Translations under genes and position numbers: made by a program
Assembly: GCA_017406005.1 (NCBI GenBank)
Contig: JAFQZI010000170.1
Location: 1 to 56,672, forward strand
DNA: 56,672 nucleotides
Direction: 5' to 3'
Source of the DNA: Oscillospiraceae bacterium
GTDB taxonomy: Bacteria; Bacillota; Clostridia; Oscillospirales; Oscillospiraceae
In this document: positions 1 to 56,672 of the stretch, piece by piece
Position numbering within the stretch: position 1 is the first letter of the stretch
Layout: each line of letters begins with the position of its first letter
The notes under the pieces: model-generated
Seen by the model: only the letters and a program-made list of their open reading frames with translations
Told to the model about the DNA's origin: nothing
Databases searched by the model: none

Positions 1-738
1 ACCGACAGTAGCAGTCGGGGTAGCCTGCGGTGCCTGAGAAGAGTCACCGATAACGAGAATGCCGGGTGCTTTCATAGCAAGTACGAAAGAGTCATAACGC
101 CATACAGCGTTCAGGATCGGAGCGGTGTAACCTTCCACGGACGGGAAGATTTTGGTGTAGTTCATCTTTCGGGGGTCAGCGGATGCGCCCTTCCACTTGA
201 TGATGATCTTTGCGCCTGCCGGCATACGGCTATCAGGAACTGCAACAACCTTGACACGACCAAGCTGACGGATTTCGCCAAGGACTGCACCTTTCTTGAT
301 GTACTCAGGGCTGTACTGGAGTTCAGAAGCAAGCTGGAACTCGATCGCATCGGTGATGCCGATGAATGCGATACGACCAGACTCAGGAACGTTCATGTTG
401 TCGAGCATTGCAGATGCAGTCAGGAGAACACGAACAACGTTGGAGCTGGACAGAGCTGCAGAAGACGGAACAATGTAGTTGTTGGCAGCACCGTCTGCCC
501 AAGTCTTCAGACGATATTTATCGACTTCGACTGCGAGGTCTTCGTTGAGACCTTTCATGATACGAGCGAGGGAACGCTCGTTCTGCTTATCGTCAGAGTA
601 GATCTTCTCGAAGGTTTCACGGGCAGAGAAAACCTGCTTCAGACGGTAGGTGTTCAGCTGGTCGCTGATTTCGTGCAGGGAACCCATACGGGAACCGAGA
701 GAAGCACCGAAATCATATGCATTGATGGCGACCTTGAC
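1..738 (-). CDS. Phage major capsid protein, internal fragment
   Basis: The minus strand is open from about 738 to the window edge and reads as a protein with no start or stop inside. It runs from AYDFGASLGSRMGSLHEISD through QNERSLARIMKGLNEDLAVE to YDSFVLAMKAPGILVIGDSS. The pattern of a long N-terminal helix region, a mid-domain around IGITDAIEFQLASELQYSPE, a VAVPDSRMPAGAKIIIKWKG strand pair and a late YDSFVLAMKAPGI segment resembles HK97/P22-fold major capsid proteins. That assignment is from memory of the fold family and was not searched. The gene is cut at the window start. At its 5' side it runs into a junction near 735-757, beyond which the sequence belongs to another gene on the opposite strand. 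No neighbouring structural phage genes are present. Confidence 0.55.
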
Positions 739-757
739 CACTATAACAAGCAGATGA

Positions 758-1201
758 ACAATTGGCTTGAAGAAAACAAAGACAAGGCATACAGGAGATA
801 TTACGAGCAAGCTTGCAGATGCAAGGGAAACCCTGATGCTTGCCAATGAGTATCTGAATGAGCTTGGCAAAGAGGCTGCGATTATGGCTCAGACTACTCT
901 GTCAGCAACGGATGCAAAGAAGATTATAAATGCTCTTGTTCCTGTGGCGGATGATGCGGACAAGAAGCAGAAAGAAGCTGCATTCGCAAAGCGTGGAGAA
1001 ATGATGATCTGCATGTTCGCTCCTGATCTTGCCAACTTCGTTGGTACTAAATGGGGCTTTATCAACGCTATTGCGGATTATTGCGATCACGCTCTTCCGC
1101 AGCGAATGACAAAAGGCTATTACGAGCGTAAGTGGGGCAAGATCATGACTGGTCACCCGATGCTCGACAAGGCTTATGCAATGGTTGGAGAAGCGGTATG
1201 A
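758..1201 (+). pseudogene. DUF932 (phage/plasmid) protein, C-terminal fragment
   Basis: The frame opens after a TGA at 755-757. It reads LKKTKTRHTGDITSKLADAR, then an ALVPVADDADKKQKEAAFAK segment, and ends with YYERKWGKIMTGHPMLDKAY. This is the typical C-terminal third of DUF932 proteins, which are phage and plasmid genes of unknown role often found beside recombination genes. Full-length members are around 300-400 residues, and only about 147 remain here. The first ATG is at 767, but the conserved RHTG block begins almost immediately, so the true N-terminus is missing. The overlap ATGA with the following small gene (1198-1201) suggests an intact ancestral operon downstream of the break. Confidence 0.6.
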
Positions 1202-1434
1202 GAGTAACGCCAAAGATCAGGAAAGCAATTGAGCGGGATTTCCCATCAGGTGAATTCGAGCTTAAATACGGCGAAACCAAAGACGGCAGACATTACGTAG
1301 ATGTTCAGGACTTCGATGAATCCTACAAAGCTCATCGTTGGATGCGGTATTACGAATCAGGCTTGATCGTCTGCAAATACGGTGAAAAGCCGTCATGGAT
1401 GGGAAAGGAGCTTGCTTATCCAGATGGATATTGA
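1198..1434 (+). CDS. Small phage-type hypothetical protein (78 aa)
   Basis: The ATG overlaps the TGA of the DUF932 fragment (ATGA at 1198-1201), indicating translational coupling. The product begins MRVTPKIRKAIERDFPSGEF and contains a KYGETKDGRHYVDVQDFDES strand-rich stretch. No family is recognised. Such tightly packed tiny genes are typical of phage accessory clusters. Function unknown. Confidence 0.5.
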   Translation: MRVTPKIRKAIERDFPSGEFELKYGETKDGRHYVDVQDFDESYKAHRWMRYYESGLIVCKYGEKPSWMGKELAYPDGY

Positions 1435-1606
1435 GCAATGGCAGATTGACCTTATCGAAGAATTCTGGCGCAAGATGATGAAAGATGTCTGCGCTTTGGC
1501 GATCAAGACAAATCTCTCTGGTTCTTGCCTGTTCGCAGAGATTCAGCGAAGATGCGGATTGATGTGCCGTATCAGGAAACTCAGGAACGAATTGTACCTG
1601 AAGTAA
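1424..1606 (+). CDS. Small hypothetical protein (60 aa)
   Basis: The ATG at 1424 is preceded by a GGGAAAGGAG ribosome binding site at 1401-1410 and overlaps the previous gene by 11 bases. It starts MDIEQWQIDLIEEFWRKMMK and ends in a basic tail. An upstream in-frame ATG at 1382 lacks a ribosome binding site. No recognisable family. It is the last of the phage-like cluster. Confidence 0.4.
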   Translation: MDIEQWQIDLIEEFWRKMMKDVCALAIKTNLSGSCLFAEIQRRCGLMCRIRKLRNELYLK

Positions 1607-1899
1607 TTCCGTAGTAATTACTAAAAAATTACTAAAATAAATTCCTGAAAACGTATCATGAAAACCATAAACAGAAGTGCACGAAAGCACGTTTTACTGT
1701 AATAAATACAGAACTTTTGGCTTCGATTCTACGATTCGTAGAGTGGGTTCTTTTTTCCGTAGAGCCGCATTCCCTCCCCGTAGATTGCCCTTTTTACACT
1801 TTTCATGGTATCCTTTTACCCGTTCAAAGCACAAACCCGCCGCACACTGCATAAACCTTATTGAATAAACCCACCGCATACATCTGTCTTTCGTTTTTA
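1607..1899. other. Intergenic region after phage-like genes
   Basis: About 290 bases without a convincing gene. It holds a short imperfect hairpin (TAGTAATTACTAAAAAATTACTA, in pieces, near 1611-1630) and an imperfect CTACGATTCGTAG hairpin near 1728-1740 followed by a T-run, which may terminate the upstream genes. It leads into the repeated leader element ahead of degV. Confidence 0.35.
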
Positions 1900-1962
1900 G
1901 CTCGCGACGGAGCACTGCAATCGAAGTACAACGTAGTCTTCGCGAGCAGCCAGTACGCACCA
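1900..1962 (+). promoter_or_regulatory. Repeated GCTCGCGA leader element, copy A
   Basis: GCTCGCGA at 1900-1907 and its exact reverse complement TCGCGAGC at 1940-1947 are 40 bp apart start to start. They enclose a 32-nt interior with GAGCAC, AATC and GTCT in fixed positions. AGC follows, then a further GCAC. The same element occurs at 20658 and 22566. This copy begins 110 bp ahead of the degV start codon. Whether it acts as an RNA stem-loop or as a DNA operator cannot be told from sequence. Confidence 0.6.
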
Positions 1963-2009
1963 AACACGAGGTACACCCTCATATCAATAACGAACACGGA
2001 GGTCCCCCC

Positions 2010-2900
2010 ATGAACACCGATTACATTCTCACCAGCGAAATGCCCGCCGATCTCACCAGAGAGCACTTCGAAAAAAGAAGCGTTCCCGTCATCCCGTTCC
2101 ACTTCTTCCTCGACGAACAGGAGCACCTGGAAGACTTCGGCGTGACCGTTCCTTTTGATGCCTTTTATAAGAGAATTGCCGACGGTGCCATGACGCGCAC
2201 CTCCCAGCCCAATATTTCGGAGTACGTCTCCTTCTTCACCCCGTTCCTTGACCAGGGGAAGGACGTTGTCCATATCACCCTCTCCTCCGGCATTTCGGGC
2301 GCCTACAATTCGGCAAGGAATGCCGCAGAGATCCTTTCCGAGCGCTATCCCGACAGGAAGCTCTACATCATTGACTCCCTCGCAGCCTCATCCGGCCAGG
2401 GCCTCCTGGTTGACTGGGCGGCCGACCAGCGCGACGCCGGCCTCTCGGCTTCCGAGCTCGCAGCCTGGATCGAGGCGAACAGGCTGAGAGTCCACCACTG
2501 GTTCTTCACCACCGACCTCTCCACTTTCGTGCGCGGCGGCCGCGTGTCCAAGGCGGCGGGCATCTTCGGCGGCCTGCTGGACATCTGCCCCCTCCTGAAT
2601 GTCGATCCCAAGGGCTGCCTCACCGCCCGCGAGAAGATCCGCACCAAAAAGCGCGTCATCCGCGAAACCGTCAAAAAGATGGAGCAGTTTGCGGAAAACG
2701 GCAGGGAGTACGGCGGCAAATGCTACATCTCCCAGTCCGCCTGTTATGAGGATGCCAGAGCCGTGGCAGATTTGATCGAAGAGACCTTCCCGAAGCTCAA
2801 AGGCAAGGTCGAGATCAACTGGATCGGCAACCTGATCGGCTCCCATACCGGCCCTGGCACGGTAGCCCTCTTCTTCTGCAGCGCCGAACCGAGAACCTGA
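2010..2900 (+). CDS. DegV family fatty-acid-binding protein
   Basis: A 296-residue product of normal length for DegV proteins. In Firmicutes these bind a fatty acid between two domains, and some serve as the FakB subunit of fatty acid kinase, presenting acyl chains to FakA. Visible family marks are the TRTSQPN motif near residue 70, an SSGISGAYNSA loop that contacts the lipid carboxylate, DSLAASSGQG, FVRGGRVSK, and the C-terminal IGSHTGPGTVALFF. The start follows a GGAGG site 8 bases upstream. It stands alone behind the repeated leader element and is followed by a terminator. No fakA-like kinase is in the window, so a FakB role is inference. Confidence 0.9.
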   Translation: MNTDYILTSEMPADLTREHFEKRSVPVIPFHFFLDEQEHLEDFGVTVPFDAFYKRIADGAMTRTSQPNISEYVSFFTPFLDQGKDVVHITLSSGISGAYNSARNAAEILSERYPDRKLYIIDSLAASSGQGLLVDWAADQRDAGLSASELAAWIEANRLRVHHWFFTTDLSTFVRGGRVSKAAGIFGGLLDICPLLNVDPKGCLTAREKIRTKKRVIRETVKKMEQFAENGREYGGKCYISQSACYEDARAVADLIEETFPKLKGKVEINWIGNLIGSHTGPGTVALFFCSAEPRT

Positions 2901-2921
2901 AAAATCAGAAGTTAAAAACAT

Positions 2922-2952
2922 CCACCCTCACTTCCTTCTCGAAGCGGGGGTG
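2922..2952 (+). terminator. Terminator-like hairpin after degV
   Basis: CCACCC near 2922 pairs with GGGGGTGG near 2945-2952. It is followed by an AT-rich stretch rather than a pure T-run. Confidence 0.5.
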
Positions 2953-3031
2953 GATTGCTATATATGTTTTTATGCCTTTTGTGGGGAAAAAGTATAAGAT
3001 ATCACAGAGAAACCCTCTGAGACAGTAAGGC

Positions 3032-4216
3032 TTACTTCAGATTTGCCTTGATGATGTCGCCGATGATGCGGATGCCGTTGACGATCTGCTCGTCGCCGGC
3101 GCAGGAGTAGTTCAGGCGCATGCAGTGGTTGTTGCCGCCGTTGGGGAAGAACCCGGCGCCGGGCACATAGGCCACATTTTTTGCCAGGCACTGCGAGGCC
3201 ATGACCTTGGTGTCGATGTAATCAGGCAGCACAGCCCAGGTGAAGAGGCCGCCGTCCGGGTCCGTGAAGGTGACGCCCTCGGGGAAGTAATCCTTCATCG
3301 CCTGCACCATCACGCCGGCGCGGTGGCCGTACACGGCGCGGATCTTTTCCACGTGCGCGTCGATGTCGAACATCTCGAGGTACTTGGAAACCGCCATCGC
3401 CCCGAAGGTGGACGTCTGCAGAACGGCCGCCTGTGCGAGCAGGTTGAACTTGTTGATGTATTCGGGGTTTGCGCACATCCAGGCGATACGAGTGCCCGGT
3501 GCGAGGATCTTGGAGAAGGTGCCGAGATAGATCACGAGGTTCTTCGTATCCATCGATTTCAGGGCCGGCAGGAATTCTCCCTTGTAGCGCAGGTCGCCGT
3601 ACGGGTTGTCCTCCACCACGGGGATCTCATACTTCGTGATGATCTCCATGAATTCCTTGCGGCGCTCCAGCGGCCAGGTGCGGCCGGACGGATTCTGGAA
3701 GTCGGGGATGACGTAGATGAGCTTGACGTTCTTGGTCGTGGCGAGCACCTTTTCGAGCTCGGACATGATCATGCCGTTCTCATCGGTCGGGATTTCGACG
3801 AATCTCGGCTGGCTGAGCTTGAAGGCGTTGATGGCGCCGAGGTAGCTCGGGCTCTCCATAATCACCACGTCGCCGGGGTCGAGGAAGACTCTGCCCGCAT
3901 AGTCAAGCCCCTGCTGGGAGCCTGCCGTCAGCAGGATATCCTTCGGGTCGGCATGGATGCTGTTTTTCGCGAGCATCCGCTCCGCGATCTGCTTTCTGAG
4001 CGGTGCCCAGCCGTCCGTCGTGCCGTACTGCAGCGCAACGGTGCCCTGCTCATCGAGGACGGCGTCGCACGCTTTCTTGAAATCCTGCACGGGGAAGAGC
4101 TCCGGTGCGGGCAGGCCGCCTGCAAAAGAGGTCACTTCCGGGCGCTGGGTGAGAGCCAGCAGTTCACGGATTTCGGAGGCTTTCACGTTATCCATCATTT
4201 TCGCAAAATTGACCAT
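3032..4216 (-). CDS. PLP-dependent aminotransferase, class I/II (LysN/MocR-like)
   Basis: A 394-residue fold-type I aminotransferase. Order of marks: N-terminal ITSFAGG-like segment (VTSFAGGLPAPELFP), LQYGTTDGWAPLRKQIAERM, the TAGSQQGLD cofactor-phosphate loop, PDFQNPSGRTW, DNPYGDLRY, and the Schiff-base lysine in YLGTFSKILAPGTRIAW. The overall form matches the 2-aminoadipate/aromatic aminotransferase group (LysN, and the free-standing relatives of MocR C-terminal domains). Substrate cannot be read from sequence; branched, aromatic or aminoadipate amino acids are possible. The start is preceded by an AAAGGAGC site and a good promoter (4263-4291). It is monocistronic. Confidence 0.9.
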   Translation of the reverse strand: MVNFAKMMDNVKASEIRELLALTQRPEVTSFAGGLPAPELFPVQDFKKACDAVLDEQGTVALQYGTTDGWAPLRKQIAERMLAKNSIHADPKDILLTAGSQQGLDYAGRVFLDPGDVVIMESPSYLGAINAFKLSQPRFVEIPTDENGMIMSELEKVLATTKNVKLIYVIPDFQNPSGRTWPLERRKEFMEIITKYEIPVVEDNPYGDLRYKGEFLPALKSMDTKNLVIYLGTFSKILAPGTRIAWMCANPEYINKFNLLAQAAVLQTSTFGAMAVSKYLEMFDIDAHVEKIRAVYGHRAGVMVQAMKDYFPEGVTFTDPDGGLFTWAVLPDYIDTKVMASQCLAKNVAYVPGAGFFPNGGNNHCMRLNYSCAGDEQIVNGIRIIGDIIKANLK

Positions 4217-4262
4217 GGTATCTGCTCCTTTTCAGTGTTTTTTTCAGGTTTCTGATGCCTGT

Positions 4263-4291
4263 ATTTTATCATAAACGGGCAGGGATGTAAA
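4263..4291 (-). promoter_or_regulatory. Sigma-A promoter of the aminotransferase gene
   Basis: On the minus strand TTTACA (4286-4291) and TAAAAT (4263-4268) are separated by 17 bases, ahead of the aminotransferase start at 4216. Confidence 0.65.
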
Positions 4292-4293
4292 GC

Positions 4294-5208
4294 TTATCCT
4301 TCCATGATGTGCATGCTGCGAAGCGTTTGGGATTCGATGCGCTCCTGCACCTCAAAGGCATGCGCTTCGAGATAATCGGAGCTGCTGTCAGTCAGGCCCT
4401 GGCGTCTGAGCTCGGCGATCACCTGCGTGCAGATGTCTTCCACAACGCCCTGTTTGAGAGCGCTGTCATTCTCGCCTAGCAGGAGGAATTCCAGCGCATC
4501 TTTCAGCTCCGCTAAGCTTTCCAGCCTCTCCATGGCGCGGAAGACCCATTTATAATACGGCTCGTGTGCCCTGTTGAGCAGAAAGACCATGCTGCAGGCG
4601 CTGCGCACGAATTCCGTCAGCGCGAGCTGGGCGGCGCCGGCCTCTCCGTGCCGCAGACAGCGCATGTAGTTGTACTGGCCCGCCTGCGCCATGCTGACGG
4701 CCCGGGCGGCGATCTTCTTCCGGCGCACGTCTTCGGGCATCCCGTGCAGCAGCGTTTCCCGCACGGCGGAGAATTCGCCCAGGTCATCCCGCCAGACCTC
4801 GCCGTTCGTCGCCTCCGCGAGTGCATACGAGGGGAGGGCAAGCCAGTGCTCCGGGCTTTCCGGCGCGCCGGCACAGCCGGTATACCGCCGGTAGAAGTCG
4901 CTTATGCGCAGCACGCCGAGCTTTTTTTCACCCAGGGCGCTCCGCTCGGCAGCCGGGGAAGAGAGCAGAGCGCGGTAGGCGTGCGACAGGCGCGTGCCGA
5001 AGGCCAGGTCGTCTTCGTCCGTGACCCACAGGCAGAAGCCCGGCTCAAAATCATGGTCGCGGGACAGCTCGTCGTCAAAGCCGAAGCATTCGGAGCCGTG
5101 CCCGGCAAGCCCCACGGCGATCCGCCCCTCCGCTTCCGGGAACAGCGCATGGATCATCTCCGCACCGCGCGAAACATAGAGCGCTTTCGCCTCTTCCAGC
5201 CCTTTCAT
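4294..5208 (-). CDS. DUF4037 domain protein (nucleotidyltransferase-like)
   Basis: A 304-residue protein. The N-terminal half carries GLAGHGSECFGFDDELSRDH followed by DFEPGFCLWV. This GS...D-D/E-SRDHD arrangement is the diagnostic block of DUF4037 proteins and resembles the metal-binding site of polymerase-beta-type nucleotidyltransferases. The middle and C-terminal parts are helical. Start: ATG at 5208 with GGGAGG 6 bases upstream. It diverges from the gene at 5280 over a 71-base gap whose ATTATATAAT core could serve both directions. Substrate unknown. Confidence 0.8.
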   Translation of the reverse strand: MKGLEEAKALYVSRGAEMIHALFPEAEGRIAVGLAGHGSECFGFDDELSRDHDFEPGFCLWVTDEDDLAFGTRLSHAYRALLSSPAAERSALGEKKLGVLRISDFYRRYTGCAGAPESPEHWLALPSYALAEATNGEVWRDDLGEFSAVRETLLHGMPEDVRRKKIAARAVSMAQAGQYNYMRCLRHGEAGAAQLALTEFVRSACSMVFLLNRAHEPYYKWVFRAMERLESLAELKDALEFLLLGENDSALKQGVVEDICTQVIAELRRQGLTDSSSDYLEAHAFEVQERIESQTLRSMHIMEG

Positions 5209-5221
5209 ATGCGTCCTCCCA

Positions 5222-5250
5222 TTGATTTTTCTTCCGTCAGATTATATAAT
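5222..5250 (+). promoter_or_regulatory. Sigma-A promoter in divergent gap
   Basis: TTGATT (5222-5227), 17-base spacer, TATAAT (5245-5250), 29 bases ahead of the start at 5280. The -10 lies in an ATTATATAAT palindrome, so the opposite-strand DUF4037 gene may share it. Confidence 0.65.
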
Positions 5251-5279
5251 AAAACAAATGAATGCGAAAGAGGTTTTTT

Positions 5280-6137
5280 ATGGAAAGCAAACTCGAAAAT
5301 GCCGTGGAGCTTCTGAAAAGCGAGGGTTTTGCCGGGCCGTACAGTTTCATTTTCATGATCCGCTGGGCCGCCCTCACCGAAGACAGGGCGCTTCTGCAGC
5401 GCATCGGCAAATCGCTGGAGGAGATGGATTCCTTTCGGGAGAGTGCATCCCTTGCCTATGTCTATGCGGAGTATTATGAGGCGTCCCGGGCCCCTTTCTG
5501 TGAACCTGCCGCGGCGTTTCTGATCGGCAGGTGCTCTGAGGAGGACCCGCTTTATCTCGCAGCCCTTGCCAAATGCGCCCGCGTGTTCCGGCGTGAGGAG
5601 TTTTTTGCCCTGGCCCGGCCTCTTGCGGATGAATGCCCGCCTGCAGATCCCTTTGCCGCCCTCGGCCTGCTGGAGCTTTACCGTGCCACCTTCCACGGGG
5701 AATATCTGAATCGTGCAGTCGCCGTTGCGGAGGAGATCCGTCTGCGTTTCAAAGAGCTCTTCTCTCCGGACGAGGCTTATGACGGTGAAGAACCGTCCTT
5801 CAACAGCGCCGTTGCCCTGCTCTATGATGAGCTCGCCCGCCTCACACAGGAGGAGCAGTGGGTCAAAGCCCGGGAAGTGCAGAACAGGTTCATCTCCCTC
5901 CTGGCTGACCGGTATCCCACCCGTGTCTCCTTCGGGCTTTGTGCCCTGCTGTCGGACGCTTTTGAAGCGAAGACGATCGTCTGCGCTGTCCCGGAGGGGA
6001 AAGAGCCGCCGGAGCTGGACGCACTGCTCTCTTTTTACGCACCCTTGACCGAGCGGATCGTGATCCCGACGAAAATCGATACCGTAAAATACTTTCTGAT
6101 GCAAAACGGAAAGCTTGAAGAAATAAAAGGCATATGA
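5280..6137 (+). CDS. YyaL/DUF255-like C-terminal domain protein, lacking thioredoxin domain
   Basis: A 285-residue protein. The segment YDGEEPSFNSAVALLYDELA followed by RLTQEEQWVKAREVQNRF resembles the alpha/alpha-toroid C-terminal part of YyaL/spermatogenesis-associated-20 proteins (EPSGNS...LLRLARLTG pattern). Those are about 600-700 residues and begin with a thioredoxin-like DUF255 domain that is absent here. An ATG at 5262 is in frame, but the ATG at 5280 has the ribosome binding site (AAGAGG at 5268-5273), so 5280 is preferred. It is 13 bases ahead of the next gene and heads the envelope operon. Family assignment is moderate; function unknown. Confidence 0.55.
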   Translation: MESKLENAVELLKSEGFAGPYSFIFMIRWAALTEDRALLQRIGKSLEEMDSFRESASLAYVYAEYYEASRAPFCEPAAAFLIGRCSEEDPLYLAALAKCARVFRREEFFALARPLADECPPADPFAALGLLELYRATFHGEYLNRAVAVAEEIRLRFKELFSPDEAYDGEEPSFNSAVALLYDELARLTQEEQWVKAREVQNRFISLLADRYPTRVSFGLCALLSDAFEAKTIVCAVPEGKEPPELDALLSFYAPLTERIVIPTKIDTVKYFLMQNGKLEEIKGI

Positions 6138-6143
6138 TAGAAT
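6115..6143 (+). promoter_or_regulatory. Internal promoter giving a possibly leaderless mRNA
   Basis: TTGAAG (6115-6120), exactly 17 bases, TAGAAT (6138-6143). The start codon at 6151 lies 7 bases after the -10, about where transcription should begin, and no ribosome binding site precedes it. Confidence 0.5.
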
Positions 6144-6150
6144 AGCCGTC

Positions 6151-8034
6151 ATGATGAAAAAGACGTTTGCTGTTATTTTGCTTATTCTGCTCCTCGCCGG
6201 CTGCGCCGTGCCTTCTTTTGCAGAGGACATCCCGGAGCCCGGGCTGGATGCCGCCCTGCGCAAGGCGCAGGAATTCAACGAGTGGATGCGCCAACGTACG
6301 GATGATGAAATCGCAGCGGAAATGCACATCTCCCGCTGGGATGTTCTCAGCCCCTACGGAACAGAAGCCCCGCCCGATCCGCTTATTGAAGTCTCCGAGG
6401 GTGACACGTGGGACGATCTGCTCCAGCGCCTTCTTGTAAAATACGAGGCCGACGCTGAAGGTGTCGGCATCGGCTATTACAACAACCGTACCGGGGAAGA
6501 GCACTACATCAATGCCGACCGGTATATGGTATCTGCCAGTATGTTCAAGGTCCCGCTGAACATGATCTATGCCGACAAGGTATCCTCCGGCGAGATGACT
6601 ATGGATTCCGAGATCTTCGGTGCGCCGTACCGCTGGTACCAGTACCGCACCATCGTCGAGTCGGATAACGACAGGTCGGTGGACCTGATGAATTATCTCG
6701 GCGGATACCGGGCTTTCAAGGAGTACCAGATCCCCTATCTCGGCAATGACCCGGTTGAGGATCTCGGCTGGAACTACCAGATTGAGAACTTCTACAATCC
6801 GCGCCAGTTTATCCACATGCTCCGCTCTCTCCTCGCCGAGCCGGAGCGGTTTCCCGGCATCCTGGAAAACATGCTGCAGGCGACCCCGTATTCCTATCTC
6901 CACCAGTACGAGCGCCGCTATCCGATCGCCCAGAAATACGGCTTTGTGGAGCAGGCGGAGTCGAACCGGGGATACCACACCTATATCAATTCCTGTGGCG
7001 TTGTCTTTACCGAGACGCCCTTCTGCCTCGTCATTTTTACCGACAATGTCCTGAAGGCCTACGACCTGATGGCGGAATACTGTATGGTCATGTGTGACTA
7101 TACCAATATGGTCTCCCGCCTTGCCGACGAGGAAGACGTTCAGCGGCAGGCGGAAGAGCAGCAGGCGGAGCTCCTCCGGAGCGAATCCGACCGGGCCGCC
7201 ATCGCCGCAGAGGCGCAGGCCCTTGCCGCAGCACTTCGGGGAGAGCGCACAGATGTCGTGCTTTCCCCGGTTCCGTTATCCAGCGAAAAATCGACAGACC
7301 GGCCAGCGAGGTTTTCTATGTCAGTTTTATCTTCTATCCTCCTGCTTTGGATCTTCATAGCAATGACCATCGGCTTTGTGGTGATCTTCCGCCACAACGT
7401 ATCCGGCAAAGTCAACGCGTTCTGGGCTGTGCTCGCCATCATCCTGACGGCGCTTGCGCTCGTGCTCTGCATCACGGGGTCGAACTTCGGCACGCTCTAC
7501 GCCAAGCCGGGCGGGGACCCGGGGGAGACGGTTTCGACGTTTCTTGATGCCGTCCTGGCGGAAGAATACGACACCGCCTATTCCTGCCTGAGCAACTACT
7601 CCAGCCTCGGCCTGGAACTCACGCCGGAAACGGAAGAGAGCCGCATGCTCTATGATGCCCTGAAGCAGAGCTACGGCTTTACGCTCCGCGGCACCGCGGA
7701 GATTGACAGGCTGACGGCCCGGCAGACCGTCGCCCTGATGCACCTGAATCTGAAAGCGGTGAAAAACGATGCCGCCGAGCGCGTGGAAGCCCTTTTGCAG
7801 GAGCTGGCGGAAAAACGCCCGCATGAACAGATCTTTGATGAAAACGGGAAGGTCCTTCCTGCCGTTTCCGACGAGGTTTACCGCACCGCGCTTGCACAGG
7901 CGCTGGACACCGGCAACCGGTACTATACCTCTTCCGACATAGAGATCGAGCTGGAATACGTCAACGGCCGGTGGCTGATCCGCGCAGGGGAAAGTCTCCT
8001 GTCTGCCCTCTCGGGAGGCGCGGCCGATGCCTAA
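6151..8034 (+). CDS. Serine beta-lactamase-fold lipoprotein with C-terminal membrane region
   Basis: A 627-residue exported protein. The N-terminus has a signal ending LLAGC (lipobox), so it is a likely lipoprotein. Residues 85-310 resemble class A beta-lactamase/serine hydrolase folds: the SxxK nucleophile motif is SMFK at residues 130-133, an SDN-like motif is SDND near residue 171, and a KYG segment near 268 could replace KTG. An acidic/alanine-rich coiled stretch follows, then two membrane helices around 385-445 and a roughly 150-residue extracytoplasmic tail. It overlaps the next gene by 8 bases. Role in peptidoglycan or antibiotic response is inference; it may be non-catalytic. Confidence 0.7.
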   Translation: MMKKTFAVILLILLLAGCAVPSFAEDIPEPGLDAALRKAQEFNEWMRQRTDDEIAAEMHISRWDVLSPYGTEAPPDPLIEVSEGDTWDDLLQRLLVKYEADAEGVGIGYYNNRTGEEHYINADRYMVSASMFKVPLNMIYADKVSSGEMTMDSEIFGAPYRWYQYRTIVESDNDRSVDLMNYLGGYRAFKEYQIPYLGNDPVEDLGWNYQIENFYNPRQFIHMLRSLLAEPERFPGILENMLQATPYSYLHQYERRYPIAQKYGFVEQAESNRGYHTYINSCGVVFTETPFCLVIFTDNVLKAYDLMAEYCMVMCDYTNMVSRLADEEDVQRQAEEQQAELLRSESDRAAIAAEAQALAAALRGERTDVVLSPVPLSSEKSTDRPARFSMSVLSSILLLWIFIAMTIGFVVIFRHNVSGKVNAFWAVLAIILTALALVLCITGSNFGTLYAKPGGDPGETVSTFLDAVLAEEYDTAYSCLSNYSSLGLELTPETEESRMLYDALKQSYGFTLRGTAEIDRLTARQTVALMHLNLKAVKNDAAERVEALLQELAEKRPHEQIFDENGKVLPAVSDEVYRTALAQALDTGNRYYTSSDIEIELEYVNGRWLIRAGESLLSALSGGAADA

Positions 8035-9244
8035 CCGTCCGTCCGTCAGGAGAGAGAGCCATGTCAGGAAGCAGCAGCGCCCCTTCTTCTCGGTAGGGGC
8101 GGTTTTTGCCGTGCTCTCCTTGCTCGTCCTCTGCTGGATGGCGCTTGCCCTGCATCCCGATTCCCACACCTCTGCCGACTGGTCGGAGGCAAAGGCGCAT
8201 ACCAATCTCGTCGCGGGGCTGGATGTGTTTTCCGCCAACAGCAGGAATGCGGCCTTCGCCAGCATAACCGAACCCGCAAAGGAGCACTATATCATCCCGG
8301 AGGGGGCGCTTTCTGCTCCCGTGCCGGACGTTCTCTCCTATGGTGAGACGTATCGTGCCCGTGACGTGATGGAGACGATTGAAGACGCCAGGGATTCCGG
8401 CCTTCTCGGCCGGTCCGAGCGCATGGTTTTTTCCCTCTCCTCCGCCTTCCATAAGGACAGCCCCATCCTCACGTATTTTGACGAGACGATCCTGGCGATC
8501 ACCTGGCAGGAAGAGATCGACGGTCACCTCTGCACCCTCTGTGAAGTCAAGCTGGCCGACGCCTCCCAGATCCGCCGGAAGCTCTCGCAGGACCTCTATG
8601 CGGCCCCTGTGAAGACGGTTGCCACCGACCTCGCGGCGCAGGGGCATGCCGTTGCGGCTTTCAATGCCGATAATTACCTCAGCCATGAGCTGGGCATTGC
8701 GGTATATCAGCGGGAATTGCATCGCTTCCTCCGCTGGCCGTTTTCTTTCACAAACAGCTGCTTCAATGCCATCGATACGCTTTTTGTGGATGCCTCCGGC
8801 AACTTCCGCTTCAGCCTGGCCGGCACGCAGTGGAGCCGGGAGGATCTGGAGCGCTTTCTCGCGAACAGCGATATCCGCTTCTCCCTTGTCAGCGGCCCGG
8901 TGCTGGTCGTCGGCGGGCAGGCACAGGAGATCGGAAGCTATCCGCTCGGCTCACCCGGCTCTTCTTCCGCGCGCGCAGCCATTGCCCAGTGTGGCACCCT
9001 GCACTATCTCTATTTCTCGGTGCCGGAAGCTGAAGGCGATTCCGGCTGCACGGCACAGGAACTCGCGGTGATGCTGCAGAACAAAAAGGTGGAGCACGCC
9101 TATGCACTCGCCGGCGGTCAGACGGCGGAACTCGTTTTTGACTGCCGGGTATATGCCCCGATGGAGGACAAGGTCGAAGCTCCCGTGAGCGATATCCTCT
9201 ATTTTGCCACGGCGCTTCCGTATAAGGGGGTGGCGAAGAAATGA
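8027..9244 (+). CDS. Membrane-anchored phosphodiester glycosidase (NAGPA-like)
   Basis: A 405-residue protein with one N-terminal membrane helix (about residues 22-42) and an outside domain. Characteristic phosphodiester-glycosidase (NAGPA/exopolysaccharide family) pieces are FNADNYLSHELGIAVYQREL, FVDASGNFRF, FSLVSGPVLVVGGQ, YPLGSPGSSSARAAIAQCGT and VEHAYALAGGQTAELVF. The usual GGGS near the end is replaced by AGGQTA. The family hydrolyses sugar phosphodiesters and is linked to cell-surface glycopolymers. The gene overlaps its upstream neighbour by 8 bases and the downstream gene by ATGA (9241-9244), so the three products are probably made together at the membrane. Confidence 0.7.
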   Translation: MPNRPSVRRESHVRKQQRPFFSVGAVFAVLSLLVLCWMALALHPDSHTSADWSEAKAHTNLVAGLDVFSANSRNAAFASITEPAKEHYIIPEGALSAPVPDVLSYGETYRARDVMETIEDARDSGLLGRSERMVFSLSSAFHKDSPILTYFDETILAITWQEEIDGHLCTLCEVKLADASQIRRKLSQDLYAAPVKTVATDLAAQGHAVAAFNADNYLSHELGIAVYQRELHRFLRWPFSFTNSCFNAIDTLFVDASGNFRFSLAGTQWSREDLERFLANSDIRFSLVSGPVLVVGGQAQEIGSYPLGSPGSSSARAAIAQCGTLHYLYFSVPEAEGDSGCTAQELAVMLQNKKVEHAYALAGGQTAELVFDCRVYAPMEDKVEAPVSDILYFATALPYKGVAKK

Positions 9245-10290
9245 ATTCCGCCATTGCCTTCTGTTTCGGGAATGTTGCCGTTTACTGGAGCGGGATCGTG
9301 ATTGCTGCCGGTGCGCTGGCGGGCTTTCTGCTGGCCTATTCGCTGTACACTGCCCACAGCGGCCGCGGGAGTGACATGTGGATCCTGTTCGCCCTCTCCT
9401 TGGTCCTCGGCGTGTTTTTCAGCCGCCTCGTGCACGTCCTTTCCAATCCGGAGCAGTACGGCCCTTTGCCCCGTGCCTTTTTCGACGGCTCGCAGGGCAG
9501 CTTCTGGCTCCCGGGCGCTGTGTTGGCCCTGGTGCCCGCAGCCATTCTGGCAAGGCATTTCGGGGCAGGTGCTTCCGCAGCGGAACTACTGGATGCCGCC
9601 GCACCAGGGATGGCGCTTGCCGTGGCGTTTATCCGCCTCAGCGCACTGTTCACCAATTCCTGCCGGAGTGTTTTCCAGGTTTCCCGCCCGGCCCTGCAGC
9701 GATATCCGTTCGCAGCGCCTGCTCCGTATGTGGATGCCTCGGGGGATGTGGTATACCATTTTGCGTCCTTTTTCGTGATGGCCCTCGTGATGTTCCTCGT
9801 CACGATTGCTCTCGTGGCATTTTATATCCGCTTCCACGGCGAGAAAACAAAACCGCCCTGCAGCCGCAGCGGCAACGCCGCCCGGCTCTTCCTGGCGGCA
9901 TACTGTGCTGTGGAGTTCGTGATCGATTCCACCCGCTCCGATGCCTCTCCCGTGCACTTCCTCCTGCTGCGGTTTCTCAACCGCTTCGCCGTTTCCGTCC
10001 GCCTGACGCAGCTCTTCGCCGTCGTCTCCCTGATCCTGCTGATAGTGTACTACACGCGCTGCTCCGCACAGGCAAACGGCCTGCAGCGTCTCCAGAAGGG
10101 TCTGTGTGTGCTCTTTGCACTTGCACTGCTCGGCTGTATCCTGACGGAGATCCTCCTCCGCCGTTCGGATGCGTATCTGCTGCTGTATGCTGCCCAGTCA
10201 ATCTGCGCAGTCCTGACGGTGGCCTGCATCTCGCTGCAATACCGCACCTGCCGGGACGATACCTCGGAAGACATCGATGAAATCCTCTGA
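9241..10290 (+). CDS. Degenerate Lgt-like polytopic membrane protein
   Basis: A 349-residue protein with about 8 hydrophobic segments. The topology and the opening GNVAVYWSGIVIAAGALAGF resemble prolipoprotein diacylglyceryl transferase (Lgt). However, the HGG motif region reads WLPGAV and the GRIGNFxNxE signature region reads IRLSALFTNSC, so the residues considered essential in Lgt are missing. It therefore probably does not attach diacylglycerol to lipoproteins. It is the last gene of the coupled envelope operon and is followed by a strong terminator. It could instead bind or flip a lipid substrate; that is speculation. Confidence 0.55.
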   Translation: MNSAIAFCFGNVAVYWSGIVIAAGALAGFLLAYSLYTAHSGRGSDMWILFALSLVLGVFFSRLVHVLSNPEQYGPLPRAFFDGSQGSFWLPGAVLALVPAAILARHFGAGASAAELLDAAAPGMALAVAFIRLSALFTNSCRSVFQVSRPALQRYPFAAPAPYVDASGDVVYHFASFFVMALVMFLVTIALVAFYIRFHGEKTKPPCSRSGNAARLFLAAYCAVEFVIDSTRSDASPVHFLLLRFLNRFAVSVRLTQLFAVVSLILLIVYYTRCSAQANGLQRLQKGLCVLFALALLGCILTEILLRRSDAYLLLYAAQSICAVLTVACISLQYRTCRDDTSEDIDEIL

Positions 10291-10318
10291 AAAACCGCTG
10301 TTCCCGCAGCGGTTTTTT
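10291..10318 (+). terminator. Intrinsic terminator of envelope operon
   Basis: AAAACCGCTG pairs with CAGCGGTTTTTT around a 6-base loop directly after the stop codon. The symmetry allows bidirectional use. Confidence 0.85.
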
Positions 10319-10345
10319 GCTGGCTGGCGAAGCCAAAAGTCTTCC

Positions 10346-10374
10346 TTGAAATGGCAAAAGTGTTATGATACAAT
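10346..10374 (+). promoter_or_regulatory. Sigma-A promoter of the smc operon
   Basis: TTGAAA (10346-10351), 17 bases, TACAAT (10369-10374), 71 bases ahead of the smc start. Confidence 0.75.
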
Positions 10375-10445
10375 AACTTGAATTGCGAGGTTTCTGCATA
10401 TAAAGAAGCCTCTCATGGGAAACCTATGAGGAGAAAGAGAATTCT

Positions 10446-13400
10446 GTGTATTTAAGGGCACTGGAAATACAGGGTTTTAAGTCTTTTGCGGACAAAACCC
10501 GTCTGACTTTTGAAAAAGAGATTACAGGTGTAGTCGGTCCGAATGGAGCAGGGAAGAGCAATCTCAGTGACGCAATTCTCTGGGTTATGGGCGAACAGCG
10601 CACAAAAACCCTGCGCGGAAGCAAGATGGAAGATGTGATCTTCGGAGGCACTTCGCTGCGCTCGCCGATGGGCTTTGCCGAAGTCTCCCTGATCATTGAC
10701 AATTCTGCCCACATTTTTGACAGTGACAGCCCGGAAGTAGAGCTGACGCGGCGGTATTACCGCAGCGGCGAGAGTGAATACTATATCAACCGGGAACAGG
10801 TACGGCTGAAGGATATCAACTCCCTTCTGTTTGATACCGGCCTCGGCAGGGATGGGTATTCCGTCATTGGGCAGGGGAGAATAGCCGACATTATTTCCAC
10901 CAAGAGTACGGACCGCCGCGAAGTCTTTGACGAAGCGGCGGGTATTTCGCGTTACCGCTACCGCAAGGAAGAGGCGGAACGCCGCCTGGAGCGCACGGAT
11001 GAAAACCTGCTGCGCATCAATGATAAGATAGAAGAGCTTGAGCTGCAGGTTGGCCCTCTGAAGGAGCAGTCGGAAAAAGCAAAAAAATACCTGCTCCTGC
11101 GTGACGATCTCCGTATTCGCGAGGTTTCAGCCTGGATGACGACGCTAGACAGGCTTCATGAGCGGGCATCCTCCATTCAGGCGGAATATGAAGAGGCTAC
11201 CGCAGCACTTGAAAAAGCGAAGGCAGACCTGGAAGCACTTTATGCAGCGTCCGGGAGTCTTTCGGAAAGAATGCACCGCAAGGACGAGGAGAGCGAAAAG
11301 GCGAGAGATCGCCTCTCCGCCAGGGAAGCGGAGGCCGCTGCCTGCGAATCCGCGCTCGCCGTCATCCGGGCAAATATTGCCGGCAGCGAGGCTTCTGCCA
11401 AACGGTTGGAAGAAGATATTTCCGAGCAGGAAAACCGGGTGGCCGAAGTGCGGAGCAGCATTGCCGAAAACGAACAGCGCCTGGAGTCTATCCGGAAAGA
11501 ACTGGAAGGCGTACAGGGTGAAATCAGCGCGAACAGCAACGTGCTGGCAGGCTGCCGCATGAAGATCGCCACCCGCGAACAGGCAGTGAACGACGCTTCC
11601 GAAAAAGCGAACCGCCTTTCGGTTGATACGCGCAGCATGGATTCCCGTATCCTGATGCTCTCCGAGATGGAGAAAGATTATGAGGGTTATTCCAAGGCCG
11701 TCAAAACGGTGATGGGCGAGGCATCGCGCGGGACAATCCGCGGGGTCCACGGCCCCGTTTCCAACCTGATCCGTGCGGATGAGGAATGCGCCCTCGCCGT
11801 GGAAACCGCTCTCGGAGCTGCGGGCCAGAATATTGTGATCGGCACCCGGAATGACGGGCGCTCTGCCATTGAGATGCTGAAGCGGACGGACAGCGGCCGC
11901 GCCACCTTCCTCCCGCTGGACACTATCAAAGGCTCTATCATGAAGGATGCCCCCGTGAAGGATGAGGGATTTGTCGGCGTGGCCTACGACCTTGTGTCAT
12001 TTTCTCCCGAGTACAGCCAGATCGTGGCGAATCTGCTCGGAAAAACGATCGTGGTGGAGTCGCTGGCGGATGCCATCCGCATTTCCAAAAACAACAATGA
12101 CCGTTATCGCATCGTAACGCTGGACGGGCAGATGGTGCATGCGGGCGGATCCATGACGGGCGGCAGTGCGGCCAAAGGGACAGGGATTCTCTCCCGTGCT
12201 AACGAACTCCGTGCGCTGAAGGAGAAGCGTAAAGAGCTCGACGGGCAGTCGGAAGCCTGCCGGGAGCAGCTCGAAAAAGCGCGCTTCGCTCTTGCAGCGG
12301 TGCGCAACGACCTTGACATCGCCATGGAAGACCGCAACGCACTTGCCGCGAAGGATTCCTCCCTCCGTGCGGAGTATTCCGCGGTCGGCAGCACGACGAA
12401 GCAGCTCAAAGTCCTGCTGGAAAGCCTTTCCGGCGACAGTGATGTACGCAAAAAGGCGATAGAAGAGGCAAAGCACCAGATCACGGTGCTTCAGCAGCAG
12501 GCCGAGGAGAAGGAAAAAGAACTCTCCCGGTTTGCGGAAGCCACCGCAGCCATCCGCAGGGAGATCGATGAGATCAGCAGATCCAAGCTCGAGTTGGAAG
12601 GTCGCCGCAGCCGCACGGAAAAATCCACGCAGGAGCGCAGCAGCGAAATCATCGAGCTGGAACGCAAAAAAGCCCGGATCGAGCAGAAGAAGCTCTCTTC
12701 CGATATGGAGGAGAAGCAGATCCTCGACAAGCTGTGGGACAGCTATGAGCTTAGCCACACCGCCGCCCAGGCGCTCCGCCAGCCGGTGGAAAGCCTGCCG
12801 AAGCTGAACAGGGAGATCTCTGACCTGCGCCGTCAGATTTCTGCCCTCGGCACGCCGAACCTCGGGGCCATTGAGGAGTATGAGCGTGTGAGCACGCGAT
12901 ATGAATTCCTCACCTCCCAGCGGGATGATGTGGAAAAGGCGAAGGGCGAGCTTCTCGGCATCATCCGTGATGTCACGAAAGAGATGAAATCTGTCTTTCT
13001 CGACCAGTTTTCCCGCATCAACGAGGCGTTTCAGCAGACGTTCAAAGACCTTTTCGGAGGCGGCAAGGCCTCCCTTGAGCTGGAAGACGAAGAAAACGTG
13101 CTGGAATGCGGCATCGAGATCCGATGCCAGCCGCCGGGCAAGGCGCTCTCCAGCCTGACGTTACTCTCCGGCGGAGAAATGGCATTTGTGGCGATAGCTC
13201 TCTACTTTGCCATCTTGAAAGTGCGCCCGACGCCGTTTTGTGTGATGGACGAGATCGAGGCTGCACTGGACGAAGCCAACGTCAACCGTTTTGCCGACTA
13301 TCTGCGCGATATGGCCGGGAAAACGCAGTTTATTGTGATTACACACCGCCGCGGCACCATGGAAGAGGCAGACATGCTCTATGGTGTGATGATGCAGGAA

Positions 13401-13463
13401 AAGGGTGTTTCAACCGTACTGGAGCTTGACTTCGAACAGGCTTCCAAAACAGCAGAGGAGTAA
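10446..13463 (+). CDS. smc: Chromosome segregation SMC ATPase, short-armed
   Basis: A 1005-residue condensin subunit that organises the chromosome with ScpAB. Walker A GPNGAGKSN is at about residue 32, followed by coiled coil from about 165. The hinge runs from about 410 (YEGYSKAVKTVMGEASRGTI) to about 560, a second coiled coil follows, then signature LLSGGEMAFVAIALYFAIL and Walker B FCVMDEIEAALDE. The usual LSGGERALTA is changed to LSGGEMAFVA. Bacterial SMC is normally near 1180 residues; here each arm is about 85-90 residues shorter. The start is GTG at 10446 after GAGGAGAAAGAG. It heads smc-ftsY-rdgB-fkp. Confidence 0.95.
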   Translation: MYLRALEIQGFKSFADKTRLTFEKEITGVVGPNGAGKSNLSDAILWVMGEQRTKTLRGSKMEDVIFGGTSLRSPMGFAEVSLIIDNSAHIFDSDSPEVELTRRYYRSGESEYYINREQVRLKDINSLLFDTGLGRDGYSVIGQGRIADIISTKSTDRREVFDEAAGISRYRYRKEEAERRLERTDENLLRINDKIEELELQVGPLKEQSEKAKKYLLLRDDLRIREVSAWMTTLDRLHERASSIQAEYEEATAALEKAKADLEALYAASGSLSERMHRKDEESEKARDRLSAREAEAAACESALAVIRANIAGSEASAKRLEEDISEQENRVAEVRSSIAENEQRLESIRKELEGVQGEISANSNVLAGCRMKIATREQAVNDASEKANRLSVDTRSMDSRILMLSEMEKDYEGYSKAVKTVMGEASRGTIRGVHGPVSNLIRADEECALAVETALGAAGQNIVIGTRNDGRSAIEMLKRTDSGRATFLPLDTIKGSIMKDAPVKDEGFVGVAYDLVSFSPEYSQIVANLLGKTIVVESLADAIRISKNNNDRYRIVTLDGQMVHAGGSMTGGSAAKGTGILSRANELRALKEKRKELDGQSEACREQLEKARFALAAVRNDLDIAMEDRNALAAKDSSLRAEYSAVGSTTKQLKVLLESLSGDSDVRKKAIEEAKHQITVLQQQAEEKEKELSRFAEATAAIRREIDEISRSKLELEGRRSRTEKSTQERSSEIIELERKKARIEQKKLSSDMEEKQILDKLWDSYELSHTAAQALRQPVESLPKLNREISDLRRQISALGTPNLGAIEEYERVSTRYEFLTSQRDDVEKAKGELLGIIRDVTKEMKSVFLDQFSRINEAFQQTFKDLFGGGKASLELEDEENVLECGIEIRCQPPGKALSSLTLLSGGEMAFVAIALYFAILKVRPTPFCVMDEIEAALDEANVNRFADYLRDMAGKTQFIVITHRRGTMEEADMLYGVMMQEKGVSTVLELDFEQASKTAEE

Positions 13464-13467
13464 AAAT

Positions 13468-14373
13468 ATGGGATTATTTGATAAAATGTTTTCCGGCCTT
13501 TCCAAGACCAGAAAAAACCTGGTCGAGCTCGAAGAGCTGTTTCAGGATTATGCGCCGGATAGTGAAGATTTCTATGATGATCTGGAGGAACTTCTCGTCC
13601 TTTCCGACGTCGGGGTCGAGACGGCCGAGAGCGTCATCAAGGGGATGCGCAAGCTGACGTGGGAGCGCCGCTTTCGAAAGGGATACGAAGCCCGGGAAGG
13701 CCTGATCGAGCTGCTCTCCAAAATCCTCACGGTCGGCAGCCCCGAGCTGAAGCTGGACACCAAGCCGTCTGTTATTTTAATGACAGGAGTGAACGGTGTG
13801 GGCAAGACCACCAGCATCGGCAAGCTTGCCGCCCAGCTGAAGAAAGAAGGGAAAAGCGTCCTTCTATGCGCGGGAGACACGTTTCGTGCCGCGGCAGCCG
13901 AGCAACTCGGTATCTGGGCCGAGCGCGCTGGGGCTGATTTCGTCCGCCATGAAGAGGGGAGCGACCCTGCAGCCGTTGTCTATGACGCAGTGTGCGCCGC
14001 CAAAGCGAGAGGCATTGACGTTGTGATTGTGGACACGGCAGGCCGGCTTCACAACAAGCAGAATCTGATGAACGAGCTCTCCAAAATGCGGCGTGTGATT
14101 GCACGGGAACTTCCGGATGCCGATGTGGAGACACTTATGGTGCTCGACGCTACGACAGGCCAGAACGGCTTGATCCAGGCAGAACAGTTCCTGGAGACAG
14201 CCGGCCTCACCGGCATCATCCTCACGAAGCTGGACGGCACTGCCAAGGGCGGCATCGTCTTCGCCATTGCCAACAAGCTGGGGCTTCCGGTCAAATACGT
14301 CGGCGTCGGCGAGCAGATGGACGATCTGATCCCCTTTGATGCGAAGACGTTTGTGGAGGCCCTGTTCAAATGA
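13468..14373 (+). CDS. ftsY: Signal recognition particle receptor FtsY
   Basis: A 301-residue SRP-type GTPase that docks SRP-ribosome complexes at the membrane for co-translational insertion. It shows a short N-terminal helical N domain, the G1 loop TGVNGVGKTTSIGKLA, the insertion-box segment GDTFRAAAAEQL, VDTAGRLHNKQNLMNEL, and TKLDGTAKGG near the end. The start is ATG 13468, 4 bases after the smc stop with GAGGAG upstream; an upstream in-frame ATG inside smc is less likely. It overlaps rdgB by ATGA. The smc-ftsY order is common in Firmicutes. Confidence 0.97.
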   Translation: MGLFDKMFSGLSKTRKNLVELEELFQDYAPDSEDFYDDLEELLVLSDVGVETAESVIKGMRKLTWERRFRKGYEAREGLIELLSKILTVGSPELKLDTKPSVILMTGVNGVGKTTSIGKLAAQLKKEGKSVLLCAGDTFRAAAAEQLGIWAERAGADFVRHEEGSDPAAVVYDAVCAAKARGIDVVIVDTAGRLHNKQNLMNELSKMRRVIARELPDADVETLMVLDATTGQNGLIQAEQFLETAGLTGIILTKLDGTAKGGIVFAIANKLGLPVKYVGVGEQMDDLIPFDAKTFVEALFK

Positions 14374-14957
14374 AGTTGATTCTTGCCAGCAACAATGCGA
14401 ATAAGCTGAAGGAATTTCGTTCCCTGGTGGCAGATCTCGACATCGAGCTCCTCTCCCAGCGGGAGGCAGGCTGCGATTTTGAAGTGGAAGAAACCGGCAC
14501 AACCTTTGAAGAAAACGCTTATCTCAAGGCTTCCGCCGTAACGGCTGCGACCGGTATTGCTGCCGTTGCCGACGATTCCGGGTTGTGTGTGGACGCACTG
14601 AACGGCGAGCCGGGCATCTATTCCGCCCGCTACGGCCTCGGTCATGCCGCATCCGACCAGGAGCGCTATCAATATCTTCTGCAGAAGATGGAGGGCATGG
14701 AGAACCGTTCCGCCCGCTTTGTCTGCTGCATCTGCTGCACTTTCCCCGACGGATCCGTGATCCGTTCCCGTGGGGAGTGCGAGGGGGAGATTATGCTTGC
14801 ACCGAAGGGGCACAACGGCTTCGGATATGATCCGGTTTTTCATCCGCTCTGCCTTGACAGGGGCATGGCGGAACTGACCCCTGAGGAGAAGAATGCTATC
14901 TCTCACCGCGGAAAGGCGCTGCGCGCCTTTATCGAAGAGCTTAGAGGAAAATTCTGA
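14370..14957 (+). CDS. rdgB: XTP/dITP pyrophosphatase (RdgB/HAM1)
   Basis: A 195-residue enzyme that hydrolyses non-canonical purine triphosphates (XTP, dITP, ITP) to monophosphates, cleaning the nucleotide pool. Motifs in order: LILASNNANKLKEFR, ETGTTFEENAYLKA, ADDSGLCVDALNGEPGIYSA, GHNGFGYDPVF and SHRGKAL near the C-terminus. Full length. It is translationally coupled to ftsY and overlaps the following gene by one base. Confidence 0.95.
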   Translation: MKLILASNNANKLKEFRSLVADLDIELLSQREAGCDFEVEETGTTFEENAYLKASAVTAATGIAAVADDSGLCVDALNGEPGIYSARYGLGHAASDQERYQYLLQKMEGMENRSARFVCCICCTFPDGSVIRSRGECEGEIMLAPKGHNGFGYDPVFHPLCLDRGMAELTPEEKNAISHRGKALRAFIEELRGKF

Positions 14958-17884
14958 TGAATACAGGCCTTTATCTCTCACAGTCCTATCAGGATGCGTG
15001 GAGTGACTATCAGAGAAGCGTCCGCAATGCCTCCTTCCCGGTGTGGGACTATGTAGTGCTCACAGCCAGCAACGCCCACCAGGCGAAAGGCTTTCAGGCG
15101 CAGCTGGATGCCCGGAAGGCTTTCCTTCCGTCACGGTCGCAGTTCCTGGTTCTCCCGGATGAGGGAGACGTCCGCGTCGGGAGCGGCGGGGCAACACTTT
15201 CCGTGCTGAAAGCGATCCGGGAGCGTGAGCCTTCCTTCTCCGGAAAGCGGATCCTTGTGATCCACAGCGGGGGCGACAGTAAACGCATTCCGCAGTATTC
15301 TGCCCTTGGCAAACTGTTTTCACCCGTTCCGCACCTTTTGCCGGACGGGCGTTCCTCCACCCTGTTTGATGAGTTCATGATCGCCATGTCCGCCGTGCCC
15401 GGCCGCATCCGGGAGGGCATGCTTCTCCTGAGCGGGGATGTGCTGCTGCTCTTCAACCCCCTCCTGATCGACTATCCCGGCCACGGGGCAGCTGCCGTCA
15501 GCTTCAAGGAGAAGGTGGAAACGGGCAAGGATCACGGTGTTTACCTCCGCGGGGAAGACGGTTGTGTGCGCTCCTTCCTGCATAAGCAGACCGAGGAGAC
15601 GCTCCGCTCCGCCGGCGCCGTGAACGAAAACGGTGCGGTGGATATTGACACCGGCGCCGTCATCTTCGGGGCAGACATGCTCGAGAGCCTCTACGGCCTG
15701 ATTTCCACCGGCGGAGTGTTTGATGGCGAAAAGTACCGCTCCCTGGTCAACAGCAGGGTCCGCCTGAGCCTCTACGGGGATTTTCAGTACCCGCTGGCGT
15801 CCGACTCCACACTTGAGCAGTTTTACCTCGAAAAGCCGGAAGGTTCTTTCAGCGACGAGCTCCGGCAGGCCCGGACAGCCGTCTGGCAGTCGCTGCGGCC
15901 GTACCGCATGAAGCTCCTGCGGCTGGCTCCGGCCAAATTTATCCACTTCGGCACCACGCAGGAAGTCCTGCACCTGATGGACGAGGAAACGCCTCAGTAC
16001 AACCACCTCGGCTGGAGCAGGCGTGTTGCCTGTTCCATGGAGGAAGGCGCCGGTTACAACTCCGTCGTCTCGCCGCGCGCATCCGTCGGCGATCACTGCT
16101 ATTTTGAAGTCTCCTATGTGCACGGCGGCGCCCGGATCGGGGAGGGGAGCATCCTCTCCTATCTCGAAGTGCGTGACGGGGATGTCATCCCTCCGCACAC
16201 GGTCCTGCACGGCCTGAAGCAGACGGACGGCAGGTTCGTCTGCCGCACCTACGGCGTTGCGGACAACCCGAAGGGCTCTCTCCTCTTCGGCACGCCCCTG
16301 GAGGGTGACCTCTGGGAGGAAGGCGAGGAGCACACGCTCTGGAATGCCCGCCTCTATCCCGTGTGCGACACGATTCAGGAGGCCGTCGCCTGGGCTCTGA
16401 AGCTGCCGGAGATGGTTTCTTCCGGCGTCTGGCCGGAGGAGTGGAGGGAGAGCGCACGCAAATCCCTCTGTTCAGGCTTCAACGATGCCGATCCGCAGGC
16501 CATCCTGAGCTGGGATGCGCGGATGCGCCAGCTCGTGGAGATGAATACGCTTGCTTCTATGATTGAGCGGAAAGTTCCCGCCCGGGAGGGCAGGCTCTCC
16601 GCCCCGCTGACGCCGATCCAGGAGCTATGGCTGAAATCCCATCTCCGGTGGGCGGACATCAGCGAGGAGATGCGCCTGCACTGGTACGTCGGCACGGCGC
16701 TCGGCACAGCCGAGGGCGAAAAGGAAGCCGCCGAAGCCTTCTCCTGCCTCGGCAGGGCGATCCTTCAGGAGTCGCTTTCCGGTCTGCGGGTCTGTGCGGA
16801 GGCGAAAATTACGAAAGAGGAGCATTCCGTCTCTCTGCCGCTCCGCGTGAACTTCGGCGGCGGCTGGTCGGATACGCCCCCCTACTGCAACGAAAACGGC
16901 GGCACGGTCCTCAATGCGGCCATCCTCCTCAACGGCGAGAGGCCTGTCCGGGTGTCGCTCAAACGCCTGGACGAGCCGAAGATCGTCTTCGACAGCCGGG
17001 ATATGGACGTCCACGGGGAATTCACCGCCATCGAACCGCTCCAAAGCGTCGGCGACCCGTTTGACGCCTTCGTCCTGCAGAAAGCGGCCCTTCTGGCCTG
17101 CGGCGTGATCCCGGCCATGGGCGGCAGCCTCTTTGAGGTGCTCTCCCGTCTCGGCGGCGGCTTCCTGATGGAATCGGAAGTCACCGGCGTGCCGAAAGGC
17201 TCCGGCCTTGGCACCAGCAGCATCCTGGCAGCGGCCTGCGTGAAGGCGCTGTTCGAATTTCTCGGCATTGCCCATACGGAAGACGATCTCTACTCGCACG
17301 TCCTCTGCATGGAACAGATCATGTCGACCGGCGGCGGCTGGCAGGATCAGGTCGGCGGTGTGACGGACGGCATCAAGTACATCTCCTCCCGCCCCGGGCT
17401 CCGGCAGGTGCTCAGGGTCGAGCATGTGGAACTGGAGAGGGAGACGCTTGATGAGCTCAACGATCGCTTTGCCCTGATCTACACCGGGCAGAGGCGGCTG
17501 GCACGCAACCTCCTGCGCGACGTCGTAGGCCGCTACCTCGGCAATGAGCCCGATGCGCTCTATGCCCTCAACGAAATCCAGCGCAAGGCCGCGCTGATGC
17601 GCTTCGAGCTTGAGCGCGGGGATGTGGATGCCTTTGCCGCCCTCCTCAACGAGCACTGGGAGCTGAGCAAGATGATCGACAGCGGCTCCACCAACACGCT
17701 GATCGACCAGATTTTCGACTCCGTGGAGGACCTGATCGCCGGCCGGATGGTCTGCGGCGCCGGCGGGGGGGGCTTCCTGCAGGTGGTGCTGAAGCCCTTC
17801 GTCACGAAAAGGGAACTCCAGGCGCGCCTCAAATCCGTTTTCCAGGATACGGACATCAACGTCTGGGATTGCACGATCCTGTGA
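14957..17884 (+). CDS. fkp: Bifunctional fucokinase / fucose-1-phosphate guanylyltransferase
   Basis: A 975-residue two-domain enzyme of the Fkp type: L-fucose to L-fucose-1-phosphate to GDP-L-fucose. The N-terminal half has the nucleotidyltransferase-type VGSGGATLSVLKAI and HSGGDSKRIPQYSALGKLFS segments plus a beta-helical region (about 340-430). The C-terminal half is a GHMP kinase with LPLRVNFGGGWSDTPPYCNE, the phosphate loop PKGSGLGTSSILAAA, and a late CGAGGGGFLQVV. Length matches Bacteroides Fkp (about 950). It is coupled to rdgB. Free L-fucose scavenged in a gut setting would be the substrate, used for fucosylated surface glycans; no fucosyltransferase is in the window. Confidence 0.85.
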   Translation: MNTGLYLSQSYQDAWSDYQRSVRNASFPVWDYVVLTASNAHQAKGFQAQLDARKAFLPSRSQFLVLPDEGDVRVGSGGATLSVLKAIREREPSFSGKRILVIHSGGDSKRIPQYSALGKLFSPVPHLLPDGRSSTLFDEFMIAMSAVPGRIREGMLLLSGDVLLLFNPLLIDYPGHGAAAVSFKEKVETGKDHGVYLRGEDGCVRSFLHKQTEETLRSAGAVNENGAVDIDTGAVIFGADMLESLYGLISTGGVFDGEKYRSLVNSRVRLSLYGDFQYPLASDSTLEQFYLEKPEGSFSDELRQARTAVWQSLRPYRMKLLRLAPAKFIHFGTTQEVLHLMDEETPQYNHLGWSRRVACSMEEGAGYNSVVSPRASVGDHCYFEVSYVHGGARIGEGSILSYLEVRDGDVIPPHTVLHGLKQTDGRFVCRTYGVADNPKGSLLFGTPLEGDLWEEGEEHTLWNARLYPVCDTIQEAVAWALKLPEMVSSGVWPEEWRESARKSLCSGFNDADPQAILSWDARMRQLVEMNTLASMIERKVPAREGRLSAPLTPIQELWLKSHLRWADISEEMRLHWYVGTALGTAEGEKEAAEAFSCLGRAILQESLSGLRVCAEAKITKEEHSVSLPLRVNFGGGWSDTPPYCNENGGTVLNAAILLNGERPVRVSLKRLDEPKIVFDSRDMDVHGEFTAIEPLQSVGDPFDAFVLQKAALLACGVIPAMGGSLFEVLSRLGGGFLMESEVTGVPKGSGLGTSSILAAACVKALFEFLGIAHTEDDLYSHVLCMEQIMSTGGGWQDQVGGVTDGIKYISSRPGLRQVLRVEHVELERETLDELNDRFALIYTGQRRLARNLLRDVVGRYLGNEPDALYALNEIQRKAALMRFELERGDVDAFAALLNEHWELSKMIDSGSTNTLIDQIFDSVEDLIAGRMVCGAGGGGFLQVVLKPFVTKRELQARLKSVFQDTDINVWDCTIL

Positions 17885-17911
17885 GTGAGTTCTCTGTTCA
17901 CAAAAATATCA

Positions 17912-17940
17912 TTGAAAAACTCCTCACAATAGCATATAAT
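17912..17940 (+). promoter_or_regulatory. Sigma-A promoter of SPFH-murF operon
   Basis: TTGAAA (17912-17917), 17 bases, TATAAT (17935-17940), 53 bases ahead of the start at 17993. Confidence 0.8.
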
Positions 17941-17992
17941 TTTCATATAGAAATCCAGGACTTGTTTTGCGTTTCAGAAAGGAGCAAATTGT

Positions 17993-19237
17993 ATGGGCCT
18001 TATCAGTGCAGCAGTCAATTCCGTAACGGGCGTAGCCCAGAGCCAGTGGAAGGAATTCTTCTACTGTGATGCGATTCCTTCGGATATCCTTGTCGTAAAA
18101 GGCAAAAAGAAAAACACCGGGTACTCTTCTGCCGCCCGGCTGAATGACAATGTCATTTCGGACGGTTCCGTCATCGCCGTGGCAGACGGGCAGTGCATGA
18201 TGATCACCGAGCAGGGCAAGGTGGTGGATATCTGTGCCGAATCCGGCGAGTATATCTATGACATGTCTTCCGAACCATCTGTATTTACCGGAGATCTCGA
18301 TGAATCCGTCATAAAGGTCTTTCTGGAGATCGGAAAACGCTTCAGCTTCGGCGGCGTTGCCGGGAAGGACCAGAGAGTTTATTATTTCAATACCAAGGAG
18401 ATCGTCGGCAACAAGTACGGTACGCCGAACCCGGTGCCCTTCCGGATTACGGACAAAAACATCGGGCTGGATATCGATGTCGGTGTCCGCTGCTTCGGAG
18501 AATACAGCTATCGCATCTGCAACCCGATCCTGTTTTACACCAATATCTGCGGCAATGTGAGTGATGCCTATTCCAAGCACAATCTGGACGGACAGCTGCG
18601 TGCAGAACTGCTGACGGCTCTTCAGCCCGCGTTTGCAGCCATTTCCGAAAAGGGCATCCGCTATTCCGCTCTGCCCGGCCATGCCGGCGAGATCTGTGAT
18701 GCGCTCAATGATGCTCTTGCTCCGAAGTGGAGGAACCTTCGCGGAATTGAAATCGTCTCCTTCGGTGTTTCGAGTGCGACCATCAGTGAAGATGACGAGA
18801 AGATGATCAAGGAGCTCCAGCGCACGGCTGCGCTGAAAGATCCTGCCATTGCGGCTGCACATCTCGCAGGTGCCCAGGCCCAGGCCATGCAGGCTGCTGC
18901 AAGCAATGCAGCCGGAGCTGCAACGGGCTTTTATGCCATGAATATGGCAGCCCAGGCAGGCGGCATGAATGCGGCAAACCTCTTTAACCTCGCTTCCCAG
19001 CAGGCTGCCCAGAATCAGGCGCCTCAGGCTGCCGCATCTGCCGGAAGCTGGACGTGCCCGTCGTGCGGCACGCTGAACCAGGGCAAATTCTGCATGGAAT
19101 GCGGTGCGAAAAAGCCGGCCGGTGCATTGAAGTACCGCTGCGACAAGTGCGGATGGGTTCCCGCGGACCCGACGAAGCCGCCCAAGTTCTGCCCGGAATG
19201 CGGTGATCCTTTCAATACCGAAGATATAGATTCCTGA
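17993..19237 (+). CDS. SPFH-domain protein with C-terminal zinc ribbons (YdjI-like)
   Basis: A 414-residue protein. Residues 1-280 form the SPFH/virion-core-like domain typical of B. subtilis YdjI relatives (ends FGVSSATISEDDEKMIKELQ). An Ala/Gln-rich low-complexity linker (about 280-345) follows, then two zinc ribbons: CPSC...CMEC and CDKC...CPEC. No signal peptide. YdjI-type proteins sit at the inner membrane surface and take part in membrane-stress responses. The gene follows its own promoter and AAAGGAG site and is 8 bases ahead of murF, which suggests a shared envelope role. Confidence 0.8.
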   Translation: MGLISAAVNSVTGVAQSQWKEFFYCDAIPSDILVVKGKKKNTGYSSAARLNDNVISDGSVIAVADGQCMMITEQGKVVDICAESGEYIYDMSSEPSVFTGDLDESVIKVFLEIGKRFSFGGVAGKDQRVYYFNTKEIVGNKYGTPNPVPFRITDKNIGLDIDVGVRCFGEYSYRICNPILFYTNICGNVSDAYSKHNLDGQLRAELLTALQPAFAAISEKGIRYSALPGHAGEICDALNDALAPKWRNLRGIEIVSFGVSSATISEDDEKMIKELQRTAALKDPAIAAAHLAGAQAQAMQAAASNAAGAATGFYAMNMAAQAGGMNAANLFNLASQQAAQNQAPQAAASAGSWTCPSCGTLNQGKFCMECGAKKPAGALKYRCDKCGWVPADPTKPPKFCPECGDPFNTEDIDS

Positions 19238-19245
19238 GGAGAACG

Positions 19246-20616
19246 ATGTTTGGTCTTACTGTTTCCGAGGCCGCCGCGATCTGCGGCGGCCCGGTTTATA
19301 CTTTGCCGCATCAGCCTGATGCGGCCGATACGGAATTAACCGGCATCGTAATCGACAGCCGTGCCGTCAAACCCGGCAATCTTTTTGTCGCCTATCGCGG
19401 CGAGAAGACGGACGGACATCTGTACATTGCTTCTGCGCTGCGAAGCGGTGCAGCCTGTGCACTGGCGGAGTACGTTCCGGAGGGAGTTGCCGACCCCGTC
19501 ATAGTATGTGAAGATGTGCAGGCGGCGATCGAGAAGCTGACGGCAGCTTTTCGGGAGAAGATTTCCGTCCCGGTGATTGGCATCACGGGCAGTGTGGGCA
19601 AAACCACTGCCAAGGAGATGGTGTCCGCCGTGCTGAGCCAGCGTTACCGCGTGCATAAGAATGCAGGGAATCTGAACAATACTATCGGCGTGCCGGTTGC
19701 GCTCAGCGGGGTCAGCAGAGAGGATGAAGTCGTTGTACAGGAGATGGGCATCAATCACTTCGGAGAGATGGACCATCTCGGTGCGATGGTGAAGCCTGAT
19801 CTCATACTCTTCACACGGATCGCGCATGCACATCTGGAGTTTCTCGGGGATCTCAACGGTGTATTCCGAGCAAAAACGGAAGTGCTGGCCCATATGAAGG
19901 GCGATGCCCCGGTTTTTTACAACGGAGATGATCCGTATCTCACGCCCCTTGCCGAAAGGGAGAACAGCATGAGCTTCGGCAGGGGAGAGCACTGCGACGT
20001 ACGCGCGAAAAACGTCACCTTCCGGGCAGACGGCCCCATCTCCTGTGACATCTGTTTTCAGGATCGCACGATCCCTGTGGAAATCCCTGCCTTTGGGGAA
20101 CATATGGTTTATGCAGCAATGGAAGGGGCCGCCGTGGGGCTGTATTTTGGCCTGACCGATGAGGAAATCTCTGCCGGCATTGCCGCTTATCGGACGGTCG
20201 GCCGCCGCTTCTCCTGCCAGGATACCGGCTCTATCCTGCTGATCGATGACTGCTACAATGCCAATCCCGACTCTGTAATGTCTTCCGTCAATACGCTGAT
20301 GGGCCTGCCGGGCAGGCATGTCTGTGTGCTGGGCGAAATGCTTGAACTCGGTGGGGAATCTGCCCGGATGCACCGGGAGATCGGAGCCTATGCCCGCTCA
20401 AAAGGAGTGGATCTGCTGATTGCCTCCGGTGAGCTGTGCAGGCAAACGGTGCAGGGATTCGGAGAAGGCGCTGTACACTTTCCCGACAAGCCATCTATGA
20501 TGGCAGCCCTTCCGGAGCTGCTTCGGCGCTCTGATGCCGTGCTGGTAAAGGCCTCTCTCGGCTCTGCCTATGCAGAGGTCTCCGACTTCTTGAAAAACCT
20601 TAAACTGCCGGAATGA
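19246..20616 (+). CDS. murF: UDP-MurNAc-tripeptide--D-Ala-D-Ala ligase MurF
   Basis: A 456-residue cytosolic Mur ligase adding D-Ala-D-Ala to UDP-MurNAc-tripeptide, the last soluble step of peptidoglycan precursor synthesis. An N-terminal substrate domain (about 1-100) holds IDSRAVKPGNLFVAYRGEKT. The central ATPase has GITGSVGKTTAKEMV, NLNNTIGVP and an EMGINHFGEM motif. The C-terminal domain has DDCYNANPDSV. Full length. Start ATG 19246 with GAGGAG 6 bases upstream. Its usual partners (ddl, mraY) are not adjacent here. Confidence 0.95.
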   Translation: MFGLTVSEAAAICGGPVYTLPHQPDAADTELTGIVIDSRAVKPGNLFVAYRGEKTDGHLYIASALRSGAACALAEYVPEGVADPVIVCEDVQAAIEKLTAAFREKISVPVIGITGSVGKTTAKEMVSAVLSQRYRVHKNAGNLNNTIGVPVALSGVSREDEVVVQEMGINHFGEMDHLGAMVKPDLILFTRIAHAHLEFLGDLNGVFRAKTEVLAHMKGDAPVFYNGDDPYLTPLAERENSMSFGRGEHCDVRAKNVTFRADGPISCDICFQDRTIPVEIPAFGEHMVYAAMEGAAVGLYFGLTDEEISAGIAAYRTVGRRFSCQDTGSILLIDDCYNANPDSVMSSVNTLMGLPGRHVCVLGEMLELGGESARMHREIGAYARSKGVDLLIASGELCRQTVQGFGEGAVHFPDKPSMMAALPELLRRSDAVLVKASLGSAYAEVSDFLKNLKLPE

Positions 20617-20657
20617 TAATTCTGTAGGAATAAGTGCGAAGCAGTCTGACTGTTTCA

Positions 20658-20722
20658 GCTCGCGATCGAGCACAAAAATCAAGGCAACATGTTGTCTTCG
20701 CGAGCAGCATGCAGAGCACTTC
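20658..20722 (+). promoter_or_regulatory. Repeated GCTCGCGA leader element, copy B
   Basis: GCTCGCGA at 20658-20665 and TCGCGAGC at 20698-20705, again exactly 40 bp apart, with interior GAGCAC, AATC and GTTGTCT matching copies A and C. It begins 104 bp ahead of the ahcY start codon, in the gap after murF. Confidence 0.6.
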
Positions 20723-20761
20723 TCTCGAAGAAACATCGTAATAAAATGAAAGGAAAACCAC

Positions 20762-22009
20762 ATGCAAAGTGAAATCAGGGATATTTCCCTTGCACCATCC
20801 GGTGCGAGAAAAATAGAATGGGTAGAGCGCAACTGCGACCTTCTGCGCACCCTTCGGACCGAATTCCGGGAGACGCTTCCGTTCCGCGGCCTTCGCATTG
20901 CCCTTTCCGTGCATCTGGAAGCGAAAACGGCTTTCCTCTGCAAGGTGCTGCAGGCAGGCGGAGCAGAGATGTTCGTCACCGGCTCCAATCCGCTCTCCAC
21001 GCAGGATGATGTGGCAGCGGCCCTTGTGGCGGACGGGATGGAGGTGCACGCCTGGTACGGAGCCACCGAGGAGGAATACTTCTCCCATATCCGGCATGTG
21101 CTGGAAAACCGCCCGAATATCATCATTGATGACGGCGGCGATCTCGTCAATATGATCCACAACGAGATGCCGGAGCTGATTCCCGGGATCATCGGTGGCT
21201 GTGAGGAGACTACCACCGGCATCAACCGCCTCGAAGCAATGAATCGTGCCGGAAAGCTTGCCTTTCCAATGATTCGTGTCAACAATGCCGCCTGCAAGCA
21301 CTTCTTTGACAACCGCTACGGCACCGGCCAGTCTGTGTGGGACGGGATCTGCCGTACTACCAACCTGATCGTTGCCGGCAAGGTGGTTGTAGTGTCCGGA
21401 TACGGCTGGTGCGGCAAAGGTACGGCGCTTCGGGCGAAGGGGCTGGGAGCCCGCGTAGTCGTCACGGAGGTTAATCCGATCCGCGCGCTTGAAGCGGTGA
21501 TGGACGGATATGATATGATGCCGATGAAGGATGCCGCCGGGGTAGGAGATTTCTTTATCACTGTCACCGGATGCGACAAGGTCATCGGCGAAGAGATCTT
21601 CCCCCTTCTCAAGGACGGGGCGATACTCTGCAATGCCGGCCACTTCGACACGGAAATCGATATGGCCTGCCTTCGTTCCGTTGCGCTGGAGCAGCGGGAA
21701 CAGCGGAAGAACATCATGGGCTACCGCCTCGAAAACGGCCGCTGGATCTTCGTCCTGGGTGAGGGGCGACTGGTCAATCTCGCCTGCGCCGACGGGCACC
21801 CGGCTGAGATTATGGACATGAGCTTTGCCATTCAGGCCCTCTCGGCGAAATATCTGGTGGATCATGCCGGAAAGATGACGGAAAAGCTGATCGATGTGCC
21901 CCCTGAGGTGGACCGCGGCGTTGCAACGCGCAAACTCGCCTTCATGGGTAAAAAAATCGATACGCTTACTGCGGGGCAAGAGCAGTATCTCAACAGCTAT
22001 AATTTATGA
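20762..22009 (+). CDS. ahcY: Adenosylhomocysteinase
   Basis: A 415-residue NAD-dependent enzyme splitting S-adenosylhomocysteine into adenosine and homocysteine, recycling the product of SAM methylations. Recognisable parts: FVTGSNPLSTQDDVAAALV, the acidic DDGGDLVNMIHNEMPE, EETTTGINRLEAM, the Rossmann loop GYGWCGKGTALRAKGLGARV, NAGHFDTEID, and a late YLVDHAGKM. The short form matches thermophile/archaeal-type enzymes. Start ATG 20762 after AAAGGAA. It overlaps msrC by ATGA, and the repeated leader element lies upstream. Many Firmicutes use Pfs/LuxS instead, so this is a notable choice of route. Confidence 0.95.
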   Translation: MQSEIRDISLAPSGARKIEWVERNCDLLRTLRTEFRETLPFRGLRIALSVHLEAKTAFLCKVLQAGGAEMFVTGSNPLSTQDDVAAALVADGMEVHAWYGATEEEYFSHIRHVLENRPNIIIDDGGDLVNMIHNEMPELIPGIIGGCEETTTGINRLEAMNRAGKLAFPMIRVNNAACKHFFDNRYGTGQSVWDGICRTTNLIVAGKVVVVSGYGWCGKGTALRAKGLGARVVVTEVNPIRALEAVMDGYDMMPMKDAAGVGDFFITVTGCDKVIGEEIFPLLKDGAILCNAGHFDTEIDMACLRSVALEQREQRKNIMGYRLENGRWIFVLGEGRLVNLACADGHPAEIMDMSFAIQALSAKYLVDHAGKMTEKLIDVPPEVDRGVATRKLAFMGKKIDTLTAGQEQYLNSYNL

Positions 22010-22476
22010 GTATGAGAAAAACGGATTATCAGCTCCTTGCAGAGCAGCTTGCTTCACTCACGACAGGAGTGCCTCATCAGACAGCGAATCTCGCCAATGC
22101 CTCAGCTCTCCTATGGCGGGAGTTGGGCGGGATCAACTGGGCAGGGTTCTATCTTGCGGAAGGAGACCTGCTGGTGCTCGGGCCGTTTCAGGGGAAGCCT
22201 GCCTGTATTGAAATCCCCTTCGGCAAAGGGGTGTGCGGAAGTGCCGCAGAGGCAGACAGAACCCTTGTCGTCGACGATGTGCATACTTTTCCCGGCCATA
22301 TCGCATGCGATGGTGCTTCCAATTCCGAGATCGTCATTCCGCTCCATGCCGACGGAAAGGTAATCGGTGTGCTGGATATCGACAGCCCGCTCTTTTCCCG
22401 TTTTACACCGGAAGACAAGCTCGGCCTGGAGCAGTTTGCCGCGATTCTTGAACGGAATCTTTGGAATGGGCAGTGA
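22006..22476 (+). CDS. msrC: Free methionine-(R)-sulfoxide reductase, GAF domain
   Basis: A 156-residue single GAF-domain enzyme reducing free methionine-R-sulfoxide. The three redox cysteines are at residues 67, 77 and 101; their spacing (10 and 24) equals that of E. coli fRMsr (84, 94, 118). Context blocks NWAGFYL, GKGVCGSA, DVHTFPGHIACDGASNSEIV and GVLDIDSP are all typical. It is translationally coupled to ahcY, joining methionine repair to homocysteine recycling in one transcript. The downstream gap holds copy C of the repeated leader. Confidence 0.93.
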   Translation: MSMRKTDYQLLAEQLASLTTGVPHQTANLANASALLWRELGGINWAGFYLAEGDLLVLGPFQGKPACIEIPFGKGVCGSAAEADRTLVVDDVHTFPGHIACDGASNSEIVIPLHADGKVIGVLDIDSPLFSRFTPEDKLGLEQFAAILERNLWNGQ

Positions 22477-22565
22477 AATCTGCCGCACAATTTCACGTAT
22501 TGATGAATTCAAAAATTATCCCTTTCACATATTAATGAATTCATAAAAATATCTCTCCCTTTATA

Positions 22566-22630
22566 GCTCGCGAAGGAGCACCAAAATCGAAGATTCATGT
22601 TGTCTTCGCGAGCAGCGTGCACAGCACCAA
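22566..22630 (+). promoter_or_regulatory. Repeated GCTCGCGA leader element, copy C
   Basis: GCTCGCGA (22566-22573) and TCGCGAGC (22606-22613), 40 bp apart; here the arms extend to 10 bp (GCTCGCGAAG/CTTCGCGAGC). It begins 109 bp ahead of the nitroreductase start. Just upstream, ATT(G/A)ATGAATTCA occurs twice (about 22499 and 22530), a possible extra protein-binding pair. Confidence 0.6.
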
Positions 22631-22674
22631 TTACAAAGCTGTTAAATATAAAATAATAAGAGAGGAAATGAAAA

Positions 22675-23199
22675 ATGGAATTCAAAGAACTCATTCAGGT
22701 GCGCCGCAGTGTCAGAGCCTATGATGCGCCTCCCACCCATGAAGAACTGGAACAGATCCTGAAAGAAGCCCAGCAGGCCCCATCCTGGAAGAATTCTCAG
22801 ACAACCCGCTGGTACGTGGCCGAGAGCCCCGAGAAGCGTGAGGAACTCCGCCAGGCACTCCATGCGGCGAACCAGAAAAAAGCCATCAACGCCGCGCTGA
22901 TTGTTTCCACTTTTGTGCGCAATGTCTCCGGTTTTACAAACGGAAATCCGGATAACGAAGTCGGCAACGGCTGGGGTGCTTATGATCTCGGCCTGCACGA
23001 TGCCTATCTTCTTCTCACGGCAAAAAACGCGGGGTTTGACACCCTGATTATGGGTCTGCGCGACGGAGACAAGGTCCGCGAGGTTTTTTCCATCCCGGAA
23101 GAGGAGGAAGTCCTCTCCGTCATTGCCATCGGCAAGGGAGCAGAAGAGCCGGCAATACGCCCGCGCAAAGCGCTTGAGGAAATCGCAACCTTTTTCTGA
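22675..23199 (+). CDS. Nitroreductase family flavoprotein
   Basis: A 174-residue protein of the FMN-dependent nitroreductase family. It opens FKELIQVRRSVRAYD, the FMN-phosphate RRSxRxY motif, followed by APSWKNSQTTRWYV, and has a C-terminal VLSVIAIGKGAEEPAIRPRK segment. Physiological substrate unknown (quinones, nitro compounds or an unsaturated lipid/amino-acid derivative are possible). Start ATG 22675 after AGAGAGG; a nearby ATG at 22668 is out of frame. Monocistronic between leader copy C and a strong terminator. Confidence 0.9.
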   Translation: MEFKELIQVRRSVRAYDAPPTHEELEQILKEAQQAPSWKNSQTTRWYVAESPEKREELRQALHAANQKKAINAALIVSTFVRNVSGFTNGNPDNEVGNGWGAYDLGLHDAYLLLTAKNAGFDTLIMGLRDGDKVREVFSIPEEEEVLSVIAIGKGAEEPAIRPRKALEEIATFF

Positions 23200-23214
23200 T
23201 ACATTCCAAAAATC

Positions 23215-23257
23215 AAAAAACAGTGGCCGGTGCCCTTTGCATCAGCCACTGTTTTTT
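23215..23257. terminator. Bidirectional intrinsic terminator
   Basis: AAAAAACAGTGGC pairs with GCCACTGTTTTTT, placed between the convergent nitroreductase and lipoprotein genes. Confidence 0.85.
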
Positions 23258-23312
23258 ACGAACACACCTTATGGAATGTGATACGCATGTATTTTTTCTG
23301 ATTCTGATTCAG

Positions 23313-24572
23313 TTATGCAATCTGTGTCAGAGCGGGCAGCCATGTTTGGGCGCGGATGGCTTCCCTGATGGCGGGAAATTCCGATAATGGGATTTTCTGG
23401 TCATAGTTTTCCGGTTTTTGATCCAGAAAATGCTCTGTATCCTGCGTCGTGTGATAGAAGTACGGGCCGAAAATCTGCGATTCATAGAAACAGAAATAGC
23501 GCTCCTGAAACTGCAGTTTTGTTCCGTCCAGAGTATAGAACTCGTGGGTGGAAATGGATGTCCCGCTGGACCCTTCGGAATAAATCCTGTTGCCGGCGTA
23601 GAGGTAATACCGGTTTCTTGCCGTGCTCAAGCAGATCCTGACAGGCTTGTCATAGGAAAAACTGTATACATCAAGGAGAAGATTTAGATCGGAATCCTTC
23701 GTATCGATTCCTGCTATGAGAAGCTCGGGAATCCCGTTTTTATCCAAATCTGATAAAGTGTAACCCACATGTTCACAGTCGATAATCCATTCACTGACAT
23801 CGCGTTCATGTGCCTGGCCGAAATTGCTGATCTCTGCAAGTTTCGCTTTTCTGTATCTCTCAATAACGGGATTGTATGCATTGATATAGTCACCCACGAA
23901 GATATATGCCGGGGAAGTGACTGCCGTCTGTCCCTGCCCGTCAAACCTTGCCTGAATACCCCAGCCGTTGAACGAGAGGGGAGCGTCTGACACTGCAATC
24001 ATGTCACCCTCCAGCACTTCAAGCCCGAGCCCGGGGTTCATTGCCACGGCATCCTGCACGGTGTGCAGATTCCCTTCCGGGTCGACCAACTGCCATGTCA
24101 GAGTCTGTGCGTTTTCCGCGTGGGCAACAAACCATGTGTTCCCGCCGACGGTAAGCGCCTCGCTGGTCGGATTCTTCGTTATGATGATACCTGTGCTAGC
24201 CGTTTCCAAATTGGAAGACGCAGCTGTCGGAGCTGGTGCCGGCAGGGGAGCGGGCATTTCCGTCTGAACCGGGACTGGGGTAGAAACGGGAATGGGTTTC
24301 TCTGTCTGGACCGGAATGGGCTCCTCCGCCGGGAGCGATTCAGGCAGTGCCTGGGAAATTGGCTCCTCTGTCGGGATCGCAGCAGGTGCTTGGGCAGGGG
24401 AAGCCATCGTGTCAACAAAGGGAACAGAGGATCCAACCGGAATTCGTGCTGCGGATGGATTCGGCGTCTCGATGATCGGCTGTTTGATCGGCGCAGAATT
24501 CTGCTTTGGGAATTCACAGCCGCATAAGCACAAAGAGAATAGTATTGTGATGAGCAGAATATGTTTTTTCAT
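23313..24572 (-). CDS. Proline-rich linker lipoprotein with calcium-loop-like repeat
   Basis: A 419-residue exported protein. The signal peptide ends LCLCGC, a lipobox. Residues about 20-130 are a Pro/Glu/Ser/Thr-rich spacer with repeated EEPIPVQTEKPIPV-type units, likely spanning the cell wall. The globular part has a YTLSDLDKNGIPELLIAGID segment, an EF-hand-like D-x-D-x-N-G loop common in surface proteins of gut Firmicutes, and an extended beta-rich C-terminus. Function unknown. It has its own promoter (24615-24643). Confidence 0.7.
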   Translation of the reverse strand: MKKHILLITILFSLCLCGCEFPKQNSAPIKQPIIETPNPSAARIPVGSSVPFVDTMASPAQAPAAIPTEEPISQALPESLPAEEPIPVQTEKPIPVSTPVPVQTEMPAPLPAPAPTAASSNLETASTGIIITKNPTSEALTVGGNTWFVAHAENAQTLTWQLVDPEGNLHTVQDAVAMNPGLGLEVLEGDMIAVSDAPLSFNGWGIQARFDGQGQTAVTSPAYIFVGDYINAYNPVIERYRKAKLAEISNFGQAHERDVSEWIIDCEHVGYTLSDLDKNGIPELLIAGIDTKDSDLNLLLDVYSFSYDKPVRICLSTARNRYYLYAGNRIYSEGSSGTSISTHEFYTLDGTKLQFQERYFCFYESQIFGPYFYHTTQDTEHFLDQKPENYDQKIPLSEFPAIREAIRAQTWLPALTQIA

Positions 24573-24614
24573 CGTTTATTCCTCTGCTGTTTCTGAAACA
24601 TGAGCTGCAATTTC

Positions 24615-24643
24615 AGTATAGTAGGAGCGGACTCATTCGTCAA
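24615..24643 (-). promoter_or_regulatory. Sigma-A promoter of lipoprotein gene
   Basis: On the minus strand TTGACG (24638-24643), 17 bases, TATACT (24615-24620), 43 bases ahead of the start at 24572. Confidence 0.65.
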
Positions 24644-24943
24644 GGAGATTCCTCCCGGAGGGCTCGTTTTCCGGTATTATCCCCTTATGTTAAACGGCTT
24701 ATGTCTGGTATATTCCGTTTAGGTAAAATGCCATGTTGCCGAAAGACGCCGAACACGGCAGAAACAGGAAAAAGTAGCTCAATAAAGTTCACTTTTCAGG
24801 TTGCATTCCAATGGTGTTTAGCTATTCCTACGAATTTTTAGTACCAAAATGTAACTTTTCAATATTTTGCTTTTACCCTGTTTTTTCATCACACGATGTT
24901 GTTTTTTGGCTCAAAAGACCTGATTTTGGCAGTTTTTTTACCC

Positions 24944-24972
24944 TTGCAACAGGCCTGATTTCGTGCTACTAT
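24944..24972 (+). promoter_or_regulatory. Sigma-A promoter of dnaA
   Basis: TTGCAA (24944-24949), 17 bases, TACTAT (24967-24972), 37 bases ahead of the dnaA start. Confidence 0.6.
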
Positions 24973-25009
24973 TCTGTCCCCGGCAAGTTTTGGAAGAAAG
25001 GAGAAGGCC

Positions 25010-26311
25010 ATGAAACAGGTTTGGGAAGAAGTCAAAAAGATCCTCGGCAAGTCACTTACAAGCACGGCTATGGACACCTGGTTTTCAGAATGCGAGATCC
25101 TGGAGATCGGTGACACGGATGTTGTTCTTGCAGCTGCTGATGAGTTTCGGAAATCGGTAATCGAAAAAAGATTTCTCTCATCCCTGAAAGAAGCCCTGAA
25201 AGAGCTTCTCTGTGCTGATTACGATGTCCGTATTATCACCAGAGACCAGGCTGACTCCTTCAACATCCGGCCGCAGAGTACGCCGGCAAGCCCTGCCGTT
25301 AACACGGAAATGGATTTTGATCATTTCGTCGTGGGCGAATCCAACCGCCTGGCCTGGTCGGCAGCAAAGAAGATTTGTGACAGGGAGAGCGGCAGCAGGT
25401 ACAATCCACTTTTCCTGTATGGCGGTTCAGGCCTGGGGAAGACGCATCTTTTAAATGCCATCGTCAATGAGGCACAGGCATCCCGCAGCACGCAGAAAAT
25501 CCTTTATTGCCGCGGTGACGATTTCATCAACAGGATGTGTCAGGCACTGCAGGCAAGGCAGATGCCTGCCTTTCATGAGGAATTCCGTTCGGCGGATATC
25601 CTTCTTTTGGATGACGTTGAATTTATTGCCGGCAAGCAGGCTACCCAGGAAGAAGTTTTCAATACCTTTAATGCAATTGTTGCAAGGGGCGGCCGCGTGA
25701 TACTGACGTCCGACAGGCCTCCGAGGGAGCTGTCCACTCTTGAAGCCAGGCTGAAAACGAGGTTTGAAGGAGGCATTATTGCCGAGATCAGGAACCCAGA
25801 TCAGCCGATGCGGGAAGAGTTTATACGCAGGCAGTTTCATGCCTACGGGGTAACGATTTCGAATTCGGATATAGCCTATATTGCCGAAAACGCGACTACA
25901 AATTTCAGGCAGATCAGCGGCGTGGTGAAAAGCATCTGCGTCTATGGAGACCTGTTGGGCGAAGTGACACGATCCTCTATCGACAGAGTGCTTTCTACTG
26001 TCATTCAGCTTGGTTCTCCCAGGATTACTCCGGAAAAGATTATCCAGGAGACCGCAAGGTATTTTGCCGTAAAAGAGGATCAGATCCGCGGGAACACCAG
26101 AGAGAGAAAACCGTCATCCGCAAGGCAGACAGCCATGTATCTCTGCCGGTCCATGCTCTCCATGACGCTCAACGATATCGGCGAGGAGTTTGGAAAACGG
26201 GATCACGCGACCGTGATGTCTTCCATCAGAAAGGTGACTTCCGTTATAGAAACAGACAGCTATTATAAGGAAGCCGTCAATAACATCCGGCTGAATCTGA
26301 AAATGGCATAA
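25010..26311 (+). CDS. dnaA: Chromosomal replication initiator DnaA
   Basis: A 433-residue AAA+ initiator. Domain I (about 1-80) opens WEEVKKILGKSLTSTAMDTW, and a short linker is followed by the FDHFVVGESNRLAWSAA block. Walker A is GGSGLGKTH at residues 138-146 and Walker B is ILLLDDVEFI. The sensor-II-type segment is TNFRQISGVVKSI where NVRELEGAL is usual. The DNA-binding signature is FGKRDHATVMSSIRKV. Domain III-IV length is normal. It stands alone: no dnaN, recF or gyrB follows, and a terminator comes 34 bases later. It is either the sole dnaA relocated from the classical oriC cluster or a second copy. Confidence 0.92.
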   Translation: MKQVWEEVKKILGKSLTSTAMDTWFSECEILEIGDTDVVLAAADEFRKSVIEKRFLSSLKEALKELLCADYDVRIITRDQADSFNIRPQSTPASPAVNTEMDFDHFVVGESNRLAWSAAKKICDRESGSRYNPLFLYGGSGLGKTHLLNAIVNEAQASRSTQKILYCRGDDFINRMCQALQARQMPAFHEEFRSADILLLDDVEFIAGKQATQEEVFNTFNAIVARGGRVILTSDRPPRELSTLEARLKTRFEGGIIAEIRNPDQPMREEFIRRQFHAYGVTISNSDIAYIAENATTNFRQISGVVKSICVYGDLLGEVTRSSIDRVLSTVIQLGSPRITPEKIIQETARYFAVKEDQIRGNTRERKPSSARQTAMYLCRSMLSMTLNDIGEEFGKRDHATVMSSIRKVTSVIETDSYYKEAVNNIRLNLKMA

Positions 26312-26344
26312 AGACTGCAGAAAAAATAGGTTAACATAATTTCG

Positions 26345-26372
26345 AAAGGGGATGGCTTCTGCCATCCCCTTT
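26345..26372 (+). terminator. Intrinsic terminator after dnaA
   Basis: AAAGGGGATGGC pairs with GCCATCCCCTTT around a TTCT loop. Confidence 0.8.
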
Positions 26373-26412
26373 GAATTGTCATGGTTTGCTTTTTTCAAAC
26401 AGACCGTCTGCC

Positions 26413-27558
26413 TCATAATCTGCGATACAGATCCTGAGGGCTGATACCGTTTTGCTTTGCGGTTCTGTTCCAGTTTGTATTGGCGATTTTTATATAAAGA
26501 GAGCGCGGGAAACAAAATGGCTCAGCATAAAGTTCCTCAATTTTGGATCCCTGTCGGATCGCATCCGCCAGTCTGTCGATCCTTTCTGCAACCTTTCTGG
26601 TCGGGCCGAAGCGAAACGGGGCATATTCTGTCAGCGTTCCGAGCAGTTCTCCGGCACTGATCCCCAGACCGCCGCAATATTCTGTTCCCATTTTTCCGCA
26701 CCACTGTTTTACTGCGCTAAAAAGGTTTATCAGCTGGCTGCTTTCATACAGCCCCATATTTGCCAGCACGTAAACTTTTTGAGGTCTCCAGTCGGGATAA
26801 CGCTGTGCATCTTCCATGAAACGGATTACCTGCGCAGGCAGCCCATCCACGTAAAGCGGGGTGCAAAATACGATCTTCTCTGTTCTTTCCAGCACGGAGA
26901 ACAGCTCCGGAATATTGCCGAGGTACTTTTTGAGGGGAATGATCTCAACTTCTCCCTGCAGCTGGTCTCCGAGTTTTTTCGCGAACTTTGCGGAATTCCC
27001 ATCCTGTGAACGCATGCTGCCGATGAGAAGAACGGTTTTCCCGGCTGTTATTCTGGCCTGCGGATTTTCAGCAGCAGTCTGTTCATCGAACTCTCTGAAA
27101 ATCACGCTGTTCACGTGCCCTCGTATATTGGCACAGACGGCTTTCACATATCTGCATGCACTTTCCTTTTCTGAAATGCTCAGGTCATGCCCGTAAAAGA
27201 TAAATGTAAACGGCTTGTCCTCCGCATATCGTTTCTGATGGTGTGTTTCCCCGTCAATGACTTCAAACTGAGGAAGAACATACCCGAGGCTTCGGTCAAA
27301 AACATTTTTCACAAAGCTGGAAAAGCCTCCGTATGTGTACCGGCTGATCACAACAATCTCATCCGCATGGTGAATGAGTGCTCCCATGTTTTCATACCCG
27401 TCTTTGATTACACATTGGCCCGGGGTTTTGTTCCAGCAGCAGAAGCAGCCGACACAGGGCCTGATCGTGCCGAGATCAGTGATGATCCGGTCTTGTGCGT
27501 AATCCGATTTTATTTTTTCCCATTCCTCTGCTGTGAGGTCGTGAATGACAAGCTTCAT
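26413..27558 (-). CDS. Tandem flavodoxin-fold NAD(P)H:FMN oxidoreductase
   Basis: A 381-residue protein with two flavodoxin-like halves. The first half has CVGCFCCWNKTPGQC (near residue 37), the cysteine-rich loop of NADPH-dependent FMN reductase/WrbA-like proteins, followed by ADEIVVISRYTYGGFSSFVK. The second half begins about residue 175 (VLLIGSMRSQDGNSAKFAKK) and contains IVFCTPLYVDGLPAQVIRFM. The C-terminus is basic. The upstream TTG at 27567 is in frame, but ATG 27558 is better placed after GGGAG. It probably forms a run with the NUDIX and acetyltransferase genes, all on this strand. Electron acceptor unknown. Confidence 0.75.
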   Translation of the reverse strand: MKLVIHDLTAEEWEKIKSDYAQDRIITDLGTIRPCVGCFCCWNKTPGQCVIKDGYENMGALIHHADEIVVISRYTYGGFSSFVKNVFDRSLGYVLPQFEVIDGETHHQKRYAEDKPFTFIFYGHDLSISEKESACRYVKAVCANIRGHVNSVIFREFDEQTAAENPQARITAGKTVLLIGSMRSQDGNSAKFAKKLGDQLQGEVEIIPLKKYLGNIPELFSVLERTEKIVFCTPLYVDGLPAQVIRFMEDAQRYPDWRPQKVYVLANMGLYESSQLINLFSAVKQWCGKMGTEYCGGLGISAGELLGTLTEYAPFRFGPTRKVAERIDRLADAIRQGSKIEELYAEPFCFPRSLYIKIANTNWNRTAKQNGISPQDLYRRL

Positions 27559-27644
27559 TTTCTTCAACTCCCATAAAGGCTGATCGTATCTGATTCTTCA
27601 TCGCTCTGCAGGAGCGGAAACTGCCTGTGACAAAATGCTGATGA

Positions 27645-28118
27645 TTAAACTGTCAGTTTGTTCTCCTGCAGCAGGGGATAGCGTACGCCGCTGAAGTACG
27701 CGTGAAGCGCTGCGATGTGATCTTCGGCAAACAGTTCAGGCATTTCATCCCTCCCGAAGAATTGGAGCTCATAGGATTCCTCATCGATCCTCGGTGTGCC
27801 GGTGATGATGCTGGCTGTGTAAAATGCACTGATCACATGCGCTGCATCCCCGTTGCTCCAGACCATATTGTGGTTATGGAAAATACCGAGAAAAGAATCC
27901 AGCCTTACCTCAAGCCCGGTTTCTTCCCGGATTTCCCGTAATGCGGCTTCCTCATAGGTTTCATTCATTTCCAACAGACCGCCGATCAGGCCCCACTTGC
28001 CGTTATCCGTCCGGCGCTGGAACAATATTTTATCGTCCTTAACAATCAATGCGCCGGCGCAGTTCAGGATGATCTTCCTGGGTCCGATTTCTTTCCGTAA
28101 TTCATGTATGTAATCCAT
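27645..28118 (-). CDS. NUDIX hydrolase
   Basis: A 157-residue hydrolase of nucleoside-diphosphate-linked compounds. The NUDIX box is GGLLEMNETYEEAALREIRE followed by ETGLEV, matching Gx5Ex7REUxEExGU, with metal-binding glutamates intact. An ILFQRRTDNGKWGLIGG lead-in is typical of broad-range NUDIX proteins. Substrate not predictable. It is 50 bases downstream of the acetyltransferase gene and probably shares its promoter. Confidence 0.88.
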   Translation of the reverse strand: MDYIHELRKEIGPRKIILNCAGALIVKDDKILFQRRTDNGKWGLIGGLLEMNETYEEAALREIREETGLEVRLDSFLGIFHNHNMVWSNGDAAHVISAFYTASIITGTPRIDEESYELQFFGRDEMPELFAEDHIAALHAYFSGVRYPLLQENKLTV

Positions 28119-28168
28119 ATGAACCTCTCTATTGATCTTCTGTCATTGCCGATATCATCGTAATGTCA

Positions 28169-28825
28169 TTAGCTGAGTTTGGTTTTCTTGATATAACTTT
28201 TCAAATCGGTTTTAACCTTTTCCAGATCGCTGCAGGTCAGTACCGGAATAAGTGCATCGATTTCGTCAATGCTTTTATCCCACCATCTGAATTGGAGCAG
28301 CAGATCGATGAGCTCGTCATCAAAGCGCTTTCGGAGTGGCTTTACCGGATTGCCGACAACGACAGTATACGGATCGACATCGCTGCCGACGACACTGTTT
28401 GCTCCGATAATCGCACCGTCCCCGATGTGGATGCCTGGAAGGATGACCGCATTCTGTCCGATCCATACATCGTTGCCGATCACGGTATCTCCCTTAAGCG
28501 GAAGGTCACTCGGTGGGGGAGGTTCCATATTCCACCCTTCCAGCGTGTAGAATGGGAATGTGGAAATCGCATTCATCTGATGATTTGCACCGTTCATAAT
28601 AAATTCTACTCCGGCCGCGATCTGACAGAACTTGCCGATAATCAGCTTATCTCCGTTCCACGCATAATGATGTGTCACATGGCTCTCAAATTCAGAATCG
28701 GCAATATAGGTAAAATCCCCAACTATGATATTAGGATTTGTGATGGTCGGTTTTACATAGATTTCCTTGTCATACCCTGCAATCGGATGGACAGTATTTG
28801 GATCAGGTTTTTTTCCGTTTTTCAT
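28169..28825 (-). CDS. Xenobiotic acetyltransferase, Vat/CatB-like left-handed beta helix
   Basis: A 218-residue acetyl-CoA-dependent acetyltransferase. It begins KKPDPNTVHPIAGYDKEIYV and carries ESHVTHHYAWNGDKLIIGKF, the FIMNGANHQMNAISTFPF stretch with the family's catalytic histidine, DLPLKGDTVIGNDVWIGQNA hexapeptide turns, and VVGNPVKPLRKRFDDE. The layout follows streptogramin A acetyltransferases (Vat) and type B chloramphenicol acetyltransferases (about 210 residues). It has a strong promoter (28897-28925) and GGGAGAG site. Chromosomal relatives of this family exist that give no resistance, so a resistance role is inference only. Confidence 0.82.
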   Translation of the reverse strand: MKNGKKPDPNTVHPIAGYDKEIYVKPTITNPNIIVGDFTYIADSEFESHVTHHYAWNGDKLIIGKFCQIAAGVEFIMNGANHQMNAISTFPFYTLEGWNMEPPPPSDLPLKGDTVIGNDVWIGQNAVILPGIHIGDGAIIGANSVVGSDVDPYTVVVGNPVKPLRKRFDDELIDLLLQFRWWDKSIDEIDALIPVLTCSDLEKVKTDLKSYIKKTKLS

Positions 28826-28896
28826 TTTTCTCTCCCCGACATGAGAATCATTGCCCGTTTAGAAGACACTTCCATTAATATAGGATTTGTGAGAGT

Positions 28897-28925
28897 ATTA
28901 TAGCATCTATCCCGAAATTCGTAAA
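28897..28925 (-). promoter_or_regulatory. Sigma-A promoter of acetyltransferase gene
   Basis: Minus strand TTTACG (28920-28925), 17 bases, TATAAT (28897-28902). Its -35 box touches the left edge of the 152-bp repeat. Confidence 0.7.
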
Positions 28926-29072
28926 TTGGGAGTTTGAGTGATTCCATAATGGAAAAAGCCGTCGGTTTAGCGACGGCTTTTTCCTTGAAAGGAGGTCTCT
29001 ATGAAAAAATTCCCTACTTGTGTTGTAATAATAACTCGTAAACTGATATTTGTCAAGTAATTTATGTAAACA
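28922..29072 (+). repeat. 152-bp direct repeat, left copy (with terminator)
   Basis: Nearly identical to 32762-32913 (three substitutions and one A indel noticed by eye). It contains a perfect intrinsic terminator (AAAAAGCCGTCG...CGACGGCTTTTT), then AAAGGAGG and an ATGAAAAAA start. This copy has six A after ATG, giving a 19-codon frame (MKKFPTCVV...). The pair brackets the M13 peptidase and TlpA-like genes. Confidence 0.85.
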
Positions 29073-29194
29073 GATTCATCATTTCTGCTTTTTCTTCTGA
29101 TACAAACAGATTTACTGGAATACCGTATTCCTTATTGTTCAGGCATTTTCGTGCCTGGGAGCAAAACTCTGTAACAAATAGTAGACTTTAATAG

Positions 29195-29223
29195 TAGACT
29201 TTCAAAAACTGCTCTGTTATAAT
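29195..29223 (+). promoter_or_regulatory. Probable promoter of M13 peptidase gene
   Basis: TAGACT (29195-29200), 17 bases, TATAAT (29218-29223). The -35 is weak and lies in a short tandem TAGTAGACTTT. A GGGGCATACGCCCC hairpin follows at about 29263-29276. Confidence 0.45.
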
Positions 29224-29307
29224 AATAAAGCTTTGGCTGGATGAGCAAAAAAGCATGAAACAGGGGCATACGCCCCTTACACCAACTGAAGTTTTTGAGG
29301 GAGGCAG

Positions 29308-31380
29308 ATGAAAAAAGCAATCAGCATAATTCTTGCTGCAGCACTGTGCCTGTCGATCGGTGCTTCGGTTTTTGCAGAGAGCGACGTTGAGGAGATTGAC
29401 TACACCACCGGAACACCGTGGATGGACATCGATCTGGAAGGAAACGTCACCGCCGATACTCCTACCGACCTGAAGGATAACTATGCGCTTTGGGCCAACA
29501 AGGACAGAATTCTTATTCTGGAATACCCGGAGGGCTATATGACGGCCGGAAATTCTTCTGACGTAAACTATAAAGCCGACGAGGACCTGAAGGGCCTGTT
29601 CCGCGGAGAAGTACCGGAAGATCACGATTCCAGGCTTGCCTATGACTACTTCTATCTCCTCTGCGACTGGGATGCCCGGGATGCCCGCGGTGTTGCGCCT
29701 TTAAAGGAAATGGTCGACGCGGTGGAAGGAATCACAAGTCTTGATGCTTTGACGGAGTACTTTGTCAAAACGCCGTGGGAAGACCGGCTTTACTGCCTTT
29801 GGAGGGAGACCGTTTCATCGGATACGGAAAATCCGGGATCCAATATCCTTTCCATAAAAAACGGCTACAGTTTGATCAAGGATCCCGCGGAATACCGGGA
29901 AATGACGGATGACGGGGAGGAACAGATCGAATGCTATAAGGCATTTTTCGGGAAAATGCTGGAAAAGCTTGGGTACAGCGAAGAGGAAGCAAAGCAGAAA
30001 TTCGATAACTGCTTTGCGTGGGAGACGATGCTGAGTTCCGTCCTTGCAAGCGCGGAGGAAAGAAGCAGTTCGGAATATAAATTCGCCGCGGATACGCATT
30101 TCACCCGCGACGAACTGCTTTCGGCTGCGCCGAATATACCGATCCTGGAAACGCTGGAGCAGGTCGATGGCTACCCTGCCATGGATCAGTATCTGATGCC
30201 GGAGCCGGCAGCGATTGAAAAACTGAATGAGCTTTATACAGAAGAAAATCTGCCGCTTATGCGGGATTATCTCATTCTGCATGGAATCTACCAGATGGCG
30301 GAAGCCCTGGACTGGGAAAGCTATGCGCTGGCCGTCGACTGCCAGGAAATGACCTCGGGCGGCTATCCTGCTGAACTGAACAGGGAAGACTATCCTGCGT
30401 CTACGGTCTACGAGGATATAAAAAGCTCCGTCGCCTGGCCGGTCTCAAAATACTATGTGGAAAAACATTCTAATCCCGAGGACAAAGAGCGCATTTCGGA
30501 ACTGGTTGACGAGATCGTCGATGCCTATTACGGGATCATTGAGGATGCCGACTTCATCTCTGACGAAACCCGCGCGGGCGCCATAGCCAAGCTGGACAAC
30601 ATGGGCAAAAACGTTCTGTATCCGGACAGCTGGGAGCCTTACAGTTTCGAAGATGTGAACTTTGCCTCCAAAGAGGAGGGCGGCAGCCTGTGGGAAGCCT
30701 ACCGCGCCATCAAAAAGCATGAGCATGAAAAGACTGTCGCCCAGGCGGCCGGCCCCGATGACAGAACAATCTGGGATTTGCTGCCGTTTGTAGGCAACTG
30801 CAACTATATGCCCGGTTCCAACGCAATTTATATCAATGCCGCGTTCGCGCAGAATCCCAATTACAGGCCGGACATGTCGGATGAAGAACTCTATGCGTAT
30901 ATGGGACCTGCCATCGCACACGAGATCTCCCATGCGTTCGATGCGGAAGGCGCAAAGTATGACAAAGACGGGAACTTCATCAACTGGTGGACAGACGAAG
31001 ACTATGCCGCTTTCAGCGAGAAGAACGAAAAGCTGGCCGCTTATTTTAACGCGATGCATCCCTGGGAAGGACAGGACTTTAACGGCGAGGCCATGATTGG
31101 AGAAGCCTGCGCGGATATGGCGGCCCTGAAGTGCATGCTCCGTATTGCTGCCGGGAAACCGGATTTCGACTATGGTAAATTCTTCCGTGCTTATGCCGAC
31201 CGCTGCGCCACGAAGGAGACACTTGACATGGCAATGGCACGCCTGGAAGACGAGCATCCCATGATGTATCTGCGGATCAACACAAATCTGCAGCAATATG
31301 ATGAGTTCCTGGATTTTTATGGGATCACCGAAGGCGACAATATGTATCTTGCGCCCGAAGACAGGGTTGCGATCTGGTAA
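29308..31380 (+). CDS. Secreted M13 (neprilysin/PepO-type) metallopeptidase
   Basis: A 690-residue exported zinc endopeptidase. The signal peptide ends SVFAESDV with no lipobox, so the enzyme is likely released or wall-associated. The catalytic HEISH is at residues 538-542, and the third zinc ligand is E599 in GEACADMAAL with D603 following, as in M13. The canonical NAYY/F lead is represented by GSNAIYINAAFAQNP. The C-terminus lacks the usual CxxW and ends DRVAIW. Length is normal. Start after GAGGGAGG. It is followed 43 bases later by a secreted thioredoxin, and the two form one unit between the direct repeats. Confidence 0.9.
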   Translation: MKKAISIILAAALCLSIGASVFAESDVEEIDYTTGTPWMDIDLEGNVTADTPTDLKDNYALWANKDRILILEYPEGYMTAGNSSDVNYKADEDLKGLFRGEVPEDHDSRLAYDYFYLLCDWDARDARGVAPLKEMVDAVEGITSLDALTEYFVKTPWEDRLYCLWRETVSSDTENPGSNILSIKNGYSLIKDPAEYREMTDDGEEQIECYKAFFGKMLEKLGYSEEEAKQKFDNCFAWETMLSSVLASAEERSSSEYKFAADTHFTRDELLSAAPNIPILETLEQVDGYPAMDQYLMPEPAAIEKLNELYTEENLPLMRDYLILHGIYQMAEALDWESYALAVDCQEMTSGGYPAELNREDYPASTVYEDIKSSVAWPVSKYYVEKHSNPEDKERISELVDEIVDAYYGIIEDADFISDETRAGAIAKLDNMGKNVLYPDSWEPYSFEDVNFASKEEGGSLWEAYRAIKKHEHEKTVAQAAGPDDRTIWDLLPFVGNCNYMPGSNAIYINAAFAQNPNYRPDMSDEELYAYMGPAIAHEISHAFDAEGAKYDKDGNFINWWTDEDYAAFSEKNEKLAAYFNAMHPWEGQDFNGEAMIGEACADMAALKCMLRIAAGKPDFDYGKFFRAYADRCATKETLDMAMARLEDEHPMMYLRINTNLQQYDEFLDFYGITEGDNMYLAPEDRVAIW

Positions 31381-31423
31381 GTTTAAAACAGAAATACTTA
31401 TATCTTTACAGGAGGTATGATCA

Positions 31424-32743
31424 ATGAAAAAAATCCTTTACATGCTGCTGGCAGTCCTGCTGCTGGCCTCTCTCGGTTCCGCCGCTTTTGCGGATGAATA
31501 TCAGGAAGTCTTTGAAGAAAACGGCTTTACCCTCAAGTATACGGATGAGTTCAGGAAAGACAACCTGAAGGGCACATTTACACCCTACCCCTCCGGAATG
31601 ATCGATGACGGCCTCTACTATGCGACGTTCAATTACCTTGCCATGTCCGATGAGGAACTCAATATCATCATGAATAAGGACATGGAGGAGATCACCGAAG
31701 CCGACCTGGCTCTGATCAGAAGCAAACAGGGATCGCTGGCGGTGGTTTACGCCATTGACTACGCAAAGATCTCCGAGGAGAATCTTGCTATCCAGGAATC
31801 AATAGCGGACACAGTGACGGAAATAGGAACGGCCGGAGATATTGTATTCTATCGCTATAATCTTGAAAACGCCGAAGATACACTGGCGTATCTTGCCGGC
31901 ATCGCACCGGCATACCAGGAGGAATACCGGACATTGCAGGCTGCTTTTAACGAAGTTTTGAAGAATGCAGAATACTATACGCCGGTTATTAAGGCTGAAG
32001 AACTGGTCGGTACCGTCATCAGCTTTGAAACCACGGATCTGGACGGCAACTCCGTCAGGAGTGAGGACATCTTCAGCGGGCATGAGGTTACCATGGTCAA
32101 CCTCTGGGCTACCTGGTGCCACAACTGCATCGGTGAGATGACGGAACTCGGCGAGATGGCCGAGCGCCTCGCTGAGAAGAACGTCGCGGTGGTCGGCATC
32201 TGCACGGACGCCGATGACGAGCTTGAGGCATGCAAAGAGATTCTGAAAGAGCACAATGTGAACTATCTCAATCTGATGCCTGTTGAGGATCTGGACGAAC
32301 TCCTTATGTGGGACGGCGCCCTCCCCACCTCTTATTTCTTCGGCAGCGACGGCAGCTTGCTGTGCCTGGGCTTCAGGGGAGCTCCCACGACTATGGAGCC
32401 ATATGAAAAAATCATCGACGGTCTTCTGGGTGGGGAAACGGTCGAGATGGAAGAACCCGACATGCCCCATGTTGCCGCCAATAACGAAGGTGTCTATCGC
32501 GTGATCGTCAGCGACTCCGACGGTGACATGGTCAAAGGCGCTACGATCCAGTTCTGCTCAGACACCATTTGCATGATGGGCAAGACAGATGAGAACGGCG
32601 TTGCTGCCTTTGAGATGGAAGAAGGACAGATCTATACCGTACATGTCCTTAAGGTTCCCGCCGGTTACGAAAAGACCACCAAAGAGTTCCAGACTTCCGA
32701 TACTTTCTGTGACGTCTATGTTGCCCTGGAGAAAGCTGATTAA
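31424..32743 (+). CDS. Secreted TlpA-like thioredoxin with C-terminal beta domain
   Basis: A 439-residue exported protein. A signal peptide ends SAAFADEY, and a roughly 185-residue N-terminal domain of unknown kind follows. A TlpA/AhpC-type thioredoxin domain carries the redox motif WCHNC (C232, C235) after NLWATWC and a cis-proline region ALPTSYFF. The C-terminal domain (about 350-439) resembles a carboxypeptidase regulatory/SpaA-like fold (GVYRVIVSDSDGDMVKGATI). It is probably a disulfide handler outside the membrane working with the co-transcribed peptidase. It has an AGGAGG ribosome binding site, and the right copy of the repeat supplies its terminator. Confidence 0.82.
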   Translation: MKKILYMLLAVLLLASLGSAAFADEYQEVFEENGFTLKYTDEFRKDNLKGTFTPYPSGMIDDGLYYATFNYLAMSDEELNIIMNKDMEEITEADLALIRSKQGSLAVVYAIDYAKISEENLAIQESIADTVTEIGTAGDIVFYRYNLENAEDTLAYLAGIAPAYQEEYRTLQAAFNEVLKNAEYYTPVIKAEELVGTVISFETTDLDGNSVRSEDIFSGHEVTMVNLWATWCHNCIGEMTELGEMAERLAEKNVAVVGICTDADDELEACKEILKEHNVNYLNLMPVEDLDELLMWDGALPTSYFFGSDGSLLCLGFRGAPTTMEPYEKIIDGLLGGETVEMEEPDMPHVAANNEGVYRVIVSDSDGDMVKGATIQFCSDTICMMGKTDENGVAAFEMEEGQIYTVHVLKVPAGYEKTTKEFQTSDTFCDVYVALEKAD

Positions 32744-32761
32744 AATAATATTGGTGATCAA

Positions 32762-32913
32762 TAAATTAGGAGTTTGTGTGATTCCATAATGGAAAAAGCC
32801 GTCGGTTTAACGACGGCTTTTTCCTTGAAAGGAGGTCTCTATGAAAAAAATTCCCTACTTGTGTTGTAATAATAACTCGTAAACTGATATTTGTCAAGTA
32901 ATTTATGTAAACA
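32762..32913 (+). repeat. 152-bp direct repeat, right copy (with terminator)
   Basis: Second copy of the 28922-29072 repeat, directly behind the TlpA-like gene and providing its intrinsic terminator. Seven A follow the ATG here, so the tiny frame reads MKKIPYLCCNNNS and stops. The frame differs from the other copy, so any conservation is of the DNA or RNA rather than of a peptide. Confidence 0.85.
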
Positions 32914-32979
32914 AATAAAAATCTCTTTTTATTTGGAAATTCCTATGTGATTTTTTGTTCCTGATGCGGACAAATCTTG

Positions 32980-33189
32980 TTAAAATGCGCTGCTGAATAA
33001 CAGCATCTGCTTTTCCCTGTTCATCTCACGTTCAACTGCTGCACCGGCGAAAACAACCGGAATGATCACGTTTACCAGGAGATTCATTCCAAAATGAATG
33101 CCAAACAAAGGCAGACCGACAAGCATGATGAGATTTACAATAAAGATATTTGCTATACACTTAATCGCAAAAAATTCAAGATATTTCAT
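32980..33189 (-). CDS. Small membrane protein, possibly BofA-like
   Basis: A 69-residue protein with two hydrophobic stretches, the second reading FGIHFGMNLLVNVIIPVVFA. This GIHxxxNLL...IP pattern recalls the C-terminal half of BofA (pro-sigma-K processing inhibitor, about 87 residues). The short length and lack of the rest of the family leave this open. AGAGGA precedes the ATG at a fitting distance. It stands alone just left of the tRNA-associated element. Confidence 0.4.
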   Translation of the reverse strand: MKYLEFFAIKCIANIFIVNLIMLVGLPLFGIHFGMNLLVNVIIPVVFAGAAVEREMNREKQMLLFSSAF

Positions 33190-33329
33190 TTAGGTTTTCC
33201 TCTGTTTTTATTTTGTGAGCATATCATAGCAGAACAATTATCACAGAATTGTCACACGGAAAAAAAGCTATACCAATATTTTGATAGCTTTGAACGTTCA
33301 AAAGGGAACAGGCAGGAACAGGTGAAACA

Positions 33330-33370
33330 AAAAACCGCTTAATCACTGGACTCTTCAGCAATTAAGCGGT
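33330..33370 (-). terminator. Original tRNA-Pro terminator, now left of attL
   Basis: Minus strand ACCGCTTAAT pairs with ATTAAGCGGT and is followed by TTTTTTG. It lies 8 bases beyond the partial tRNA at 33378, where a tRNA terminator would be expected before integration. Confidence 0.75.
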
Positions 33371-33377
33371 CTTAAAA

Positions 33378-33426
33378 TGGTCGGAGTGCGGAGATTTGAA
33401 CTCCGGGCCTCTTGGTCCCGAACCAA
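33378..33426. repeat. attL: 49-bp 3' tRNA-Pro fragment
   Basis: Identical to 42574-42622 and corresponds to the minus-strand tRNA from the anticodon arm to CCA. After position 33426 the tRNA homology ends abruptly, so this copy is not a functional gene. Confidence 0.93.
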
Positions 33427-33467
33427 AAGAATAATATCCTACAATGTCAGAAAAGTTCATAAAACCA

Positions 33468-33496
33468 TTGAAAACGTCAAGAAAATGTGATAATAT
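33468..33496 (+). promoter_or_regulatory. Promoter of integrase gene, inside an inverted repeat
   Basis: TTGAAA (33468-33473), 17 bases, TAATAT (33491-33496). A perfect 10-bp inverted repeat ATATCCTACA (33434-33443) and TGTAGGATAT (33527-33536) brackets it, a candidate site for control of integrase expression or excision. Confidence 0.6.
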
Positions 33497-33540
33497 TATA
33501 ATGTATTCTGAGATAACGCTTCAAGATGTAGGATATCTTT

Positions 33541-33561
33541 GTTGACACTTTGTGTTGACAC
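33541..33561 (+). repeat. Left arm-type integrase sites (GTTGACAC x2)
   Basis: GTTGACAC at 33541-33548 and 33554-33561, 13 bp apart. The same pair with the same spacing lies near the right end (42466-42486). Paired octamers near both ends, separate from the core att sequence, are the layout expected of arm sites for a tyrosine integrase. Confidence 0.65.
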
Positions 33562-33592
33562 TTTTTTGAGGACGGAAAGAGAGGTAACAAGG

Positions 33593-34945
33593 GTGGAAAA
33601 GGAAGAGAAGAAAGAGAGCAAAGGCAAGGGTAAGATTATTGCCAATAAGAACAAAGAGGGCAAGGTTATATCTTACCGAGTCCGTGTGTGTCTTGGTCGG
33701 GATGAGCATAATAAACAGGTCTGGGCGAGTTGTACGCTGCCGAGGCCGGAAGGATTAACTCCGGCGAAGGAGAGAAAAGAAATAAATCGCCTTGCGGAGG
33801 AATGGGAAAATCAGCAGCGGATAGATTACGAGCAAGAGAAATACAGGATTGCCGCCGAGAGGAAGAATCGAGATAAAATCACTTTGGAAAGCTTCATCGA
33901 CAACCATTGGATTAAGAAGCATGTTCTGGACGGAAAGCACACACCGGACACGATAAGTTTCTATCAATCTATGGCTACAGATATAAAGGTGTATTTCAAA
34001 CAGAAGCATCCGGGTATTAAATTATCGGAAGTCGATAAAGAAACTGTATTGGATTATCTCTCATGGTTGCGGAACGAGGCGAGGACGAAAAAAGGTTTGC
34101 CTTACGGTGCTACAACAATTCAGCATCACTTCAGCACTCTAAGAAATATTCTGGAGTATGCATGTTATGTCGAATACATCAAGGAAGATTCGTGTGCTAA
34201 ACTAAAGAAATCAGATAGGCCACAGCGAGAACCAAAAGAGATTGATTTTCTCAATGAGACAGAAGCAGTCAGGTTCATGGAGTGCCTCGACACGGAGGAA
34301 GAGAAAGATTATTGGAAGAAGAATCATGGAAGTCAACTATTTTGGAAAACACTCTGTAATGCTCTTATCCTGACCGGCCTTCGTCGTGGGGAATTGGTTG
34401 GCCTTCAATGGGGTGACTGGAATAAAAAGGATTTAATATTGTCAATCCGGCGGAATGTTACAATCGACACAAGCAATAAAAAAGAGACAGACCCAGAGAA
34501 GAAAATTCATATCGGGTTGACAAAGGGAAAATCAATCCGAAAGGTTCCAATATCGAGATATTTGTCGGATTTACTGGAAGCTCTGAAAACGGAACAAGAT
34601 GAGAAGTACGGCACACTGTTGCCGACAGCATATATTTTCTGCCGGAATGGGAGACCGTATCTGCCAATCTATCCAACGGAGCCGACAAGATTGATGAGAA
34701 AATATATTAAACGACATGAGTTGCCTAACATGTCGCCGCACGATTTGAGGCACACGGCGGGGAGTCTGGCGATTCAGTCAGGTGCTAATGTGAAGCAGAT
34801 ACAACAGTTATTAGGTCACAAAGATGCAACAACGACTCTGAAATTTTATACTGGTATAACAGAGAAGGCGGCGAAAGAAACTGTCAACGGGATTGAAAAT
34901 ATTCTGAGACCAACGAAAAAAGAAGAGGGAGAGAAAAAAGCGTGA
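33593..34945 (+). CDS. int: Tyrosine recombinase (integrase) of the element
   Basis: A 450-residue integrase catalysing site-specific integration at tRNA-Pro. The N-terminal arm-binding beta domain (about 20-60) reads GKVISYRVRVCLGRDEHNKQ, and a SAM-like core-binding domain spans about 100-200. The catalytic domain has R264 in LTGLRRGELVGL, H383-x-x-R386 in SPHDLRHTAG, H409 in LLGHKD and the nucleophile Y419 in KFYTG. The frame is open from a TTG at 33539, but GTG at 33593 is preceded by AGAGAGG and avoids overlapping the arm sites, so it is chosen. The layout is like integrases of Tn916-type and Firmicute phage elements. Confidence 0.95.
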   Translation: MEKEEKKESKGKGKIIANKNKEGKVISYRVRVCLGRDEHNKQVWASCTLPRPEGLTPAKERKEINRLAEEWENQQRIDYEQEKYRIAAERKNRDKITLESFIDNHWIKKHVLDGKHTPDTISFYQSMATDIKVYFKQKHPGIKLSEVDKETVLDYLSWLRNEARTKKGLPYGATTIQHHFSTLRNILEYACYVEYIKEDSCAKLKKSDRPQREPKEIDFLNETEAVRFMECLDTEEEKDYWKKNHGSQLFWKTLCNALILTGLRRGELVGLQWGDWNKKDLILSIRRNVTIDTSNKKETDPEKKIHIGLTKGKSIRKVPISRYLSDLLEALKTEQDEKYGTLLPTAYIFCRNGRPYLPIYPTEPTRLMRKYIKRHELPNMSPHDLRHTAGSLAIQSGANVKQIQQLLGHKDATTTLKFYTGITEKAAKETVNGIENILRPTKKEEGEKKA

Positions 34946-34978
34946 AAAGTCAATTTGTATAGATTTCACAAAATTCTC

Positions 34979-35015
34979 AAGGCCGAGGCGAGCAGCCGCG
35001 GCCTTTTTCTTTTTA
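34979..35015 (+). terminator. Intrinsic terminator after integrase
   Basis: AAGGCCG pairs with CGGCCTT followed by TTTCTTTTT. Confidence 0.75.
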
Positions 35016-35137
35016 GATGTTGCCAATGCATTTGACAGATTTGAGCAAATTGACGAAAAATCTTGTTTTCGAACGAGAAAACACACAAAAACGAGGTTTT
35101 TATGAACTTTTTGTAACTTTTGGTATGAATAAAATCC

Positions 35138-35165
35138 TTTACGTTTTCAGAAGATTTATTATAAT
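35138..35165 (+). promoter_or_regulatory. Promoter of the element's rightward operon
   Basis: TTTACG (35138-35143), 16 bases, TATAAT (35160-35165), ahead of the excisionase-like gene and the packed genes that follow. Confidence 0.55.
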
Positions 35166-35223
35166 TAGGTTTAGAAAAAGTTGAAATCTCAGGATTCCAG
35201 CGGATATGAAAGGGGGGAAAAAG

Positions 35224-35406
35224 GTGGAGTTTTTGACCATCCGGCAGGAAGCCGAAAAATACAAGCTGATGAGTGAAACAAGGTTGCGACAGCTCCAGAA
35301 AGAAAACAAAGTACCCGGGTATTATTCAGGTACGAGATTTTACGTGGAGCATGAGAGCTTTGTTCAGCAGCTTCAGGAACTTGTTAATCAGAGCGTGAAC
35401 GCATAA
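35224..35406 (+). CDS. Excisionase-like helix-turn-helix protein
   Basis: A 60-residue protein beginning VEFLTIRQEAEKYKLMSETR and continuing LRQLQKENKVPGYYSGTRFY. This is the MerR-type winged helix of excisionases, with the typical tyrosine/aromatic strand that closes the wing. GTG 35224 follows GGGGGGAAAAAG; an in-frame ATG at 35206 has no ribosome binding site. It is the first gene of the rightward operon and a likely directionality factor for the integrase. Confidence 0.7.
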   Translation: MEFLTIRQEAEKYKLMSETRLRQLQKENKVPGYYSGTRFYVEHESFVQQLQELVNQSVNA

Positions 35407-35503
35407 TTCACGATTGATGGTATAAGATATTAAGATGGTATGATGAATCTCTGGAAGGTAGCACGGATATGAGAGAAAAAATATCTTTTGGGGGTATCGT
35501 ATT

Positions 35504-35950
35504 ATGATACAAAAAGTACAAGCCGCCGGTTTTGTTTCCGGCGGCAATCAGGAACACGCGGATGTTGTTGTTAAAAATAATAATACCATAGATCCGCCGG
35601 AAAAGCAAGAGTTCATTGCATCCATTTTATTGGCGAGAGATGCCACGTCAGCAGATAAACCAGCGCCGACGCCGGAATTAATTAAGGCCGCTGGATTAAG
35701 CGATAGTCGGGCGTTGCAAGCCCTGATTGAAGACGAGCGGGACCGTGTTCCAATCGTCTCAGGTGCAAAAGGCGGCTATTGGGTGGCTGACGTTAATACG
35801 CCAGAGGGTAGAGCCGACATAGCGAGGTGCGCGACTACGCTTATGAGGCGAGGAGCGAAGACAATTGGCACAGGTCGCAAGTTACGCAGGTTCCTGGGTG
35901 TGCTGCCGGGGCAAGAAGTGTTAGGGGATTCGGATGGGGCGGAAGAATAA
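35504..35950 (+). CDS. Phage-type winged-helix protein, unknown
   Basis: A 148-residue protein. After a variable 40-residue N-terminus it has TPELIKAAGLSDSRALQALI followed by EDERDRVPIVSGAKGGYWVA, the pattern of phage winged-helix domains in which a glycine-rich hairpin ending GYW/YL forms the wing. A basic C-terminus (RRGAKTIGTGRKLRRFLG) may bind DNA. It overlaps the following gene by 17 bases. Such genes usually sit ahead of replication genes in Firmicute prophages. Confidence 0.55.
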   Translation: MIQKVQAAGFVSGGNQEHADVVVKNNNTIDPPEKQEFIASILLARDATSADKPAPTPELIKAAGLSDSRALQALIEDERDRVPIVSGAKGGYWVADVNTPEGRADIARCATTLMRRGAKTIGTGRKLRRFLGVLPGQEVLGDSDGAEE

Positions 35951-36326
35951 AGAGCCGCCGGGGTTCTATTCATACCGTGAGTCCATGCGGCAAGTAATGA
36001 AACTTAGTGATTCCGATGCCGGGCGGCTCTGGAAAGCGAAGTATGAATATTGGTACAATGGGGTAATCCCTGATTTTTCAGATTGTGAAAGACTTGAAAC
36101 CATGTGGGATTATGAGCAGGAAAAACTTGATCGTGATAGGTATTCATATTATGTCACGGCAGTTAAAAATGCTTACAAGACATATCTCAGGGATAATAAG
36201 GAAGAAATCACGGGGCAGCCCCCGTTGTCAATTGATGTTTGGTTTAATTGGAAGGTGCTCATGTTGCAAAGGGAAAACAAAAGGGAACTACCTTTTGAGG
36301 TTGTAGATGTTGAGGATGTTATATAG
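35934..36326 (+). CDS. DUF6291-like phage replication-region protein
   Basis: A 130-residue protein: FYSYRESMRQVMKLSDSDAG, RLWKAKYEYWYNGVIPDFSD, then a charged helical stretch. The layout matches short phage proteins of the DUF6291 kind, which lie in replication modules and precede replication organiser genes. It overlaps the winged-helix gene and is followed by a repeat-rich gap that could be an origin. The assignment comes from pattern memory only. Confidence 0.5.
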   Translation: MGRKNKEPPGFYSYRESMRQVMKLSDSDAGRLWKAKYEYWYNGVIPDFSDCERLETMWDYEQEKLDRDRYSYYVTAVKNAYKTYLRDNKEEITGQPPLSIDVWFNWKVLMLQRENKRELPFEVVDVEDVI

Positions 36327-36349
36327 ATTACTGTAGTCTATAAACCGAG

Positions 36350-36438
36350 CCAAACTAAACCAAACCCAACTGTAACCAAACTAAACAAATATATTGGATC
36401 TGTAGGTATCTATGGATATCCACGGATATCTACAGATC
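36350..36438. repeat. Candidate replication origin: direct repeats plus 42-bp palindrome
   Basis: CCAAACTAAAC occurs at 36350-36360 and 36376-36386, with a related CCAAACCCAAC between. A near-perfect 42-bp palindrome (36397-36438) follows, starting GATCTGTAG, centred on TGGATATCCA and ending CTACAGATC. It lies directly after the replication-like gene in an otherwise AT-rich gap. Initiator binding site, operator or termination hairpin are all possible. Confidence 0.5.
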
Positions 36439-36460
36439 TGAAAAAACAGGAGTAAGTAAA

Positions 36461-36658
36461 ATGCAAGATCCAATTTTTTGTGATGACTACAGCGATCCGG
36501 GCGGCATTGTGTCTGATGGATTCCGTTTGGATGAGCTGAAGGAAGCCGCTGCCGGATTAACCTCCTTTATCTGGTCCGCGGTTGAGGATAAATGGAATTA
36601 TGATAGCTCTGGGGGCGATGATAGGCCGTTTTTTTCGTGTGGTGGTGCCGATGGCTAA
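36461..36658 (+). CDS. Small acidic hypothetical protein (65 aa)
   Basis: Begins MQDPIFCDDYSDPGGIVSDG and ends with a glycine/aspartate-rich tail. AGGAG lies upstream. It overlaps the next gene by 8 bases. No family recognised. Confidence 0.5.
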   Translation: MQDPIFCDDYSDPGGIVSDGFRLDELKEAAAGLTSFIWSAVEDKWNYDSSGGDDRPFFSCGGADG

Positions 36659-37109
36659 CATCGACAATCTCAGGAGTTTTGCCGTTTTGAGTACGAGCGA
36701 ACTACGAGAAATTCAGAGCCGGGGCGGAAAAAATTCGGGTTCAGCACGGCGGCAGCGGAAGGAACTCAGACAGCTAACCACTGATCTTATGTTGTCTGAT
36801 GCGGTTCCGGCCTATCGTGATGTTGTCCGGCAGTTGTGTCCGGGTCTGAATGATGATACCAATTTGGCGGTTATCGTGGCACGACTCTTTGATGTCGCAA
36901 TGGTCGGTAAGTCCTCAGATGCGATTCTGGCGGCTCGTCTCTTGATGGAGTGGGCTGGATTCACACCGGAGAATAGGATTCAGCAGGAGGCCACTGCGAG
37001 AGCTTCAGAAGCCACGGAGGAAAAAGAAACTCAAGTTATATTTTATTCTGTGAGTGAGCGGGAAAACCCGCTCAGAAAGGAAGAAGAAAATGAAGAAAAA
37101 TATTTATAA
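36651..37109 (+). CDS. KGG-repeat phage protein (possible small-terminase-like)
   Basis: A 152-residue protein: MANIDNLRSFAVLSTSELRE, then QSRGGKNSGSARRQRKELRQ, the GGK-SG-ARR motif typical of phage packaging-region proteins annotated as DUF5681 or small-terminase-like, and a helical domain around NLAVIVARLFDVAMVGKSSD. ATG 36651 overlaps the previous gene. The frame is open further upstream (ATG 36582), but the KGG domain fits the shorter form. No large terminase is present, which in satellites would mean using a helper's enzyme; that is inference. Confidence 0.5.
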   Translation: MANIDNLRSFAVLSTSELREIQSRGGKNSGSARRQRKELRQLTTDLMLSDAVPAYRDVVRQLCPGLNDDTNLAVIVARLFDVAMVGKSSDAILAARLLMEWAGFTPENRIQQEATARASEATEEKETQVIFYSVSERENPLRKEEENEEKYL

Positions 37110-37272
37110 CGATTCTGCCGCTACGGCGAGGGAACGGATGATTAAGCGTCAGTCCGATCCAGTGGAACAAAAAAAGACTATGGATGCCCATTTGGGTAAC
37201 AAAGCTCAGATCTATAATAATGAGATTGAGCGAGTGGGCATTAAAGCAAAGTTTTATAAGGAGAATAAGTAA
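37090..37272 (+). CDS. Small basic hypothetical protein (60 aa)
   Basis: ATG 37090 with AAAGGAAG upstream; begins MKKNIYNDSAATARERMIKR. It overlaps both neighbours (20 bases upstream, 1 base downstream), as in a coupled operon. No family recognised. Confidence 0.55.
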   Translation: MKKNIYNDSAATARERMIKRQSDPVEQKKTMDAHLGNKAQIYNNEIERVGIKAKFYKENK

Positions 37273-37769
37273 TGAGTAAACTACAGATTGCAGGTTTTGA
37301 CTATGTTCAGGCGTGTAAGCTGGCTAAGAAGAGTGGGGTTATGCCAATTGAAAAACCAGACGAAGCCTTGATAAAAGTCTTCGACTCTCTTGCTGATCAA
37401 TGCTTAACCAAAGTCTCTTTTACAGCGGATGATTGGAGTCTCAATGGCTTTTTTCTGTACAATTCGGAAGAGCAAGAAGATCTTTATAACAAGATGAGTC
37501 TGGGGTTGACTTGCCCGGATGAGAGCAACGGGAGTTGTGTTGTCGGATTATCAACTATGCTTTTCGACCGGGGAACGCCGGAGTTCTTCAGGGTGGTGCT
37601 ACTGCATGAATTGGCTCACAGGTGCGGTGAGATGGAGCATAATGAGACTTTCCAGATCCGGTTAAATGACGTGATGGAAGATTTTTATAATAGTGATGAT
37701 TATCAGGTACACAGCAGTCGCGCGGATTCAGCAGGTGCAAGGATACGGCCTAAGAGCTGGAGGATTTAA
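37272..37769 (+). CDS. Putative zinc metalloprotease-like protein (HELAH)
   Basis: A 165-residue protein with HELAH at residues 112-116 and a further histidine at 123 followed by N-E-T-F. The arrangement HExxH...H-x-x-x-F resembles SprT/YgjP-type minimal zincins found in phages and mobile elements. The preceding strand FFRVVLLHELAH is as expected. No signal peptide, so it acts in the cytoplasm. SprT-like proteins process DNA-protein crosslinks; a role in element replication or defence is speculation. Confidence 0.6.
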   Translation: MSKLQIAGFDYVQACKLAKKSGVMPIEKPDEALIKVFDSLADQCLTKVSFTADDWSLNGFFLYNSEEQEDLYNKMSLGLTCPDESNGSCVVGLSTMLFDRGTPEFFRVVLLHELAHRCGEMEHNETFQIRLNDVMEDFYNSDDYQVHSSRADSAGARIRPKSWRI

Positions 37770-37770
37770 C

Positions 37771-37932
37771 ATGGAAGTAAGTAAACTTTCTAATGATGAA
37801 ATCCGGCGGCTGATTGAGGAAATCCGCGGACGGCATAAACGCCGGAAAGAAAAGTCCGATCCTTACGATGCGGGATACGGTGATCTAATCGAGCCGAAGG
37901 CGGTCGGTGAGGCTGGAAGATCCGGCGAGTAA
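37771..37932 (+). CDS. Small hypothetical protein (53 aa)
   Basis: ATG 37771 right after CTGGAGGA; begins MEVSKLSNDEIRRLIEEIRG with a basic HKRRKEK patch. It is last before a terminator. Confidence 0.5.
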   Translation: MEVSKLSNDEIRRLIEEIRGRHKRRKEKSDPYDAGYGDLIEPKAVGEAGRSGE

Positions 37933-37939
37933 AAAAATC

Positions 37940-37969
37940 AAGCCCCATGTCTTTTGATGTGGGGCTTTT
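37940..37969 (+). terminator. Intrinsic terminator
   Basis: AAGCCCCATGTC and GATGTGGGGCTTTTC pair around a TTTT loop. Confidence 0.8.
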
Positions 37970-37984
37970 CTCGGTGAGGTGTAT

Positions 37985-38674
37985 ATGCCAAAAACACAGT
38001 ATCAGGTGGAGGCATGGTTGTCGCGCTATCGGGCTGCGGTGGATGAGCTGCACGATGCGGAGAATGAGTATATGGAACGAAAAGAGGCAATGTATGTTCC
38101 GTCAGCGGTTCGGTTGGATATAATAAAATCAGGCCAATCGTATTATGATGGTCGGATGGATAAGCAGTTATTTTATCTGGAACGTCTGGAAAAAGAAATA
38201 GAAGAGCAACGGAAAAATGTTACTGCGCTGCGTGCAATTAATGAGGCGGCAATCAAAGCAATGCGTTGGCGGACGGAAACAAGGGCGTCAACAGTGATGC
38301 GGCTCTTTTATGTAGATTTGTTGTCGAATGAGGAAATTTGTGTGAGGATGTACGAGCAAAAATGGAAAAATCCAGCCAATCGTAAAGGTCTTCTGCGCAA
38401 AGTCAACAATGACCGCAAAAGAGGTTTGGAGATGTTACAACGGATTCTTCCGACAGAAGCGCATTTTCATGCCGGTGCCGGTGTTTTGCCGGATATGGCA
38501 TTATCTGGGGACTGGTGGCGAGAAAGCAGAAAGGAGTGTGTAGAACCATGCACGTCGGAAGAACTCATTACAAGCGATTCTGAGGTCGCTTGGCGTAAGC
38601 CGGGTGGCATGACGTATCGAGATAGCCTTTACGTCAGAAGACGCGACAGGCGGGAAAATAAGACCGAAAATTGA
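37985..38674 (+). CDS. Phage late-regulator-like protein (coiled coil plus HTH)
   Basis: A 229-residue protein. A long helical N-terminus (about 1-95, YLERLEKEIEEQRKNVTALR) is followed by TRASTVMRLFYVDLLSNEEI and a KGLLRKVNNDRKRGLEMLQR helix. The shape is like the ArpU/RinA/DUF1492 class of sigma-like phage activators, which drive late or packaging genes. The C-terminus is variable and ends in a basic tail. ATG 37985 is chosen over GTG 37979 because of spacing to GTGAGGTG. No late operon follows, so its target may lie elsewhere, possibly in a helper phage (inference). Confidence 0.5.
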   Translation: MPKTQYQVEAWLSRYRAAVDELHDAENEYMERKEAMYVPSAVRLDIIKSGQSYYDGRMDKQLFYLERLEKEIEEQRKNVTALRAINEAAIKAMRWRTETRASTVMRLFYVDLLSNEEICVRMYEQKWKNPANRKGLLRKVNNDRKRGLEMLQRILPTEAHFHAGAGVLPDMALSGDWWRESRKECVEPCTSEELITSDSEVAWRKPGGMTYRDSLYVRRRDRRENKTEN

Positions 38675-38868
38675 AAAATGCCCGCTCCGGCACGAGTTAC
38701 GGAACAGGCGATAATATCTAACACGACAAGAGCCGCATTTAATCTCTTGCCATGTTTTTTGATGTGTATAAGTAGTAATCTGTAATATTATAACCGGCAT
38801 GGTCTTTTTAGTCAAAGTTGCTTTCCTGGTGTTCGTTGTTGCTTCGGAGCAAGTCCGGGGTAAAAAAA

Positions 38869-39069
38869 TTAGTCTTTCTTCAAATGCTGGTAGAAATCAA
38901 TAGCATTCAGAATGTATTGTGTAACAGACTTTCCTTCTTCTTTAGCGGCCTCTCTGATGATACTGTTGAGTTCTGGGTCAATTCTAAGGGTTATAGTTGC
39001 TTTAGATGCATTCCACTTCATAGAGGCGTTTATTTGCGCTTGTGATGTCTTCTTTTTGTTCTCTGGCAT
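38869..39069 (-). CDS. Ribbon-helix-helix repressor
   Basis: A 66-residue protein. After a basic N-terminus, ATITLRIDPELNSIIREAAK then EEGKSVTQYILNAIDFY is a clear Arc/MetJ-type RHH domain: one beta strand followed by two helices. It is transcribed divergently from the tiny-gene operon at 39491 and faces three 14-bp sites overlapping that promoter. It most likely represses the operon and perhaps itself. Its own promoter is at 39128-39156. Confidence 0.8.
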   Translation of the reverse strand: MPENKKKTSQAQINASMKWNASKATITLRIDPELNSIIREAAKEEGKSVTQYILNAIDFYQHLKKD

Positions 39070-39127
39070 AGTATTAACCTTCTTTCTGGGAGGCTTATTA
39101 TAGATTCCTCTTTTCCATTATATCTAT

Positions 39128-39156
39128 ATTGTACCACAGCGTTCAACATAAGTCAA
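39128..39156 (-). promoter_or_regulatory. Promoter of RHH gene
   Basis: Minus strand TTGACT (39151-39156), 17 bases, TACAAT (39128-39133). Confidence 0.65.
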
Positions 39157-39174
39157 CGTATAATACTGCACAAA

Positions 39175-39256
39175 AAACTTACTTATATGGAGACTAAAAT
39201 ATAAGTAAATTTATATAAACTGACGTATTGACATATAAGTAAGTTTATGGTATTAT
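39175..39256 (+). promoter_or_regulatory. Operator array and promoter of the right operon
   Basis: ATATAAGTAAGTTT at 39233-39246 lies inside the spacer of a perfect promoter (TTGACA 39228-39233, 17 bases, TATTAT 39251-39256). One-mismatch ATATAAGTAAATTT sits at 39199-39212, and the exact reverse complement at 39175-39188. Occupancy of the spacer site would block RNA polymerase; the divergent RHH protein is the obvious candidate ligand. Confidence 0.75.
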
Positions 39257-39296
39257 ATAACCACGATGAGGGGGGGAACGTAACAAAAGTTCTTAA

Positions 39297-39360
39297 TTCC
39301 CCGGCAGAAGAGATTGAGAGAAATTCCGAACGTGTGATAGAGACTCAGGAGCCGGGAACC
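39297..39360 (+). ncRNA. Tandem structured leader motif, copy 1
   Basis: Closing stem CCCGGC/GCCGGG surrounds a conserved interior: GAAGAGATTGAGAGAAAT, then a variable hairpin, then TAGAGACTCAGGA. TTGAG and CTCAG inside also pair. AGGAG just before the closing strand could alternatively pair with CTCCT at 39360-39364. It belongs to the 5' leader of the RHH-controlled operon. Confidence 0.55.
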
Positions 39361-39408
39361 TCCTAAAAAAGAAAATCAGGGAAGTCAATCAAAACAATGA
39401 TTGCGTAA

Positions 39409-39469
39409 GGGCTTGCGGAAGAGATTGAGAGAAATCCACAGACGCTGGTAGAGACTCAGGAGCAAGCCA
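39409..39469 (+). ncRNA. Tandem structured leader motif, copy 2
   Basis: Same interior at the same lengths (offset 111 bases from copy 1), but the closing stem is GGCTTGC/GCAAGCC, so base pairs changed on both sides while pairing was kept. The inner hairpin here is CCA...TGG. It ends 22 bases before the start codon at 39491. Confidence 0.55.
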
Positions 39470-39490
39470 CTTCCCGAAAGGAGTAGAGAG

Positions 39491-39652
39491 ATGTTCAAGG
39501 ATATTACCATTGTGTTTCTTGCAATTAACTTTGCAACAGTGAGGATTTTCCTCAGAGACGATGAAACCGTCAGGGAGGCTCTTAAAGCCCGCGCGGATGC
39601 GTCAATCATTGACGGGTATATCACAGAGGCTGGGACGTTTGAAGCAATCTAA
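39491..39652 (+). CDS. Tiny protein behind the tandem leader motif (53 aa)
   Basis: ATG 39491 with AAAGGAG 7 bases upstream. It begins MFKDITIVFLAINFATVRIF, a hydrophobic first helix, and then turns acidic (LRDDETVREALKARADASII). Possibly membrane-associated. Unknown family. Its translation would be the direct target of any control by the upstream motif. A GGGGCTG/CAGCCCC hairpin follows at about 39653-39671. Confidence 0.55.
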   Translation: MFKDITIVFLAINFATVRIFLRDDETVREALKARADASIIDGYITEAGTFEAI

Positions 39653-39691
39653 GGGGCTGGCAACAGCCCCATAATATAGGAGGTTATCACA

Positions 39692-39964
39692 ATGAGCGAA
39701 AACATGATCATTAACAAAGCGCGAAAGATCCGGAAGCTGGAAGCACAGATTGAAAAGCTTCAGCAGGAAGCCGATTCTATCAAGTCGGAAATCAAGGTTT
39801 TCATGGGCAATCAGGAATTGTTGAAGGTTGGTGAATACACAATCCGCTATACTTTCGTCACTTCTACCAAGCTCGATACGGCAGCCATTAAGGCACGGTT
39901 CACGCCGGGAGATCTGGAAGGATTCATGAAGACAACGACAGTCAGACGGTTTTCAATAGCATGA
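39692..39964 (+). CDS. Small coiled-coil phage-type protein (90 aa)
   Basis: Begins MSENMIINKARKIRKLEAQI, a leading coiled coil, and continues with a beta-rich part (KVGEYTIRYTFVTSTKLDTA) and a basic end. AGGAGG upstream. Similar short proteins lie near recombination genes of Firmicute phages, but none are here. Function unknown. Confidence 0.6.
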   Translation: MSENMIINKARKIRKLEAQIEKLQQEADSIKSEIKVFMGNQELLKVGEYTIRYTFVTSTKLDTAAIKARFTPGDLEGFMKTTTVRRFSIA

Positions 39965-40052
39965 AGGGAGCAATCCCCTCTGCTGTGATGGATATGGTTA
40001 CACAGGGGAGCAATTCTCTTTGTAATAAATAAATAAAAAGGAGTAGAAGAAA

Positions 40053-40382
40053 ATGAAGAAATTTGAAGAGTGGGTCAAGCAGGTGGTTGAGGCAAAGAAA
40101 GAAGAGGAATGGCAGAAATGGCAGGAATCAGAAGAAAAAGAGTTTGAAGAATGGTCGGAGAATCAGAGGGAAGAAGCGATTGAAAAGGCTGCTGATGAGG
40201 GGAAGGAATGGTCTGACTGGGATGATGAGAAATTTGATGATTGGCTTGAATATAAGAAAGAGCAGGCCGAAGACACACAGGAAGAAAGATTTGAAGAGTG
40301 GTTTGAGGATAAATACGGGGAAGGTTCTTATTGGTTTTCAGATATGCAGGAGCTTTACGAGGAAGAACTTTCTAAAGGGTAA
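40053..40382 (+). CDS. Very acidic Trp/Glu repeat protein (109 aa)
   Basis: 41 of 109 residues are Glu or Asp and nine are Trp. The tetrad F-[ED]-[ED]-W occurs four times (FEEW near residues 4, 31 and 81; FDDW near 60), within helices of mixed charge. No known family. The charge density recalls DNA-mimic proteins that block restriction or other DNA-binding enzymes, but that is analogy only. AAAAGGAG ribosome binding site. Confidence 0.65.
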   Translation: MKKFEEWVKQVVEAKKEEEWQKWQESEEKEFEEWSENQREEAIEKAADEGKEWSDWDDEKFDDWLEYKKEQAEDTQEERFEEWFEDKYGEGSYWFSDMQELYEEELSKG

Positions 40383-40436
40383 GTATTGGAAAGGGGGAGC
40401 AATATCCCCCTTATACTTTGGGGAGGATAATCAATA

Positions 40437-40649
40437 GTGACACTTAAATCTCGAGAGCAAAGACTTCGACGAGAAGCAAAAAAAAGAGGCCTTCGTGCAT
40501 GCAAGGGTAAATGTGATCGTTATGGTAGAAATTGGACTATATTTGAAATTATCGGTAATAGGTATCATGCTGTTTCAATGTATGATTTTACATTAAGAGA
40601 AGCAGAAGTATATTTACCTTATATTTCTGATTACATAAAGGAGAATTAA
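40437..40649 (+). CDS. Small basic hypothetical protein (70 aa)
   Basis: Starts at GTG 40437 after GGGGAGG. Reads VTLKSREQRLRREAKKRGLR, then CKGKCDRYGRNWTIFEIIGN and DFTLREAEVYLPYI. The basic N-terminus suggests nucleic-acid contact. No family recognised. Confidence 0.5.
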   Translation: MTLKSREQRLRREAKKRGLRACKGKCDRYGRNWTIFEIIGNRYHAVSMYDFTLREAEVYLPYISDYIKEN

Positions 40650-40651
40650 AA

Positions 40652-40933
40652 ATGGGTAGAGGCAGGCCACGTAAAGTTATTGAACTCCGCGAGGCTCCGG
40701 TTCTGGATGCCGAAGCGGTGGAGGTTCTGGTTGATTGTTTGGATCTGATTTCTGACAGGCTCTTTCCGCTTCAGGAAAAGGTACATCAGGTTCGGGAAGA
40801 GGTCGAGAAGTTCAGCGACAATCAAAAAGCTGCATGGGCGTGCAAGTTTCTTGATGAGCTTTTCGGTGATGTTGTCGGCGGTCTGGGTTGTGTTGAAGAG
40901 GCTCAGGCGTGGCTCAGGAAGGGGGTGAGCTAA
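40652..40933 (+). CDS. Hypothetical protein with AT-hook-like N-terminus (93 aa)
   Basis: Begins MGRGRPRKVIELREAP; GRGRPRK is an AT-hook-type minor-groove motif. The rest is helical and acidic (VEVLVDCLDLISDRLFPLQE). It overlaps the next gene by one base (TAATG). Unknown function; a small DNA-associated protein is plausible. Confidence 0.5.
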   Translation: MGRGRPRKVIELREAPVLDAEAVEVLVDCLDLISDRLFPLQEKVHQVREEVEKFSDNQKAAWACKFLDELFGDVVGGLGCVEEAQAWLRKGVS

Positions 40934-41100
40934 TGGAGAGTATGATGATTTACGTGCTTCAGCTTGAGGCGTTGTTGGATTCAGCAAGCCGGTATTACGA
41001 GGGCAACGATGCCGAAAAGGCAGAAGCTCTGGTTTCCCTTGCGGAGGATGTGCTGCAAGATCTGAAGTCGGAGGTATTCATCGAGAGCAAAGGAGAATAA
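40933..41100 (+). CDS. Small acidic helical protein (55 aa)
   Basis: ATG 40933 overlaps the previous TAA. Begins MESMMIYVLQLEALLDSASR. Amphipathic and acidic, with no family recognised. Last gene of the tiny-gene operon. Confidence 0.5.
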   Translation: MESMMIYVLQLEALLDSASRYYEGNDAEKAEALVSLAEDVLQDLKSEVFIESKGE

Positions 41101-41105
41101 AAAAC

Positions 41106-41291
41106 GAGGCCGCCACTCTGATGCTGGCGGCCTCTGCCTCTTCATATATGAGGTTTCCCGCCGGTCCGATGCCAGCGGGGAAAGGAGGAAAAGTTGAGCA
41201 AGGCTTTTCCCTCATTTGCTCACTTTTTATTATAGCAGTTCTCTTTTTTTTCGTCAAGGTGGTAACAAGGCCGACACGACTAAAGTCGGCC
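41106..41291. terminator. Cluster of four strong hairpins
   Basis: GAGGCCGCCA/TGGCGGCCTC (41106-41134), TTTCCCGC/GCGGGGAAA (41154-41183), TGAGCAA/TTGCTCA followed by CTTTTTAT (41195-41229), and GGCCGAC/GTCGGCC (41269-41291). The third is a plausible intrinsic terminator. The first two share a CNGATGC loop. The 41101-41545 gap holds nothing else that was recognised. Confidence 0.55.
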
Positions 41292-41545
41292 TCTCATACC
41301 GGAACGAATTCGACCATTTTTGTAAGTCAGGCAGCCACGCCTGCAAAAAAATTGTATCAGGATGAGATGAAAAATGCAAGGAAATTCTTTTCCCAAGGAT
41401 TCGCTTTGGAGGAATAAGTGTATTTCTCTAAAACCATTTCTGAACTGCGTTTCAGAGTCTTTTACTAATCTTCTCTTCTTTACCAAGTTCAGCATGAGGA
41501 AAAGAGCTATTTATTTTCTTCATAGAAAAACCATCTCATTTCCAT

Positions 41546-42283
41546 TTATATCATTCTGCCAAGATAAACATCAATAATGGTTACCTTGCCACTATGCATT
41601 CTTTGATCAAACGGGACAACAACTTTGAAAGGCACAGATTCTCCAGGGGCAATATCTGTAACAAATGCATAATCAAGGTCTACAGTGAAATCTGAAGAAT
41701 CAACAAACGTACAGCGGCATTTGACTAAATCTGCATGTTTTACTCCGGTGTTTCTTATAACCCCTGCGATATAGGCATAGTCTCCATCCCGCGCAACATC
41801 CAAATTTTCAATCTCCAAATAGTCTTGATATTCATAATCACTGGATGATGCCATGGCAGATGTTTGAGTATTCTCAACAGATGAAAAATCAAATCCGCTA
41901 TAGCCAGAAGAAAAAATTGCCGTTGCACTTAAATCAATGAATTGCCCGTCATGGAACATGACATTAACATCCGGATTGAGCTGCATATAATCGGAATACG
42001 ACACCATATCCGCAGATTCATAAGTGAATATAGAAGCATATCTATCCTCATTTTCAGCCTTGATGTACCATTTACCAGCAGGAATATCTTTTCCAATCTC
42101 ATATACTCCTTGAGGAACCTTCACTTCTTTAAGATTTCCGCTATTCATAAGAGCATTGTTCACCTGAGTCCTCAAGTCCATAAGCTCATTGTATGACATT
42201 CCAGATAGATCAATTGCAAAAACAGAAGCAGAAATTGAAAGGATTAGAATAAATACCACAAAAGCAGAAAGAATTTTTTTCAT
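41546..42283 (-). CDS. Secreted FxLYD-domain protein (element cargo)
   Basis: A 245-residue exported protein. Signal peptide MKKILSAFVVFILILSISAS ending VFA. Mid-region: QGVYEIGKDIPAGKWYIKAE, a beta repeat common in secreted Firmicute proteins. The C-terminal FxLYD-type domain shows DYAYIAGVIRNTGVKHADLV, an FVDSSDFTVDLDYAFVTDIA strand pair and APGESVPFKVVVPFD. It is the only exported product in the element, it runs opposite to the tiny-gene operon, and it lies at the right end, all typical for accessory cargo. Surface role unknown. Confidence 0.75.
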   Translation of the reverse strand: MKKILSAFVVFILILSISASVFAIDLSGMSYNELMDLRTQVNNALMNSGNLKEVKVPQGVYEIGKDIPAGKWYIKAENEDRYASIFTYESADMVSYSDYMQLNPDVNVMFHDGQFIDLSATAIFSSGYSGFDFSSVENTQTSAMASSSDYEYQDYLEIENLDVARDGDYAYIAGVIRNTGVKHADLVKCRCTFVDSSDFTVDLDYAFVTDIAPGESVPFKVVVPFDQRMHSGKVTIIDVYLGRMI

Positions 42284-42465
42284 AACAACCCCCGAATTTT
42301 TTTCCAGAATATCATATTTCTAAGAAAGTAGCAAGAAATATCGGCAACGAGAATAAAAAAGCTATCTCCAGGGGTTGATAATAAAAAGAGAAGAAGCTTC
42401 TTTTTTGAAATTCTGTATCAAGCAAGGGTGGGAAAAGGAAAAATCAGGCGAAAAATACAAATATG

Positions 42466-42486
42466 TTGACACTTTTTGTTGACACT
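42466..42486 (+). repeat. Right arm-type integrase sites (GTTGACAC x2)
   Basis: GTTGACAC at 42466-42473 and 42479-42486, 13 bp apart, same orientation and spacing as the left pair. About 88 bp inside the right att core. Confidence 0.65.
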
Positions 42487-42533
42487 TCAAAAAACAAGAA
42501 AAATATTCCCGTTCAAAAAGTTATTAAAAGCAA

Positions 42534-42566
42534 ATAAAAAGAGCTTAAATCGTTTGATTTAAGCTC
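42534..42566 (-). terminator. Replacement terminator for tRNA-Pro
   Basis: Minus strand GAGCTTAAATC pairs with GATTTAAGCTC, followed by TTTTTATTTG, 8 bases beyond the tRNA 3' end. It belongs to the element and substitutes for the terminator displaced to 33330-33370. Confidence 0.8.
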
Positions 42567-42573
42567 AAATAGT

Positions 42574-42649
42574 TGGTCGGAGTGCGGAGATTTGAACTCC
42601 GGGCCTCTTGGTCCCGAACCAAGCGCGCTACCAACTGCGCTACACCCCG
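42574..42649 (-). tRNA. tRNA-Pro (anticodon CGG), also attR
   Basis: A 76-base tRNA with encoded CCA. Acceptor arm CGGGGTG/CACTCCG, D arm GCGC...GCGC, anticodon stem CTTGG/CCAAG with loop TTCGGGA (anticodon CGG, reads CCG), and T arm CCGGAGTTCAAATCTCCG-type. The 3' 49 bases are the att core shared with 33378-33426, so the element restored an intact gene on integration. Confidence 0.93.
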
Positions 42650-42712
42650 AAAGCTTTATCATTATAGTAGCCGAAAGGTGCTTTGTCAAGAAGAAAATTC
42701 AGCATTTTTTTA

Positions 42713-42741
42713 TTGAATCCATAGACGGATCGTACTATAAT
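42713..42741 (+). promoter_or_regulatory. Sigma-A promoter of sugar ABC operon 1
   Basis: TTGAAT (42713-42718), 17 bases, TATAAT (42736-42741), 45 bases ahead of the binding-protein gene. Confidence 0.8.
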
Positions 42742-42786
42742 ATTTATGCCATTTTTCTGAAATATCTTATATAGGAGGATAAAAAA

Positions 42787-44034
42787 ATGAAAAGAACTTT
42801 GGCATTTATACTTATTATGGTTCTGCTGTTGTCCGTCTGCGCTGTCCCGGTATTTGCGGAGGGTGTGACGCTCAATGCCCTGTTTATGAAGCAGGCAGGC
42901 TACAGCGAAGATGATGTAACGGCTATGACACAGGCTTTCACAGAGAGCACGGGAATCCAGGTCAATCCCACGTTTGTGGCCTATGAAGAGCTTGCACCGA
43001 AAATCCTGACTTCCGCAGCAAGCGGCGGTTATGATGTTATCCTGGGGGACTGCATCTGGCCCGCACAGTTTGCAAAAGCCGGGATCGTTTTGGATGTGAC
43101 GGACCGCCTGAATGCGCTTGATCTGGATGACATCTATCAGGGCGCCCTGGATGCCACGAAATACGAGGGTAAGTATTACGGTATGCCGTGGCTCAATGAC
43201 GTCAAGTATATGTTCGTCAACATGGAGCTGCTTAAGAAAGTCGGAGTGGAAGAAGCTCCCGCAACCTGGGATGAGCTGATTGCCGATGCAAAGCTCTGCA
43301 AGGAGCAGGGAATCTGCGAATATCCGATTGTTGGCTGCTATGCCCAGGCGGAATGCCTTGTGTGTGACTATACCTGCATTGCCGGGGCCTTTGGCGGTGC
43401 GTTTGTAGATGAGAACAACAATCCGACGCTGAACAGTCCGGAGAATGTCACTGCGCTGGACGCTATGGCGCAGTCACTGAAAGACGGCCTGTGCAACCCG
43501 AAGAGCCTTGAAATGATTGAAGACGATGTCCTTTCCACCTTTGCTGCGGGCAATGCCGTTTTTGCCATCAACTGGACGTACCAGTATGCCGCTATGAATG
43601 ATGAGAGCCAGTCCTCCGTGGTCGGCCAGGGCGTTATCACGCCGATCCCCGGCACGGACAAAGCCCAGAGCGCCACGGTCAACGGCGGTATGCCTCTGAT
43701 GATCACGGCAGGCTGCAAGCATGTGGATGAGGCGTGGGATTATATGCTCTTCCTCGCATCCAAGGAGATGCAGGCAAAATACTGCGCGAATGCCCTCCCG
43801 ATCTGGAAGAGCCTTTACACTGATCCCCAGGTGATTGAGACGGCCGGCGCGGAAGTTGTTGCCGCTTCCCAGATCCAGTTTGACTTTATTGTGAACCGCC
43901 CGATGGTTCCGTATTACAGCGAGCTCTCCACCTCCATGCAGACGGAGGTTCAGCTGGTTCTCCTCGGCCAGAAGACAGCCCAGGAGGCACTGGACGGTCT
44001 CCAGGCTTTTGCACTGGAACTGGCAGACAGATAA
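42787..44034 (+). CDS. Sugar ABC transporter substrate-binding protein 1
   Basis: A 415-residue exported family 1 solute-binding protein. The signal ends CAVPVFAEG. A cysteine is present, but the site does not match a lipobox, and cleavage after VFA is more likely. Typical blocks: ITSAASGGYDVILGD-like (ILTSAASGGYDVILGDCIWP), GKYYGMPWLNDVKYMFVNME, APATWDELI, AGNAVFAINWTYQYAAMN and GGMPLMITAGCKHVDEAWDY. The linked GH94 phosphorylase suggests a beta-linked disaccharide or short oligosaccharide ligand. A hairpin after the stop (44052-44080) separates it from the permeases, usual where binding protein is made in excess. Confidence 0.88.
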   Translation: MKRTLAFILIMVLLLSVCAVPVFAEGVTLNALFMKQAGYSEDDVTAMTQAFTESTGIQVNPTFVAYEELAPKILTSAASGGYDVILGDCIWPAQFAKAGIVLDVTDRLNALDLDDIYQGALDATKYEGKYYGMPWLNDVKYMFVNMELLKKVGVEEAPATWDELIADAKLCKEQGICEYPIVGCYAQAECLVCDYTCIAGAFGGAFVDENNNPTLNSPENVTALDAMAQSLKDGLCNPKSLEMIEDDVLSTFAAGNAVFAINWTYQYAAMNDESQSSVVGQGVITPIPGTDKAQSATVNGGMPLMITAGCKHVDEAWDYMLFLASKEMQAKYCANALPIWKSLYTDPQVIETAGAEVVAASQIQFDFIVNRPMVPYYSELSTSMQTEVQLVLLGQKTAQEALDGLQAFALELADR

Positions 44035-44051
44035 AAATCATCTTTCTTTCT

Positions 44052-44080
44052 TCAGGGCTGCCGTCCAGCGGCAGCCCTGA
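44052..44080 (+). promoter_or_regulatory. Hairpin between binding protein and permeases
   Basis: TCAGGGCTGCCG pairs with CGGCAGCCCTGA. No T-run follows, so it probably stabilises upstream RNA or gives partial termination. Confidence 0.6.
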
Positions 44081-44113
44081 ACTTGTTAACTACTGAGCCT
44101 TGGAGGAGACGCC

Positions 44114-44998
44114 GTGCGATTAAGAAATGAGGAGGAACGATATGCCGCGGCACTGATTACACCTTCGATGATTGTGGTGTTCGGTGTGATTATCGTTCCG
44201 ATTGTTACAACACTGGTCTATAGTTTCGTCAACATCAACCCCCTTTCTTCCCATAAAGGTGAGTTTGCGGGTTTCGGATTCTATATCAAGACGCTTTCTT
44301 CCCAAACATTCTGGGATGATCTCGTAAGGACGCTGTATTTTACAATAGCTTCCACCGCGATTGAAACCTTTTTCGGCCTGCTGATCGCGTTGCTGCTGAA
44401 CCAGAAATTTCCCGGGGTAGGGGTGCTTCGCTCGATTATCATCATACCCTGGGCCATTCCTACGGTTGTAAACGGCAGCCTGTGGAAGCTGATGCTCAAC
44501 GGGGAATACGGCGTGATCAATGCACTTCTGGAGAGGTTCCATCTGATCAGCAGCTATCAGTCCTGGCTGGGAAATCCGAAGACGGCCATGATGTGCATTG
44601 TGATTGCCGATGCCTGGAAGATGACGCCTCTGGCCGTGATTTTCTTCCTCGCTGCACTGCAGGGCATCGACCAGACGGTCTATGAGGCGGCAAGGGTAGA
44701 CGGGGCAAATCCGTTCCAGAGTTTTCGGGCGATTACACTTCCTGCTCTGAAACCGACCATTATGGTCATTGTGGTCATGCGTACGGTAGAAAAGTTCAAG
44801 GCGTTCGATATCTTTTATCTGATGACGCGCGGCGGCCCGGCAAATTCGACGAAAACCCTGATGTATGATACCTATCTGCAGGCGTTCACCAATCTCAATT
44901 ATTCGGATGCTGCAACCTATGCCTATCTGATTGCACTGGCTGTTGCATTGATGACGCTGGTTTATATCCGGCTGATGAAACGGGGGGATACTGTATGA
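44114..44998 (+). CDS. Sugar ABC permease 1a (MalF-type)
   Basis: A 294-residue inner-membrane permease with six hydrophobic segments. The EAA loop reads EAARVDGANPFQSFRAITLP, the contact to the ATPase. The start codon at 44114 is GTG, with TTGGAGGAG upstream. It overlaps the second permease by ATGA (44995-44998). No ATP-binding subunit is in this locus; a shared MsmK/UgpC-type ATPase elsewhere is expected. Confidence 0.92.
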   Translation: MRLRNEEERYAAALITPSMIVVFGVIIVPIVTTLVYSFVNINPLSSHKGEFAGFGFYIKTLSSQTFWDDLVRTLYFTIASTAIETFFGLLIALLLNQKFPGVGVLRSIIIIPWAIPTVVNGSLWKLMLNGEYGVINALLERFHLISSYQSWLGNPKTAMMCIVIADAWKMTPLAVIFFLAALQGIDQTVYEAARVDGANPFQSFRAITLPALKPTIMVIVVMRTVEKFKAFDIFYLMTRGGPANSTKTLMYDTYLQAFTNLNYSDAATYAYLIALAVALMTLVYIRLMKRGDTV

Positions 44999-45861
44999 AA
45001 CACAGTCTCTCTGCCCGGAAAAGACGCATTATGGCACTGCAGATGTTCTTTGGCCTGCTGCTGGCCGTCGTGGTGCTTGGCCCGGTGGTCTGGATGTTTC
45101 TGACGAGTGTGATGCGCCCGGTCGATCTGACGGCAAAACCTCTCCGGCTGATCCCGCAGACCATCACGTTTGAACGCTTCCGGCAGATCTTTGCCAGTGC
45201 TTCTGCCAGCGACCCGGCGTATGTCTTCCGGATCGCTCTGAAAAACAGCTTCCTGATTGCGGTTTCTGTGACCATACTGAGCCTTGTCGTCGGCACGTTA
45301 GCTGCCTATGCCTTTGCACATGTCCGCTTCCGCGGGAAAAGTGCGCTCATGCTGCTGATTCTCTTTACTTACATGCTTCCGCCTGCTGCCATGATTATTC
45401 CGCTCTACCGGATTTACAATCAGCTCGGCTGGCTGGATAAACGATGGCCGCTGGTGATTCTGTATCTGTCCTTTATCGTACCGTTTATCATTTGGGTCAT
45501 GCAGGACTTTTTCGGGTCTATTTCCCGTTCCTTCGAAGAGGCGGCACAGGTCGACGGAGCGACCAGACTGCAGACGCTGCTATATATCTTTCTCCCGATA
45601 GCACGGCCGGGAGCTGTCGCAACGGGAATTCTGGCTTTCCTGATGAGCTGGGACGAGTTTTTCTATTCTCTGATTTTCACTTCCAGCCTGGCTTCCAAAA
45701 CGATGCCGGTTGCCATAGCGGAGTTCAACGGAAAGTTTACCATTGACTATGGAATGATCAGTGTAGCCGGTATCCTTGGCTCTCTGATCCCGGTTCTGAT
45801 CACCGTGATTTTCCAGAAGTATATCGTGCTTGGGATGACTGCCGGCGGGGTCAAGGAATGA
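44995..45861 (+). CDS. Sugar ABC permease 1b (MalG-type)
   Basis: A 288-residue partner permease with six membrane segments. EAA loop EEAAQVDGATRLQTLLYIFL, preceded by DFFGSISRSF. Translationally coupled to permease 1a. It completes the transmembrane part of the importer, again without its own ATPase. Confidence 0.92.
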   Translation: MKHSLSARKRRIMALQMFFGLLLAVVVLGPVVWMFLTSVMRPVDLTAKPLRLIPQTITFERFRQIFASASASDPAYVFRIALKNSFLIAVSVTILSLVVGTLAAYAFAHVRFRGKSALMLLILFTYMLPPAAMIIPLYRIYNQLGWLDKRWPLVILYLSFIVPFIIWVMQDFFGSISRSFEEAAQVDGATRLQTLLYIFLPIARPGAVATGILAFLMSWDEFFYSLIFTSSLASKTMPVAIAEFNGKFTIDYGMISVAGILGSLIPVLITVIFQKYIVLGMTAGGVKE

Positions 45862-45885
45862 ACAGCATTGGGAAAGAGAGAAACC

Positions 45886-47157
45886 ATGCAGCCTGACAGA
45901 GTGAATTCTGCGGTCAGAGACTTCCTGAAACGGCATCTGCTCGATGCAGATTGTTTTTGCAGGGAAGAATTGCTTGACCGCTTTCTGAGCGAGATGGAGA
46001 CCGTCCGCAACGGCGGAACCGGATCCGTTAAGATGATTCCTGCCTGGATCGGGCATCCTGTGTCGATCCGGAAGCCGGTTTCCGTTACGGCAATAGACGT
46101 CGGAGGGACGAATGTGCGTTCCACCGTTGTAACGATGGACGATCAGGGGATACGAAGCCTTGACCGTTTACCGGCATTTCCGACGCCCGGCGTCGGGGAG
46201 AAACTCTCCACCCGGGAGTTTTTCCGGAGGATTGTGAGCGGGGTTGGGCCTCACCTTCAGACAGGGAAAATCTGCATCTGCTTTTCGCTTGCCAATATCC
46301 CGCAGAAGGACAGAGACGCCATTGTCGCTGCCGGTGCAAAACAGGTCGATGTGCCGGATCTTCTTGGGCAAAGAGTAGGACAGTGTTTCCGTGAGGCAGC
46401 TGCTTCGCTTGGTCTTCCGAACGATCAGGAGATTACCGTGATCAATGATACCGTGGCTGCAGCGCTCGGGGGATGGAGTGAAAACCATGCCGGCAGATGC
46501 AGCGGGTTTATCGGGTTCATTTACGGAACCGGCACCAACATCGCTTATCCGGAACCGACCGGGGAGATCGTGAATATCGAATCGGGGGCTTACTGCGGGT
46601 TCCCAACTGGTGACATTGATGACCGTTATGACGCAATGCTGATTGATGCCGGAAATGATCGGTTTGAAAAAATGGTTGCCGGAGGGTATCAGGGCGGGCT
46701 GATGACGTGCATTCTGCAGACGGCAGCGGAAGAAGCACTGCTCTCCCGTTCATTTGCTGAGAGGCTGTTTGTTCCGGGGGAAGCTCCTCTTACAGCGGCT
46801 GACATCAGCGCCTTTTCGCGAAATCCGTCCGGGGAAAACCGAATTGCCGCGGCCTGTGAAAATGACCGGGAACGCTCAATCCTCTGCAGCATCTTTGACG
46901 CCGTTACGGAGAGAAGTGCTTTCCTTTGCAGCGTAACCCTCACAGGAGCCATGCTGCGCTCGGGCATCGGCCGCTCACCGGATGCTCCGGTTTTCATCAC
47001 GGCGGAGGGGTCAACCTACCTGAAACAGAAAGGGTTCCGGGAACTGCTGGAACGGGATCTGGCAGAAGCCGGAAGGAAATACGGGCTTTTCTATATGCTG
47101 CAGCATGTTCCGGATGCTGTCCTGAAAGGCACGGCGATTGCCGCGATTTCGGAGTGA
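45886..47157 (+). CDS. Hexokinase family protein
   Basis: A 423-residue sugar kinase of the hexokinase type. Phosphate-1 motif VTAIDVGGTNVRSTVVTM, a sugar-binding-region CFSLANIPQKDRDAI, phosphate-2 VINDTVAAALGGW, GFIYGTGTNIAYPEPTGEIV and IESGAYCGFPTGDIDD, all in hexokinase order. An in-frame TTG at 45868 is possible, but ATG 45886 follows GGAAAGAGAG. Placed between the importer and the phosphorylase, it should phosphorylate the free hexose (glucose or GlcNAc) released by phosphorolysis. Specificity cannot be read. Confidence 0.82.
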   Translation: MQPDRVNSAVRDFLKRHLLDADCFCREELLDRFLSEMETVRNGGTGSVKMIPAWIGHPVSIRKPVSVTAIDVGGTNVRSTVVTMDDQGIRSLDRLPAFPTPGVGEKLSTREFFRRIVSGVGPHLQTGKICICFSLANIPQKDRDAIVAAGAKQVDVPDLLGQRVGQCFREAAASLGLPNDQEITVINDTVAAALGGWSENHAGRCSGFIGFIYGTGTNIAYPEPTGEIVNIESGAYCGFPTGDIDDRYDAMLIDAGNDRFEKMVAGGYQGGLMTCILQTAAEEALLSRSFAERLFVPGEAPLTAADISAFSRNPSGENRIAAACENDRERSILCSIFDAVTERSAFLCSVTLTGAMLRSGIGRSPDAPVFITAEGSTYLKQKGFRELLERDLAEAGRKYGLFYMLQHVPDAVLKGTAIAAISE

Positions 47158-47236
47158 CGGTTTTCGGCAGTGCCCGGTTAACGGACGCTGCCTTTTTGAT
47201 TGGACAAAATTAGTCAAAAAGAGACATTTGAAGCTC

Positions 47237-47265
47237 TTCAAAACTGCGGAAGGGTTCTGTATAAT
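47237..47265 (+). promoter_or_regulatory. Internal promoter ahead of the GH94 gene
   Basis: TTCAAA (47237-47242), 17 bases, TATAAT (47260-47265), in the 141-base gap between the kinase and the phosphorylase. Confidence 0.65.
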
Positions 47266-47298
47266 AAAGGCATAACCGGATAAAGGAGAGTGCGCCCT

Positions 47299-49680
47299 TT
47301 GAGATATGGCTATTTTGATAATAAAAACAGGGAATATGTGATCGACCGTATCGATCTTCCCGTCTCCTGGACCAATTATATCGGTGTCGGGGATCTGTAC
47401 GGTGTGTTCAACCACACCGCAGGGGGATATCTCCTCTATAAAAGCCCGGAATATCACCGCATTACGCGCTTCCGGCCAAACGGTGTGCCGATGGATGGCC
47501 CGGGACACTATGTGTATCTCCGGGATGAGGAGTCGGGAGATTTCTGGTCTGTCTCCTGGCAGCCGGTGGGCAAGCCGAAGGAGCATTACTCCTGCCGCCA
47601 CGGTCTGAGCTATGTGAAGTACTGCACTGACTACAGTGAGATTGCTGCCAGCCAGACGCTGTTCGTCGCAATGGATGACCCCGTGGAAATCTGGGACGTT
47701 CATGTGCGCAACGACGGAACAAAAACGCGTTCCCTTTCGGTATTCTCCTATCTGGAATTCAGCTTCCACCAGGTGGATATGGACAACCGCAACTTCCAGA
47801 TGAGTCTCTATGCGGCGGGCAGCCGCTGTGAAGACGGCGTGATAGAGCACGATCTCTATTATGAGGAAAAAGGCTATCAGTTTTTTACATCCGATTTTAC
47901 TCCTGACGGTTTTGACTGCCTGCGCGATACCTTTATCGGCCCGTACCGTACCGAGCGCAACCCGCTTACGGTAGAAAGCGGAAAGTGCCGCGGGAGCTTC
48001 GAAAAGGGCGGGAACCACTGCGGCTGCCTGAAGAAAAAGCTGGTTTTGAAACCGGGGGAAGAGGCGCGTCTGATTTTCCTTCTGGGCGAAGGAAATCTGG
48101 AAGATGGAAAACGTCTTCGCAGAAAATATACGGCGGAGCGGGTTGATCAGGATTTCCGGCGGCTTGCCGCTTTCTGGGATGAAAAACTCTCCTGCCTGCA
48201 GGTGAATACACCCAATGAAGGGATGAACACCGAGCTCAACATCTGGAATCTCTACCAGAGTGAGATCAACGTTCTGTTTTCCCGTTTCACCTCCTTTATC
48301 GAAGTGGGAGGGCGGGTAGGCCTCGGATACCGTGACACTGCCCAGGATGCCATGATGGTGCCTCATGCGGATCCCGGTGCATGCCGCAGACGCCTGGTTG
48401 AGCTGCTTCGTGCTCTTACCCGGACAGGGTACGGGCTCCACCTGTTTGAGCCGCGCTGGTTTGAACCGGAACAGGAGGAGCAGTCTTTCCGATCCCCCAC
48501 GGTGATCCCGACGCCGGACAGGGCTCAGATTGTTCACGGAATAAAGGATGCCTGTGCCGACGATGCCTTATGGCTGGTTTCTGCCGTCGTACAATATATC
48601 AAAGAGACGGGAGAGATGTCCTTTGTCGACCTGCCGGTCACCTATGCCGACGGAGGGGAGGGCAGCGTCTATGAACATCTGACGCGCATCCTTGATTTTT
48701 CCGCCAGAGAGGTCGGACAGAACGGCATTTGCAAGGGATTGCGGGCGGACTGGAATGACTGCCTGAACCTCGGCGGGGGAGAGAGCGCAATGGTCAGCTT
48801 CCTGCATCTCTGGGCTCTGCACCGCTTCTGCGAGCTGGCAGAAGTCCTGGGGCGTACTGACGATGCCGAACACTACAGAGCCATTGCCGAAGAGGTCAGA
48901 GGACGCTGTTCTGATGTTTTGTGGGATGGAGAGTGGTTTCTCCGCGGCATTACGGCGGATAACCGCAAAATCGGTACGCATCAGGATGAAGAAGGCAAAG
49001 TCCATATGGAATCCAACACCTGGGCGGTGATTTCCGGAGCGGCGACGCAACAGCAGGGCCTGTCTGCCATGGACAGCGTGGATCGGTATCTCTTTACGGA
49101 ATTCGGCCTGATGCTCAACGCCCCCTGCTATACGAAACCTGACGACGGAATCGGTTTTGTTACGCGTGTCTATCCGGGCCTGAAAGAGAACGGCTCCATT
49201 TTCAGTCATCCGAACCCGTGGGCGTGGTGTGCAGAGGCGATTCTCGGCCGGGGTGACCGTGCCATGAAGTTTTATAACGCTCTGTGCCCTCCGCTGCAGA
49301 ATGACCGGATTGAAACCCGGCAGTCTGAACCCTACAGCTATTGCCAGTTTGTAGTAGGGAAAGACCATCCCGCCTTTGGACGGGCACGGCATCCGTTTAT
49401 GACCGGTTCTTCGGGCTGGGCATATTACGCGGCTACGCAGTACATCCTTGGGATTCAGCCCGGTTTTGACGGGCTGCGGATTGACCCCTGTATCCCGGCG
49501 GACTGGAAGGAGTTCACTGTGACACGCAAATGGCGGGGAAGCGAATACATCATCCATGTGTCAAATCCAAACGGAGTACAGAAGGGTGTCAGGCAGATCC
49601 TGGCAGACGGGAAAGAAAGCGATGTTCTTCCGATCCTTCCGGCAGGCAGCATCTGTCGTGCGGAAGTGATAATGGGCTGA
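47299..49680 (+). CDS. GH94 disaccharide phosphorylase, chitobiose-phosphorylase-like
   Basis: A 793-residue glycoside phosphorylase that splits a beta-linked disaccharide with phosphate into sugar-1-phosphate and free sugar. It begins MRYGYFDNKNREYVIDRIDL. The acid/base aspartate is in RADWNDCLNLGGG (residues 484-487). The segments PGHYVYLRDEESGDFWSVSW, FIEVGGRVGLGYRDTAQDAM and HPNPWAWCAEAILGRGDRAM follow, from memory, N,N'-diacetylchitobiose phosphorylase more closely than cellobiose phosphorylase. Start: TTG 47299, with AAGGAG 10 bases upstream; an in-frame GTG at 47290 sits on the ribosome binding site. Cytosolic, no signal peptide. Laminaribiose or cellobiose remain possible substrates. 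Confidence 0.85.
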   Translation: MRYGYFDNKNREYVIDRIDLPVSWTNYIGVGDLYGVFNHTAGGYLLYKSPEYHRITRFRPNGVPMDGPGHYVYLRDEESGDFWSVSWQPVGKPKEHYSCRHGLSYVKYCTDYSEIAASQTLFVAMDDPVEIWDVHVRNDGTKTRSLSVFSYLEFSFHQVDMDNRNFQMSLYAAGSRCEDGVIEHDLYYEEKGYQFFTSDFTPDGFDCLRDTFIGPYRTERNPLTVESGKCRGSFEKGGNHCGCLKKKLVLKPGEEARLIFLLGEGNLEDGKRLRRKYTAERVDQDFRRLAAFWDEKLSCLQVNTPNEGMNTELNIWNLYQSEINVLFSRFTSFIEVGGRVGLGYRDTAQDAMMVPHADPGACRRRLVELLRALTRTGYGLHLFEPRWFEPEQEEQSFRSPTVIPTPDRAQIVHGIKDACADDALWLVSAVVQYIKETGEMSFVDLPVTYADGGEGSVYEHLTRILDFSAREVGQNGICKGLRADWNDCLNLGGGESAMVSFLHLWALHRFCELAEVLGRTDDAEHYRAIAEEVRGRCSDVLWDGEWFLRGITADNRKIGTHQDEEGKVHMESNTWAVISGAATQQQGLSAMDSVDRYLFTEFGLMLNAPCYTKPDDGIGFVTRVYPGLKENGSIFSHPNPWAWCAEAILGRGDRAMKFYNALCPPLQNDRIETRQSEPYSYCQFVVGKDHPAFGRARHPFMTGSSGWAYYAATQYILGIQPGFDGLRIDPCIPADWKEFTVTRKWRGSEYIIHVSNPNGVQKGVRQILADGKESDVLPILPAGSICRAEVIMG

Positions 49681-49696
49681 AAGAAAGGGTTAGATT

Positions 49697-51106
49697 ATGA
49701 TAAAATTTGGGACAGGCGGCTGGCGTGCTGTAATAGCCGATGGCTTTACCAAAGAAAACCTGCGGCTGCTGGCAGCAGGGATCTGCCGCATGCTGGAGCA
49801 GGACGGACAGTCCGGTGCGGAGATTGCAGTGGGATATGACAGGCGTTTCCTTGCCAAGGAGTCAGCCCACTGGCTGGCGGAAGTGCTTACAGCAAACGGT
49901 TTCCGGGTGTTGATGGTAAACCGTTCCTCTCCCACACCGCTTCTGATGTACACGGTGAAGACGAGAAATATGCCCTGTGGCCTCATGGTTACGGCAAGCC
50001 ACAATCCTGCCATTTACAATGGCGTAAAAGTCTTTATTGCCGGTGGGCGGGATGCTGATCGGACTGTGACGGACAGGATCGAGGCGGAAATTTCAGCCAT
50101 TTCTCCGGAAGATATCCGAAGCATCGATTATGATTCAGCCCTGCAGCAGGGACTTATCCGGGAGGAAAACCCGGCCAATGAATATATAGACAGCATTCTG
50201 GACCTGATCAATACCCGGGCAATCCGCGATGCACACCTGAAGATTGCGCTGGATCCGATGTACGGTGTCAGCCAGACCAGCCTTCGTACGATTCTTGCAA
50301 CCTGCCGCTGTGATCTGGAAGTGATCCACGACAGGCATGACACGCTCTTCGGCGGAAAGCTGCCGGCTCCGAATGCCGTGACGCTCTCATCACTTTCCTA
50401 TGTTGTCAAGGACAGCCGCTGTAATTTCGGTATTGCAACGGACGGCGATGCCGACCGCCTCGGGGTAATCGATGAGAAAGGCGGTTTTCTCCATCCCAAC
50501 CACCTGCTTGTACTGCTGTATTATTATCTTGTCAAGATTCGAGGCTGGGAAGGGCCCTGCGTGCGCAACAATTCTACCACGCACATGCTGGATCGTGTTG
50601 CGGAGGGCCTCGGTCAGCGCTGCTATGAGGTGCCGGTCGGGTTCAAGTATGTGTCCGCCAAGATGGCTGAAACCGGTGCCATTATCGGTGGGGAGAGTTC
50701 CGGCGGCCTTTCGGTGCGGGGCCATATCTCCGGGAAGGACGGTATTTATGCCGCCGCACTGCTGGCGGAGATGATAGCGGTAACGGGCAAATCCATTACC
50801 GAGCTCTATCATGAGATTACGGAACAGTTCGGGGCGCTCTATTATCGGGAGGCGGACTTCCGTATGACACCGGAGCACAAGCTTGCTCTGCAGGAACTGC
50901 TGTTTGTCCGGGAGCAGATGCCGGAATTTGAGCAGATCGAAAGAATTGACCGGTCGGACGGTGTGAAGCTCTGGTTCCGGGATGGAAGCTGGGTGATCTG
51001 CCGTTTTTCCGGTACGGAACCGCTTCTCCGCATGGCGGCTGAGGCTGCAGGCGGGGAACAGGCCCAGCACTATATTGAAACCTGGCGGGCATTTCTGGAT
51101 CTGTAA
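49697..51106 (+). CDS. Phosphohexomutase (phosphoglucomutase/GlcNAc-phosphate mutase family)
   Basis: A 469-residue alpha-D-phosphohexomutase converting hexose-1-phosphate to hexose-6-phosphate. Substrate-binding start FGTGGWRAVIADGFTKEN, catalytic phosphoserine in TASHNP (S101), metal loop DGDADRLGV, sugar loop GGESSGG, phosphate loop CRFSGTEPLLRM. Full length. It is 16 bases after the phosphorylase, whose sugar-1-phosphate product it should accept, feeding glycolysis or amino-sugar catabolism. Confidence 0.92.
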   Translation: MIKFGTGGWRAVIADGFTKENLRLLAAGICRMLEQDGQSGAEIAVGYDRRFLAKESAHWLAEVLTANGFRVLMVNRSSPTPLLMYTVKTRNMPCGLMVTASHNPAIYNGVKVFIAGGRDADRTVTDRIEAEISAISPEDIRSIDYDSALQQGLIREENPANEYIDSILDLINTRAIRDAHLKIALDPMYGVSQTSLRTILATCRCDLEVIHDRHDTLFGGKLPAPNAVTLSSLSYVVKDSRCNFGIATDGDADRLGVIDEKGGFLHPNHLLVLLYYYLVKIRGWEGPCVRNNSTTHMLDRVAEGLGQRCYEVPVGFKYVSAKMAETGAIIGGESSGGLSVRGHISGKDGIYAAALLAEMIAVTGKSITELYHEITEQFGALYYREADFRMTPEHKLALQELLFVREQMPEFEQIERIDRSDGVKLWFRDGSWVICRFSGTEPLLRMAAEAAGGEQAQHYIETWRAFLDL

Positions 51107-51118
51107 CAAATCAAAGTT

Positions 51119-51150
51119 TGCGAGGGGAGGCGGGGAGCCTCTCCTTCGCG
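51119..51150 (+). promoter_or_regulatory. Hairpin ahead of sensor kinase gene
   Basis: GCGAGGGGAGGC pairs with GCCTCTCCTTCGC. No T-run. It marks the step between the catabolic operon and the kinase. Confidence 0.5.
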
Positions 51151-51168
51151 GAATTTGGGGATAAGCAA

Positions 51169-52866
51169 ATGAAAAATACAAATTATCCGCATTCCCTGCA
51201 TGACCGCCTGCTGACAGCTGTGCTGTTGTGCTGGGTATTGCCGGTGCTGAGTGTCATGGCTCTTGCCGGTCTTCTGATCGGCAGGAACTATGAGAATTCC
51301 ACCCGGCAGGATCTGGAAGGGCGGGCAGCCAACGCGTTGGAGCAGACGGCACTGCGTCTTGACACGGTTTTTGAAGATTCCAAAGAGGTATCGTACGACG
51401 GGGTCGTGCGCAATTCCTACCGGCTGTATCAGAAAGACGGAGACAAAGCTGCTTTCTACCGCACGGTAAATGAATATTTGAATCAGAATTTCGCACGGAA
51501 TGAACGGGTTCCTGCCGCATTCCTCACCTTCTGGGAGGAACCGGATGTCCGGCCTTATGCGGCATCACGGGCTGATTTCGGTTACAGCTCCCAGCGGGAA
51601 TACCGTGACAGCATTGAGCAGGATCTGCTGGAAAAAATGAAAGAGGTCGACACCGGTATTCTCCTGCTGGAGTATGGGGGAGAGCTTTATGCTGCACGGA
51701 ACCTTCTTGACAGTCACTTCCGCCCTTATGCCACAGTGGTCCTGCTCTGTGACAAGGAGATCCTGTTTCAGGCTCTTGAGCCGGTGCGGGAGATCAGCGA
51801 AAACGTCATTCTGATGATTGATGACACGCTGCTGCTGTCCGATTCGGGAAATCTCAGCATGGCAGACAGCAGGCCGGATCTGCCGGAAGGGCAGTCCTTC
51901 ACGGAGTCGGTTTCAGGGCATACCCTCTGCCTGACGGCGGAGATCGCTCCGTTCGATTTCTGGCGGGGAGCGCCGGAAGTCCGTGTGGCGGGTCTGTTTG
52001 TGGCGCTTCTTGCCATTCCGCTCCTTTTTGTGGTGCTTTTGCTGTTTCGCCGGTACATCACAAAGCCGGTCGATCTTCTGGTGGATGCCAGTAAGCACCT
52101 GCAGGATGGGGAGCGGGGCTATATGATTACGGAGGCAGCTGACAGCCGGGAGTTTCAAACACTCTTTGAGCATTTCAACACCATGTCAACCGAGCTGAAG
52201 AACCAGTTTGAGCGTTCCTACCAGGAACAGCAGGCACTTCAGCAGGCCAGAATAAAGGCACTGCAGTCGCAGATCAATCCGCATTTTCTCAACAATACGC
52301 TTGAGATCATCAACTGGGAAGCACGCCTCGCGGACGACGACCGTGTCAGTGCCATGATTGAAGCTCTCTCCGTTATGATGGATGGTGCCCTCGCAAGGGA
52401 CGGCCGCAGCCGTATCCCTCTTCGGGAAGAGCTCCGCTATGTGGATGCTTACCTCTATATTATCCGGGAGCGGCTCGGGGAACGCCTTGAGGTCATTCAG
52501 GAGATCGACGAGTCCATGATGGATGTCTTAGTTCCGCGCCTGATTCTCCAGCCTCTGGCGGAGAACGCCGTAGAGCACGATCTGACGCCCCGCCGCGGAG
52601 GAAGGCTTTCCCTCCGTGTGCGGCGGGAAGGTACGGATGCCGTGATAGAAGTGGAGCATGACGGCACTATGAGCGAAGAAGACCGTGCATCTGTTGAAGC
52701 CATGCTGGCCGCTGCAGCCTCTGATACGGAAATTTCCGGCCAGGTCGGTTTGAAGAATGTCCGTCAGCGGCTGAATCTGCTTTATGGAGAAAAGGGCACT
52801 CTGAGCCTGACTCAGTCAGGACCGGATAAGATTCTTGCCAGGGTCCGTTTTCCCCTCTCCGAATGA
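51169..52866 (+). CDS. LytS/YesM-type sensor histidine kinase
   Basis: A 565-residue membrane kinase. Membrane helix 1 is at about residues 15-40, followed by a roughly 240-residue outside sensor domain (Cache-like, not confirmed) and helix 2 (about 275-300, VAGLFVALLAIPLLFVVLLL). A HAMP-like segment precedes the phosphoacceptor H372 in QSQINPHFLNNTLEII and an N box LQPLAENAVEHDL. The G box is reduced, with VGLKNVRQRLNLLYG at the end. An upstream in-frame TTG (51118) lies in a hairpin; ATG 51169 follows TTGGGG. Its partner regulator is at 56184, with the ABC system between. Confidence 0.9.
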   Translation: MKNTNYPHSLHDRLLTAVLLCWVLPVLSVMALAGLLIGRNYENSTRQDLEGRAANALEQTALRLDTVFEDSKEVSYDGVVRNSYRLYQKDGDKAAFYRTVNEYLNQNFARNERVPAAFLTFWEEPDVRPYAASRADFGYSSQREYRDSIEQDLLEKMKEVDTGILLLEYGGELYAARNLLDSHFRPYATVVLLCDKEILFQALEPVREISENVILMIDDTLLLSDSGNLSMADSRPDLPEGQSFTESVSGHTLCLTAEIAPFDFWRGAPEVRVAGLFVALLAIPLLFVVLLLFRRYITKPVDLLVDASKHLQDGERGYMITEAADSREFQTLFEHFNTMSTELKNQFERSYQEQQALQQARIKALQSQINPHFLNNTLEIINWEARLADDDRVSAMIEALSVMMDGALARDGRSRIPLREELRYVDAYLYIIRERLGERLEVIQEIDESMMDVLVPRLILQPLAENAVEHDLTPRRGGRLSLRVRREGTDAVIEVEHDGTMSEEDRASVEAMLAAAASDTEISGQVGLKNVRQRLNLLYGEKGTLSLTQSGPDKILARVRFPLSE

Positions 52867-52917
52867 CAATTCTTGTGTATCTGCCCAACAAGAGACAAGA
52901 AAGAGCAAGCAGAAATC

Positions 52918-52946
52918 TTCTGTTTTTCATTCTTTTCCGGTATAAT
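52918..52946 (+). promoter_or_regulatory. Probable promoter of sugar ABC operon 2
   Basis: TTCTGT (52918-52923), 17 bases, TATAAT (52941-52946). The poor -35 is in keeping with an activated promoter. GATATC occurs twice just downstream (52956 and 52971 area), a possible activator or operator pair. Confidence 0.5.
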
Positions 52947-53006
52947 TGATTCAACGATATCCGAAAGACAGATATCAGAATTACTATTTTTAAGGAGAAG
53001 CTGAAA

Positions 53007-54257
53007 ATGAAAAAAGCACTTGCACTGTTCCTGGCTCTTGTTATGGTTCTGAGCCTCGGTTCCTTTGCCTTCGCAGATTCCGTAACGCTCAATGTTGTCA
53101 CTTCCTATGGCGGAGATGACGGCAACCGCGGCAATTTTGAAGCGGCTGTAAAAGCATATGAAGCATCCACCGGCAACAAGGTGAACGACGGTTCCGCCAC
53201 CTCCAACGAGGAGTGGAAAGCAAAAGTTCTGACCGACTTTGAGACGGGTTCCGAGCCCGATGTTCTGTTCTACTTCACCAATGCCGATGCCGAGCCGTTC
53301 ATTTCTGCCGGCAAGGTTGTCTCCATCGACGAGATCCGCGCAGAATATCCTGACTTTGCTACCAACATGAAGAGCAGCATGATGGCTGTCGCTTCTGACG
53401 GAAAACAGTATTCCGTCCCGTCCTCCGGCTACTGGGAGAATATGTTCGTCAACAAGGCTGTCCTGGATGACTGCGGCGTAGCAGTGCCCGGCCCCGACTA
53501 TACATGGGATCAGTTCCTTGACGACTGCGCAAAAATCAAGGAAGCCGGCTACACTCCCATTGCCTGCTCTCTGGTTGAAGTTCCCCACTACTGGTTTGAG
53601 TTCATGGTTATGAACAATGGTACGGTGGACAACCACCTCGACCTCCCGCAGGCTGCCGATGATGCTGTAGCAGCCAAGTGGGCAGCAGGCCTCAACGACA
53701 TCAAAGCTCTTTACGAAGCAGGTTTCTTCCCGGCAAATACGCTCACCGCATCTGATGCAGAGACAGTTGAACTCTTCAATTCCGGCGAAGCAGCTTTCCT
53801 GATTGACGGTTCCTGGAAAGTCGGCTACTTCACTGCCAACGCTGCTGATCTGAATGACTTTGCCATCGCATTCGTTCCCGGCAAGGGTGAGCGCAGCGCA
53901 TCCGAAGCTATCGGCGGCATTTCCATGGGTTATTTCATCACACGCAAGGCATGGGACGATCCTGCAAAGCGTGAAGCAGCTGTAGCCTTTGTTTCCCAGC
54001 TCACTTCCGATGAAGTGCTCAGCACCTTCGTCACAACAGAAGTTACCGCTCTTGTCAACGGCGCAAGCCCGGCAGGCCTCAATGAGCTCCAGCAGTCCGC
54101 TGCAGAAGCAAACGGAAAGATTACAGCCATTGCCGGCGCTGTACAGGATCTCCTGACGGCTGAAGCACGCGGTGATCTCTTTGCCAATGTTCAGAACGTT
54201 GTCACCGGAAAGATGACTGCTGAAGACGCGGTCGCCTCTGCCATCGCACTGAACTGA
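53007..54257 (+). CDS. Sugar ABC transporter substrate-binding protein 2
   Basis: A 416-residue exported family 1 solute-binding protein. The signal ends SFAFADSV with no lipobox cysteine. Blocks: VTSYGGDDGNRGNFEAAVKA, ATSNEEWKAKVLTDFETGSE, GYWENMFVNKAVLDDCGVAV, NSGEAAFLIDGSWKVGYF. The AAGGAG site and strong leader suggest high expression. Ligand unknown; the gene lies inside the two-component pair, so its substrate may be the inducing signal. Confidence 0.88.
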   Translation: MKKALALFLALVMVLSLGSFAFADSVTLNVVTSYGGDDGNRGNFEAAVKAYEASTGNKVNDGSATSNEEWKAKVLTDFETGSEPDVLFYFTNADAEPFISAGKVVSIDEIRAEYPDFATNMKSSMMAVASDGKQYSVPSSGYWENMFVNKAVLDDCGVAVPGPDYTWDQFLDDCAKIKEAGYTPIACSLVEVPHYWFEFMVMNNGTVDNHLDLPQAADDAVAAKWAAGLNDIKALYEAGFFPANTLTASDAETVELFNSGEAAFLIDGSWKVGYFTANAADLNDFAIAFVPGKGERSASEAIGGISMGYFITRKAWDDPAKREAAVAFVSQLTSDEVLSTFVTTEVTALVNGASPAGLNELQQSAAEANGKITAIAGAVQDLLTAEARGDLFANVQNVVTGKMTAEDAVASAIALN

Positions 54258-54303
54258 TCCTCTCTGGAGAATCGCTCCGGAGGCTCTGAAGAATTGTACC
54301 GGA

Positions 54304-54329
54304 AAGGGGAGGGCCTCACGCCCTCCCTT
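54304..54329 (+). promoter_or_regulatory. Hairpin between binding protein 2 and permeases
   Basis: AAGGGGAGGGC and GCCCTCCCTT pair, followed by ATCTTTTCC. Partial terminator or RNA-stabilising structure, in the same position as in operon 1. Confidence 0.6.
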
Positions 54330-54354
54330 ATCTTTTCCTTAGGGCGGTATCACT

Positions 54355-55281
54355 ATGAATTCTATGATCTACAAAAAGAAATCGCCTCTGCTGATTTTTC
54401 TGATCCCGGCGTTTGCTTTTCTGCTGGTTTTTCTCTATTACCCCTTCTTCCAGAATATCATAAACACGGTTTTAAAAATCGGCGGGTTGGGCAGAGCACC
54501 GGAAGGCCTGAATACTCCGTGGTATGAGAACTACCGGCGCCTTCTGGATGACCCTTACATGCGTGTGGCACTGAAGAATACCATGGTGCTGATCCTCTGT
54601 ACCATTGTGTTTCAGGTGGGCATTGCGCTGATTCTTGCTTTGCTGGTGGACACCATCCGGGTGGGTGCACAGTTTTTCCGCACGGTTTACTTCTTCCCGA
54701 TTGTGATCTCGGCCACGGCACTTGGCCTTATGTTCAACCTGATCTTCCTCTACAAGGGTGGCATGGTCAATCAGCTGCTGCTGAGCCTCGGCAAACTGCC
54801 TTATGAAGTCAAGCCCAGCGGGAAGGTAATTGTCCAGTGGCTCGACTGGAAGGATCAGGCACACTTTCTCTTTACGATGTTTTTGCCGGTCATGTGGCAG
54901 TATGTGGGATTCTATTTTGTCATTCTCGTTACGGGCCTCAACAACATCCCGCAGGATGTATATGAAGCTGCTGCGCTCGACGGGGCAGACGGATGGAAGC
55001 GCACCCGTTTTATTACCCTTCCGCTGCTGCGCAATGTGCTGTGTACCTGCCTGGTGCTTGCCATTACCGGCGCGCTTAAAGTGTTCGATCTGCCGTGGGT
55101 GATGTTCGGTGCAGGCATGCCGGAAAACATGGGCTGGCTCACAGGCACCTATATGTATGACCAGACCTTCAACAAAATGAATGTGGACTATGGCTCGACC
55201 ATTGCCGTGCTGATCGTGGTTCTGGGCGTTGTTCTCTCCAATGTTGCCAACCGGATTTTCCGTCCATCGGAAGATCTGTAG
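54355..55281 (+). CDS. Sugar ABC permease 2a (MalF/UgpA-type)
   Basis: A 308-residue inner-membrane permease with six hydrophobic segments. EAA loop YEAAALDGADGWKRTRFITL. Opening KKKSPLLIFLIPAFAFLLVF. Downstream of the hairpin and 14 bases ahead of its partner. No ATPase gene nearby. Confidence 0.92.
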   Translation: MNSMIYKKKSPLLIFLIPAFAFLLVFLYYPFFQNIINTVLKIGGLGRAPEGLNTPWYENYRRLLDDPYMRVALKNTMVLILCTIVFQVGIALILALLVDTIRVGAQFFRTVYFFPIVISATALGLMFNLIFLYKGGMVNQLLLSLGKLPYEVKPSGKVIVQWLDWKDQAHFLFTMFLPVMWQYVGFYFVILVTGLNNIPQDVYEAAALDGADGWKRTRFITLPLLRNVLCTCLVLAITGALKVFDLPWVMFGAGMPENMGWLTGTYMYDQTFNKMNVDYGSTIAVLIVVLGVVLSNVANRIFRPSEDL

Positions 55282-55295
55282 AAAGGAGGGCAGGG

Positions 55296-56153
55296 ATGAA
55301 TACCGGACGTAAAAAAGTCTCCCGGACGGTCACCTATCTGGTGCTTAGTCTGTGGGCGCTCACAACCATCTACCCTTTTATCTGGGTTATCCTGAACTCC
55401 TTCCGGCAGAAGGGCCTCATCATGTCGGACTCGTTCTCTCTCCCTCTCGGAGAGGCTTTCACGTGGGACAACTATCTCACAGCATGGCACCGTGCGGATT
55501 TTAAAAACGCCTATCTCAACAGTTTCCTCATCTCCGGCACGGTTACAATTTGCGTGGTCCTGATAGCCGGTCTTGCTGCCTATGGCCTTGTCCGTTACCG
55601 TTTCCACGGCAGGTCTCTGCTCTACAGCCTGATCATGGCGGGCATGATGTTCCCGGTCTTTTCCACGATCATTCCTGTGTTCCGCATGGAAGCTGTGCTC
55701 GGTTTAGCGGGAACGGGCAATCGCTGGTTGAGTCTTGTTGCGGTTATTCTGCCACAGATAGCCGGCAATCTCTGTTTTGCCATTGTCATCCTGATGGGCT
55801 TTATCCAGTCAGTTCCGATCGAACTGGAGGAAAGCGCCTATCTCGACGGCTGCAATGTCTTCCAGATCTATTTCCATATCATTATTCCTGCAGCCAAATC
55901 TTCCTTCGCGACAGTGGCAATCTTTGCGTTCCTCTGGAGTTACAACGACCTCTTTACCCAGTCCTTCTTCCTGCGTTACCCGCAGGAACGTGCCATCACC
56001 GGCCTTCTCAACGAAATCAGTTCCCAGGCAGGCGTGAATTACGGTCTGATGGCGGCTTCCGTCGTGCTGGTTGTGATCCCGGTTCTGGTGGTATACGTCT
56101 GCCTGCAGAAGCATATCATTAAGGGCTTGACGGCAGGGGCTGTCAAGGGATAG
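55296..56153 (+). CDS. Sugar ABC permease 2b (MalG/UgpE-type)
   Basis: A 285-residue partner permease. EAA loop EESAYLDGCNVFQIYFHIII with the usual spacing before the last two membrane segments, ending HIIKGLTAGAVKG. AAAGGAGG ribosome binding site 6 bases before the ATG. Followed 30 bases later by the response regulator. Confidence 0.92.
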   Translation: MNTGRKKVSRTVTYLVLSLWALTTIYPFIWVILNSFRQKGLIMSDSFSLPLGEAFTWDNYLTAWHRADFKNAYLNSFLISGTVTICVVLIAGLAAYGLVRYRFHGRSLLYSLIMAGMMFPVFSTIIPVFRMEAVLGLAGTGNRWLSLVAVILPQIAGNLCFAIVILMGFIQSVPIELEESAYLDGCNVFQIYFHIIIPAAKSSFATVAIFAFLWSYNDLFTQSFFLRYPQERAITGLLNEISSQAGVNYGLMAASVVLVVIPVLVVYVCLQKHIIKGLTAGAVKG

Positions 56154-56183
56154 AATCCTTTCAGGAAGAAGGGAGGTGGCAGA

Positions 56184-56672
56184 ATGTTCCGTGTTATTCT
56201 GATTGATGATGAACCGCTGATCGTTGAAGGCTTGAAAAAGGTCGTCCGTTGGGAAGAGTACCAATGCACGGTTGTTGCTACGGCGGAAGATGCGGAAAAA
56301 GGCGCGGAACTGATCCGCACCCTCCAACCGGATATTCTCTTTACGGATATCCGCATGCCCGGCGTTGACGGGCTGACCATGCTTGCCGGACTGCGCAGTG
56401 AGTTCCCCGAGCTGCAGGTCACGGTTCTCACCGGCTATCGGGACTTCTCCTATGCACAGGAAGCGATTAAGCTCGGGGTCGCAAGGTTTCTGCTCAAGCC
56501 TTCCAAAATGGATGAAATCCGGGAGGCCCTTGCCTGTATGACCGCCCGGCTGGAGCAAAGGCATCCCGAACAGGATGCAGAACCGGCAGAAAAGGACGAA
56601 GAGAAGGAAAATGCAGGCAGCTTTCTTGTCAACCGGGCGCTTGACTATCTGGAAGAGCATTATGCGGAGAAG
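56184..56672 (+). CDS. Response regulator, YesN-type (cut by window end)
   Basis: 163 residues are visible. A receiver domain (1-125) begins FRVILIDDEPLIVEGLKKVV with the acidic pair DDE, phosphoacceptor D55 in LFTDIRMPGVDG, and K at about 107 in FLLKPSKMDE. A charged linker follows, and then NRALDYLEEHYAEK, the usual first helix of an AraC-type DNA-binding domain, which is cut off. GGGAGG upstream. Partner of the kinase at 51169; together they most likely control ABC operon 2. Confidence 0.9.
   Translation, partial: MFRVILIDDEPLIVEGLKKVVRWEEYQCTVVATAEDAEKGAELIRTLQPDILFTDIRMPGVDGLTMLAGLRSEFPELQVTVLTGYRDFSYAQEAIKLGVARFLLKPSKMDEIREALACMTARLEQRHPEQDAEPAEKDEEKENAGSFLVNRALDYLEEHYAEK

Follow-up and report, generated by a model that had tools for sequence, protein, structure and literature searches.

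Three hairpin-forming sequences preceding degV, ahcY-msrC, and a nitroreductase gene in a 56,672-nt stretch from the genome of an Oscillospiraceae gut bacterium (contig JAFQZI010000170.1; here, the window) look like copies of a mobile hairpin repeat and not like a common switch for these genes. Very probably, they belong to an interspersed repeat of the REP/ERIC/MITE kind, part of whose copies have IS66-type ends. A pattern search of the window located GCTCGCGA-N32-TCGCGAGC at 1900-1947, 20658-20705, and 22566-22613, all on the plus strand, and this 48-bp palindromic core is the part common to the three copies. Copy 1 (1886-1975; 84.8 bits with search model R2) consists of a 14-bp lead, the core, and a 28-bp tail in the 5′ region of degV. 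Copy 2 (20644-20734; 82.2 bits) separates a Mur-ligase-family gene (19246-20616) from ahcY, and copy 3 (22552-22642; 87.1 bits) is located between an msrC-like (GAF-domain) gene and the nitroreductase gene. Pattern and covariation analysis placed the arms at 1900-1907 and 1940-1947, 20658-20665 and 20698-20705, and 22566-22573 and 22606-22613, respectively. The geometry described in a preceding sequence-only reading was confirmed throughout: the arms start 40 bp apart in every copy, GAGCAC, AATC, and GTCT keep their register, and the element begins 110, 104, and 109 bp ahead of the start codons (2010, 20762, and 22675). Run unfiltered over the whole window, R2 returned these three sites alone at E ≤ 1 (each 7e-23 or better), and a second model, R1, recovered the same sites at E ≤ 10, two of which also gave a weak match on the reverse strand.

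The count of three copies applies inside the window only; genome-wide, a covariance model retrieved at least 129 copies in 3.5 Mb (E ≤ 0.01; 150 of 679 candidates scored). A stricter pattern matched 19 genome copies, as opposed to none for a reversed-pattern control, so the repeat is not a product of chance. R1 was built from 30 rows, i.e., 18 strict-pattern copies (L007 was left out) and 12 others; because the search models were derived from copies, conserved cores are favored in the copy set. The common unit measures ∼90 bp: its lead is rich in pyrimidines, its 8-bp stem encloses 32 nt of conserved interior, and its tail (GCAC..ACGA) is 28 nt long. Across the genus, the family turned up in 5 out of 102 genomes. 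A direct repeat shared by the hairpin interior and the tail was considered and dropped, with 11/18 consensus matches against 12/18 for another offset pair.

Identical within the window, as had been noted, the arms vary genome-wide, and they do so in concert: 98.9% of the arm cells are paired, and 72 are compensated versus 10.1 upon shuffling. This covariation indicates that the hairpin is real and, together with the kept interior, bears out the view that the sequence is more than a stray repeat; such compensatory changes were precisely what the sequence-only reading had put forward as a sign of RNA. Changes on both sides affected 7 of 8 arm pairs, and the arms turned jointly into other sequences such as UCGCGCGA, GCGCGGGA, and GCUUGCGA, which disfavors a fixed-arm operator. 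A palindromic double-stranded DNA operator for a dimeric regulator or a chromosome-organizing protein, for which a fixed half-site would be expected, is thus highly improbable despite its inverted symmetry. Copies on the same contig do share strand above permutation (127 of 189 pairs at least 2 kb apart; mean 94.7, reached in 2/3000), which speaks for such a protein, but agreement with the gene-majority strand (72 versus 41 by counts) was not significant with contigs as the unit (7052/20000). A replication-strand bias was also rejected, GC skew being weak and mixed by contig.

Arm covariation may also arise by quasipalindrome correction, a template-switch mechanism that operates at replication and needs no selection. 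A count of 53 compensated cells against 7 one-sided changes is consistent with this mechanism. However, a 32-nt loop is long for it, the interior is conserved too, and G-U cells outnumber A-C cells by 14 to 5 in the larger alignment (7 to 5 in a smaller one), which renders this explanation unlikely. The G-U cells lean weakly toward RNA.

Some copies of the repeat are bounded by ∼15-bp inverted ends (GTAACTRTTCAGTCC), whereas about half of them, including the three in the window (8, 11, and 11 of 26 positions in copies 1 to 3), lack recognizable terminal inverted repeats. Both ends are recognizable in 27 copies, with 107 to 162 bp between them, which leaves no room for a transposase inside. The 8-mers flanking these 27 copies agree at 8/8 positions in three, 7/8 in one, 6/8 in three, and at most 5/8 in the other 20. 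Ends identical in kind delimit an insertion sequence (IS) on contig C159 (3.5 kb, in an assembly with 6.6% contamination) that encodes a 477-aa transposase (PF03050, 6e-43; NF033517, 245 bits versus a cutoff of 180); its own flanks show no clear 8-bp duplication (4/8 by eye). The assembly yielded just one further IS66-family transposase, on C35, whose 2997-bp locus is devoid of these ends. The C159 IS is of the IS66 family (ISBst12 type); its matching ends, along with the 8-bp duplications at some repeats, identify the two-ended copies as MITEs. As far as the available text on ISDge4, of the ISBst12 group, describes it (ends GTGACTACTCAGCA/GTAACTGCTCAGCA, 8-bp repeat, 449-aa transposase; PMC12898284), the C159 IS is alike in its single, similarly sized transposase gene, its ends (GTAACT..TCAG), and the 8-bp duplication seen in ended repeats, while the repeats differ from that group in having no gene, only 107 to 162 bp between ends, and a conserved hairpin. 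Judging from the accessible part of a review on prokaryotic MITEs (PMC10969869), they resemble Correia, ERIC, and QMITE elements in being short, noncoding, intergenic, hairpin forming, and present in tens to hundreds of copies, with inverted ends on some copies and neither ends nor duplications on old ones; they depart from them in that about half are end-less and that stem and interior are better kept than the ends. That same part of the review mentions IS66 0 times, and the open-licence literature searched yielded no earlier account of IS66/ISBst12-type ends making MITEs. An integron attC site was considered as a further possible reading in view of the TAAC..GTTA ends.

Scored at ≥10/13 positions, both ends occur in 27/145 copies of the own genome (G000), 1/40 in relative G024, 1/18 in G020, and 0/29 in G095/G090, with 0/232 in shuffled flanks. 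Two-ended copies are thus rare in the relatives, and IS66-type ends may not explain the majority of copies. A possible, though doubtful, alternative is that the ∼90-bp form without ends represents a REP-like mobile element in its own right, which spreads autonomously and captured such ends once, the MITE form having multiplied mainly in this genome. Besides the few ended copies in the relatives, this would fit with G024 homology that ends at the tail boundary ACGACGTA, a tail side close to gene starts and stops with the lead side further away (median gaps of 62 and 39 on the right, and 69 and 100 on the left), and a head-to-tail (tandem) arrangement in 15 of 17 pairs of neighboring copies <300 bp apart. 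Against it, right ends survive in 5/18 G020 copies and the two-ended copies in G020 and G024 fit decay of an element that once had ends, the end-less form has only a soft border on its left, and no enzyme was found. Mobilization by a Y1/RAYT transposase was rejected, as the sole Y1 gene over the cutoff in the genome (C16) has neither a repeat copy in its locus (L175) nor a TCGCG word in 3.4 kb. The repeats share with REP elements, as portrayed in the portion of the literature at hand (PMC2817692), their extragenic palindromes and >100 copies per genome, but the unit is ∼90 bp long, no RAYT was found adjoining it, and neighbors mostly run head-to-tail instead of alternating. Kept arms in end-less copies would not be what plain decay of dead MITEs gives: where ends are at chance level (62/130), arms still match at 87% and 7.69 of 8 pairs form, an argument weakened, though not removed, by core-based detection. 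Somewhat more speculatively, the end-less unit could be its own mobile or self-maintaining element, with an enzyme that is not known, whose tail docks at gene starts and stops and whose stem is kept by compensation; its capture by ISBst12-type ends would have turned it into a high-copy MITE in a single species, and copies 50 to 66 nt from a start codon may then also serve as 5′-leader hairpins.

The mobile-repeat reading is further supported by empty sites in close relatives, assessed by comparing 24 stretches (193 kb) of G020/G024 with ∼0.9 Mb of G000. None of the three window genes has the element in G020 (AhcY 96% identical), and degV and ahcY lack it in G024, whose nitroreductase gene has a diverged copy (L206:12551-12678). 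Upstream of ahcY, G020 has a short spacer and G024 an unrelated sequence; where the G024 ahcY gene starts, a match of 13 bits (E 0.097) was weak enough to be taken as chance. Conversely, four G024/G020 copies occupy places where the own genome has none. Vertical inheritance at shared sites found little support in the sequences: among 10 hand-picked pairs, the core was nearer to its positional partner than to nearly all other G000 copies in only 2 (0 and 3 of 129 as close), and in two further pairs such closeness held for the 3′ part (1/129 each). Shared sites therefore either go back to old insertions that are now saturated or arose from insertions independent of each other.

The sequence-only reading had suggested that the element may be a 5′-UTR RNA stem or a two-site operator. 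The covarying stem with its kept interior is real; the operator is disfavored, and the leader of a small gene set proved wrong. A riboswitch-like or protein-bound leader controlling the downstream genes in cis is indeed very unlikely, given that in the 121 copies with both neighbors called by a simple ORF caller written for this analysis, and not taken from annotation, the downstream gene is sense for 42 and antisense for 79. Specifically, 51 copies occupy convergent spacers and 17 divergent ones; both neighbors are on the opposite strand for 28 copies and on the copy's own strand for 25. Convergent spacers are enriched (51/121 with the element versus 34/273 element-free; odds ratio 5.1, p 2.5e-10) relative to a background of spacers ≥60 bp, element-bearing ones being necessarily longer and two background stretches (L162, L167) holding weak R2 matches. 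Many further copies, notably at convergent 3′ ends, are what that reading had itself named as speaking against its proposal. The genes downstream are unrelated and, read from N-terminal sequences, those behind leader-like copies share no common pathway, so a suggested methyl-cycle, redox, or lipid link finds no support; their names are the ones we presume from these N termini, with searches run for the window genes only. At gathering score, the sole Rfam 15 hit in the window was a tRNA, and at E ≤ 1 no hit fell inside the element at three other loci. The SD lies outside the unit, with no conserved box between tail and SD by eye in leader-like copies. A promoter in the tail was discarded as well (TAnnnT between tail and SD in 16/41 leader-like copies), as was a Rho-independent terminator, no T run following the stem on either strand by eye.

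What favors a leader, in addition to the covarying stem, the conserved interior, and the G-U excess, is spacing. Of 63 copies that precede a sense gene and have no recognizable ends, 29 have their core end 50 to 66 nt from the start codon, among them copies in G095 and the single G090 copy; this count treats all copies of the relatives as end-less, though a few have end remnants. This recurrent spacing bears out part of the sequence-only reading. Among copies with ends, 1/10 falls within that range measured from the core end and 3/10 measured from near the right end. By eye, a stretch that resembles its counterparts in G020 and G024, and is perhaps the promoter, precedes the degV copy.

Collectively, the two-ended copies would be MITEs mobilized in trans, for which the C159 IS transposase is the simplest candidate. 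The window copies are most likely old copies with decayed ends or, alternatively, the end-less form dominant in relatives. Since their ends are missing, no 8-bp duplication can be placed, and we infer their own transposition from kinship and empty sites. They probably landed in short intergenic spaces and became 5′ or intercistronic DNA owing to their location rather than as a regulatory input common to these genes, with a stem that may be kept paired for mobility, as an mRNA or single-stranded DNA hairpin, or via template-switch correction. The would-be regulon is thereby removed: degV, ahcY-msrC, and the nitroreductase gene are not tied by a common leader. The family adds evidence that IS66/ISBst12-type ends make MITEs, and an internal hairpin kept better than the transposon ends makes structure keeping testable on >100 natural variants.

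The three window copies of the palindromic element (a 48-bp core of 8-bp arms and a 32-nt interior within a unit of ~90 bp) lie on the forward strand at 1900-1947, 20658-20705, and 22566-22613. The positions, 40-bp arm spacing, interior words, and start-codon distances on which the sequence-only reading based a 5′ leader were all reproduced in the window sequence. An unfiltered search (E ≤ 1) with R2, a shorter covariance model of the unit derived from 61 copies in three species, returned the same three places and nothing else. Pfam assigned the genes that follow to the DegV family, to S-adenosylhomocysteine hydrolase and then a GAF-domain (msrC-like) gene, and to nitroreductase; shared regulation of these three genes is not shown. 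Single-sequence folds of the cores gave z-scores from -1.87 to -3.52. Elsewhere in the window, a ~9.2-kb integrated element (33378-42622) occupies a tRNA-Pro(CGG) gene between perfect 49-bp direct repeats (33378-33426 and 42574-42622). It carries a tyrosine integrase (33539-34945; PF00589, 3.8e-21), and none of its seven other scanned ORFs exceeded the curated Pfam cut-off. In the congeneric genome G020, this tRNA continues into ~20 bp that match the far side.

The element is abundant in the window's own genome, G000. A strict pattern derived from the three copies found 19 exact copies (0 for the reversed pattern), and CTCGCGA-N4..40-TCGCGAG found 91 places versus 2 in the control, each counted once per strand. 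R1, a covariance model built from a 30-copy alignment, matched at least 129 times at E ≤ 0.01, a lower bound because only 150 of 679 candidates were scored, and R2 yielded 145 copies across 92 stretches totaling 867 kb. Twenty-four of the 130 aligned copies are longer (match length of 150 or more), mostly through a ~40-bp insert 3′ of the core.

The arms change together in G000 and its relatives. Among 130 copies, 98.9% of stem cells were paired, with 53 two-sided changes versus a shuffled mean of 5.9, at six of eight pairs; with 145 copies, pairing was again 98.9%, with 72 versus 10.1 at seven of eight pairs. The 29 copies of G095 and G090 gave 98.2% paired and 28 versus 8.5, and G020 and G024 together (58 distinct copies) gave 92.6% and 20 versus 2.9; an earlier alignment of 25 copies from the latter two genomes had yielded 91.1% and only 3 versus 1.0, a count equaled in 24 of 500 shuffles. 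The double changes are often grouped in arm subfamilies (UCGCGCGA, GCGCGGGA), so the two-sided cells are not independent events. G-U cells exceeded A-C cells (7 versus 5 in 130 copies, 14 versus 5 in 145), which leans weakly toward pairing of the + strand as RNA.

Genomic context speaks against the leader reading, for which copies at convergent 3′ ends had been named as a refutation. Using 76 stretches around matches and a simple codon-usage ORF caller written for this analysis, we placed 51 of 130 aligned copies between convergent genes, 53 in co-directional spacers (25 with the element strand, 28 against), and 17 in divergent ones; 4 fall within a called ORF and 5 adjoin a stretch end. Element-free spacers of at least 60 bp, from the same stretches and 16 more, comprised 34 between convergent genes, 166 between co-directional genes, and 73 between divergent genes, giving a convergent excess for the element with an odds ratio of 5.1 (p = 2.5e-10). 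Strand is shared by 127 of 189 copy pairs at least 2 kb apart on one contig (permuted mean 94.7, reached in 2/3000), a tendency unexplained by GC skew or gene direction and not significant among the 32 good-end copies alone (6/9). Seventeen pairs lie less than 300 bp apart, 15 head-to-tail and 2 opposed (e.g., L079:10319 and 10418; L087:6894 and 6997; L138:3016 and 3112; L124:1637 and 1779), and some combine two different arm subfamilies.

Part of the aligned copies show inverted ends, TAACTGTTCAGTC..GACTGAACAGTTA. In the 27 copies with both ends recognizable, the flanking 8-mers agree at 8/8 positions in three (L086, L093, and L127); one further copy agrees at 7/8, three at 6/8, and the remaining 20 at ≤5/8. 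Searching for the end sequence with at most one mismatch gave 47 places versus 4 in the control, many of them listed copies, and one end pair, on contig C159, flanks 1.6 kb. This stretch is an insertion sequence bordered by GTAACTGTTCAGTCCT and its imperfect inverse, encoding a 477-aa transposase (PF03050, 6e-43; NF033517, 245 bits against a cut-off of 180). Downstream of it, L228:1950-2845 holds one gene of the SUKH family (PF09346) and one of DUF6465. The only other IS66-family transposase found lies on C35, in a 2,997-bp locus free of such ends. ISDge4, a member of the ISBst12 group within the IS66 family, is bounded by GTGACTACTCAGCA and GTAACTGCTCAGCA and has a direct repeat of 8 bp (PMC12898284); repeats of this length are described as characteristic of IS66 (PMC11946415). 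The ends, the 8-bp duplications, and the C159 insertion sequence with matching ends therefore identify the copies with ends as MITEs of the ISBst12 group, IS66 family. We recognized no such IS66/ISBst12 MITE family in searches of the open-licence literature; the available part of a MITE review (PMC10969869) does not mention IS66, and that of PMC12888890 describes a 161-bp MITE with a 4-bp repeat.

Many copies, including those in the window (end scores 8, 11, and 11 of 26), lack recognizable ends. When all 130 copies were scored for matches at 26 end positions, 32 reached ≥20, 36 scored 14 to 19, and 62 fell below 14, about chance. Plain decay should lower arms, interior, 3′ spacer, and ends together, and the 62 low-end copies differ: their arms match the consensus at 87%, with 7.69 of 8 stem pairs formed, versus 73% for the interior, 67% for the 3′ spacer, and 40% for the ends. 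The profile puts the limits of the shared unit at about -14 and +27 relative to the core; in G024 its tail ends at ACGACGTA. Both ends matched at ≥10 of 13 positions in 27/145 copies of G000, 1/40 of G024, 1/18 of G020, and 0/29 of G095 and G090 (shuffled flanks, n = 232: left 7, right 5, both 0), and the right end alone passed in 5/18 G020 copies. The ended form is therefore not limited to G000, and decay accounts for at least a portion of the copies that lack ends.

Presence varies among relatives. Run under tighter filters, and with 42 candidates scored in each of the 102 genus genomes returned, R2 matched at E ≤ 0.001 in five (G000, at least 42, i.e., every scored candidate; G024, 38; G095, 30; G020, 18; G090, 1) and in none of the other 97; R1 found none in 15 genomes from other families of the order. 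In the GTDB 220 collection, which may omit records close to the window's genome, a stricter pattern found nothing and a 19-base pattern found seven stretches, four assigned to G024 and G020; the other three showed no second arm by eye and were taken as chance. AhcY of G020 and G024 is 96% and 94% identical, respectively, to that of the window. The G020 ahcY is preceded by an element-free spacer of a few tens of bases; its degV and nitroreductase upstream spacer likewise lack the element, as do degV and ahcY of G024, where the nitroreductase has a diverged copy. Unfiltered R2 gave nothing better than E 3.4 at either degV locus. Conversely, four G024/G020 copies (L157 twice, L216, L223) stand where G000 has none, and at ten further, hand-picked places occupied in both species the core was much nearer its positional partner than other copies in only two.

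The constant start distance claimed for the leader is a feature of one subset. In the 62 low-end G000 copies plus those of the four relatives, 29 of 63 starts lie at 50 to 66 nt, whereas ended copies do not clearly show such spacing (1/10, or 3/10 by another measure). The tail side lies a median of 62 nt from starts (50 copies, >E>) and 39 nt from stops (47, >E<), and lead-side gaps are wider (69 and 100). Such proximity applies to both starts and stops, consistent with a unit that adjoins the edges of genes in short spacers. The 41 leader-like copies showed no conserved -10-like box, and visual inspection placed the SD outside the unit. The family is a known kind of mobile DNA that includes an IS66-type MITE branch, and the boldest reading left is an end-less unit with a mobility of its own.
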